Assembly (NCBI GenBank): GCA_032622095.1
Contig: CP136061.1
Coordinates: forward strand, 23,500,991 to 23,564,990
Direction of reading: 5' to 3'
DNA: 64,000 bases
Source of the DNA: Siphonodentalium dalli
Lineage: Eukaryota > Mollusca > Scaphopoda > Gadilida > Siphonodentaliidae
Shown here: piece after piece, positions 1 through 64,000 of the stretch
Numbering within the stretch: position 1 is the stretch's first letter
Layout: every line of letters starts with the position of its first letter
Program-made: the position numbers and the translations under genes
The notes under the pieces: generated by a model
Databases searched by the model: none
What the model saw: the letters and a program-made list of their open reading frames with translations, nothing else
What the model was told of the DNA's origin: nothing

Positions 1-865
1 GTTCTAACCCAGAGATTCATGAATAGAACTCAGGGATTTATGACTTTTTCGAAGGATTTATGGTTCTAACCCAGAGATTCATGAATAGAACTCAGGGATT
101 TATGACTTTTTCGAAGGATTTATGGCTTTAACCCCGAGATTCATGACTACAACTCAGGGATTTATGACTTTTTCGAAGGATTTATGGTTCTAACCCAGAG
201 ATTCATGAATACAACTCAGGGATTTATGACTTTTTCGAAGGATTTATGGCTCTAACCCAGAGATTCATGATTACAACTCAGGGATTTATGACTTTTTCGA
301 AGGATTTGTGGCTCTAACCCAGAGATTCATGAATACAACGCAAGGATTTATGACCTTTTCGAAGGATTTATGGCTCTAACCCCAAGATTCATGACTACAA
401 CTCAGGGATTTATGACTTTTTCGAAGGATTTATGGTTCTAACCCAGAGATTCACGAATAGAACTCAGGGATTTATGACTTTTTCGAAGGATTTATGGTTC
501 TAACCCAGAGATTCATGAATAGAACTTAGGGATTTATGACTTTTTCGAAGGATTTATGGTTCTAACCCAGAGATTCATGAATAGAACTCAGGGATTTATG
601 ACTTTTTCGAAGGATTTATGGCTTTAACCGCGAGATTCATGACTACAACTCAGGGATTTATGACTTTTTCGAAGGATTTATGGTTCTAACCCAGAGATTC
701 ATGAATACAACTCAGGGATTTATGACTTTTTCGAAGGATTTATGGTTCTAACCCAGAGATTCATGAATACAACTCAGGGATTTATGACTTTTTCGAAGGA
801 TTTATGGTTCTAACCCAGAGATTCATGATTACAACTCAGGGATTTATGACTTTTTCGAAGGATTT
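1..865 (+). repeat. Partial HOR, last 14 monomers
   Basis: Subtype order is 1-1-2-3-4-6-7-1c-1-1-2-3-3-4, which matches positions 16-29 of the 29-monomer consensus HOR. The unit therefore began before the window. Private markers gaacttaggg (~526), accgcgag (~627) and ccccaagat (~381) recur in the next two HORs, linking this stretch to them. It contains no gene. Confidence 0.9.
11..72 (+). repeat. Exemplar 62-bp monomer built of three ~21-bp sub-repeats
   Basis: Read from agagattc, the monomer splits into 11-31 (21 bp), 32-52 (21 bp) and 53-72 (20 bp). The three parts begin agagattcatga, agggatttatga and aggatttatgg. All share a purine-rich start, then gatt, t or c, atg, then a purine. Their tails differ (aatagaactc, ctttttcga, ttctaaccc). 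I infer that the 62-bp unit arose by triplication of a ~21-bp ancestor followed by divergence, before the present amplification. The same three-part alignment holds for every monomer subtype in the window. Confidence 0.85.
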
Positions 866-3158
866 GTGGCTCTAACCCAGAGATTCATGAATACAACTCA
901 GGGATTTATGACTTTTCGAAGGATTTATGGCTCAAACCCCGAGATTCATGACTACAACTCAGGGATTTATGACTTTTTCGAAGGATTTATGGTTCTAACC
1001 CAGAGATTCACGAATAGAACTCAGGGATTTATGACTTTTTCGAAGGATTTATGGTTCTAACCCAGAGATTCATGAATAGAACTCAGGGATTTATGACTTT
1101 TTCGAAGGATTTATGGTTCTAACCCAGAGATTCATGAATAGAACTCAGGGATTTATGACTTTTTCGAAGGATTTATGGCTTTAACCCCGAGATTCATGAC
1201 TACAACTCAGGGATTTATGACTTTTTCGAAGGATTTATGGTTCTAACCCAGAGATTCATGAATACAACTCAGGGATTTATGACTTTTTCGAAGGATTTGT
1301 GGCTCTAACCCAGAGATTCATTATTACAACTCAGGGATTTATGACTTTTTCGAAGGATTTGTGGCTCTAACCCAGAGATTCATGAATACAACGCAGGGAT
1401 TTATGACTTTTGCGAAGGATTTGTGGCTCTAACCCAGTGATTCGTGAGTACAACGCAAGGATTTATGACCTTTTCGAAGGATTTATGGCTCTAACCCCGA
1501 GATTCATGACTACAACTCAGGGATTTATGACTTTTTTGAAGGATTTGTGGCTCTAACCCAGAGATTCATGAATACAACGCAGGGATTTATGACTTTTTCG
1601 AAGGATTTATGGCTCTAACCCAGAGATTCATGAATACAACGCAAGGATTTATGACTTTTTCGAAGGATTTATGGCTCAAACCCCGAGATTCATGACTACA
1701 ACGCAGGGATTTATGACTTTTTTGAAGGATTTATGGTTCTAACCCAGAGATTCACGAATAGAACTCAGGGATTTATGACTTTTTCGAAGGATTTATGGTT
1801 CTAACCCAGAGATTCATGAATAGAACTCAGGGATTTATGACTTTTTCGAAGGATTTATGGTTCTAACCCAGAGATTCATGAATAGAACTCAGGGATTTAT
1901 GACTTTATCGAAGGATTTATGGCTTTAACCCCGAGATTCATGACTACAACTCAGGGATTTATGACTTTTTCGAAGGATTTATGGTTCTAACCCAGAGATT
2001 CATGAATACAACTCAGGGATTTATGACTTTTTCGAAGGATTTATGGCTCTAACCCAGAGATTCATGAATACAACGCAGGGATTTATGACTTTTTCGAAGG
2101 ATTTGTGGCTCTAACCCAGAGCTTCATGAATACAACGCAAGGATTTATGACTTTTTCGAAGGATTTATGGCTCAAACCCCGAGATTCATGACTACAACTC
2201 AGGGATTTATGACTTTTTCGAAGGATTTATGGTTCTAACCCAGAGATTCACGAATAGAACTCAGGGATTTATGACTTTTTCGAAGGATTTATGGTTCTAA
2301 CCCAGAGATTCATGAATAGAACTCAGGGATTTATGACTTTTTCGAAGGATTTATGGTTCTAACCCAGAGATTCATGAATAGAACTCAGGGATTTATGACT
2401 TTTTCGAAGGATTTATGGCTTTAACCCCGAGATTCATGACTACAACTCAGGGATTTATGACTTTTTCGAAGGATTTATGGTTCTAACCCAGAGATTCATG
2501 AATACAACTCAGGGATTTATGACTTTTTCGAAGGATTTATGGCTCTAACCCAGAGATTCATGATTACAACTCAGGGATTTATGACTTTTTCGAAGGATTT
2601 GTGGCTCTAACCCAGAGATTCATGAATACAACGCAAGGATTTATGACCTTTTCGAAGGATTTATGGCTCTAACCCCAAGATTCATGACTACAACTCAGGG
2701 ATTTATGACTTTTTCGAAGGATTTATGGTTCTAACCCAGAGATTCACGAATAGAACTCAGGGATTTATGACTTTTTCGAAGGATTTATGGTTCTAACCCA
2801 GAGATTCATGAATAGAACTTAGGGATTTATGACTTTTTCGAAGGATTTATGGTTCTAACCCAGAGATTCATGAATACAACTCAGGGATTTATGACTTTTT
2901 CGAAGGATTTATGGCTTTAACCGCGAGATTCATGACTACAACTCAGGGATTTATGACTTTTTCGAAGGATTTATGGTTCTAACCCAGAGATTCATGAATA
3001 CAACTCAGGGATTTATGACTTTTTCGAAGAATTTATGGTTCTAACCCAGAGATTCATGAATACAACTCAGGGATTTATGACTTTTTCGAAGGATTTATGG
3101 TTCTAACCCAGAGATTCATGATTACAACTCAGGGATTTATGACTTTTTCGAAGGATTT
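866..3158 (+). repeat. 37-monomer HOR (29 + 8)
   Basis: This is the consensus 29-monomer order with eight extra monomers (5-6-8-1c-1-1-2-3, ~2,041-2,540) placed after the second 2-3 pair. The insertion repeats the phrase just before it, as expected for a one-phrase unequal exchange. Markers include ttttgcgaagg (~1,410), gattcgtgagtac (~1,440) and a tttatcgaagg monomer (~1,915). The length of 2,293 bp is 37 x 62 minus 1. Confidence 0.9.
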
Positions 3159-5327
3159 GTGGCTCTAACCCAGAGATTCATGAATACAACTCAGGGATTT
3201 ATGACTTTTCGAAGGATTTATGGCTCAAACCCCGAGATTCATGACTACAACTCAGGGATTTATGACTTTTTCGAAGGATTTATGGTTCTAACCCAGAGAT
3301 TCACGAATAGAACTCAGGGATTTATGACTTTTTCGAAGGATTTATGGTTCTAACCCAGAGATTCATGAATAGAACTCAGGGATTTATGACTTTTTCGAAG
3401 GATTTATGGTTCTAACCCAGAGATTCATGAATAGAACTCAGGGATTTATGACTTTTTCGAAGGATTTATGGCTTTAACCCCGAGATTCATGACTACAACT
3501 CAGGGATTTATGACTTTTTCGAAGGATTTATGGTTCTAACCCAGAGATTCATGAATACAACTCAGGGATTTATGACTTTTTCGAAGGATTTGTGGCTCTA
3601 ACCCAGAGATTCATTATTACAACTCAGGGATTTATGACTTTTTCGAAGGATTTGTGGCTCTAACCCAGAGATTCATGAATACAACGCAGGGATTTATGAC
3701 TTTTGCGAAGGATTTGTGGCTCTAACCCAGTGATTCGTGAGTACAACGCAAGGATTTATGACCTTTTCGAAGGATTTATGGCTCTAACCCCGAGATTCAT
3801 GACTACAACTCAGGGATTTATGACTTTTTTGAAGGATTTGTGGCTCTAACCCAGAGATTCATGAATACAACGCAGGGATTTATGACTTTTTCGAAGGATT
3901 TGTGGCTCTAACCCAGAGATTCATGAATACAACGCAAGGATTTATGACTTTTTCGAAGGATTTATGGCTCAAACCCCGAGATTCATGACTACAACTCAGG
4001 GATTTATGACTTTTTTGAAGGATTTATGGTTCTAACCCAGAGATTCACGAATAGAACTCAGGGATTTATGACTTTTTCGAAGGATTTATGGCTTTAACCC
4101 CGAGATTCATGACTACAACTCAGGGATTTATGACTTTTTCGAAGGATTTATGGTTCTAACCCAGAGATTCATGAATACAACTCAGGGATTTATGACTTTT
4201 TCGAAGGATTTGTGGCTCTAACCCAGAGATTCATGATTACAACGCAGGGATTTATGACTTTTTCGAAGGATTTATGGCTCTAACCCAGAGATTCATGAAT
4301 ACAACGCAAGGATTTATGACTTTTTCGAAGGATTTATGGCTCAAACCCCGAGATTCATGACTACAACTCAGGGATTTATGACTTTTTTGAAGGATTTATG
4401 GTTCTAACCCAGAGATTCACGAATAGAACTCAGGGATTTATGACTTTTTCGAAGGATTTATGGTTCTAACCCAGAGATTCATGAATAGAACTCAGGGATT
4501 TATGACTTTTTCGAAGGATTTATGGTTCTAACCCAGAGATTCATGAATAGAACTCAGGGATTTATGACTTTTTCGAAGGATTTATGGCTTTAACCCCGAG
4601 ATTCATGACTACAACTCAGGGATTTATGACTTTTTCGAAGGATTTATGGTTCTAACCCAGAGATTCATGAATACAACTCAGGGATTTATGACTTTTTCGA
4701 AGGATTTATGGCTCTAACCCAGAGATTCATGATTACAACTCAGGGATTTATGACTTTTTCGAAGGATTTGTGGCTCTAACCCAGAGATTCATGAATACAA
4801 CGCAAGGATTTATGACCTTTTCGAAGGATTTATGGCTCTAACCCCAAGATTCATGACTACAACTCAGGGATTTATGACTTTTTCGAAGGATTTATGGTTC
4901 TAACCCAGAGATTCACGAATAGAACTCAGGGATTTATGACTTTTTCGAAGGATTTATGGTTCTAACCCAGAGATTCATGAATAGAACTTAGGGATTTATG
5001 ACTTTTTCGAAGGATTTATGGTTCTAACCCAGAGATTCATGAATAGAACTCAGGGATTTATGACTTTTTCGAAGGATTTATGGCTTTAACCGCGAGATTC
5101 ATGACTACAACTCAGGGATTTATGACTTTTTCGAAGGATTTATGGTTCTAACCCAGAGATTCATGAATACAACTCAGGGATTTATGACTTTTTCGAAGGA
5201 TTTATGGTTCTAACCCAGAGATTCATGAATACAACTCAGGGATTTATGACTTTTTCGAAGGATTTATGGTTCTAACCCAGAGATTCATGATTACAACTCA
5301 GGGATTTATGACTTTTTCGAAGGATTT
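3159..5327 (+). repeat. 35-monomer HOR, near-copy of the preceding one
   Basis: The subtype order equals the 37-monomer HOR at 866-3,158 with two consecutive type-1 monomers missing, so 1c at ~4,033 is followed directly by type 2 at ~4,093. It shares ttttgcgaagg, gattcgtgagtac, gaacttaggg and accgcgag with its neighbour. This is a tandem duplicate that later lost two monomers, or the neighbour gained them. Confidence 0.9.
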
Positions 5328-7806
5328 GTGGCTCTAACCCAGAGATTCATGAATACAACTCAGGGATTTATGACTTTTCGAAGGATTTATGGCTCAAACC
5401 CCGAGATTCATGACTACAACTCAGGGATTTATGACTTTTTCGAAGGATTTATGGTTCTAACCCAGAGATTCACGAATAGAACTCAGGGATTTATGACTTT
5501 TTCGAAGGATTTATGGTTCTAACCCAGAGATTCATGAATAGAACTCAGGGATTTATGACTTTTTCGAAGGATTTATGGTTCTAACCCAGAGATTCATGAA
5601 TAGAACTCAGGGATTTATGACTTTTTCGAAGGATTTATGGCTTTAACCCCGAGATTCATGACTACAACTCAGGGATTTATGACTTTTTCGAAGGATTTAT
5701 GGTTCTAACCCAGAGATTCATGAATACAACTCAGGGATTTATGACTTTTTCGAAGGATTTGTGGCTCTAACCCAGAGATTCATTATTACAACTCAGGGAT
5801 TTATGACTTTTTCGAAGGATTTGTGGCTCTAACCCAGAGATTCATGAATACAACGCAGGGATTTATGACTTTTGCGAAGGATTTGTGGCTCTAACCCAGT
5901 GATTCGTGAGTACAACGCAAGGATTTATGACCTTTTCGAAGGATTTATGGCTCTAACCCCGAGATTCATGACTACAACTCAGGGATTTATTACTTTTTTG
6001 AAGGATTTGTGGCTCTAACCCAGAGATTCATGAATACAACGCAGGGATTTATGACTTTTTCGAAGGATTTGTGACTCTAACCCAGAGATTCATGAATACA
6101 ACGCAAGGATTTATGACTTTTTCGAAGGATTTATGGCTCAAACCTCGAGATTCATGACTACAACGCAGGGATTTATGACTTTTTTGAAGGATTTATGGTT
6201 CTAACCCAGAGATTCACGAATAGAACTCAGGGATTTATGACTTTTTCGAAGGATTTATGGTTCTAACCCAGAGATTCATGAATAGAACTCAGGGATTTAT
6301 GACTTTTTCGAAGGATTTATGGTTCTAACCCAGAGATTCATGAATAGAACTCAGGGATTTATGACTTTATCGAAGGATTTATGGCTTTAACCCCGAGATT
6401 CATGACTACAACTCAGGGATTTATGACTTTTTCGAAGGATTTATGGTTCTAACCCAGAGATTCATGAATACAACTCAGGGATTTATGACTTTTTCGAAGG
6501 ATTTATGGCTCTAACCCAGAGATTCATGATTACAACTCAGGGATTTATGACTTTTTCGAAGGATTTGTGGCTCTAACCCAGAGCTTCATGAATACAACGC
6601 AAGGATTTATGACCTTTTCGAAGGATTTATGGCTCTAACCCCAAGATTCATGACTACAACTCAGGGATTTATGACTTTTTCGAAGGATTTATGGTTCTAA
6701 CCCAGAGATTCATGAATAGAACTCAGGGATTTATGACTTTTTCGAAGGATTTATGGTTCTAACCCAGAGATTCATGAATAGAACTCAGGGATTTATGACT
6801 TTTTCGAAGGATTTATGGTTCTAACCCAGAGATTCATGAATAGAACTCTGGGATTTATGACTTTTTCGAAGGATTTATGGCTTTAACCCCGAGATTCATG
6901 ACTACAACTCAGGGATTTATGACTTTTTCGAAGGATTTATGGTTCTAACCCAGAGATTCATGAATACAACTCAGGGATTTATGACTTTTTCGAAGGATTT
7001 ATGGTTCTAAACCAGAGATTCATGAATACAACTCAGGGATTTATGACTTTTTCGAAGGATTTGTGGCTCTAACCCAGAGATTCATGATTACAACTCAGGG
7101 ATTTATGACTTTTTCGAAGGATTTGTGGCTCTAACCCAGAGATTCATGAATAGAACTCAGGGATTTATGACTTTTTCGAAGGATTTATGGTTCTAACCCA
7201 GAGATTCATGAATAGAACTCAGGGATTTATGACTTTTTCGAAGGATTTATGGCTTTAACCCCGAGATTCATGACTACAACTCAGGGATTTATGACTTTTT
7301 CGAAGGATTTATGGTTCTAACCCAGAGATTCATGAATACAACTCAGGGATTTATGACTTTTTCGAAGGATTTGTGGCTCTAACCCAGAGATTCATTATTA
7401 CAACTCAGGGATTTATGACTTTTTCGAAGGATTTGTGGCTCTAACCCAGAGATTCATGAATACAACGCAGGGATTTATGACTTTTTCGAAGGATTTGTGG
7501 CTCTAACCCAGAGATTCATGAATACAACGCAAGGATTTATGACATTTTCGAAGGATTTATGGCTCTAACCCCGAGATTCATGACTACAACTCAGGGATTT
7601 ATGACTTTTTCGAAGGATTTATGGTTCTAACCCAGAGATTCATGAATAGAACTCAGGGATTTATGACTTTTTCGAAGGATTTATGGTTCTAACCCAGAGA
7701 TTAATGAATAGAACTCAGGGATTTGTGACTTTTTCGAAGGATTTATGAATCTAACCCAGAGATTCATGAATAGAACTCAGGGATTTATGACTTTTTCGAA
7801 GGATTT
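5328..7806 (+). repeat. 40-monomer HOR: complete 29-mer plus 11-monomer tail
   Basis: The first 29 monomers follow the consensus order exactly, with shared markers gattcgtgagtac and tttatcgaagg. At ~7,125 the expected X is replaced by a chimera: a ctctaaccc head with a gaatagaactc body. After it comes 1-2-3-4t-5-6-7-1-1-1, leading to an X reached from type 1 (atggctc) rather than type 4 (gtggctc). The tail carries gacattttcg (~7,531) and gattaatgaatag (~7,701), which reappear at 36.4-36.7 and 42.5-42.8 kb. Confidence 0.88.
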
Positions 7807-9603
7807 ATGGCTCTAACCCAGAGATTCATGAATACAACTCAGGGATTTATGACTTTTCGAAGGATTTATGGCTCAAACCCCGAGATTCATGACTACAACT
7901 CAGGGATTTATGACTTTTTCAAAGGATTTATGGTTCTAACCCAGAGATTCACGAATAGAACTCAGGGATTTATGACTTTTTCGAAGGATTTATGGTTCTA
8001 ACCCAGAGATTCATGAATAGAACTCAGGGATTTATGACTTTTTCGAAGGATTTATGGTTCTAACCCAGAGATTCATGAATAGAACTCAGGGATTTATGAC
8101 CTTTTCGAAGGATTTATGGCTTTAATCCCGAGATTCATGACTACAACTCAGGGATTTATGACTTTTTCGAAGGATTTATGGTTCTAACCCAGAGATTCAT
8201 GAATACAACTAAGGGATTTATGACTTTTTCGAAGGATTTATGGTTCTAACCCAGAGATTCATGAATAGAACTCAGGGATTTATGACTTTTTCGAAGGATT
8301 TATGGTTCTATCCCAGAGATTCATGAATAGAACTCAGGGATTTATGACTTTTTCGAAGGATTTATGGCTTTAACCCCGAGATTCATGACTACAACTCAGG
8401 GATTTATGACTTTTTCGAAGGATTTATGGCTTTAAATCCGAGATTCATGACTACAACTCAGGGATTTATGACTTTTTCGAAGGATTTATGGTTCTAACCC
8501 AGAGATTCATGAATACAACTCAGGGATTTATGACTTTTTCGAAGGATTTGTGGCTCAAACCCCGAGATTCATGAATACAACGCAGGGATTTATGACTTTT
8601 TCGAAGGATTTATGGTTCTATCCCAGAGATTCTCGAATAGAACTCAGGGATTTATGACTTTTTCGAAGGATTTATGGTTCTAACCCAGAGATTCATGAAT
8701 AGAACTCAGGGATTTATGACTTTTTCGAAGGATTTATGGTTCTAACCCAGAGATTCATGAATAGAACTCAGGGATTTATGACTTTTTCGAAGGATTTATG
8801 GCTTTAACCACGAGATTCATGACTACAACTCAGGGATTTATGACTTCTTCGAAGGATTTATGGTTCTAACCCCGAGATTCATGAATACAACTCAGGGATT
8901 TATGACTTTTTCGAAGGATTTGTGGCTCTAACCCAGAGATTCATTATTACAACTCAGGGATTTATGACTTTTTCGAAGGATTTGTGGCTCTAACCCAGAG
9001 ATTCATGATTACAACGCAGGGATTTATGACTTTTTCGAAGGATTTGTGGCTCTAACCCAGAGATTCATGAATACAACGCAAGGATTTATGACATTTTCGA
9101 AGGATTTATGGCTCTAACCCCAAGATTCATGACTACAACTCAGGGATTTATGACTTTTTCGAAGGATTTATGGTTCTAACCCAGAGATTCATGAATAGAA
9201 CTCAGGGATTTATGACTTTTTCGAAGGATTTATGGTTCTAACCCAGAGATTCATGAATAGAACTCAGGGATTTATGACTTTTTCGAAGGATTTATGGTTC
9301 TAACCCAGAGATTCATGAATAGAACTCAGGGATTTATCACTTTTTCGAAGGATTTATGGCTTTAACCCCGAGATTCATGACTACAACTCAGGGATTTATG
9401 ACTTTTTCGAAGGATTTATGGTTCTAACCCACAGATTCATGAATACAACTCAGGGATTTATGACTTTTTCGAAGGATTTATGGTTCTAACCCAGAGATTC
9501 ATGAATACAACTCAGGGATTTATGACTTTTTCGAAGGATTTGTGGCTCTAACCCAGAGATTCATGATTACAACTCAGGGATTTATGACTTTTTCGAAGGA
9601 TTT
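7807..9603 (+). repeat. 29-monomer HOR of rearranged internal order
   Basis: The length equals the consensus HOR (1,797 bp) but the order differs: X-8-1c-1-1-2-3-1-1-2-2-3, a hybrid 8/5 monomer (ctcaaacccc with gaatacaacgcaggg, ~8,552), a ctatccc type-1 monomer, 1-1-2-3-4t-5-6-7-1-1-1-2-3-3-4. Markers are aactaaggg (~8,208), ctatccc (~8,310 and ~8,619), ctttaaatcc (~8,431), gacttcttcg (~8,843) and ttctaaccccgag (~8,863). Close relatives lie about 28.9 and 35.0 kb downstream. Confidence 0.88.
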
Positions 9604-11772
9604 GTGGCTCTAACCCAGAGATTCATGAATACAACTCAGGGATTTATGACTTTTCGAAGGATTTATGGCTCAAACCCCGAGATTCATGACTACAACTCAG
9701 GGATTTATGACTTTTTCGAAGGATTTATGGTTCTAACCCAGAGATTCACGAATAGAACTCAGGGATTTATGACTTTTTCGAAGGATTTATGGTTCTAACC
9801 CAGAGATTCATGAATAGAACTCAGGGATTTATGACTTTTTCGAAGGATTTATGGTTCTAACCCAGAGATTCATGAATAGAACTCAGGGATTTATGACTTT
9901 TTCGAAGGATTTATGGCTTTAACCCCGAGATTCATGACTACAACTCAGGGATTTATGACTTTTTCGAAGGATTTATGGTTCTAACCCAGAGATTCATGAA
10001 TACAACTCAGGGATTTATGACTTTTTCGAAGGATTTGTGGCTCTAACCCAGAGATTCATTATTACAACTCAGGGATTTATGACTTTTTCGAAGGATTTGT
10101 GGCTCTAACCCAGAGATTCATGAATACAACGCAGGGATTTATGACTTTTTCGAAGGATTTGTGGCTCTAACCCAGAGATTCGTGAATACAACGCAAGGAT
10201 TTATGACCTTTTCGAAGGATTTATGGCTCTAACCCCGAGATTCATGACTACAACTCAGGGATTTATGACTTTTTTGAAGGATTTGTGGCTCTAACCCAGA
10301 GATTCATGAATACAACGCAGGGATTTATGACTTTTTCGAAGGATTTATGGCTCTAACCCAGAGATTCATGAATACAACGCAAGGATTTATGACTTTTTCG
10401 AAGGATTTATGGCTCCAATCCCGAGATTCATGACTACAACTCAGGGATTTATGACTTTTTTGAAGGATTTATGGTTCTAACCCAGAGATTCACGAATAGA
10501 ACTCAGGGATTTATGACTTTTTCGACGGATTTATGGTTCTAACCCAGAGATTCATGAATAGAACTCAGGGATTTATGACTTTTTCGAAGGATTTATGGTT
10601 CCAACCCAGAGATTCATGAATAGAACTCAGGGATTTATGACTTTTTCGAAGGATTTATGGCTTTAACCCCGAGATTCATGACTACAACTCAGGGATTTAT
10701 GACTTTTTCGAAGGATTTATGGTTCTAACCCAGAGATTCATGAATACAACTCAGGGATTTATGACTTTTTCGAAGGATTTATGGCTCTAACCCAGAGATT
10801 CATGATTACAACTCAGGGATTTATGACTTTTTCGAAGGATTTGTGGCTCTAACCCAGAGATTCATGAATACAACGCAAGGATTTATGACCTTTTCGAAGG
10901 ATGTATGGCTCTAACCCCAAGATTCATGACTACAACTCAGGGATTTATGACTTTTTCGAAGGATTTATGGTTCTAACCCAGAGATTCATGAATAGAACTC
11001 AGGGATTTATGACTTTTTCGAAGGATTTATGGTTCTAACCCAGAGATTCATGAATAGAACTCAGGGATTTATGACTTTTTCGAAGGATTTATGGTTCTAA
11101 CCCAGAGATTCATGAATAGAACTCAGGGATTTATGACTTTTTCGAAGGATTTATGGCTTTAACCCCGAGATTCATGACTACAACTCAGGGATTTATGACT
11201 TTTTCGAAGGATTTATGGTTCTAACCCAGAGATTCATGAATACAACTCAGGGATTTATGACTTTTTCGAAGGATTTATGGTTCTAACCCAGAGATTCATG
11301 AATACAACTCAGGGATTTATGACTTTTTCGAAGGATTTATGGTTCTAACCCAGAGATTCATGAATAGAACTCAGGGATTTATGACTTTTTCGAAGGATTT
11401 ATGGTTCTAACCCAGAGATTCATGAATAGAACTCAGGGATTTATGACTTTTTCGAAGGATTTATGGCTTTAACCCCGAGATTCATGACAACAACTCAGGG
11501 ATTTATGACTTTTTCGAAGGATTTATGGTTCTAACCCAGAGATTCATGACTACAACTCAGGGATTTATGACTTTTTCGAAGGATTTATGGTTCTAACCCA
11601 GAGATTCATGAATACAACTCAGGGATTTATGACTTTTTCGAAGGATTTATGGTTCTAACCCAGAGATTCATGAATACAACTCAGGGATTTATGACTTTTT
11701 CGAAGGATTTGTGGCTCTAACCCAGAGATTCATGATTACAACTCAGGGATTTATGACTTTTTCGAAGGATTT
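9604..11772 (+). repeat. 35-monomer HOR (29 + 6), copy 1
   Basis: Consensus order up to the last 3-3, followed by six extra monomers before the final 4: 1-1-2-3-3-3 (~11,345-11,715). Diagnostic variants are ctccaatcccgag (~10,413), ttcgacgg (~10,522), gatgtatgg (~10,901) and gacaacaactc (~11,486). All four recur 2,169 bp downstream. Confidence 0.9.
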
Positions 11773-13870
11773 GTGGCTCTAACCCAGAGATTCATGAATA
11801 CAACTCAGGGATTTATGACTTTTCGAAGGATTTATGGCTCAAACCCCGAGATTCATGACTACAACTCAGGGATTTATGACTTTTTCGAAGGATTTATGGT
11901 TCTAACCCAGAGATTCACGAATAGAACTCAGGGATTTATGACTTTTTCGAAGGATTTATGGTTCTAACCCAGAGATTCATGAATAGAACTCAGGGATTTA
12001 TGACTTTTTCGAAGGATTTATGGTTCTAACCCAGAGATTCATGAATAGAACTCAGGGATTTATGACTTTTTCGAAGGATTTATGGCTTTAACCCCGAGAT
12101 TCATGACTACAACTCAGGGATTTATGACTTTTTCGAAGGATTTATGGTTCTAACCCAGAGATTCATGAATACAACTCAGGAATTTATGACTTTTTCGAAG
12201 GATTTGTGGCTCTAACCCAGAGATTCATTATTACAACTCAGGGATTTATGACTTTTTCGAAGGATTTGTGGCTCTAACCCAGAGATTCATGAATACAACG
12301 CAGGGATTTATGACTTTTTCGAAGGATTTGTGGCTCAAACCCAGAGATTCGTGAATACAACGCAATGATTTATGACCTTTTCGAAGGATTTATGGCTCTA
12401 ACCCCGAGATTCATGACTACAACTCAGGGATTTATGACTTTTTTGAAGGATTTGTGGCTCTAACCCAGAGATTCATGAATACAACGCAGGGATTTATGAC
12501 TTTTTCGAAGGATTTATGGCTCTAACCCAGAGATTCATGAATACAACGCAAGGATTTATGACTTTTTCGAAGGATTTATGGCTCCAATCCCGAGATTCAT
12601 GACTACAACTCAGGGATTGATGACTTTTTTGAAGGATTTATGGTTCTAACCCAGAGATTCACGAATAGAACTCAGGGATTTATGACTTTTTCGACGGATT
12701 TATGGTTCTAACCCAGAGATTCATGAATAGAACTCAGGGATTTATGACTTTTTCGAAGGATTTATGGTTCTTACCCAGAGATTCATGAATAGAACTCAGG
12801 GATTTATGACTTTTTCGAAGGATTTATGGCTTTAACCCCGAGATTCATGACTACAACTCAGGGATTTATGACTTTTTCGAAGGATTTATGGTTCTAACCC
12901 AGAGATTCATGAATACAACTCAGGGATTTGTGACTTTTTCGAAGGATTTATGGCTCTAACCCAGAGATTCATGATTACAACTCAGGGATTTATGACTTTT
13001 TCGAAGGATTTGTGGCTCTAACCCAGAGATTCATGAATACAACGCAAGGATTTATGACCTTTTCGAAGGATGTATGGCTCTAACCCCAAGATTCATGACT
13101 ACAACTCAGGGATTTATGACTTTTTCGAAGGATTTATGGTTCTAACCCAGAGATTCATGAATAGAACTCAGGGATTTATGACTTTTTCGAAGGATTTATG
13201 GTTCTAACCCAGAGATTCATGAATAGAACTCAGGGATTTATGACTTTTTCGAAGGATTTATGGTTCTAACCCAGAGATTCATGAATAGAACTCAGGGATT
13301 TATGACTTTTTCGAAGGATTTATGGCTTTAACCCCGAGATTCATGACTACAACTCAGGGATTTATGACTTTTTCGAAGGATTTATGGTTCTAACCCAGAG
13401 ATTCATGAATACAACTCAGGGATTTATGACTTTTTCGAAGGATTTATGGTTCTAACCCAGAGATTCATGAATACAACTCAGGGATTTATGACTTTTTCGA
13501 AGGATTTATGGTTCTAACCCAGAGATTCATGAATAGAACTCAGGGATTTATGACTTTTTCGAAGGATTTATGGTTCTAACCCAGAGATTCATGAATAGAA
13601 CTCAGGGATTTATGACTTTTTCGAAGGATTTATGGCTTTAACCCCGAGATTCATGACAACAACTCAGGGATTTATGACTTTTTCGAAGGATTTATGGTTC
13701 TAACCCAGAGATTCATGAATACAACTCAGGGATTTATGACTTTTTCGAAGGATTTATGGTTCTAACCCAGAGATTCATGAAAACAACTCAGGGATTTATG
13801 ACTTTTTCGAAGGATATGTGGCTCTAACCCAGAGATTCATGATTACAACTCAGGGATTTATGACTTTTTC
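9604..13870 (+). repeat. Tandem HOR duplication, offset 2,169 bp
   Basis: The two copies, 9,604-11,772 and 11,773 to ~13,870, share four rare monomer variants at the same spacing (ctccaatccc, ttcgacgg, gatgtatgg, gacaacaactc). Copy 2 has additional changes (gcaatgattt ~12,363, ggattgatgac ~12,616, ttcttaccc ~12,769, ggatttgtgac ~12,924) and one fewer monomer. The larger number of differences suggests it is older than the duplications at 27.7-35.9 kb. Confidence 0.88.
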
Positions 13871-15491
13871 GAAGGATTTGTAGCTCTATCCCAGAGATTC
13901 ATGAATACAACGCAGGGATTTATGACTTTTTCGAAGGATTTGTGGCTCTAACCCAGAGATTCGTGAATACAACGCAAGGATTTATGACCTTTTCGAAGGA
14001 TTTATGGCTCTAACCCCGAGATTCATGACTACAACTCAGGGATTTATGACTTTTTCGAAGGATTTATGGTTATAACCCAGAGATTCATGAATAGAACTCA
14101 GGGATTTATGACTTTTTCGAAGGATTTATGGTTCTAACCCAGAGATTCATGAATAGAACTCAGGGATTTATGACTTTTTCGAAGGATTTATGGTTCTAAC
14201 CCAGAGATTCATGAATAGAACTCAGGGATTTATGACTTTTTCGAAGGATTTATGGCTTTAACCCCGAGATTCATGACTACAACTCAGGGATTTATGACTT
14301 TTTCGAAGGATTTATGGTTCTAACCCAGAGATTCATGAATACAACTCAGGGATTTATGACTTTTTCGAAGGATTTGTGGCTCTAACCCAGAGATTCATGA
14401 ATACAACGCAGGGATTTATGACTTTTTCGAAGGATTTATGGCTCTAACCCAGAGATTCATGAATACAACGCAAGGATTTATGACTTTTTCGAAGGATTTA
14501 TGGCTCAAACCCCGAGATTCATGACTACAACTCAGGGATTTATGACTTTTTTGAAGGATTTATGGTTCTAACCCAGAGATTCACGAATAGAACTCAGGGA
14601 TTTATGACTTTTTCGAAGGATTTATGGTTCTAACCCAGAGATTCATGAATAGAACTCAGGGATTTATGACTTTTTCGAAGGATTTATGGTTCTAACCCAG
14701 AGATTCATGAATAGAACTCAGGTATTTATGACTTTTTCGAAGGATTTATGGCTTTAACCCCGAGATTCATGACTACAACTCAGGGATTTATGACTTTTTC
14801 GAATGATTTATGGTTCTAACCCAGAGATTCATGAATACAACTCAGGGATTTATGACTTTTTCGAAGGATTTATGGCTCTAACCCAGAGATTCATGATTAC
14901 AACTCAGGGATTTATGACTTTTTCGAAGGATTTGTGGCTCTAACCCAGAGATTCATGAATACAACGCAAGGATTTATGACCTTTTCGAAGGATTTATGGC
15001 TCTAACCCCAAGATTCATGACTACAACTCAGGGATTTATGACTTTTTCGAAGGATTTATGGTTCTAACCCAGAGATTCATGAATAGAACTCAGGGATTTA
15101 TGACTTTTTCGAAGGATTTATGGTTCTAACCCAGAGATTCATGAATAGAACTCAGGGATTTATGACTTTTTCGAAGGATTTATGGTTCTAACCCAGAGAT
15201 TCATGAATAGAACTCAGGGATTTATGACTTTTTCGAAGGATTTATGGCTTTAACCCCGAGATTCATGACTACAACTCAGGGATTTATGACTTTTTCGAAG
15301 GATTTATGGTTCTAACCCAGAGATTCATGAATACAACTCAGGGATTTATGACTTTTTCGAAGGATTTATGGTTCTAACCCAGAGATTCATGAATACAACT
15401 CAGGGATTTATGACTTTTTCGAAGGATTTATGGTTCTAACCCAGAGATTCATGATTACAACTCAGGGATTTATGACTTTTTCGAAGGATTT
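11773..15491 (+). repeat. 60-monomer compound HOR
   Basis: The first 34 monomers (to ~13,870) repeat the preceding 35-monomer HOR one monomer short, carrying the same ctccaatccc, ttcgacgg, gatgtatgg and gacaacaactc variants. At ~13,875 the expected X is absent. The array passes instead into a type-5 monomer with gtagctctatccc and then follows the second part of the 33-monomer HOR order: 5-6-7-1-1-1-2-3-5-6-8-1c-1-1-2-3-4-6-7-1-1-1-2-3-3-4. This is a junction between two HOR lineages. Confidence 0.88.
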
Positions 15492-17536
15492 GTGGCTCTA
15501 ACCCAGAGATTCATGAATACAACTCAGGGATTTATGACTTTTCGAAGGATTTATGGCTCAAACCCCGAGATTCATGACTACAACTCAGGGATTTATGACT
15601 TTTTCGAAGGATTTATGGTTCTAACCCAGAGATTCACGAATAGAACTCAGGGATTTATGACTTTTTCGAAGGATTTATGGTTCTAACCCAGAGATTCATG
15701 AATAGAACTCAGGGATTTATGACTTTTTCGAAGGATTTATGGTTCTAACCCAGAGATTCATGAATAGAACTCAGGGATTTATGACTTTTTCGAAGGATTT
15801 ATGGCTTTAACCACGAGATTCATGACTACAACTCAGGGATTTATGACTTTTTCGAAGGATTTATGGTTCTAACCCAGAGATTCATGAATACAACTCAGGG
15901 ATTTATGACTTTTTCGAAGGATTTGTGGCTCTAACCCAGAGATTCATTATTACAACTCAGGGATTTATGACTTTTTCGAAGGATTTGTAGCTCTATCCCA
16001 GAGATTCATGAATACAACGCAAGGATTTATGACCTTTTCGAAGGATTTATGGCTCTAACCCCGAGATTCATGACTACAACTCAGGGATTTATGACTTTTT
16101 CGAAGGATTTATGGTTATAACCCAGAGATTCATGAATAGAACTCAGGGATTTATGACTTTTTCGAAGGATTTATGGTTCTAACCCAGAGATTCATGAATA
16201 GAACTCAGGGATTTATGACTTTTTCGAAGGATTTATGGTTCTAACCCAGAGATTCATGAATAGAACTCAGGGATTTAGGACTTTTTCGAAGGATTTATGG
16301 CTTTAACCCCGAGATTCATGACTACAACTCAGGGATTTATGACTTTTTCGAAGGATTTATGGTTCTAACCCAGAGATTCATGAATACAACTCAGGGATTT
16401 ATGACTTTTTCGAAGGATTTGTGGCTCTAACCCAGAGATTCATGAATACAACGCAGGGATTTATGACTTTTTCGAAGGATTTATGGCTCTAACCCAGAGA
16501 TTCATGAATACAACGCAAGGATTTATGACTTTTTCGAAGGATTTATGGCTCAAACCCCGAGATTCATGACTACAACTCAGGGATTTATGACTTTTTTGAA
16601 GGATTTATGGTTCTAACCCAGAGATTCACGAATAGAACTCAGGGATTTATGACTTTTTCGAAGGATTTATGGTTCTAACCCAGAGATTCATGAATAGAAC
16701 TCAGGGATTTATGACTTTTTCGAAGGATTTATGGTTCTAACCCAGAGATTCATGAATAGAACTCAGGTATTTATGACTTTTTCGAAGGATTTATGGCTTT
16801 AACCCCGAGATTCATGACTACAACTCAGGGATTTATGACTTTTTCGAATGATTTATGGTTCTAACCCAGAGATTCATGAATACAACTCAGGGATTTATGA
16901 CTTTTTCGAAGGATTTATGGCTCTAACCCAGAGATTCATGATTACAACTCAGGGATTTATGACTTTTTCGAAGGATTTGTGGCTCTAACCCAGAGATTCA
17001 TGAATACAACGCAAGGATTTATGACTTTTTCGAAGGATTTATGGCTCTAACCCCAAGATTCATGACTACAACTCAGGGATTTATGACTTTTTCGAAGGAT
17101 TTATGGTTCTAACCCAGAGATTCATGAATAGAACTCAGGGATTTATGACTTTTTCGAAGGATTTATGGTTCTAACCCAGAGATTCATGAATAGAACTCAG
17201 GGATTTATGACTTTTTCGAAGGATTTATGGTTCTAACCCAGAGATTCATGAATAGAACTCAGGGATTTATGACTTTTTCGAAGGATTTATGGCTTTAACC
17301 CCGAGATTCATGACTACAACTCAGGGATTTATGACTTTTTCGAAGGATTTATGGTTCTAACCCAGAGATTCATGAATACAACTCAGGGATTTATGACTTT
17401 TTCGAAGGATTTATGGTTCTAACCCAGAGATTCATGAATACAACTCAGGGATTTATGACTTTTTCGAAGGATTTATGGTTCTAACCCAGAGATTCATGAT
17501 TACAACTCAGGGATTTATGACTTTTTCGAAGGATTT
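15492..17536 (+). repeat. 33-monomer HOR
   Basis: Order: X-8-1c-1-1-2-3-4t-6-7-1-1-1-2-3-5-6-8-1c-1-1-2-3-4-6-7-1-1-1-2-3-3-4. Compared with the consensus, the middle segment is replaced by one holding an extra 1-1-1-2-3 phrase. Markers are accacgag (~15,811), gtagctctatccc (~15,987), ggttataaccc (~16,108), caggtattt (~16,765) and cgaatgattt (~16,846). The same markers return at an offset of 4,957 bp. Confidence 0.9.
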
Positions 17537-18775
17537 GTGGCTCTAACCCAGAGATTCATGAATACAACTCAGGGATTTATGACTTTTCGAAGGATTTATG
17601 GCTCAAACCCCGAGATTCATGACTACAACTCAGGGATTTATGACTTTTTCGAAGGATTTATGGTTCTAACCCAGAGATTCACGAATAGAACTCAGGGATT
17701 TATGACTTTTTCGAAGGATTTATGGTTCTAACCCAGAGATTCATGAATAGAACTCAGGGATTTATGACTTTTTCGAAGGATTTATGGTTCTAACCCAGAG
17801 ATTCATGAATAGAACTCAGGGATTTATGACTTTTTCGAAGGATTTATGGCTTTAACCCCGAGATTCATGTCTACAACTCAGGGATTTATGACTTTTTCGA
17901 AGGATTTATGGTTCTAACCCAGAGATTCATGAATACAACTCAGGGATTTATGACTTTTTCGAAGGATTTGTGGCTCTAACCCAGAGATTCATTATTACAA
18001 CTCAGGGATTTATGACTTTTTCGAAGGATTTGTGGCTCTAACCCAGAGATTCATGAATACAACGCAGGGATTTATGACTTTTTCGAAGGATTTGTGGCTC
18101 TAACCCAGAGATTCGTGAATACAACGCAAGGATTTATGACCTTTTCGAAGGATTTATGGCTCTAACCCCGAGATTCATGACTACAACTCAGGGATTTATG
18201 ACTTTTTTGAAGGATTTGTGGCTCTAACCCAGAGATTCATGAATACAACGCAGGGATTTATGACTTTTTCGAAGGATTTATGGCTCTAACCCAGAGATTC
18301 ATGAATACAACGCAAGGATTTATGACTTTTTCGAAGGATTTATGGCTCAAACCCCGAGATTCATGACTACAACTCAGGGATTTATGACTTTTTTGAAGGA
18401 TTTATGGTTCTAACCCAGTGATTCACGAATAGAACTCAGGGATTTATGACTTTTTCGAAGGATTTATGGTTCTAACCCAGAGATTCATGAATAGAACTCA
18501 GGGATTTATGACTTTTTCGAAGGATTTATGGTTCTAACCCAGAGATTCATGACTACAACTCAGGGATTTATGACTTTTTCGAAGGATTTATGGTTCTAAC
18601 CCAGAGATTCATGAATACAACTCAGGGATTTATGACTTTTTCGAAGGATTTATGGTTCTAACCCAGAGATTCATGAATACAACTCAGGGATTTATGACTT
18701 TTTCGAAGGATTTATGGTTCTAACCCAGAGATTCATGATTACAACTCAGGGATTTATGACTTTTTCGAAGGATTT
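17537..18775 (+). repeat. 20-monomer HOR, deletion derivative of the 29-mer
   Basis: Sixteen consensus monomers are followed by one chimera, ttctaaccc joined to gattcatgactac (~18,532), then 3-3-4. The chimera has a type-1 head and a type-2 body, so position 17 has fused to position 26 of the consensus with loss of nine whole monomers (29 - 9 = 20) and no change of the 62-bp phase. It also carries gattcatgtctac (~17,863), shared with the HOR at 22,494. Confidence 0.9.
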
Positions 18776-20448
18776 GTGGCTCTAACCCAGAGATTCATGA
18801 ATACAACTCAGGGATTTATGACTTTTCGAAGGATTTATGGCTCAAACCCCGAGATTCATGACTACAACTCAGGGATTTATGACTTTTTCGAAGGATTTAT
18901 GGTTCTAACCCAGAGATTCACGAATAGAACTCAGGGATTTATGACTTTTTCGAAGGATTTATGGTTCTAACCCAGAGATTCATGAATAGAACTCAGGGAT
19001 TTATGACTTTTTCGAAGGATTTATGGTTCTAACCCAGAGATTCATGAATAGAACTCAGGGATTTATGACTTTTTCGAAGGATTTATGGCTTTAACCACGA
19101 GATTCATGACTACAACTCAGGGATTTATGACTTTTTCGAAGGATTTATGGTTCTAACCCAGAGATTCATGAATACAACTCAGGGATTTATGACTTTTTCG
19201 AAGGATTTGTGGCTCTAACCCAGAGATTCATTATTACAACTCAGGGATTTATGACTTTTTCGAAGGATTTGTAGCTCTATCCCAGAGATTCATGAATACA
19301 ACGCAAGGATTTATGACCTTTTCGAAGGATTTATGGCTCTAACCCCGAGATTCATGACTACAACTCAGGGATTTATGACTTTTTCGAAGGATTTATGGTT
19401 ATAACCCAGAGATTCATGAATAGAACTCAGGGATTTATGACTTTTTCGAAGGATTTATGGTTCTAACCCAGAGATTCATGAATAGAACTCAGGGATTTAT
19501 GACTTTTTCGAAGGATTTATGGTTCTAACCCAGAGATTCATGAATAGAACTCAGGGATTTATGACTTTTTCGAAGGATTTATGGCTTTAACCCCGAGATT
19601 CATGACTACAACTCAGGGATTTATGACTTTTTCGAAGGATTTATGGTTCTAACCCAGAGATTCATGAATACAACTCAGGGATTTATGACTTTTTCGAAGG
19701 ATTTGTGGCTCTAACCCAGAGATTCATGAATACAACGCAGGGATTTATGACTTTTTCGATGGATTTATGGCTCTAACCCAGAGATTCATGAATACAACGC
19801 AAGGATTTATGACCTTTTCGAAGGATTTATGGCTCTAACCCCGAGATTCATGACTACAACTCAGGGATTTATGACTTTTTTGAAGGATTTGTGGCTCTAA
19901 CCCAGAGATTCATGAATACAACGCAGGGATTTATGACTTTTTCGAAGGATTTATGGCTCTAACCCAGAGATTCATGAATACAACGCAAGGATTTATGACT
20001 TTTTCGAAGGATTTATGGCTCAAACCCCGAGATTCATGACTACAACTCAGGGATTTATGACTTTTTTGAAGGATTTATGGTTCTAACCCAGAGATTCACG
20101 AATAGAACTCAGGGATTTATGACTTTTTCGAAGGATTTATGGTTCTAACCCAGAGATTCATGAATAGAACTCAGGGATTTATGACTTTTTCGAAGGATTT
20201 ATGGTTCTAACCCAGAGATTCATGACTACAACTCAGGGATTTATGACTTTTTCGAAGGATTTATGGTTCTAACCCAGAGATTCATGAATACAACTCAGGG
20301 ATTTATGACTTTTTCGAAGGATTTATGGTTCTAACCCAGAGATTCATGAATACAACTCAGGGATTTATGACTTTTTCGAAGGATTTATGGTTCTAACCCA
20401 GAGATTCATGATTACAACTCAGGGATTTATGACTTTTTCGAAGGATTT
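18776..20448 (+). repeat. 27-monomer mosaic HOR
   Basis: It begins like the 33-monomer HOR (accacgag ~19,095, gtagctctatccc ~19,269, ggttataaccc ~19,399) and ends like the 20-monomer HOR, with the same type-1/type-2 chimera (~20,205) followed by 3-3-4. I infer exchange between those two neighbouring HOR types; the switch lies near 19.74-19.85 kb, at a type-6 monomer ending gaccttttcg. Confidence 0.85.
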
Positions 20449-22493
20449 GTGGCTCTAACCCAGAGATTCATGAATACAACTCAGGGATTTATGACTTTTC
20501 GAAGGATTTATGGCTCAAACCCCGAGATTCATGACTACAACTCAGGGATTTATGACTTTTTCGAAGGATTTATGGTTCTAACCCAGAGATTCACGAATAG
20601 AACTCAGGGATTTATGACTTTTTCGAAGGATTTATGGTTCTAACCCAGAGATTCATGAATAGAACTCAGGGATTTATGACTTTTTCGAAGGATTTATGGT
20701 TCTAACCCAGAGATTCATGAATAGAACTCAGGGATTTATGACTTTTTCGAAGGATTTATGGCTTTAACCACGAGATTCATGACTACAACTCAGGGATTTA
20801 TGACTTTTTCGAAGGATTTATGGTTCTAACCCAGAGATTCATGAATACAACTCAGGGATTTATGACTTTTTCGAAGGATTTGTGGCTCTAACCCAGAGAT
20901 TCATTATTACAACTCAGGGATTTATGACTTTTTCGAAGGATTTGTAGCTCTATCCCAGAGATTCATGAATACAACGCAAGGATTTATGACCTTTTCGAAG
21001 GATTTATGGCTCTAACCCCGAGATTCATGACTACAACTCAGGGATTTATGACTTTTTCGAAGGATTTATGGTTATAACCCAGAGATTCATGAATAGAACT
21101 CAGGGATTTATGACTTTTTCGAAGGATTTATGGTTCTAACCCAGAGATTCATGAATAGAACTCAGGGATTTATGACTTTTTCGAAGGATTTATGGTTCTA
21201 ACCCAGAGATTCATGAATAGAACTCAGGGATTTATGACTTTTTCGAAGGATTTATGGCTTTAACCCCGAGATTCATGACTACAACTCAGGGATTTATGAC
21301 TTTTTCGAAGGATTTATGGTTCTAACCCAGAGATTCATGAATACAACTCAGGGATTTATGACTTTTTCGAAGGATTTGTGGCTCTAACCCAGAGATTCAT
21401 GAATACAACGCAGGGATTTATGACTTTTTCGAAGGATTTATGGCTCTAACCCAGAGATTCATGAATACAACGCAAGGATTTATGACTTTTTCGAAGGATT
21501 TATGGCTCAAACCCCGAGATTCATGACTACAACTCAGGGATTTATGACTTTTTTGAAGGATTTATGGTTCTAACCCAGAGATTCACGAATAGAACTCAGG
21601 GATTTATGACTTTTTCGAAGGATTTATGGTTCTAACCCAGAGATTCATGAATAGAACTCAGGGATTTATGACTTTTTCGAAGGATTTATGGTTCTAACCC
21701 AGAGATTCATGAATAGAACTCAGGTATTTATGACTTTTTCGAAGGATTTATGGCTTTAACCCCGAGATTCATGACTACAACTCAGGGATTTATGACTTTT
21801 TCGAATGATTTATGGTTCTAACCCAGAGATTCATGAATACAACTCAGGGATTTATGACTTTTTCGAAGGATTTATGGCTCTAACCCAGAGATTCATGATT
21901 ACAACTCAGGGATTTATGACTTTTTCGAAGGATTTGTGGCTCTAACCCAGAGATTCATGAATACAACGCAAGGATTTATGACCTTTTCGAAGGATTTATG
22001 GCTCTAACCCCAAGATTCATGACTACAACTCAGGGATTTATGACTTTTTCGAAGGATTTATGGTTCTAACCCAGAGATTCATGAATAGAACTCAGGGATT
22101 TATGACTTTTTCGAAGGATTTATGGTTCTAACCCAGAGATTCATGAATAGAACTCAGGGATTTATAACTTTTTCGAAGGATTTATGGTTCTAACCCAGAG
22201 ATTCATGAATAGAACTCAGGGATTTATGACTTTTTCGAAGGATTTATGGCTTTAACCCCGAGATTCATGACTACAACTCAGGGATTTATGACTTTTTCGA
22301 AGGATTTATGGTTCTAACCCAGAGATTCATGAATACAACTCAGGGATTTATGACTTTTTCGAAGGATTTATGGTTCTAACCCAGAGATTCATGAATACAA
22401 CTCAGGGATTTATGACTTTTTCGAAGGATTTATGGTTCTAACCCAGAGATTCATGATTACAACTCAGGGATTTATGACTTTTTCGAAGGATTT
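20449..22493 (+). repeat. 33-monomer HOR, copy 2
   Basis: The monomer order and rare variants (accacgag, gtagctctatccc, ggttataaccc, caggtattt, cgaatgattt) are those of 15,492-17,536 at an offset of 4,957 bp. One private change was seen, gatttataac (~22,160). Confidence 0.92.
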
Positions 22494-24290
22494 GTGGCTC
22501 TAACCCAGAGATTCATGAATACAACTCAGGGATTTATGACTTTTCGAAGGATTTATGGCTCAAACCCCGAGATTCATGACTACAACTCAGGGATTTATGA
22601 CTTTTTCGAAGGATTTATGGTTCTAACCCAGAGATTCACGAATAGAACTCAGGGATTTATGACTTTTTCGAAGGATTTATGGTTCTAACCCAGAGATTCA
22701 TGAATAGAACTCAGGGATTTATGACTTTTTCGAAGGATTTATGGTTCTAACCCAGAGATTCATGAATAGAACTCAGGGATTTATGACTTTTTCGAAGGAT
22801 TTATGGCTTTAACCCCGAGATTCATGTCTACAACTCAGGGATTTATGACTTTTTCGAAGGATTTATGGTTCTAACCCAGAGATTCATGAATACAACTCAG
22901 GGATTTATGACTTTTTCGAAGGATTTGTGGCTCTAACCCAGAGATTCATTATTACAACTCAGGGATTTATGACTTTTTCGAAGGATTTGTGGCTCTAACC
23001 CAGAGATTCATGAATACAACGCAGGGATTTATGACTTTTTCGAAGGATTTGTGGCTCTAACCCAGAGATTCGTGAATACAACGCAAGGATTTATGACCTT
23101 TTCGAAGGATTTATGGCTCTAACCCCGAGATTCATGACTACAACTCAGGGATTTATGACTTTTTTGAAGGATTTGTGGCTCTAACCCAGAGATTCATGAA
23201 TACAACGCAGGGATTTATGACTTTTTCGAAGGATTTATGGCTCTAACCCAGAGATTCTTGAATACAACGCAAGGATTTATGACTTTTTCGAAGGATTTAT
23301 GGCTCAAACCCCGAGATTCATGACTACAACTCAGGGATTTATGACTTTTTTGAAGGATTTATGGTTCTAACCCAGAGATTCACGAATAGAACTCAGGGAT
23401 TTATGACTTTTTCGAAGGATTTATGGTTCTAACCCAGAGATTCATGAATAGAACTCAGGGATTTATGACTTTTTCGAAGGATTTATGGTTCTAACCCAGA
23501 GATTCATGAATAGAACTCAGGGATTTATGACTTTTTCGAAGGATTTATGGCTTTAACCCCGAGATTCGTGACTACAACTCAGGGATTTATGACTTTTTCG
23601 AAGGATTTATGGTTCTAACCCAGAGATTCATGAATACAACTCAGGGATTTATGACTTTTTCGAAGGATTTATGGCTCTAACCCAGAGATTCATGATTACA
23701 ACTCAGGGATTTATGACTTTTTCGAAGGATTTGTGGCTCTAACCCAGAGATTCATGAATACAACGCAAGGATTTATGACCTTTTCGAAGGATTTATGGCA
23801 CTAACCCCAAGATTCATGACTACAACTCAGGGATTTATGACTTTTTCGAAGGATTTATGGTTCTAACCCAGAGATTCATGAATAGAACTCAGGTATTTAT
23901 GACTTTTTCGAAGGATTTATGGTTCTAACCCAGAGATTCATGAATAGAACTCAGGGATTTATGACTTTTTCGAAGGATTTATGGTTCTAACCCAGAGATT
24001 CATGAATAGAACTCAGGGATTTATGACTTTTTCGAAGGATTTATGGCTTTAACCCCGAGATTCATGACTACAACTCAGGGATTTATGACTTTTTCGAAGG
24101 ATTTATGGTTCTAACCCAGAGATTCATGAATACAACTCAGGGATTTATGACTTTTTCGAAGGATTTATGGTTCTAACCCAGAGATTCATGAATACAACTC
24201 AGGGATTTATGACTTTTTCGAAGGATTTGTGGCTCTAACCCAGAGATTCATGATTACAACTCAGGGATTTATGACTTTTTCGAAGGATTT
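22494..24290 (+). repeat. Consensus 29-monomer HOR
   Basis: This follows the consensus order without gain or loss and can serve as reference: X-8-1c-1-1-2-3-4t-5-6-7-5-6-8-1c-1-1-2-3-4-6-7-1-1-1-2-3-3-4. It shares gattcatgtctac with the truncated HOR at 17,537, of which it is the undeleted equivalent. It shares gattcgtgactac (~23,566) and gcactaacccc (~23,799) with the HORs at 25,902 and 27,699. The length of 1,797 bp is 29 x 62 minus 1. Confidence 0.93.
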
Positions 24291-25901
24291 GTGGCTCTAA
24301 CCCAGAGATTCATGAATACAACTCAGGGATTTATGACTTTTCGAAGGATTTATGGCTCAAACCCCGAGATTCATGACTACAACTCAGGGATTTATGACTT
24401 TTTCGAAGGATTTATGGTTCTAACCCAGAGATTCACGAATAGAACTCAGGGATTTATGACTTTTTCGAAGGATTTATGGTTCTAACCCAGAGATTCATGA
24501 ATAGAACTCAGGGATTTATGACTTTTTCGAAGGATTTATGGTTCTAACCCAGAGATTCATGAATAGAACTCAGGGATTTATGACTTTTTCGAAGGATTTA
24601 TGGTTCTAACCCAGAGATTCATGAATAGAACTCAGGGATTTATGACTTTTTCGAAGGATTTATGGCTTTAACCCCGAGATTCATGACTACAACTCAGGGA
24701 TTTATGACTTTTTCGAAGGATTTATGGTTCTAACCCAGAGATTCATGAATACAACTCAGGGATTTATGACTTTTTCGAAGGATTTGTGGCTCTAACCCAG
24801 AGATTCATGAATACAACGCAGGGATTTATGACTTTTTCGAAGGATTTATGGCTCTAACCCAGAGATTCATGAATACAACGCAAGGATTTATGACTTTTTC
24901 GAAGGATTTATGGCTCAAACCCCGAGATTCATGACTACAACTCAGGGATTTATGACTTTTTTGAAGGATTTATGGTTCTAACCCAGAGATTCACGAATAG
25001 AACTCAGGGATTTATGACTTTTTCGAAGGATTTATGGTTCTAACCCAGAGATTCATGAATAGAACTCAGGGATTTATGACTTTTTCGAAGGATTTATGGT
25101 TCTAACCCAGAGATTCATGAATAGAACTCAGGTATTTATGACTTTTTCGAAGGATTTATGGCTTTAACCCCGAGATTCATGACTACAACTCAGGGATTTA
25201 TGACTTTTTCGAATGATTTATGGTTCTAACCCAGAGATTCATGAATACAACTCAGGGATTTATGACTTTTTCGAAGGATTTATGGCTCTAACCCAGAGAT
25301 TCATGATTACAACTCAGGGATTTATGACTTTTACGAAGGATTTGTGGCTCTAACCCAGAGATTCATGAATACAACGCAAGGATTTATGACCTTTTCGAAG
25401 GATTTATGGCTCTAACCCCAAGATTCATGACTACAACTCAGGGATTTATGACTTTTTCGAAGGATTTATGGTTCTAACCCAGAGATTCATGAATAGAACT
25501 CAGGGATTTATGACTTTTTCGAAGGATTTATGGTTCTAACCCAGAGATTCATGAATAGAACTCAGGGATTTATGACTTTTTCGAAGGATTTATGGTTCTA
25601 ACCCAGAGATTCATGAATAGAACTCAGGGATTTATGACTTTTTCGAAGGATTTATGGCTTTAACCCCGAGATTCATGACTACAACTCAGGGATTTATGAC
25701 TTTTTTGAAGGATTTATGGTTCTAACCCAGAGATTCATGAATACAACTCAGGGATTTATGACTTTTTCGAAGGATTTATGGTTCTAACCCAGAGATTCAT
25801 GAATACAACTCAGGGATTTATGACTTTTTCGAAGGATTTATGGTTCTAACCCAGAGATTCATGATTACAACTCAGGGATTTATGACTTTTTCGAAGGATT
25901 T
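24291..25901 (+). repeat. 26-monomer HOR, deletion derivative of the 33-mer
   Basis: Order: X-8-1c-1-1-1-2-3-5-6-8-1c-1-1-2-3-4-6-7-1-1-1-2-3-3-4. This equals the 33-monomer HOR minus seven monomers between two type-1 runs, and caggtattt and cgaatgattt are retained at ~25,131 and ~25,213. With the next unit it continues an alternation of 33-type and 29-type HORs that starts at 20,449. Confidence 0.88.
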
Positions 25902-27698
25902 CTGGCTCTAACCCAGAGATTCATGAATACAACTCAGGGATTTATGACTTTTCGAAGGATTTATGGCTCAAACCCCGAGATTCATGACTACAACTCAGGG
26001 ATTTATGACTTTTTCGAAGGATTTATGGTTCTAACCCAGAGATTCACGAATAGAACTCAGGGATTTATGACTTTTTCGAAGGATTTATGGTTCTAACCCA
26101 GAGATTCATGAATAGAACTCAGGGATTTATGACTTTTTCGAAGGATTTATGGTTCTAACCCAGAGATTCATGAATAGAACTCAGGGATTTATGACTTTTT
26201 CGAAGGATTTATGGCTTTAACCCCGAGATTCATGACTACAACTCAGGGATTTATGACTTTTTCGAAGGATTTATGGTTCTAACCCAGAGATTCATGAATA
26301 CAACTCTGGGATTTATGACTTTTTCGAAGGATTTGTGGCTCTAACCCAGAGATTCATTATTACAACTCAGGGATTTATGACTTTTTCGAAGGATTTGTGG
26401 CTCTAACCCAGAGATTCATGAATACAACGCAGGGATTTATGACTTTTTCGAAGGATTTGTGGCTCTAACCCAGAGATTCGTGAATACAACGCAAGGATTT
26501 ATGACCTTTTCGAAGGATTTATGGCTCTAACCCCGAGATTCATGACTACAACTCAGGGATTTATGACTTTTTTGAAGGATTTGTGGCTCTAACCCAGAGA
26601 TTCATGAATACAACGCAGGGATTTATGACTTTTTCGAAGGATTTATGGCTCTAACCCAGAGATTCATGAATACAACGCAAGGATTTATGACTTTTTCGAA
26701 GGATTTATGGCTCAAACCCCGAGATTCATGACTACAACTCAGGGATTTATGACTTTTTTGAAGGATTTATGGTTCTAACCCAGAGATTCACGAATAGAAC
26801 TCAGGGATTTATGACTTTTTCGAAGGATTTATGGTTCTAACCCAGAGATTCATGAATAGAACTCAGGGATTTATGACTTTTTCGAAGGATTTATGGTTCT
26901 AACCCAGAGATTCATGAATAGAACTCAGGGATTTATGACTTTTTCGAAGGATTTATGGCTTTAACCCCGAGATTCGTGACTACAACTCAGGGATTTATGA
27001 CTTTTTCGAAGGATTTATGGTTCTAACCCAGAGATTCATGAATACAACTCAGGGATTTATGACTTTTTCGAAGGATTTATGGCTCTAACCCAGAGATTCA
27101 TGATTACAACTCAGGGATTTATGACTTTTTCGAAGGATTTGTGGCTCTAACCCAGAGATTCATGAATACAACGCAAGGATTTATGACCTTTTCGAAGGAT
27201 TTATGGCACTAACCCCAAGATTCATGACTACAACTCAGGGATTTATGACTTTTTCGAAGGATTTATGGTTCTAACCCAGAGATTCATGAATAGAACTCAG
27301 GGATTTATGACTTTTTCGAAGGATTTATGGTTCTAACCCAGAGATTCATGAATAGAACTCAGGGATTTATGACTTTTTCGAAGGATTTATGGTTCTAACC
27401 CAGAGATTCATGAATAGAACTCAGGGATTTATGACTTTTTCGAAGGATTTATGGCTTTAACCCCGAGATTCATGACTACAACTCAGGGATTTATGACTTT
27501 TTCGAAGGATTTATGGTTCTAACCCAGAGATTCATGAATACAACTCAGGGATTTATGACTTTTTCGAAGGATTTATGGTTCTAACCCAGAGATTCATGAA
27601 TACAACTCAGGGATTTATGACTTTTTCGAAGGATTTGTGGCTCTAACCCAGAGATTCATGATTACAACTCAGGGATTTATGACTTTTTCGAAGGATTT
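25902..27698 (+). repeat. Consensus 29-monomer HOR
   Basis: Full consensus order. Its X monomer starts ctggctc instead of gtggctc. The later half matches 22,494-24,290, including gattcgtgactac (~26,974) and gcactaacccc (~27,207). Confidence 0.92.
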
Positions 27699-29991
27699 GT
27701 GGCTCTAACCCAGAGATTCATGAATACAACTCAGGGATTTATGACTTTTCGAAGGATTTATGGCTCAAACCCCGAGATTCATGACTACAACTCAGGGATT
27801 TATGACTTTTTCGAAGGATTTATGGTTCTAACCCAGAGATTCACGAATAGAACTCAGGGATTTATGACTTTTTCGAAGGATTTATGGTTCTAACCCAGAG
27901 ATTCATGAATAGAACTCAGGGATTTATGACTTTTTCGAAGGATTTATGGTTCTAACCCAGAGATTCATGAATATAACTCAGGGATTTATGACTTTTTCGA
28001 AGGATTTATGGCTTTAACCCCGAGATTCATGACTACAACCCAGGGATTTATGACTTTTTCGAAGGATTTATGGTTCTAACCCAGAGATTCATGAATACAA
28101 CTCAGGGATTTATGACTTTTTCGAAGGATTTGTGGCTCTAACCCAGAGATTCATTATTACAACTCAGGGATTTATGACTTTTTCGAAGGATTTGTGGCTC
28201 TAACCCAGAGATTCATGAATACAACGCAGGGATTTATGACTTTTTCGAAGAATTTGTGGCTCTAACCCAGAGATTCGTGAATACAACGCAAGGATTTATG
28301 ACCTTTTCGAAGGATTTATGGATCTAACCCCGAGATTCATGACTACAACTCAGGGATTTATGACTTTTTTGAAGGATTTGTGGCTCTAACCCAGAGATTC
28401 ATGAATACAACGCAGGGATTTATGACCTTTTCGAAGAATTTGTGGCTCTAACCCAGAGATTCGTGAATACAACGCAAGGATTTATGACCTTTTCGAAGGA
28501 TTTATGGATCTAACCCCGAGATTCATGACTACAACTCAGGGATTTATGACTTTTTCGAAGGATTTATGGTTCTAACCCAGAGATTCATGAATACAACTCA
28601 GGGATTTATGACTTTTTCGAAGGATTTGTGGCTCTAACCCAGAGATTCATTATTACAACTCAGGGATTTATGACTTTTTCGAAGGATTTGTGGCTCTAAC
28701 CCAGAGATTCATGAATACAACGCAGGGATTTATGACTTTTTCGAAGGATTTGTGGCTCTAACCCAGAGATTCGTGAATACAACGCAAGGATTTATGACCT
28801 TTTCGAAGGATTTATGGCTCTAACCCCGAGATTCATGACTACAACTCAGGGATTTATGACTTTTTTGAAGGATTTGTGGCTCTAACCCAGAGATTCATGA
28901 ATACAACGCAGGGATTTATGACTTTTTCGAAGGATTTATGGCTCTAACCCAGAGATTCATGAATACAACGCAAGGATTTATGACTTTTTCGAAGGATTTA
29001 TGGCTCAAACCCCGAGATTCATGACTACAACTCAGGGATTTATGACTTTTTTGAAGGATTTATGGTTCTAACCCAGAGATTCACGAATAGAACTCAGGGA
29101 TTTATGACTTTTTCGAAGGATTTATGGTTCTAACCCAGAGATTCATGAATAGAACTCAGGGATTTATGACTTTTTCGAAGGATTTATGGTTCTAACCCAG
29201 AGATTCATGAATAGAACTCAGGGATTTATGACTTTTTCGAAGGATTTATGGCTTTAACCCCGAGATTCGTGACTACAACTCAGGGATTTATGACTTTTTC
29301 GAAGGATTTATGGTTCTAACCCAGAGATTCATGAATACAACTCAGGGATTTATGACTTTTTCGAAGGATTTATGGCTCTAACCCAGAGATTCATGATTAC
29401 AACTCAGGGATTTATGACTTTTTCGAAGGATTTGTGGCTCTAACCCAGAGATTCATGAATACAACGCAAGGATTTATGACCTTTTCGAAGGATTTATGGC
29501 ACTAACCCCAAGATTCATGACTACAACTCAGGGATTTATGACTTTTTCGAAGGATTTATGGTTCTAACCCAGAGATTCATGAATAGAACTCAGGGATTTA
29601 TGACTTTTTCGAAGGATTTATGGTTCTAACCCAGAGATTCATGAATAGAACTCAGGGATTTATGACTTTTTCGAAGGATTTATGGTTCTAACCCAGAGAT
29701 TCATGAATAGAACTCAGGGATTTATGACTTTTTCGAAGGATTTATGGCTTTAACCCCGAGATTCATGACTACAACTCAGGGATTTATGACTTTTTCGAAG
29801 GATTTATGGTTCTAACCCAGAGATTCATGAATACAACTCAGGGATTTATGACTTTTTCGAAGGATTTATGGTTCTAACCCAGAGATTCATGAATACAACT
29901 CAGGGATTTATGACTTTTTCGAAGGATTTGTGGCTCTAACCCAGAGATTCATGATTACAACTCAGGGATTTATGACTTTTTCGAAGGATTT
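27699..29991 (+). repeat. 37-monomer HOR with a different 8-monomer insertion
   Basis: The consensus 29-monomer order is interrupted after the first type 7 by 5-6-7-3-4t-5-6-7 (~28,382-28,877). The 7-to-3 step inside the insertion skips 1-1-1-2, so the insert is a shortened phrase. Markers are gaagaatttg with gaccttttcg, and ggatctaacccc (~28,320 and ~28,506). The insertion site and content differ from the 37-monomer HOR at 866, so the equal length is coincidental. Confidence 0.9.
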
Positions 29992-31788
29992 GTGGCTCTA
30001 ACCCAGAGATTCATGAATACAACTCAGGGATTTATGAATTTTCGAAGGATTTATGGCTCAAACCCCGAGATTCATGACTACAACTCAGGGATTTATGACT
30101 TTTTCGAAGGATTTATGGTTCTAACCCAGAGATTCACGAATAGAACTCAGGGATTTATGACTTTTTCGAAGGATTTATGGTTCTAACCCAGAGATTCATG
30201 AATAGAACTCAGGGATTTATGACTTTTTCGAAGGATTTATGGTTCTAACCCAGAGATTCATGAATAGAACTCAGGGATTTATGACTTTTTCGAAGGATTT
30301 ATGGCTTTAACCCCGAGATTCATGACTACAACTCAGGGATTTATGACTTTTTCGAAGGATTTATGGTTCTAACCCAGAGATTCATGAATACAACTCAGGG
30401 ATTTATGACTTTTTCGAAGGATTTGTGGCTCTAACCCAGAGATTCATTATTACAACTCAGGGATTTATGACTTTTTCGAAGGATTTGTGGCTCTAACCCA
30501 GAGATTCATGAATACAACGCAGGGATTTATGACTTTTTCGAAGAATTTGTGGCTCTAACCCAGAGATTCGTGAATACAACGCAAGGATTTATGACCTTTT
30601 CGAAGGATTTATGGATCTAACCCCGAGATTCATGACTACAACTCAGGGATTTATGACTTTTTTGAAGGATTTGTGGCTCTAACCCAGAGATTCATGAATA
30701 CAACGCAGGGATTTATGACTTTTTCGAAGGATTTATGGCTCTAACCCAGAGATTCATGAATACAACGCAAGGATTTATGACTTTTTCGAAGGATTTATGG
30801 CTCAAACCCCGAGATTCATGACTACAACTCAGGGATTTATGACTTTTTTGAAGGATTTATGGTTCTAACCCAGAGATTCACGAATAGAACTCAGGGATTT
30901 ATGACTTTTTCGAAGGATTTATGGTTCTAACCCAGAGATTCATGAATAGAACTCAGGGATTTATGACTTTTTCGAAGGATTTATGGTTCTAACCCAGAGA
31001 TTCATGAATAGAACTCAGGGATTTATGACTTTTTCGAAGGATTTATGGCTTTAACCCCGAGATTCATGACTACAACTCAGGGATTTATGACTTTTTCGAA
31101 GGATTTATGGTTCTAACCCAGAGATTCATGAATACAACTCAGGGATTTATGACTTTTTCGAAGGATTTATGGCTTTAACCCAGAGATTCATGATTACAAC
31201 TCAGGGATTTATGACTTTTTCGAAGGATTTGTGGCTCTAACCCAGAGATTCATGAATACAACGCAAGGATTTATGACCTTTTCGAAGGATTTATGGCTCT
31301 AACCCCAAGATTCATGACTACAACTCAGGGATTTATGACTTTTTCGAAGGATTTATGGTTCTAACCCAGAGATTCATGAATAGAACTCAGGGATTTATGA
31401 CTTTTTCGAAGGATTTATGGTTCTAACCCAGAGATTCATGAATAGAACTCAGGGATTTATGACTTTTTCGAAGGATTTATGGTTCTAACCCAGAGATTCA
31501 TGAATAGAACTCAGGGATTTATGACTTTTTCGAAGGATTTATGGCTTTAACCCCGAGATTCATGACTACAACTCAGGGATTTATGACTTTTTCGAAGGAT
31601 TTATGGTTCTAACCCAGAGATTCATGAATACAACTCAGGGATTTATGACTTTTTCGAAGGATTTATGGTTCTAACCCAGAGATTCATGAATACAACTCAG
31701 GGATTTATGACTTTTTCGAAGGATTTGTGGCTCTAACCCAGAGATTCATGATTACAACTCAGGGATTTATGACTTTTTCGAAGGATTT
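29992..31788 (+). repeat. Consensus 29-monomer HOR
   Basis: Full consensus order with private markers: gaattttcgaagg in the X monomer (~30,036), gaagaatttg (~30,540), ggatctaacccc (~30,613) and ctttaacccag on a type-4 monomer (~31,172). It is the second half of a 66-monomer super-HOR. Confidence 0.93.
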
Positions 31789-34081
31789 GTGGCTCTAACC
31801 CAGAGATTCATGAATACAACTCAGGGATTTATGACTTTTCGAAGGATTTATGGCTCAAACCCCGAGATTCATGACTACAACTCAGGGATTTATGACTTTT
31901 TCGAAGGATTTATGGTTCTAACCCAGAGATTCACGAATAGAACTCAGGGATTTATGACTTTTTCGAAGGATTTATGGTTCTAACCCAGAGATTCATGAAT
32001 AGAACTCAGGGATTTATGACTTTTTCGAAGGATTTATGGTTCTAACCCAGAGATTCATGAATAGAACTCAGGGATTTATGACTTTTTCGAAGGATTTATG
32101 GCTTTAACCCCGAGATTCATGACTACAACTCAGGGATTTATGACTTTTTCGAAGGATTTATGGTTCTAACCCAGAGATTCATGAATACAACTCAGGGATT
32201 TATAACTTTTTCGAAGGATTTGTGGCTCTAACCCAGAGATTCATTATTACAACTCAGGGATTTATGACTTTTTCGAAGGATTTGTGGCTCTAACCCAGAG
32301 ATTCATGAATACAACGCAGGGATTTATGACTTTTTCGAAGAATTTGTGGCTCTAACCCAGAGATTCGTGAATACAACGCAAGGATTTATGACCTTTTCGA
32401 AGGATTTATGGATCTAACCCCGAGATTCATGACTACAACTCAGGGATTTATGACTTTTTTGAAGGATTTGTGGCTCTAACCCAGAGATTCATGAATACAA
32501 CGCAGGGATTTATGACCTTTTCGAAGAATTTGTGGCTCTAACCCAGAGATTCGTGAATACAACGCAAGGATTTATGACCTTTTCGAAGGATTTATGGATC
32601 TAACCCCGAGATTCATGACTACAACTCAGGGATTTATGACTTTTTCGAAGGATTTATGGTTCTAACCCAGAGATTCATGAATACAACTCAGGGATTTATG
32701 ACTTTTTCGAAGGATTTGTGGCTCTAACCCAGAGATTCATTATTACAACTCAGGGATTTATGACTTTTTCGAAGGATTTGTGGCTCTAACCCAGAGATTC
32801 ATGAATACAACGCAGGGATTTATGACTTTTTCGAAGGATTTGTGGCTCTAACCCAGAGATTCGTGAATACAACGCAAGGATTTATGACCTTTTCGAAGGA
32901 TTTATGGCTCTAACCCCGAGATTCATGACTACAACTCAGGGATTTATGACTTTTTTGAAGGATTTGTGGCTCTAACCCAGAGATTCATGAATACAACGCA
33001 GGGATTTATGACTTTTTCGAAGGATTTATGGCTCTAACCCAGAGATTCATGAATACAACGCAAGGATTTATGACTTTTTCGAAGGATTTATGGCTCAAAC
33101 CCCGAGATTCATGACTACAACTCAGGGATTTATGACTTTTTTGAAGGATTTATGGTTCTAACCCAGAGATTCACGAATAGAACTCAGGGATTTATGACTT
33201 TTTCGAAGGATTTATGGTTCTAACCCAGAGATTCATGAATAGAACTCAGGGATTTATGACTTTTTCGAAGGATTTATGGTTCTAACCCAGAGATTCATGA
33301 ATAGAACTCAGGGATTTATGACTTTTTCGAAGGATTTATGGCTTTAACCCCGAGATTCGTGACTACAACTCAGGGATTTATGACTTTTTCGAAGGATTTA
33401 TGGTTCTAACCCAGAGATTCATGAATACAACTCAGGGATTTATGACTTTTTCGAAGGATTTATGGCTCTAACCCAGAGATTCATGATTACAACTCAGGGA
33501 TTTATGACTTTTTCGAAGGATTTGTGGCTCTAACCCAGAGATTCATGAATACAACGCAAGGATTTATGACCTTTTCGAAGGATTTATGGCACTAACCCCA
33601 AGATTCATGACTACAACTCAGGGATTTATGACTTTTTCGAAGGATTTATGGTTCTAACCCAGAGATTCATGAATAGAACTCAGGGATTTATGACTTTTTC
33701 GAAGGATTTATGGTTCTAACCCAGAGATTCATGAATAGAACTCAGGGATTTATGACTTTTTCGAAGGATTTATGGTTCTAACCCAGAGATTCATGAATAG
33801 AACTCAGGGATTTATGACTTTTTCGAAGGATTTATGGCTTTAACCCCGAGATTCATGACTACAACTCAGGGATTTATGACTTTTTCGAAGGATTTATGGT
33901 TCTAACCCAGAGATTCATGAATACAACTCAGGGATTTATGACTTTTTCGAAGGATTTATGGTTCTAACCCAGAGATTCATGAATACAACTCAGGGATTTA
34001 TGACTTTTTCGAAGGATTTGTGGCTCTAACCCAGAGATTCATGATTACAACTCAGGGATTTATGACTTTTTCGAAGGATTT
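31789..34081 (+). repeat. 37-monomer HOR, duplicate of 27,699-29,991
   Basis: Same 8-monomer insertion and same markers at an offset of exactly 4,090 bp. By eye I saw three differences from the first copy, near 32,064, 32,130 and 32,204. Confidence 0.93.
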
Positions 34082-35878
34082 GTGGCTCTAACCCAGAGAT
34101 TCATGAATACAACTCAGGGATTTATGAATTTTCGAAGGATTTATGGCTCAAACCCCGAGATTCATGACTACAACTCAGGGATTTATGACTTTTTCGAAGG
34201 ATTTATGGTTCTAACCCAGAGATTCACGAATAGAACTCAGGGATTTATGACTTTTTCGAAGGATTTATGGTTCTAACCCAGAGATTCATGAATAGAACTC
34301 AGGGATTTATGACTTTTTCGAAGGATTTATGGTTCTAACCCAGAGATTCATGAATAGAACTCAGGGATTTATGACTTTTTCGAAGGATTTATGGCTTTAA
34401 CCCCGAGATTCATGACTACAACTCAGGGATTTATGACTTTTTCGAAGGATTTATGGTTCTAACCCAGAGATTCATGAATACAACTCAGGGATTTATGACT
34501 TTTTCGAAGGATTTGTGGCTCTAACCCAGAGATTCATTATTACAACTCAGGGATTTATGACTTTTTCGAAGGATTTGTGGCTCTAACCCAGAGATTCATG
34601 AATACAACGCAGGGATTTATGACTTTTTCGAAGAATTTGTGGCTCTAACCCAGAGATTCGTGAATACAACGCAAGGATTTATGACCTTTTCGAAGGATTT
34701 ATGGATCTAACCCCGAGATTCATGACTACAACTCAGGGATTTATGACTTTTTTGAAGGATTTGTGGCTCTAACCCAGAGATTCATGAATACAACGCAGGG
34801 ATTTATGACTTTTTCGAAGGATTTATGGCTCTAACCCAGAGATTCATGAATACAACGCAAGGATTTATGACTTTTTCGAAGGATTTATGGCTCAAACCCC
34901 GAGATTCATGACTACAACTCAGGGATTTATGACTTTTTTGAAGGATTTATGGTTCTAACCCAGAGATTCACGAATAGAACTCAGGGATTTATGACTTTTT
35001 CGAAGGATTTATGGTTCTAACCCAGAGATTCATGAATAGAACTCAGGGATTTATGACTTTTTCGAAGGATTTATGGTTCTAACCCAGAGATTCATGAATA
35101 GAACTCAGGGATTTATGACTTTTTCGAAGGATTTATGGCTTTAACCCCGAGATTCATGACTACAACTCAGGGATTTATGACTTTTTCGAAGGATTTATGG
35201 TTCTAACCCAGAGATTCATGAATACAACTCAGGGATTTATGACTTTTTCGAAGGATTTATGGCTTTAACCCAGAGATTCATGATTACAACTCAGGGATTT
35301 ATGACTTTTTCGAAGGATTTGTGGCTCTAACCCAGAGATTCATGAATACAACGCAAGGATTTATGACCTTTTCGAAGGATTTATGGCTCTAACCCCAAGA
35401 TTCATGACTACAACTCAGGGATTTATGACTTTTTCGAAGGATTTATGGTTCTAACCCAGAGATTCATGAATAGAACTCAGGGATTTATGACTTTTTCGAA
35501 GGATTTATGGTTCTAACCCAGAGATTCATGAATAGAACTCAGGGATTTATGACTTTTTCGAAGGATTTATGGTTCTAACCCAGAGATTCATGAATAGAAC
35601 TCAGGGATTTATGACTTTTTCGAAGGATTTATGGCTTTAACCCCGAGATTCATGACTACAACTCAGGGATTTATGACTTTTTCGAAGGATTTATGGTTCT
35701 AACCCAGAGATTCATGAATACAACTCAGGGATTTATGACTTTTTCGAAGGATTTATGGTTCTAACCCAGAGATTCATGAATACAACTCAGGGATTTATGA
35801 CTTTTTCGAAGGATTTGTGGCTCTAACCCAGAGATTCATGATTACAACTCAGGGATTTATGACTTTTTCGAAGGATTT
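34082..35878 (+). repeat. Consensus 29-monomer HOR, duplicate of 29,992-31,788
   Basis: It carries the same rare gaattttcgaagg X monomer, ggatctaacccc and ctttaacccag type-4 monomer as the copy 4,090 bp upstream. I noticed no difference between these two copies. Confidence 0.93.
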
Positions 35879-36745
35879 GTGGCTCTAACCCAGAGATTCA
35901 TGAATACAACTCAGGGATTTATGACTTTTCGAAGGATTTATGGCTCAAACCCCGAGATTCATGACTACAACTCAGGGATTTATGACTTTTTCGAAGGATT
36001 TATGGTTCTAACCCAGAGATTCACGAATAGAACTCAGGGATTTATGACTTTTTCGAAGGATTTATGGTTCTAACCCAGAGATTCATGAATAGAACTCAGG
36101 GATTTATGACTTTTTCGAAGGATTTATGGTTCTAACCCAGAGATTCATGAATAGAACTCAGGGATTTATGACTTTTTCGAAGGATTTATGGCTTTAACCC
36201 CGAGATTCATGACTACAACTCAGGGATTTATGACTTTTTCGAAGGATTTATGGTTCTAACCCAGAGATTCATGAATACAACTCAGGGATTTATGACTTTT
36301 TCGAAGGATTTGTGGCTCTAACCCAGAGATTCATTATTACAACTCAGGGATTTATGACTTTTTCGAAGGATTTGTGGCTCTAACCCAGAGATTCATGAAT
36401 ACAACGCAGGGATTTATGACTTTTTCGAAGGATTTGTGGCTCTAACCCAGAGATTCATGAATACAACGCAAGGATTTATGACATTTTCGAAGGATTTATG
36501 GCTCTAACCCCGAGATTCATGACTACAACTCAGGGATTTATGACTTTTTCGAAGGATTTATGGTTCTAACCCAGAGATTCATGAATAGAACTCAGGGATT
36601 TATGACTTTTTCGAAGGATTTATGGTTCTAACCCAGAGATTAATGAATAGAACTCAGGGATTTATGACTTTTTCGAAGGATTTATGGTTCTAACCCAGAG
36701 ATTCATGAATAGAACTCAGGGATTTATGACTTTTTCGAAGGATTT
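35879..36745 (+). repeat. 14-monomer short HOR
   Basis: Order: X-8-1c-1-1-2-3-4t-5-6-7-1-1-1. The first eleven consensus monomers are joined directly to the terminal 1-1-1 phrase and then to an X reached through atggctc. Markers are gacattttcg (~36,480) and gattaatgaatag (~36,639), as in the tail at 7.1-7.8 kb. Confidence 0.9.
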
Positions 36746-38232
36746 ATGGCTCTAACCCAGAGATTCATGAATACAACTCAGGGATTTATGACTTTTCGAA
36801 GGATTTATGGCTCAAACCCCGAGATTCATGACTACAACTCAGGGATTTATGACTTTTTCGAAGGATTTATGGTTCTAACCCAGATATTCACGAATAGAAC
36901 TCAGGGATTTATGACTTTTTCGAAGGATTTATGGTTCTAACCCAGAGATTCATGAATAGAACTCAGGGATTTATGACTTTTTCGAAGGATTTATGGTTCT
37001 AACCCAGAGATTCATGAATAGAACTCAGGGATTTATGACTTTTTCGAAGGATTTATGGCTTTAACCCCGAGATTCATGACTACAACTCAGGGATTTATGA
37101 CTTTTTCGAAGGATTTATGGTTCTAACCCAGAGATTCATGAATACAACTAAGGGATTTATGACTTTTTCGAAGGATTTATGGTTCTAACCCAGAGATTCA
37201 TGAATAGAACTCAGGGATTTATGACTTTTTCGAAGGATTTATGGTTCTATCCCAGAGATTCATGAATAGAACTCAGGGATTTATGACTTTTTCGAAGGAT
37301 TTATGGCTTTAACCCCGAGATTCATGACTACAACTCAGGGATTTATGACTTTTTCGAAGGATTTATGGCTTTAACCCCGAGATTCATGACTACAACTCAG
37401 GGATTTATGACTTTTTCGAAGGATTTATGGTTCTAACCCAGAGATTCATGAATACAACTCAGGGATTTATGACTTTTTCGAAGGATTTGTGGCTCAAACC
37501 CCGAGATTCATGAATACAACGCAGGGATTTATGACTTTTTCGAAGGATTTATGGTTCTATCCCAGAGATTCACGAATAGAACTCAGGGATTTATGACTTT
37601 TTCGAAGGATTTATGGTTCTAACCCAGAGATTCATGAATAGAACTCAGGGATTTATGACTTTTTCGAAGGATTTATGGTTCTAACCCAGAGATTCATGAA
37701 TAGAACTCAGGGATTTATGACTTTTTCGAAGGATTTATGGCTTTAACCACGAGATTCATGACTACAACTCAGGGATTTATGACTTCTTCGAAGGATTTAT
37801 GGTTCTAACCCCGAGATTCATGAATACAACTCAGGGATTTATGTCTTTTTCGAAGGATTTGTGGCTCTAACCCAGAGATTCATTATTACAACTCAGGGAT
37901 TTATGACTTTTTCGAAGGATTTGTGGCTCTAACCCAGAGATTCATGAATACAACGCAAGGATTTATGACATTTTCGAAGGATTTATGGCTCTAACCCCGA
38001 GATTCATGACTACAACTCAGGGATTTATGACTTTTTCGAAGGATTTATGGTTCTAACCCAGAGATTCATGAATAGAACTCAGGGATTTATGACTTTTTCG
38101 AAGGATTTATGGTTCTAACCCAGAGATTCATGAATAGAACTCAGGGATTTATGACTTTTTCGAAGGATTTATGGTTCTAACCCAGAGATTCATGAATAGA
38201 ACTCTGGGATTTATGACTTTTTCGAAGGATTT
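36746..38232 (+). repeat. 24-monomer rearranged HOR
   Basis: This is the 7,807-9,603 arrangement without its last five monomers: X-8-1c-1-1-2-3-1-1-2-2-3, the hybrid 8/5 monomer, ctatccc type 1, 1-1-2-3-4t-6-7-1-1-1. Markers are gatattcacg (~36,883), aactaaggg (~37,147), accacgag (~37,747), gacttcttcg (~37,782) and ctctgggattt (~38,203). Confidence 0.9.
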
Positions 38233-40029
38233 ATGGCTCTAACCCAGAGATTCATGAATACAACTCAGGGATTTATGACTTTTCGAAGGATTTATGGCTC
38301 AAACCCCGAGATTCATGACTACAACTCAGGGATTTATGACTTTTTCGAAGGATTTATGGTTCTAACCCAGAGATTCACGAATAGAACTCAGGGATTTATG
38401 ACTTTTTCGAAGGATTTATGGTTCTAACCCAGAGATTCATGAATAGAACTCAGGGATTTATGACTTTTTCGAAGGATTTATGGTTCTAACCCAGAGATTC
38501 ATGAATAGAACTCAGGGATTTATGACTTTTTCGAAGGATTTATGGCTTTAATCCCGAGATTCATGACTACAACTCAGGGATTTATGACTTTTTCGAAGGA
38601 TTTATGGTTCTAACCCAGAGATTCATGAATACAACTTAGGGATTTATGACTTTTTCGAAGGATTTGTGGCTCTAACCCAGAGATTCATGAATACAACGCA
38701 GGGATTTATGACTTTTTCGAAGGATTTGTGGCTCTAACCCAGAGATTCGTGAATACAACGCAAGGATTTATGACCTTTTCGAAGGATTTATGGCTCTAAC
38801 CCCGAGATTCATGACTACAACTCACTGATTTATTACTTTTTCGAAGGATTTATGGTTCTAACCCAGAGATTCATGAATAGAACTCAGGGATTTATGACTT
38901 TTTCGAAGGATTTATGGTTCTAACCCAGAGATTCATGAATAGAACTCAGGGATTTATGACTTTTTCGAAGGATTTATGGTTCTAACCCAGAGATTCATGA
39001 ATAGAACTCAGGGATTTATGACTTTTTCGAAGGATTTATGGCTTTAACCCCGAGATTCATGACTACAACTCAGGGATTTATGACTTTTTCGAAGGATTTA
39101 TGGTTCTAACCCAGAGATTCATGAATACAACTCAGGGATTTATGACTTTTTCGAAGGATTTGTGGCTCTAACCCAGAGATTCATGAATACAACGCAGGGA
39201 TTTATGACTTTTTCGAAGGATTTATGGCTCTAACCCAGAGATTCATGAATACAACGCAAGGATTTATAACTTTTTCGAAGGATTTATGGCTCAAACCCCG
39301 AGATTCATGACTACAACTCAGGGATTTATGACTTTTTTGAAGGATTTATGGTTCTAACCCAGAGATTCACGAATAGAACTCAGGGATTTATGACTTCTTC
39401 GAAGGATTTATGGTTCTAACCCAGAGATTCATGAATAGAACTCAGGGATTTATGACTTTTTCGAAGGATTTATGGTTCTAACCCAGAGATTCATGAATAG
39501 AACTCAGGGATTTATGACTTTTTCGAAGTATTTATGACTTTAACCCCGAGATTCATGACTACAACTCAGGGATTTATGACTTTTTCGAAGGATTTATGGT
39601 TCTAACCCAGAGATTCATGAATACAACTCAGGGATTTATGACTTTTTCGAAGGATTTGTGGCTCTTACCCAGAGATTCATGATTACAACTCAGGGATTTA
39701 TGACTTTTTTGAAGGATTTGTGGCTCTAACCCTGAGATTCATGAATACAACGCAAGGATTTATGACCTTTTCGAAGGATTTATGGTTCTAACCCCGAGAT
39801 TCATGACTACAACTCAGGGATTTATGACTTTTTCGAAGGATTTATGGTTCTAACCCAGAGATTCATGAATAGAACTCAGGGATTTATGACTTTTTCGAAG
39901 GATTTATGGTTCTAACCCAGAGATTCATGAATAGAACTCAGGGATTTATGACTTTTTCGAAGGATTTATGGTTCTAACCCAGAGATTCATGAATAGAACT
40001 CTGGGATTTATGACTTTTTCGAAGGATTT
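38233..40029 (+). repeat. 29-monomer HOR of a third arrangement, copy 1
   Basis: Order: X-8-1c-1-1-2-3-5-6-7-1-1-1-2-3-5-6-8-1c-1-1-2-3-4-6-7-1-1-1. The size matches the consensus but the composition differs, closer to the 33-monomer HOR. Markers are aatcccgag (~38,552), caacttaggg (~38,633), ctcactgatttattac (38,821), gaagtatttatgac (~39,525), gctcttaccc (~39,661) and accctgag (~39,729). Confidence 0.9.
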
Positions 40030-41826
40030 ATGGCTCTAACCCAGAGATTCATGAATACAACTCAGGGATTTATGACTTTTCGAAGGATTTATGGCTCAAA
40101 CCCCGAGATTCATGACTACAACTCAGGGATTTATGACTTTTTCGAAGGATTTATGGTTCTAACCCAGAGATTCACGAATAGAACTCAGGGATTTATGACT
40201 TTTTCGAAGGATTTATGGTTCTAACCCAGAGATTCATGAATAGAACTCAGGGATTTATGACTTTTTCGAAGGATTTATGGTTCTAACCCAGAGATTCATG
40301 AATAGAACTCAGGGATTTATGACTTTTTCGAAGGATTTATGGCTTTAATCCCGAGATTCATGACTACAACTCAGGGATTTATGACTTTTTCGAAGGATTT
40401 ATGGTTCTAACCCAGAGATTCATGAATACAACTTAGGGATTTATGACTTTTTCGAAGGATTTGTGGCTCTAACCCAGAGATTCATGAATACAACGCAGGG
40501 ATTTATGACTTTTTCGAAGGATTTGTGGCTCTAACCCAGAGATTCGTGAATACAACGCAAGGATTTATGACCTTTTCGAAGGATTTATGGCTCTAACCCC
40601 GAGATTCATGACTACAACTCACTGATTTATTACTTTTTCGAAGGATTTATGGTTCTAACCCAGAGATTCATGAATAGAACTCAGGGATTTATGACTTTTT
40701 CGAAGGATTTATGGTTCTAACCCAGAGATTCATGAATAGAACTCAGGGATTTATGACTTTTTCGAAGGATTTATGGTTCTAACCCAGAGATTCATGAATA
40801 GAACTCAGGGATTTATGACTTTTTCGAAGGATTTATGGCTTTAACCCCGAGATTCATGACTACAACTCAGGGATTTATGACTTTTTCGAAGGATTTATGG
40901 TTCTAACCCAGAGATTCATGAATACAACTCAGGGATTTATGACTTTTTCGAAGGATTTGTGGCTCTAACCCAGAGATTCATGAATACAACGCAGGGATTT
41001 ATGACTTTTTCGAAGGATTTATGGCTCTAACCCAGAGATTCATGAATACAACGCAAGGATTTATAACTTTTTCGAAGGATTTATGGCTCAAACCCCGATA
41101 TTCATGACTACAACTCAGGGATTTATGACTTTTTTGAAGGATTTATGGTTCTAACCCAGAGATTCACGAATAGAACTCAGGGATTTATGACTTCTTCGAA
41201 GGATTTATGGTTCTAACCCAGAGATTCATGAATAGAACTCAGGGATTTATGACTTTTTCGAAGGATTTATGGTTCTAACCCAGAGATTCATGAATAGAAC
41301 TCAGGGATTTATGACTTTTTCGAAGTATTTATGACTTTAACCCCGAGATTCATGACTACAACTCAGGGATTTATGACTTTTTCGAAGGATTTATGGTTCT
41401 AACCCAGAGATTCATGAATACAACTCAGGGATTTATGACTTTTTCGAAGGATTTGTGGCTCTTACCCAGAGATTCATGATTACAACTCAGGGATTTATGA
41501 CTTTTTTGAAGGATTTGTGGCTCTAACCCTGAGATTCATGAATACAACGCAAGGATTTATGACCTTTTCGAAGGATTTATGGTTCTAACCCCGAGATTCA
41601 TGACTACAACTCAGGGATTTATGACTTTTTCGAAGGATTTATGGTTCTAACCCAGAGATTCATGAATAGAACTCAGGGATTTATGACTTTTTCGAAGGAT
41701 TTATGGTTCTAACCCAGAGATTCATGAATAGAACTCAGAGATTTATGACTTTTTCGAAGGATTTATGGTTCTAACCCAGAGATTCATGAATAGAACTCAT
41801 GGATTTATGACTTTTTCGAAGGATTT
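38233..41826 (+). repeat. Tandem 29-monomer duplication, offset 1,797 bp
   Basis: Copies 38,233-40,029 and 40,030-41,826 share aatcccgag, caacttaggg, ctcactgatttattac, gaagtatttatgac, gctcttaccc and accctgag. Three changes near the end of copy 2 (gatattcatgac, ctcagagattt, ctcatggattt) are absent from copy 1. Confidence 0.9.
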
Positions 41827-41950
41827 ATGGCTTTAACCCCGAGATTCATGACTACAACTCAGGGATTTATGACTTTTTCGAAGGATTTATGGTTCTAACC
41901 CAGAGATTCATGATTACAACTCAGGGATTTATGACTTTTTCGAAGGATTT
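40030..41950 (+). repeat. 31-monomer HOR, copy 2 of the third arrangement plus 2
   Basis: The first 29 monomers repeat 38,233-40,029 at an offset of 1,797 bp (ctcactgatttattac at 40,618). It then has a type 2 and a ttctaaccc type 4 before a GTG-class X. Own changes are gatattcatgac (~41,097), ctcagagattt (~41,736) and ctcatggattt (~41,798). The last two are inherited by the copies at 46.0 and 50.0 kb. Confidence 0.9.
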
Positions 41951-42817
41951 GTGGCTCTAACCCAGAGATTCATGAATACAACTCAGGGATTTATGACTTT
42001 TCGAAGGATTTATGGCTCAAACCCCGAGATTCATGACTACAACTCAGGGATTTATGACTTTTTCGAAGGATTTATGGTTCTAACCCAGAGATTCACGAAT
42101 AGAACTCAGGGATTTATGACTTTTTCGAAGGATTTATGGTTCTAACCCAGAGATTCATGAATAGAACTCAGGGATTTATGACTTTTTCGAAGGATTTATG
42201 GTTCTAACCCAGAGATTCATGAATAGAACTCAGGGATTTATGACTTTTTCGAAGGATTTATGGCTTTAACCCCGAGATTCATGACTACAACTCAGGGATT
42301 TATGACTTTTTCGAAGGATTTATGGTTCTAACCCAGAGATTCATGAATACAACTCAGGGATTTATGACTTTTTCGAAGGATTTGTGGCTCTAACCCAGAG
42401 ATTCATTATTACAACTCAGGGATTTATGACTTTTTCGAAGGATTTGTGGCTCTAACCCAGAGATTCATGAATACAACGCAGGGATTTATGACTTTTTCGA
42501 AGGATTTGTGGCTCTAACCCAGAGATTCATGAATACAACGCAAGGATTTATGACATTTTCGAAGGATTTATGGCTCTAACCCCGAGATTCATGACTACAA
42601 CTCAGGGATTTATGACTTTTTCGAAGGATTTATGGTTCTAACCCAGAGATTCATGAATAGAACTCAGGGATTTATGACTTTTTCGAAGGATTTATGGTTC
42701 TAACCCAGAGATTAATGAATAGAACTCAGGGATTTATGACTTTTTCGAAGGATTTATGGTTCTAACCCAGAGATTCATGAATAGAACTCAGGGATTTATG
42801 ACTTTTTCGAAGGATTT
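41951..42817 (+). repeat. 14-monomer short HOR, duplicate of 35,879-36,745
   Basis: Same order and the same gacattttcg and gattaatgaatag variants at an offset of 6,072 bp. Confidence 0.92.
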
Positions 42818-44304
42818 ATGGCTCTAACCCAGAGATTCATGAATACAACTCAGGGATTTATGACTTTTCGAAGGATTTATGGCTCAAACCCCGAGATTCA
42901 TGACTACAACTCAGGGATTTATGACTTTTTCGAAGGATTTATGGTTCTAACCCAGATATTCACGAATAGAACTCAGAGATTTATGACTTTTTCGAAGGAT
43001 TTATGGTTCTAACCCAGAGATTCATGAATAGAACTCAGGGATTTATGACTTTTTCGAAGGATTTATGGTTCTAACCCAGAGATTCATGAATAGAACTCAG
43101 GGATTTATGACTTTTTCGAAGGATTTATGGCTTTAACCCCGAGATTCATGACTACAACTCAGGGATTTATGACTTTTTCGAAGGATTTATGGTTCTAACC
43201 CAGAGATTCATGAATACAACTAAGGGATTTATGACTTTTTCGAAGGATTTATGGTTCTAACCCAGAGATTCATGAATAGAACTCAGGGATTTATGACTTT
43301 TTCGAAGGATTTATGGTTCTATCCCAGAGATTCATGAATAGAACTCAGGGATTTATGACTTTTTCGAAGGATTTATGGCTTTAACCCCGAGATTCATGAC
43401 TACAACTCAGGGATTTATGACTTTTTCGAAGGATTTATGGCTTTAACCCCGAGATTCATGACTACAACTCAGGGATTTATGACTTTTTCGAAGGATTTAT
43501 GGTTCTAACCCAGAGATTCATGAATACAACTCAGGGATTTATGACTTTTTCGAAGGATTTGTGGCTCAAACCCCGAGATTCATGAATACAACGCAGGGAT
43601 TTATGACTTTTTCGAAGGATTTATGGTTCTATCCCAGAGATTCACGAATAGAACTCAGGGATTTATGACTTTTTCGAAGGATTTATGGTTCTAACCCAGA
43701 GATTCATGAATAGAACTCAGGGATTTATGACTTTTTCGAAGGATTTATGGTTCTAACCCAGAGATTCATGAATAGAACTCAGGGATTTATGACTTTTTCG
43801 AAGGATTTATGGCTTTAACCACGAGATTCATGACTACAACTCAGGGATTTATGACTTCTTCGAAGGATTTATGGTTCTAACCCCGAGATTCATGAATACA
43901 ACTCAGGGATTTATGACTTTTTCGAAGGATTTGTGGCTCTAACCCAGAGATTCATTATTACAACTCAGGGATTTATGACTTTTTCGAAGGATTTGTGGCT
44001 CTAACCCAGAGATTCATGAATACAACGCAAGGATTTATGACATTTTCGAAGGATTTATGGCTCTAACCCCGAGATTCATGACTACAACTCAGGGATTTAT
44101 GACTTTTTCGAAGGATTTATGGTTCTAACCCAGAGATTCATGAATAGAACTCAGGGATTTATGACTTTTTCGAAGGATTTATGGTTCTAACCCAGAGATT
44201 CATGAATAGAACTCAGGGATTTATGACTTTTTCGAAGGATTTATGGTTCTAACCCAGAGATTCATGAATAGAACTCTGGGATTTATGACTTTTTCGAAGG
44301 ATTT
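42818..44304 (+). repeat. 24-monomer rearranged HOR, duplicate of 36,746-38,232
   Basis: Same order and markers, including gatattcacg and aactaaggg, at an offset of 6,072 bp. One private change is ctcagagattt (~42,974). Confidence 0.92.
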
Positions 44305-47032
44305 ATGGCTCTAACCCAGAGATTCATGAATACAACTCAGGGATTTATGACTTTTCGAAGGATTTATGGCTCAAACCCCGAGATTCATGACTACAACTCA
44401 GGGATTTATGACTTTTTCGAAGGATTTATGGTTCTAACCCAGAGATTCACGAATAGAACTCAGGGATTTATGACTTTTTCGAAGGATTTATGGTTCTAAC
44501 CCAGAGATTCATGAATAGAACTCAGGGATTTATGACTTTTTCGAAGGATTTATGGTTCTAACCCAGAGATTCATGAATAGAACTCAGGGATTTATGACTT
44601 TTTCGAAGGATTTATGGCTTTAATCCCGAGATTCATGACTACAACTCAGGGATTTATGACTTTTTCGAAGGATTTATGGTTCTAACCCAGAGATTCATGA
44701 ATACAACTTAGGGATTTATGACTTTTTCGAAGGATTTGTGGCTCTAACCCAGAGATTCATGAATACAACGCAGGGATTTATGACTTTTTCGAAGGATTTG
44801 TGGCTCTAACCCAGAGATTCGTGAATACAACGCAAGGATTTATGACCTTTTCGAAGGATTTATGGCTCTAACCCCGAGATTCATGACTACAACTCACTGA
44901 TTTATTACTTTTTCGAAGGATTTATGGTTCTAACCCAGAGATTCATGAATAGAACTCAGGGATTTATGACTTTTTCGAAGGATTTATGGTTCTAACCCAG
45001 AGATTCATGAATAGAACTCAGGGATTTATGACTTTTTCGAAGGATTTATGGTTCTAACCCAGAGATTCATGAATAGAACTCAGGGATTTATGACTTTTTC
45101 GAAGGATTTATGGCTTTAACCCCGAGATTCATGACTACAACTCAGGAATTTATGACTTTTTCGAAGGATTTATGGTTCTAACCCAGAGATTCATGAATAC
45201 AACTCAGGGATTTATGACTTTTTCGAAGGATTTGTGGCTCTAACCCAGAGATTCATGAATACAACGCAGGGATTTATGACTTTTTCGAAGGATTTATGGC
45301 TCTAACCCAGAGATTCATGAATACAACGCAAGGATTTATAACTTTTTCGAAGGATTTATGGCTCAAACCCCGAGATTCATGACTACAACTCAGGGATTTA
45401 TGACTTTTTTGAAGGATTTATGGTTCTAACCCAGAGATTCACGAATAGAACTCAGGGATTTATGACTTCTTCGAAGGATTTATGGTTCTAACCCAGAGAT
45501 TCATGAATAGAACTCAGGGATTTATGACTTTTTCGAAGGATTTATGGTTCTAACCCAGAGATTCATGAATAGAACTCAGGGATTTATGACTTTTTCGAAG
45601 TATTTATGACTTTAACCCCGAGATTCATGACTACAACTCAGGGATTTATGACTTTTTCGAAGGATTTATGGTTCTAACCCAGAGATTCATGAATACAACT
45701 CAGGGATTTATGACTTTTTCGAAGGATTTGTGGCTCTTACCCAGAGATTCATGATTACAACTCAGGGATTTATGACTTTTTTGAAGGATTTGTGGCTCTA
45801 ACCCTGAGATTCATGAATACAACGCAAGGATTTATGACCTTTTCGAAGGATTTATGGTTCTAACCCCGAGATTCATGACTACAACTCAGGGATTTATGAC
45901 TTTTTCGAAGGATTTATGGTTCTAACCCAGAGATTCATGAATAGAACTCAGGGATTTATGACTTTTTCGAAGGATTTATGGTTCTAACCCAGAGATTCAT
46001 GAATAGAACTCAGAGATTTATGACTTTTTCGAAGGATTTATGGTTCTAACCCAGAGATTCATGAATAGAACTCATGGATTTATGACTTTTTCGAAGGATT
46101 TATGGCTTTAACCCCGAGATTCATGACTACAACTCAGGGATTTATGACTTTTTCGAAGGATTTATGGTTCTAACCCAGAGATTCATGAATACAACTTAGG
46201 GATTTATGACTTTTTCGAAGGATTTATGGTTCTAACCCAGAGATTCATGAATAGAACTCAGGGATTTATGACTTTTTCGAAGGATTTATGGTTCTAACCC
46301 AGAGATTCATGAATAGAACTCAGGGATTTATGACTTTTTCGAAGGATTTATGGCTTTAACCCCGAGATTCATGACTACAACTCAGGGATTTATGACTTTT
46401 TCGAAGGATTTATGGTTCTAACCCAGAGATTCATGAATACAACTCAGGGATTTATGACTTTTTCGAAGGATTTATGGCTTTAACCACGAGATTCATGACT
46501 ACAACTCAGGGATTTATGACTTCTTCGAAGGATTTATGGTTCTAACCCCGAGATTCATGAATACAACTCAGGGATTTATGACTTTTTCGAAGGATTTGTG
46601 GCTCTAACCCAGAGATTCATTATTACAACTCAGGGATTTATGACTTTTTCGAAGGATTTGTGGCTCTAACCCAGAGATTCATGATTACAACGCAGGGATT
46701 TATGACTTTTTCGAAGGATTTGTGGCTCTAACCCAGAGATTCATGAATACAACGCAAGGATTTATGACATTTTCGAAGGATTTATGGCTCTAACCCCGAG
46801 ATTCATGACTACAACTCAGGGATTTATGACTTTTTCGAAGGATTTATGGTTCTAACCCAGAGATTCATGAATAGAACTCAGGGATTTATGACTTTTTCGG
46901 AGGATTTATGGTTCTAACCCAGAGATTCATGAATAGAACTCAGGGATTTATGACTTTTTTCGAAGGATTTATGGTTCTAACCCAGAGATTCATGAATAGA
47001 ACTCAGGGATTTATGACTTTTTCGAAGGATTT
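44305..47032 (+). repeat. 44-monomer compound HOR, copy 1
   Basis: The first 29 monomers equal the 40,030 unit (ctcactgatttattac at 44,893; ctcagagattt and ctcatggattt at ~46,011 and ~46,073). Then follow 2-3-1-1-2-3-2-3-4t-5-6-7-1-1-1, a shortened form of the 24-monomer arrangement. The 43rd monomer is 63 bp long, with six Ts before cgaagg (~46,951). The full length is therefore exactly 44 x 62 = 2,728 bp, the 63-bp monomer cancelling the 61-bp X. Confidence 0.9.
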
Positions 47033-48271
47033 ATGGCTCTAACCCAGAGATTCATAAATACAACTCAGGGATTTATGACTTTTCGAAGGATTTATGGCTC
47101 AAACCCCGGGATTCATGACTACAACTCAGGGATTTATGACTTTTTCGAAGGATTTATGGTTCTAACCCAGAGATTCACGAATAGAACTCAGGGATTTATA
47201 ACTTTTTCGACGGATTTATGGTTCTAACCCAGAGATTCATGAATAGAACTCAGGGATTTATGACTTTTTCGAAGGATTTATGGTTCTAACCCAGAGATTC
47301 ATGAATAGAACTCAGGGATTTATGACTTTTTCGAAGGATTTATGGCTTTAACCCCGAGATTCATGACTACAACTCAGGGATTTATGACTTTTTCGAAGGA
47401 TTTATGGCTTTAACCCCGAGATTCATGACTACAACTCAGGGATTTATGACTTTTTCGAAGGATTTATGGTTCTAACCCAGAGATTCATGAATACAACTCA
47501 GGGATTTATGACTTTTTCGAAGGATTTGTGGCTCAAACCCCGAGATTCATGAATACAACGCAGGGATTTATGACTTTTTCGAAGGATTTATGGTTCTATC
47601 CCAGAGATTCACGAATAGAACTCAGGGATTTATGACTTTTTCGAAGGATTTATGGTTCTAACCCAGAGATTCATGAATAGAACTCAGGGATTTATGACTT
47701 TTTCGAAGGATTTATGGTTCTAACCCAGAGATTCATGAATAGAACTCAGGGATTTATGACTTTTTCGAAGGATTTATGGCTTTAACCACGAGATTCATGA
47801 CTACAACTCAGGGATTTATGACTTCTTCGAAGGATTTATGGTTCTAACCCCGAGATTCATGAATACAACTCAGGGATTTATGACTTTTTCGAAGGATTTG
47901 TGGCTCTAACCCAGAGATTCATTATTACAACTCAGGGATTTATGACTTTTTCGAAGGATTTGTGGCTCTAACCCAGAGATTCATGAATACAACGCAAGGA
48001 TTTATGACATTTTCGAAGGATTTATGGCTCTAACCCCGAGATTCATGACTACAACTCAGGGATTTATGACTTTTTCGAAGGATTTATGGTTCTAACCCAG
48101 AGATTCATGAATAGAACTCAGGGATTTATGACTTTTTCGAAGGATTTATGGTTCTAACCCAGAGATTCATGAATAGAACTCAGGGATTTATGACTTTTTC
48201 GAAGGATTTATGGTTCTAACCCAGAGATTCATGAATAGAACTCTGGGATTTATGACTTTTTCGAAGGATTT
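47033..48271 (+). repeat. 20-monomer HOR, shortened rearranged type
   Basis: Order: X-8-1c-1-1-2-2-3, hybrid 8/5, ctatccc type 1, 1-1-2-3-4t-6-7-1-1-1. This is the 24-monomer arrangement minus 2-3-1-1. Its X is distinctive: gattcataaatac, then ccccgggattc in the type-8 monomer and gatttataac...ttcgacgg in the 1c monomer. It has the same length as the HOR at 17,537 but is unrelated in order. Confidence 0.9.
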
Positions 48272-50999
48272 ATGGCTCTAACCCAGAGATTCATGAATAC
48301 AACTCAGGGATTTATGACTTTTCGAAGGATTTATGGCTCAAACCCCGAGATTCATGACTACAACTCAGGGATTTATGACTTTTTCGAAGGATTTATGGTT
48401 CTAACCCAGAGATTCACGAATAGAACTCAGGGATTTATGACTTTTTCGAAGGATTTATGGTTCTAACCCAGAGATTCATGAATAGAACTCAGGGATTTAT
48501 GACTTTTTCGAAGGATTTATGGTTCTAACCCAGAGATTCATGAATAGAACTCAGGGATTTATGACTTTTTCGAAGGATTTATGGCTTTAATCCCGAGATT
48601 CATGACTACAACTCAGGGATTTATGACTTTTTCGAAGGATTTATGGTTCTAACCCAGAGATTCATGAATACAACTTAGGGATTTATGACTTTTTCGAAGG
48701 ATTTGTGGCTCTAACCCAGAGATTCATGAATACAACGCAGGGATTTATGACTTTTTCGAAGGATTTGTGGCTCTAACCCAGAGATTCGTGAATACAACGC
48801 AAGGATTTATGACCTTTTCGAAGGATTTATGGCTCTAACCCCGAGATTCATGACTACAACTCACTGATTTATTACTTTTTCGAAGGATTTATGGTTCTAA
48901 CCCAGAGATTCATGAATAGAACTCAGGGATTTATGACTTTTTCGAAGGATTTATGGTTCTAACCCAGAGATTCATGAATAGAACTCAGGGATTTATGACT
49001 TTTTCGAAGGATTTATGGTTCTAACCCAGAGATTCATGAATAGAACTCAGGGATTTATGACTTTTTCGAAGGATTTATGGCTTTAACCCCGAGATTCATG
49101 ACTACAACTCAGGAATTTATGACTTTTTCGAAGGATTTATGGTTCTAACCCAGAGATTCATGAATACAACTCAGGGATTTATGACTTTTTCGAAGGATTT
49201 GTGGCTCTAACCCAGAGATTCATGAATACAACGCAGGGATTTATGACTTTTTCGAAGGATTTATGGCTCTAACCCAGAGATTCATGAATACAACGCAAGG
49301 ATTTATAACTTTTTCGAAGGATTTATGGCTCAAACCCCGAGATTCATGACTACAACTCAGGGATTTATGACTTTTTTGAAGGATTTATGGTTCTAACCCA
49401 GAGATTCACGAATAGAACTCAGGGATTTATGACTTCTTCGAAGGATTTATGGTTCTAACCCAGAGATTCATGAATAGAACTCAGGGATTTATGACTTTTT
49501 CGAAGGATTTATGGTTCTAACCCAGAGATTCATGAATAGAACTCAGGGATTTATGACTTTTTCGAAGTATTTATGACTTTAACCCCGAGATTCATGACTA
49601 CAACTCAGGGATTTATGACTTTTTCGAAGGATTTATGGTTCTAACCCAGAGATTCATGAATACAACTCAGGGATTTATGACTTTTTCGAAGGATTTGTGG
49701 CTCTTACCCAGAGATTCATGATTACAACTCAGGGATTTATGACTTTTTTGAAGGATTTGTGGCTCTAACCCTGAGATTCATGAATACAACGCAAGGATTT
49801 ATGACCTTTTCGAAGGATTTATGGTTCTAACCCCGAGATTCATGACTACAACTCAGGGATTTATGACTTTTTCGAAGGATTTATGGTTCTAACCCAGAGA
49901 TTCATGAATAGAACTCAGGGATTTATGACTTTTTCGAAGAATTTATGGTTCTAACCCAGAGATTCATGAATAGAACTCAGAGATTTATGACTTTTTCGAA
50001 GGATTTATGGTTCTAACCCAGAGATTCATGAATAGAACTCATGGATTTATGACTTTTTCGAAGGATTTATGGCTTTAACCCCGAGATTCATGACTACAAC
50101 TCAGGGATTTATGACTTTTTCGAAGGATTTATGGTTCTAACCCAGAGATTCATGAATACAACTCAGGGATTTATGACTTTTTCGAAGGATTTATGGTTCT
50201 AACCCAGAGATTCATGAATAGAACTCAGGGATTTATGACTTTTTCGAAGGATTTATGGTTCTAACCCAGAGATTCATGAATAGAACTCAGGGATTTATGA
50301 CTTTTTCGAAGGATTTATGGCTTTAACCCCGAGATTCATGACTACAACTCAGGGATTTATGACTTTTTCGAAGGATTTATGGTTCTAACCCAGAGATTCA
50401 TGAATACAACTCAGGGATTTATGACTTTTTCGAAGGATTTATGGCTTTAACCACGAGATTCATGACTACAACTCAGGGATTTATGACTTCTTCGAAGGAT
50501 TTATGGTTCTAACCCCGAGATTCATGAATACAACTCAGGGATTTATGACTTTTTCGAAGGATTTGTGGCTCTAACCCAGAGATTCATTATTACAACTCAG
50601 GGATTTATGACTTTTTCGAAGGATTTGTGGCTCTAACCCAGAGATTCATGATTACAACGCAGGGATTTATGACTTTTTCGAAGGATTTGTGGCTCTAACC
50701 CAGAGATTCATGAATACAACGCAAGGATTTATGACATTTTCGAAGGATTTATGGCTCTAACCCCGAGATTCATGACTACAACTCAGGGATTTATGACTTT
50801 TTCGAAGGATTTATGGTTCTAACCCAGAGATTCATGAATAGAACTCAGGGATTTATGACTTTTTCGAAGGATTTATGGTTCTAACCCAGAGATTCATGAA
50901 TAGAACTCAGGGATTTATGACTTTTTTCGAAGGATTTATGGTTCTAACCCAGAGATTCATGAATAGAACTCAGGGATTTATGACTTTTTCGAAGGATTT
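48272..50999 (+). repeat. 44-monomer compound HOR, copy 2
   Basis: Copy of 44,305-47,032 at an offset of 3,967 bp, including the 63-bp six-T monomer (~50,923) and ctcactgatttattac (48,860). A private change is gaagaatttatgg (~49,936). It has caactcaggg (~50,159) where copy 1 has caacttaggg. Confidence 0.92.
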
Positions 51000-51300
51000 A
51001 TGGCTCTAACCCAGAGATTCATAAATACAACTCAGGGATTTATGACTTTTCGAAGGATTTATGGCTCAAACCCCGGGATTCATGACTACAACTCAGGGAT
51101 TTATGACTTTTTCGAAGGATTTATGGTTCTAACCCAGAGATTCACGAATAGAACTCAGGGATTTATAACTTTTTCGACGGATTTATGGTTCTAACCCAGA
51201 GATTCATGAATAGAACTCAGGGATTTATGACTTTTTCGAAGGATTTATGGTTCTAACCCAGAGATTCATGAATAGACACTCAGGGATTTATGACTTTTTC

Positions 51301-51800
51301 GAAGGATTTATGGCTTTAACCCCGAGATTCATGACTACAACTCAGGGATTTATGACTTTTTCGAAGGATTTATGGTTCTAACCCAGAGATTCATGAATAC
51401 AACTCAGGGATTTATGACTTTTTCGAAGGATTTGTGGCTCTAACCCAGAGATTCATGATTACAACTCAGGGATTTATGACTTTTTCGAAGGATTTGTGGC
51501 TCTAACCCAGAGATTCATGAATACAACGCAGGGATTTATGACTTTTTCGAAGGATTTGTGGCTTTAACCCCGAGATTCATGACTACAACTCAGGGATTTA
51601 TGACTTTTTCGAAGGATTTATGGTTCTAACCCAGAGATTCATGAATACAACTCAGGGATTTATGACTTTTTCGAAGGATTTGTGGCTCTAACCCAGAGAT
51701 TCATGATTACAACTCAGGGATTTATGACTTTTTCGAAGGATTTGTGGCTCTAACCCAGAGATTCATGAATACAACGCAGGGATTTATGACTTTTTCGAAG
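51301..51800 (+). repeat. Local four-monomer (248-bp) duplication
   Basis: The series 2-3-4-5 occurs twice in succession. The second type 2 is reached through gtggctttaac (~51,559), a combination of a type-5 exit and a type-2 entry not usual in the array. This is the smallest clear whole-monomer duplication I saw. Confidence 0.8.
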
Positions 51801-52049
51801 GATTTGTGGCTCTAACCCAGAGATTCGTGAATACAACGCAAGGATTTATGACCTTTTCGAAGGATTTATGGCTCTAACCCCGAGATTCATGACTACAACT
51901 CACTGATTTATTACTTTTTCGAAGGATTTATGGTTCTAACCCAGAGATTCATGAATAGAACTCAGGGATTTATGACTTTTTCGAAGGATTTATGGTTCTA
52001 GCCCAGAGATTCATGTATAGAACTCAGGAATTTATGACTTTTTCGAAAG

Positions 52050-54030
52050 ATTTATGGCTTTAAACCCGAGATTCATGACTACAACTCAGGGATTTATGAC
52101 TTTTTCGAAGGATTTATGGTTCTAACCCAGAGATTCATGAATACAACTCAGGGATTTATGACTTTTTCGAAGGATTTGTGGCTCTAACCCAGAGATTCAT
52201 GAATACAACGCTGGGATTTATGACTTTTTCGAAGGATTTATGGCTCTAACCCAGAGATTCATGAATACAACGCAAGGATTTATGACTTTTTCGAAGGATT
52301 TATGGCTCAAACCCCGAGATTCATGACTACAACTCAGGGATTTATGACTTTTTTGAAGGATTTATGGTTCTAACCCAGAGATTCACGAATAGAACTCAGG
52401 GATTTATGACTTCTTCGAAGGATTTATGGTTCTAACCCAGAGATTCATGAATAGAACTCAGGGATTTATGACTTTTTCGAAGGATTTATGGTTCTAACCC
52501 AGAGATTCATGAATAGAACTCAGGGATTTATGACTTTTTCGAAGTATTTATGGCTTTAACCCCGAGATTCATGACTACAACTCAGGGATTTATGACTTTT
52601 TCGAAGGATTTATGGTTCTAACCCAGAGATTCATGAATACAACTCAGGGATTTATGACTTTTTCGAAGGATTTGTGGCTCTAACCCAGAGATTCATGATT
52701 ACAACTCAGGGATTTATGACTTTTTTGAAGGATTTGTGGCTCTAACCCAGAGATTCATGAATACAACGCAAGGATTTATGACCTTTTCGAAGGATTTATG
52801 GTTCTAACCCCGAGATTCATGACTACAACTCAGGGATTTATGACTTTTTCGAAGGATTTATGGTTCTAACCCAGAGATTCATGAATAGAACTCAGGGATT
52901 TATGACTTTTTCGAAGGATTTATGGTTCTAACCCAGAGATTCATGAATAGAACTCAGGGATTTATGACTTTTTCGAAGGATTTATGGCTTTAACCCCGAG
53001 ATTCATGAATACAACTCAGGGATTTATGACTTTTTTGAAGGATTTATGGCTTTAACCCCGAGATTCATGACTACAACTCAGGGATTTATGACTTTTTCGA
53101 AGGATTTATGGTTCTAACCCAGAGATTCATGAATACAACTCAGGGATTTATGACTTTTTCGAAGGATTTGTGGCTCTAACCCAGAGATTCATGAATACAA
53201 CGCTGGGATTTATGACTTTTTCGAAGGATTTATGGCTTTAACCCAGAGATTCATGAATACAACGCAAGGATTTATGACTTTTTCGAAGGATTTATGGCTC
53301 AAACCCCGAGATTCATGACTACAACTCAGGGATTTATGACTTTTTTGAAGGATTTATGGTTCTAACCCAGAGATTCACGAATAGAACTCAGGGATTTATG
53401 ACTTCTTCGAAGGATTTATGGTTCTAACCCAGAGATTCATGAATAGAACTCAGGGATTTATGACTTTTTCGAAGGATTTATGGTTCTAACCCAGAGATTC
53501 ATGAATAGAACTCAGGGATTTATGACTTTTTCGAAGTATTTATGGCTTTAACCCCGAGATTCATGACTACAACTCAGGGATTTATGACTTTTTCGAAGGA
53601 TTTATGGTTCTAACCCAGAGATTCATGAATACAACTCAGGGATTTATGACTTTTTCGAAGGATTTGTGGCTCTAACCCAGAGATTCATGATTACAACTCA
53701 GGGATTTATGACTTTTTTGAAGGATTTGTGGCTCTAACCCAGAGATTCATGAATACAACGCAAGGATTTATGACCTTTTCGAAGGATTTATGGTTCTAAC
53801 CCCGAGATTCATGACTACAACTCAGGGATTTATGACTTTTTCGAAGGATTTATGTTTCTAACCCAGAGATTCATGAATAGAACTCAGGGATTTATGACTT
53901 TTTCGAAGGATTTATGGTTCTAACCCAGAGATTCATGAATAGAACTCAGGGATTTATGACTTTTTCGAAGGATTTATGGTTCTAACCCAGAGATTCATGA
54001 GTAGAACTCAGGGATTTATGACTTTTTCGA
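52050..54030 (+). repeat. 16-monomer (992-bp) tandem duplication
   Basis: The rare gaatacaacgctggg monomer occurs at 52,201 and 53,193, exactly 992 bp apart (16 x 62). Around both lie 2-3-5-6-8-1c-1-1-2-3-4-6-7-1-1 with shared gacttcttcg and gaagtatttatgg variants. The size is two of the ~8-monomer phrases. Confidence 0.88.
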
Positions 54031-56083
54031 AGGATTTATGGCTTTAACCCCGAGATTCATGACTACAACTCAGGGATTTATGACTTTTTCGAAGGATTTA
54101 TGGTTCTAACCCAGAGATTCATGAATACAACTCAGGGATTTATGACTTTTTCGAAGGATTTATGGTTCTAACCCAGAGATTCATGAATAGAACTCAGGGA
54201 TTTATGACTTTTTCGAAGGATTTATGGTTCTAACCCAGAGATTCATGAATAGAACTCAGTGATTTATTACTTTTTCGAAGGATTTATGGCTTTAACCCCG
54301 AGATTCATGACTACAACTCAGGGATTTATGACTTTTTCGAAGGATTTATGGTTCTAACCCAGAGATTCATGAATACAACTCAGGGATTTATGACTTTTTC
54401 GAAGGATTTGTGGCTCTAACCCAGAGATTCATGATTACAACTCAGGGATTTATGACTTTTTCGAAGGATTTGTGGCTCTAACCCAGAGATTCATGAATAC
54501 AACGCAGGGATTTATGACTTTTTCGAAGGATTTGTGGCTCTAACCCAGAGATTCGTGAATACAACGCAAGGATTTATGACCTTTTCGAAGGATTTATGGC
54601 TCTAACCCCGAGATTCATGACTACAACTCAGGGATTTATGACTTTTTCGAAGGATTTATGGTTCCAACCCAGAGATTCATGAATAGAACTCAGGGATTTA
54701 TGACTTTTTCGAAGGATTTATGGTTCTAACCCAGAGATTCATGAATAGAACTCAGGGATTTATAACTTTTTCGAAGGATTTATGGTTCTAACCCAGAGAT
54801 TCATGAATAGAACTCAGGGATTTATGACTTTTTCGAAGGATTTATGGCTTTAACCCCGAGATTCATGACTACAACTCAGGGATTTATGACTTTTTCGATG
54901 GATTTATGGTTCTAACCCAGAGATTCATGAATACAACTCAGGGATTTATGACTTTTTCGAAGGATTTGTGGCTCTAACCCAGAGATTCATGAATACAACG
55001 CAGGGATTTATGACTTTTTCGAAGGATTTATGGCTCTAACCCAGAGATTCATGAATACAACGCAAGGATTTATGACTTTTTCGAAGGATTTATGGCTCAA
55101 ACCCCGAGATTCATGACTACAACTCAGGGATTTATGACTTTTTTGAAGGATTTATGGTTCTAACCCAGAGATTCACGAATAGAACTCAGGGATTTATGAC
55201 TTCTTCGAAGGATTTATGGTTCTAACCCAGAGATTCATGAATAGAACTCAGGGATTTATGACTTTTTCGAAGGATTTATGGTTCTAACCCAGAGATTCAT
55301 GAATAGAACTCAGGGATTTATGACTTTTTCGAAGGATTTATGGCTTTAACCCCGAGATTCATGACTACAACTCAGGGATTTATGACTTTTTCGAAGGATT
55401 TATGGTTCTAACCCAGAGATTCATGAATACAACTCAGGGATTTATGACTTTTTCGAAGGATTTGTGGCTCTAACCCAGAGATTCATGATTACAACTCAGG
55501 GATTTATGACTTTTTTGAAGGATTTGTGGCTCTAACCCAGAGATTCATGAATACAACGCAAGGATTTATGACCTTTTCGAAGGATTTATGGCTCTAACCC
55601 CGAGATTCATGACTACAACACAGGGATTTATGACTTTTTCGAAGGATTTATGGTTCTAACCCAGAGATTCATGAATAGAACTCAGGGATTTATGACTTTT
55701 TCGAAGGATTTATGGTTCTAACCCAGAGATTCATGAATAGAACTCAGGGATTTATGACTTTTTCGAAGGATTTATGGTTCTAACCCAGAGATTCATGAAT
55801 AGAACTCAGGGATTTATGACTTTTTCGAAGGATTTATGGCATTAACCCCGAGATTCATGACTACAACTCAGGGATTTATGACTTTTTCGAAGGATTTATG
55901 GTTCTAACCCAGAGATTCATGAATACAACTCAGGGATTTATGACTTTTTCGAAGGATTTATGGTTCTAACCCAGAGATTCATGAATACAACTCAGGGATT
56001 TATGACTTTTTCGAAGGATTTGTGGCTCTAACCCAGAGATTCATGATTACAACTCAGGGATTTATGACTTTTTCGAAGGATTT

Positions 56084-59000
56084 GTGGCTCTAACCCAGAG
56101 ATTCATGAATACATCTCAGGGATTTATGACTTTTCGAAAGATTTATGGCTCAAACCCCGAGATTCATGACTACAACTCAGGGATTTATGACTTTTTCGAA
56201 AGATTTATGGTTCTAACCCAGAGATTCACGAATATAACTCAGGGATTTATGACTTTTTCGAAGGATTTATAGTTCTAACCCAGAGATTCATGAATAGAAC
56301 TCAGGGTTTTATGACTTTTTCGAAGGATTTATGGTTCTAACCCAGAGATTCATGAATAGAACTAAGGGATTTATGACTTTTTCGAAGGATTTATGGCTTT
56401 AACCCCGAGATTCATGACTACAACTCAGGGATTTATGACTTTTTCGAAGGATTTATGGTTCTAACCCAGAGATTCATGAATACAACTCAGGGATTTATGA
56501 CTTTTTCGAAGGATTTGTGGCTCTAACCCAGAGATTCATGATTACAACTCAGGGATTTATGACTTTTTCGAAGGATTTGTGGCTCTAACCCAGAGATTCA
56601 TGAATACAACGCAGGGATTTATGACTTTTTCGAAGGATTTGTGGCTCTAACCCAGAGATTCGTGAATACAACGCAAGGATTTATGACCTTTTCGAAGGAT
56701 TTATGGCTCTAACCCCGAGATTCATGACTACAACTCAGGGATTTATAACTTTTTCGAAGGATTTATGGTTCTAACCCAGAGATTCATGAATAGAACTCAG
56801 GGATTTATGACTTTTTCGAAGGATTTATGGCTTTAACCCCGAGATTCATGACTACAACTCAGGGATTTATGACTTTTTCGAAGGATTTATGGTTCTAACC
56901 CAGAGATTCATGAATACAACTCAGGGATTTATGACTTTTTCGAAGGATTTGTGGCTCTAACCCAGAGATTCGTGATTACAACTCAGGGATTTATGACTTT
57001 TTCGAAGGATTTGTGGCTCTAACCCAGAGATTCATGAATACAACGCAGGGATTTATGACTTTTTCGAAGGATTTGTGGCTCTAACCCAGAGATTCGTGAA
57101 TACAACGCAAGGATTTATGACCTTTTCGAAGGATTTATGGCTCTAACCCCGAGATTCATGACTACAACTCAGGGATTTATGACTTTTTCGAAGGATTTAT
57201 GGTTCTAACCCAGAGATTCATGAATAGAACTCAGGGATTTATGACTTTTTCGAAGGATTTATGGTTCTAACCCAGAGATTCATGAATAGAACTCAGGGAT
57301 TTATGACTTTTGCGAAGGATTTATGGTTCTAACCCAGAGATTCATGAATAGAACTCAGGGATTTATGACTTTTTCGAAGGATTTATGGCTTTAACCCCGA
57401 GATTCATGACTACAACTCAGGGATTTATGACTTTTTCGAAGGATTTATGGTTCTAACCCAGAGATTCATGAATACAACGCAAGGATTTATGACCTTTTCG
57501 AAGGATTTATGGCTCTAACCCCGAGATTCATGACTACAACTCAGGGATTTATGACTTTTTCGAAGGATTTGTGGTTCTAACCCAGAGATTCATGAATAGA
57601 ACTAAGGGATTTATGACTTTTTCGAAGGATTTATGGTTCTAACCCAGAGATTCATGAATAGAACTCAGGGATTTATGACTTTTTCGAAGGATTTATGGTT
57701 CTAACCCAGAGATTCATGAATAGAACTCAGGGATTTATGACTTTTTCGAAGGATTTATGGCTTTAACCCCGAGATTCATGACTACAACTCAGGGATTTAT
57801 GACTTTTTCGAAGGATTTATGGTTCTAACCCAGAGATTCATGAATACAACTCAGGGATTTATGACTTTTTCGAAGGATTTGTGGCTCAAACCCAGAGATT
57901 CATGAATACAACGCAGGGATTTATGACTTTTTCGAAGGATTTGTGGCTCTAACCCAGAGATTCATGAATACAACGCAAGGATTTATGACTTTTTCGAAGG
58001 ATTTATGGCTCAAACCCCGAGATTCATGACTACAACTCAGGGATTTATGACTTTTTCGAAGGATTTATGGTTCTATCCCAGAGATTCATGAATAGAACTC
58101 AGGGATTTATGACTTTTTCGAAGGATTTATGGCTCTAACCCAGAGATTCATGAATACAACGCAGGGATTTATGACTTTTTCGAAGGATTTATGGCTCAAA
58201 CCCAGAGATTCATGAATACAACGCAAGGATTTATGACTTTTTCGAAGGATTTATGGCTCAAACCCCGAGATTCATGACTACAACTCGGGGATTTATGACT
58301 TTTTTGAAGGATTTATGGTTCTAACCCAGAGATTCACGAATAGAACTCAGGGATTTATGACTTCTTCGAAGGATTTATGGTTCTAACCCAGAGATTCATG
58401 AATAGAACTCAGGGATTTATGACTTTTTCGAAGGATTTATGGTTCTAACCCAGAGATTCATGAATAGAACTCAGGGATTTATGACTTTTTCGAAGGATTT
58501 ATGGCTTTAACCCCGAGATTAATGACTACAACTCAGGGATTTATGACTTTTTCGAAGGATTTATGGTTCTAACCCAGAGATTCATGAATACAACTCAGGG
58601 ATTTATGACTTTTTCGAAGGATTTGTGGCTCTAACACAGAGATTCATGATTACAACTCAGGGATTTATGACTTTTTTGAAGGATTTGTGGCTCTAACCCA
58701 GAGATTCATGAATACAACGCAAGGATTTATGACCTTTTCGAAGGATTTATGGCTCTAACCCCGAGATTCATGACTACAACTCAGGGATTTATGACTTTTT
58801 CGAAGGATTTATGGCTCTAACCCCGAGATTCATGAATAGAACTCATGGATTTATGACTTTTTAGAAGGATTTATGGTTCTAACCCAGAGATTCATGAATA
58901 GATCTCAGGGATTTATGACTTTTTCGAAGGATTTATGGTTCTAACCCAGAGATTCATGAATAGAACTCAGGGATTTATGACTTTTTCGAAGGATTTATGG

Positions 59001-59802
59001 CTTTAACCCCGAGATTCATGACTACAACTCAGGGATTTATGACTTTTTCGAAGGACTTATGGTTCTAACCCAGAGATTCACGAATAGAACTCAGGGATTT
59101 ATGACTTTTTCGAAGGATTTATGGTTCTAACCCAGAGATTCATGAATAGAACTCAGGGATTTATGACTTTTTCGAAGGATTTATGGTTCTAACCCAGAAA
59201 TTCATGAATACAACGCAGGGATTTATGACTTTTTCGAAGGATTTATGGCTCTAACCCCGAGATTCATGACTACAACTCAGGGATTTATGACTTTTTTGAA
59301 GGATTTATGGTTCTAACCCAGAGATTCACGAATAGAACTTAGGGATTTATGACTTCTTCGAAGGATTTATGGTTCTAACCCAGAGATTCATGAATTGAAC
59401 TCAGGGATTTATGACTTTTTCGAAGGATTTATGGTTCTAACCCAGAGATTCATGAATAGAACTCAGGGATTTATGACTTTTTCGAAGGATTTATGGTTCT
59501 AACCCAGAGATTCATGAATAGAACTCAGGGATTTATGACTTTTTCGAAGGATTTATGGCTTTAACCCCGAGATTCATGACTACAACTCAGGGATTTATGA
59601 CTTTTTCGAAGGATTTATGGTTCTAACCCAGAGATTCATGAATACAACTCAGGGATTTATGACTTTTTCGAAGGATTTATGGTTCTAACCCAGAGATTCA
59701 TGAATACAACTCAGGGATTTATGACTTTTTCGAAGGATTTGTGGCTCTAACCCAGAGATTCATGATTACAACTCAGGGATTTATGACTTTTTCGAAGGAT
59801 TT
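56084..59802 (+). repeat. 60-monomer divergent stretch
   Basis: Its X carries acatctc and gaaagattt, and the 1c monomer has aatataactc. The order is irregular: X-8-1c-1-1-2-3-4-5-6-7-1-2-3-4-5-6-7-1-1-1-2-6-7-1-1-1-2-3-5-6-8-1-5-6-8-1c-1-1-2-3-4-6-7-7-1-1-2-1c-1, a ccagaaattc 3/5 hybrid, 7-1c-1-1-1-2-3-3-4. Several chimeric monomers occur, for example ctctaacccc with gaatag (~58,819) and ttctaaccc with gaatacaacgcaagg (~57,452). Single-base variants are denser here than in the left half. Confidence 0.82.
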
Positions 59803-62156
59803 GTGGCTCTAACCCAGAGATTCATGATTACATCTCAGGGATTTATGACTTTTCGAAGGATTTATGGCTCAAACCCCGAGATTCATGACTACAACTAAGG
59901 GATTTATTACTTTTTCGAAAGATTTATGGTTCTAACCCAGAGATTCACGAATATAACTCAGGGATTTATGACTTTTTCGAAGGATTTATGGTTCTAACCC
60001 AGAGATTCATGAATAGAACTCAGGGTTTTATGACTTTTCGAAGGATTTATGGTTCTAACCCAGAGATTCATGAATACAACTCAGGGATTTATGACTTTTT
60101 CGAAGGATTTGTGGCTCTAACCCAGAGATTCATGATTACTACTCAGGGATTTATGACTTTTTCGAAGGATTTGTGGCTCTAACACTGAGATTCATGAATA
60201 CAACGCAGGGATTTATGACTTTTTCGAAGGATTTGTGGCTCTAACCCAGAGATTCGTGAATACAACGCAAGGATTTATGACCTTTTCGAAGGATTTATGG
60301 CTCTAACCCCGAGATTCATGACTACAACTCAGGGATTTATAACTTTTTCGAAGGATTTATGGTTCTAACCCAGAGATTCATGAATAGAACTCAGGGATTT
60401 ATGACTTTTTCGAAGGATTTATGGCTTTAACCCCGAGATTCATGACTACAACTCAGGGATTTATGACTTTTTCGAAGGATTTATGGTTCTAACCCAGAGA
60501 TTCATGAATACAATTCAGGGATTTATGACTTTTTCGAAGGATTTGTGGCTCTAACCCAGAGATTCGTGATTACAACTCAGGGATTTATGACTTTTTCGAA
60601 GGATTTGTGGCTCTAACCCAGAGATTCATGAATACAACGCAGGGATTTATGACTTTTTCGAAGGATTTGTGGCTCTAACCCAGAGATTCGTGAATACAAC
60701 GCAAGGATTTATGACCTTTTCGAAGGATTTATGGCTCTAACCCCGAGATTCATGACTACAACTCAGGGATTTATGACTTTTTCGAAGGATTTATGGTTCT
60801 AACCCAGAGATTCATGAATAGAACTCAGGGATTTATGACTTTTTCGAAGGATTTATGGTTCTAACCCAGAGATTCATGAATAGAACTCAGGGATTTATGA
60901 CTTTTGCGAAGGATTTATGGTTCTAACCCAGAGATTCATGAATAGAACTCAGGGATTTACGACTTTTTCGAAGGATTTATGGCTTTAACCCCGAGATTCA
61001 TGACTACAACTCAGGGATTTATGACTTTTTCGAAGGATTTATGGTTCTAACCCAGAGATTCATGAATACAACGCAAGGATTTATGACATTTTCGAAGGAT
61101 TTATGGCTCTAACCCCGAGATTCATAACTACAACTCAGGGATTTATGACTTTTTCGAAGGATTTATGGTTCTAACCCAGAGATTCATGAATAGAACTAAG
61201 GGATTTATGACTTTTTCGAAGGATTTATGGTTCTAACCCAGAGATTCATGAATAGAACTCAGGGATTTATGACTTTTTCGAAGGATTTATGGTTCTAACC
61301 CAGAGATTCATGACTACAACTCAGGGATTTATGACTTTTTCGAAGGATTTATGGTTCTAACCCAGAGATTCATGAATAGAACTCAGGGATTTATGACTTT
61401 TTCGAAGGATTTATGGTTCTAACCCAGAGATTCATGAATAGAACTCAGGGATTTATGACTTTTGCGAAGGATTTATGGTTCTAACCCAGAGATTCATGAA
61501 TAGAACTCAGGGATTTATGACTTTTTCGAAGGATTTATGGCTTTAACCCCGAGATTCATGACTACAACTCAGGGATTTATGACTTTTTCGAAGGATTTAT
61601 GGTTCTAACCCAGAGATTCATGAATACAACGCAAGGATTTATGACCTTTTCGAAGGATTTATGGCTCTAACCCCGAGATTCATGACTACAACTCAGGGAT
61701 TTATGACTTTTTCGAAGGATTTATGGTTCTAACCCAGAGATTCATGAATAGAACTAAGGGATTTATGACTTTTTCGAAGGATTTATGGTTCTAACCCAGA
61801 GATTCATGAATAGAACTCAGGGATTTATGACTTTTTCGAAGGATTTATGGTTCTAACCCAGAGATTCATGAATAGAACTCAGGGATTTATGACTTTTTCG
61901 AAGGATTTATGGCTTTAACCCCGAGATTCATGACTACAACTCAGGGATTTATGACTTTTTCGAAGGATTTATGGTTCTAACCCAGAGATTCATGAATACA
62001 ACTCAGGGATTTATGACTTTTTCGAAGGATTTATGGTTCTAACCCAGAGATTCATGAATACAACTCAGGGATTTATGACTTTTTCGAAGGATTTGTGGCT
62101 CTAACCCAGAGATTCATGATTACAACTCAGGGATTTATGACTTTTTCGAAGGATTT
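59803..62156 (+). repeat. 38-monomer divergent HOR with a second 61-bp monomer
   Basis: X carries gattacatctc and is followed by 8-1c. The fourth monomer has both gggttttatg and the four-T run (~60,016-60,040), so this unit has two 61-bp monomers 185 bp apart and measures 38 x 62 minus 2. The corresponding monomer at 56,306 has gggttttatg but still five Ts, so the second deletion arose later in this lineage. Markers are gattactactc (~60,132), aacactgag (~60,181) and ttttgcgaagg (~60,902 and ~61,461). Confidence 0.88.
60016..60040 (+). repeat. Second, independent 61-bp monomer type
   Basis: This type-1 monomer has gggttttatg and the four-T run. It recurs near 62,370-62,394 and 63,794-63,818 and nowhere in the first 59 kb. 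Its four-T run equals that of the X monomer but sits on a different subtype, so it reflects either a second one-base loss in the T run or transfer of the short run from the adjacent X by exchange or gene conversion. Confidence 0.85.
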
Positions 62157-63580
62157 GTGGCTCTAACCCAGAGATTCATGATTACATCTCAGGGATTTAT
62201 GACTTTTCGAAGGATTTATGGCTCAAACCCCGAGATTCATGACTACAACTCAGGGATTTATTACTTTTTCGAAAGATTTATGGTTCTAACCCAGAGATTC
62301 ACGAATATAACTCAGGGATTTATGACTTTTTCGAAGGATTTATGGTTCTAACCCAGAGATTCATGAATAGAACTCAGGGTTTTATGACTTTTCGAAGGAT
62401 TTATGGTTCTAACCCAGAGATTCATGAATACAACTCAGGGATTTATGACTTTTTCGAAGGATTTGTGGTTCTAACCCAGAGATTCATGAATACAACGCAA
62501 GGATTTATGACATTTTCGAAGGATTTATGGCTCTAACCCCGAGATTCATAACTACAACTCAGGGATTTATGACTTTTTCGAAGGATTTATGGTTCTAACC
62601 CAGAGATTCATGAATAGAACTAAGGGATTTATGACTTTTTCGAAGGATTTATGGTTCTAACCCAGAGATTCATGAATAGAACTCAGGGATTTATGACTTT
62701 TTCGAAGGATTTATGGTTCTAACCCAGAGATTCATGACTACAACTCAGGGATTTATGACTTTTTCGAAGGATTTATGGTTCTAACCCAGAGATTCATGAA
62801 TAGAACTCAGGGATTTATGACTTTTTCGAAGGATTTATGGTTCTAACCCAGAGATTCATGAATAGAACTCAGGGATTTATGACTTTTGCGAAGGATTTAT
62901 GGTTCTAACCCAGAGATTCATGAATAGAACTCAGGGATTTATGACTTTTTCGAAGGATTTATGGCTTTAACCCCGAGATTCATGACTACAACTCAGGGAT
63001 TTATGACTTTTTCGAAGGATTTATGGTTCTAACCCAGAGATTCATGAATACAACGCAAGGATTTATGACCTTTTCGAAGGATTTATGGCTCTAACCCCGA
63101 GATTCATGACTACAACTCAGGGATTTATGACTTTTTCGAAGGATTTATGGTTCTAACCCAGAGATTCATGAATAGAACTAAGGGATTTATGACTTTTTCG
63201 AAGGATTTATGGTTCTAACCCAGAGATTCATGAATAGAACTCAGGGATTTATGACTTTTTCGAAGGATTTATGGTTCTAACCCAGAGATTCATGAATAGA
63301 ACTCAGGGATTTATGACTTTTTCGAAGGATTTATGGCTTTAACCCCGAGATTCATGACTACAACTCAGGGATTTATGACTTTTTCGAAGGATTTATGGTT
63401 CTAACCCAGAGATTCATGAATACAACTCAGGGATTTATGACTTTTTCGAAGGATTTATGGTTCTAACCCAGAGATTCATGAATACAACTCAGGGATTTAT
63501 GACTTTTTCGAAGGATTTGTGGCTCTAACCCAGAGATTCATGATTACAACTCAGGGATTTATGACTTTTTCGAAGGATTT
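62157..63580 (+). repeat. 23-monomer HOR, deletion derivative of the preceding unit
   Basis: Same two-deletion start as 59,803 (second 61-bp monomer ~62,370-62,394), then a direct jump from the type-3 monomer into the type-6 monomer with gacattttcg (~62,512). This corresponds to loss of fifteen monomers (38 - 15 = 23). The remainder matches ~61,070-62,156. Confidence 0.88.
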
Positions 63581-64000
63581 GTGGCTCTAACCCAGAGATT
63601 CATGATTACATCTCAGGGATTTATGACTTTTCGAAGGATTTATGGCTCAAACCCCGAGATTCATGACTACAACTCAGGGATTTATTACTTTTTCGAAAGA
63701 TTTATGGTTCTAACCCAGAGATTCACGAATATAACTCAGGGATTTATGACTTTTTCGAAGGATTTATGGTTCTAACCCAGAGATTCATGAATAGAACTCA
63801 GGGTTTTATGACTTTTCGAAGGATTTATGGTTCTAACCCAGAGATTCATGAATACAACTCAGGGATTTATGACTTTTTCGAAGGATTTGTGGCTCTAACC
63901 CAGAGATTCATGATTACTACTCAGGGATTTATGACTTTTTCGAAGGATTTGTGGCTCTAACACTGAGATTCATGAATACAACGCAGGGATTTATGACTTT
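63581..64000 (+). repeat. Partial HOR at the window end
   Basis: It repeats the start of the 59,803 unit: gattacatctc X, type 8 with gatttattac, aatataactc 1c, gggttttatg 61-bp monomer, type 3, gattactactc type 4 and aacactgag type 5. The array continues past the window. Confidence 0.9.

Follow-up and report, generated by a model that had tools for sequence, protein, structure and literature searches.

Nested periods in a 62-bp satellite array and the exchange events that may have produced them

The stretch of DNA analysed here (the window, 64,000 nucleotides, positions 1–64,000) is one head-to-tail satellite array that runs in a single direction without interruption, and its hierarchy of periods is genuine and can be read with uncommon ease. 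On balance we favour, with modest confidence, the view that it is a young eukaryotic satellite array to which copies of the array contributed again and again, through unequal exchange that kept the register or through break-induced copying, with a preference for well-matched partners. The levels themselves, the intact register and the presence of junctions better matched than those of random-exchange simulations are observed; we infer the recombination pathway, the order of the older steps and, from the type of sequence, a eukaryotic source.

Monomers and their 21-bp sub-repeats

Tandem Repeats Finder assigned a period of 62 to the whole window (1–64,000, + strand; 1,032.8 copies, 93% matches), and a wrap-around alignment into 1,033 segments agreed, yielding 1,032 complete monomers and one 47-bp partial at the right end. 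The 62-bp satellite proposed in an earlier, sequence-only reading of the window is thereby confirmed. Among the complete monomers, 995 are 62 bp long, 34 are 61 bp and three are 63 bp; as none of the 1,032 falls outside 61–63 bp, the register is intact, and the many changes in phrase length described below have left no junction outside it. All 34 of the 61-bp monomers lack a base within positions 44–45, in a T run. The G+C content is ~37–38% along the whole window, and monomers of the array diverge by ~6%. There are 164 distinct raw monomer sequences (the partial counted in) and 161 distinct types among the 1,032 aligned monomers, comprising 25 common and 136 rare types. With regard to coding potential, stop codons lie at most 98 codons apart in each of the six frames across the window.

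The monomer consists of sub-repeats of 21, 21 and 20 bp. Circular self-matching of the 62-bp consensus was maximal at a shift of 21 (33 of 62 positions, p = 0.0004, 5,000 shuffles), which bears out the 21-bp level of the earlier reading. Helical phasing was rejected as a separate feature, as a peak at 21 merely repeats the 21-bp sub-repeat.

Point mutation supplies most of the variety among monomers, as 113 of the 136 rare types carry a base absent from the common types. The other 23 contain no new base: 20 of them are interpretable as crossovers between a pair of common types, and three are other mosaics. The new changes (n = 135) include 51 transitions. We considered whether new bases were copied from a sister 21-bp sub-repeat, and found this unsupported: 64 of the 135 changes agreed with such copying, against 44.6 under a flat null and 54.3 under a spectrum-weighted null (p = 0.016), but shifted pairings averaged 75.8, and for distinct changes the count was 30 of 71 (p = 0.097, spectrum-weighted null). 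New changes were absent from 12 monomer columns, where chance would leave 6.8 such columns (p = 0.016), a weak signal of constraint.

The CpG within TTCGAA (monomer positions 50–51) is retained in 978 of the 1,032 monomers. At this near-constant CpG we counted two new changes against 4.4 expected, a count that excludes the 52 monomers in which position 50 is T; most of these are of common types, and they were not scored as new. The lack of a C-to-T excess is perhaps a sign of low CpG methylation, a hint that is only weak because those 52 monomers are uncounted.

Phrases, higher-order units and duplicated blocks

Autocorrelation of the bases gave 62 bp and its multiples, including 496 bp, and then 1,797 and 4,090 bp, so that peaks above 62 bp, which the sequence-only reading had predicted, are present at 496, 1,797 and 4,090 bp. 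Three further predicted peaks, at 3,967, 4,957 and 6,072 bp, hold as lags of 64, 80 and 98 monomers but not as clean raw base peaks: the raw values there are 0.45, 0.56 and 0.46 (median 0.25), because the 61-bp monomers smear the phase (0.62 at 3,966 bp). When whole monomers were compared, the fraction of identical monomers was 0.103–0.192 at lags of 8, 29, 37, 64, 66, 80 and 98 monomers, against a maximum of 0.094 in 200 shuffles, a maximum that several other monomer lags also surpassed. The nested hierarchy claimed earlier (21 bp, 62 bp, then 8, 29 and 64–98 monomers) thus exceeds shuffled controls at every level.

To read phrases, we wrote the 25 common types as letters and assigned each rare type to the nearest of them. 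In this reading a phrase opens with A-class monomers, usually continues with B, then C or D, and ends in a variable tail, and this grammar is present through the whole window. Of 129 phrases, 49 have eight monomers, 20 have nine, 15 have five, 11 have six and 10 have twelve. An extra level of ~4 monomers, absent from the sequence-only reading, lies below the phrase, each group ending in a monomer whose position 11 is C: spacings between such monomers (n = 258) were four in 149 cases and five in 54, and the corrected autocorrelation of position 11 at lag 4 was 0.45.

Using the same phrase reading, we drew domain limits by eye at 7.1, 9.2, 36.0 and 51.1 kb (all coordinates refer to the + strand). 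The domains differ in their lag spectra; with its 33 monomers, the island at 7.1–9.2 kb is too short for a spectrum of its own. Domain I comprises a left part (1–7,127; strongest lags 72, 37 and 35 monomers) and a main part (9,173–36,004; strongest lags 66, 29 and 37), separated by an island of domain II type (7,128–9,172). Domain II itself (36,005–51,125) has its strongest lags at 98, 64, 69 and 29 monomers, and domain III (51,126–64,000) has irregular phrases and weak lags (best 0.16). Within the island, 7,190–8,986 is 99.39% identical to 36,129–37,925 and to 42,201–43,997, which lie ~29 and 35 kb away, perhaps as a result of long-distance transfer within the array. The phrases of 51,126–64,000 range irregularly from 3 to 13 monomers, which might fit nearness to an edge of the array or an older part of it.

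The main 29-mer is made of phrases of 12, 8 and 9 monomers and measures 1,797 bp, one base below 29 × 62, because it includes the commonest 61-bp type (23 copies). Six phrase triples of the 12+8+9 type occur. Four are canonical 29-mers (22,620–24,416; 26,028–27,824; 30,118–31,914; 34,208–36,004), the last being identical to the third, and two are 37-mers (27,825–30,117 and 31,915–34,207), in which the 12-monomer phrase is longer by eight monomers. The four canonical copies are 99.56–100% alike (0–0.44% different) and the monomers inside them 93.7% alike; the blocks are thus far more alike than their monomers, as expected of an HOR. Each canonical copy uses 17 monomer types over its 29 positions (counted as the nearest of the 25 common types; under the published 5% cut-off still more types would be merged), so monomer types recur inside one unit as in a cascading HOR. 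A second 29-mer, of 5+8+8+8 composition, lies in tandem in domain II (38,050–41,705; 38,050–39,908 against 39,847–41,705, 99.95%). Since two 29-mers of different composition both measure 1,797 bp, the 1,797-bp peak pools two units. That both units (22,620–41,705) share exactly this length is probably chance. Near-identical blocks were also found at offsets of 27, 33, 35, 37 and 55 monomers, and nowhere in the 64 kb is a single canonical unit repeated regularly over a long distance; the window has the four 29-mers, the two 37-mers and other sizes between them. The 29-monomer HOR of the sequence-only reading therefore survives as a period, as one of several unit sizes and not as a single regularly repeated unit.

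Super-HOR duplications of 4–6 kb, also claimed from the letters, were recovered as blocks at lags of 64, 66, 80 and 98 monomers with 99.72–99.93% identity. The longest is a 66-monomer (4,090-bp) duplication within 24,789–36,376 (24,789–32,286 against 28,879–36,376, 21 differences, 99.72%); the others are an 80-monomer (4,957-bp) offset within 15,309–23,487 (15,309–18,530 against 20,266–23,487, 99.84%), a 98-monomer (6,072-bp) offset within 35,882–45,980 (35,882–39,908 against 41,954–45,980, 99.93%) and a 64-monomer (3,967-bp) duplication within 43,254–51,374 (43,254–47,406 against 47,221–51,374, 99.90%). These blocks extend over 121 monomers at lag 66, 67 at lag 64, 65 at lag 98 and 52 at lag 80, and the best diagonal score was 95.8, against 4–5 in five order-shuffled controls. 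Among 1,008 24-monomer blocks, 311 had a best partner at least 99.8% identical, and these partners lay a median of 66 monomers away; another 207 blocks had no partner as high as 98%, and there the best one lay a median of 168 monomers away.

Long satellites are hard to assemble, and canonical copies 3 and 4 are identical, as might be seen if some near-identical large blocks were collapsed or repeated assembly pieces. We regard such an artefact as very improbable: the five main near-identical pairs (offsets 66, 64, 98, 55 and 80 monomers, 99.72–99.93%) hold 3 to 21 private differences each, and several overlapping offsets coexist.

Relation to known satellites

The array is an HOR satellite of a type already described in primate centromeres, for which the nearest term is cascading HOR, in which the same monomer types recur within a unit (as defined in PMC11050224). 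Cascading HORs reported there and in PMC12428378 include the 15mer and 20mer of human chromosome 15 (PMC11050224) and the 58mer of the orangutan Y (PMC12428378). The sequence-only reading had considered HORs of 29 or of 64–98 monomers unusual, which does not hold, as 58-, 59-, 45-, 51-, 53-, 54- and 84-mers, some called preliminary, are published for orangutan alpha satellite (PMC12428378); in base pairs, the 1.8 kb of the 29-mer is modest. Primate cascading HORs share with the array reused monomer types, sub-fragments of fixed monomer number and variant copies distinguished by complete monomer rows. In contrast, their monomers are 171 bp long and 20–40% apart (PMC11050224), whereas ours are 62 bp, and so outside alpha satellite with its 171-bp monomer, and ~6% apart; and they have hundreds of canonical copies, against four in the window.

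A centromeric or pericentric location is plausible for the array, as a candidate only. The core pattern of the CENP-B box comprises nine bases. The consensus fits six of these, 937 of 2,000 shuffled consensuses did equally well, and 263 sites in the window reach seven of nine; the match of the array to the box is at chance level.

Human beta satellite forms HORs. Its monomer is similarly short (68 bp) but it is GC-rich (PMC8122249), whereas the array has ~37% G+C, a likeness drawn by description. Satellites of root-knot nematodes, a non-primate case, have monomers shuffled between simple and HOR arrangement, a comparison again by description; a CENP-B-like box is reported for them (PMC3694981), whereas our consensus is at chance level.

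Literature text searches returned no description of the array or its hierarchy among the matches listed, and the earlier statement that the family was not recognised stands in that sense, as not found there. A cattle ROR2 intron contains a 62-bp satellite unit (PMC13185825), set beside the array by description only; a 62-bp item from goat was rejected as a relative, being a gene deletion (PMC11579321). Two exact 22-base pieces of the array had no matches in viral contigs, one exact 22-base piece had none in prokaryote genomes, and a 1,797-base stretch had none in phages or plasmids. A 19-base piece had three single matches in prokaryote genomes, with ~2 expected; these were rejected as relatives, each locus having one motif copy and no array. 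Rfam, applied to 28,879–36,376, gave no match at E up to 0.1.

Proposed growth of the array by exchange

In Smith's model, as recounted in PMC8122249, unequal crossover on its own makes sequence periodic, without selection. We simulated arrays of ~2,000 monomers that mutated and whose blocks were duplicated or deleted, with 96 runs for exploration. Of 480 runs in which matching played no part, 93 were close to the window in monomer diversity. The number of periods equalled or exceeded that of the window in 67 of the 93, the strength of its main period was reached in seven and the length of its longest block in four. The model is crude, in that matched random runs rarely reach the last two. Many periods could thus come from mutation together with the duplication and deletion of blocks wholly at random, a Smith-type drift with no memory of phrases; an 8-monomer-scale signal, however, appeared in none of the 480 runs and so in none of the 93 matched for diversity, and we regard this account, which the junctions below also disfavour, as improbable. 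Register-free copying here failed to give the 8-monomer phrase, and simulations needed a preference for matching.

When exchange depended on matching, an 8-monomer-scale signal arose in 19 of 200 runs over ten settings (11 of 20 at the best, 6 of 20 at the second, 1 of 20 at each of two, and none of 20 at each of the other six); no diversity filter was applied here, and any short period of 4 to 12 monomers was scored. At the best setting the main period exceeded the observed one in 18 of 20 runs, and the short period was seldom eight.

An older, regular 8- (or 4-) monomer HOR array might instead have been blurred later by block copying at random places, making a preference for matched partners unneeded. 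In favour of this, the phrase grammar spans the whole window, and in 18 of 20 runs begun from a regular 8-monomer array the signal outlasted 300 random events. It was lost, however, by 1,000 and by 3,000 events (0 of 20 each), and at 300 events the runs held ~28–42 monomer types against 161 observed (regular-start simulations used one mutation rate). A 4-monomer start behaved alike (20 of 20 at 300 events, none at 1,000 or 3,000), and a 29-monomer start gave an 8-monomer-scale signal in none of 60 runs. As such a two-stage history also leaves the matched junctions unexplained, we consider it rather unlikely.

Evidence on matching at junctions came from 217 near-identical segments, which defined 45 junction instances in 30 distinct contexts. 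The identical stretch along which junction partners could slide had a median length of 113 bases, whereas at random places with equal block length it had one of 55 (p = 5e-6; junctions are not independent). Across the 30 contexts, mismatches per monomer were 1.43 at junctions and 2.73 at random places, a ratio of 0.525, or 0.573 against nearby places. The junction search itself favours matched junctions, and the same search was run on simulations as a control: none of 24 random-exchange runs had a ratio as low as 0.525 (median 0.77, lowest 0.53), but 3 of 24 did under weak matching and 15 and 13 of 24 at two stronger settings; at these two settings, 0.573 against nearby places was reached in 10 and 12 of 24. 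The window has 30 junctions, against simulation medians of 76–220. Window junctions are thus narrowly better matched than random exchange gives, and the phrase-signal simulations and the junction test agree, although the margin of the latter is small.

Under in-register exchange between well-matched partners, a 21-bp motif would have been tripled into the 62-bp monomer, monomer variants would have been grouped by ~4 and then into phrases of ~8 to 12, phrases would have been joined into units with some 27 to 37 monomers each, and the latest copying would be that of blocks 55 to 98 monomers long. The intact register and the 20 rare types interpretable as crossovers also speak for such exchange, although point mutation accounts for most of the variety. 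This age order is based on the ~6% between monomers, the 0–0.44% between canonical 29-mers and the 311 of 1,008 24-monomer blocks with partners at 99.8% or above. We further suggest, tentatively and as a possibility short of a favoured reading, that the phrase of 4 and 8 monomers acts as a register that sustains itself: exchange may sense matching over one to three monomers (~60–190 bp), phrases would re-form without selection, and one recombination rule, legible in a single array, could yield the whole hierarchy.

The origin of nested satellite repeats is an old question, studied mostly on strongly diverged alpha-satellite monomers. With monomers only ~6% apart and all levels readable in 64 kb, models of exchange become testable against counts. 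If the matching rule is true, HOR formation would need only homologous recombination.
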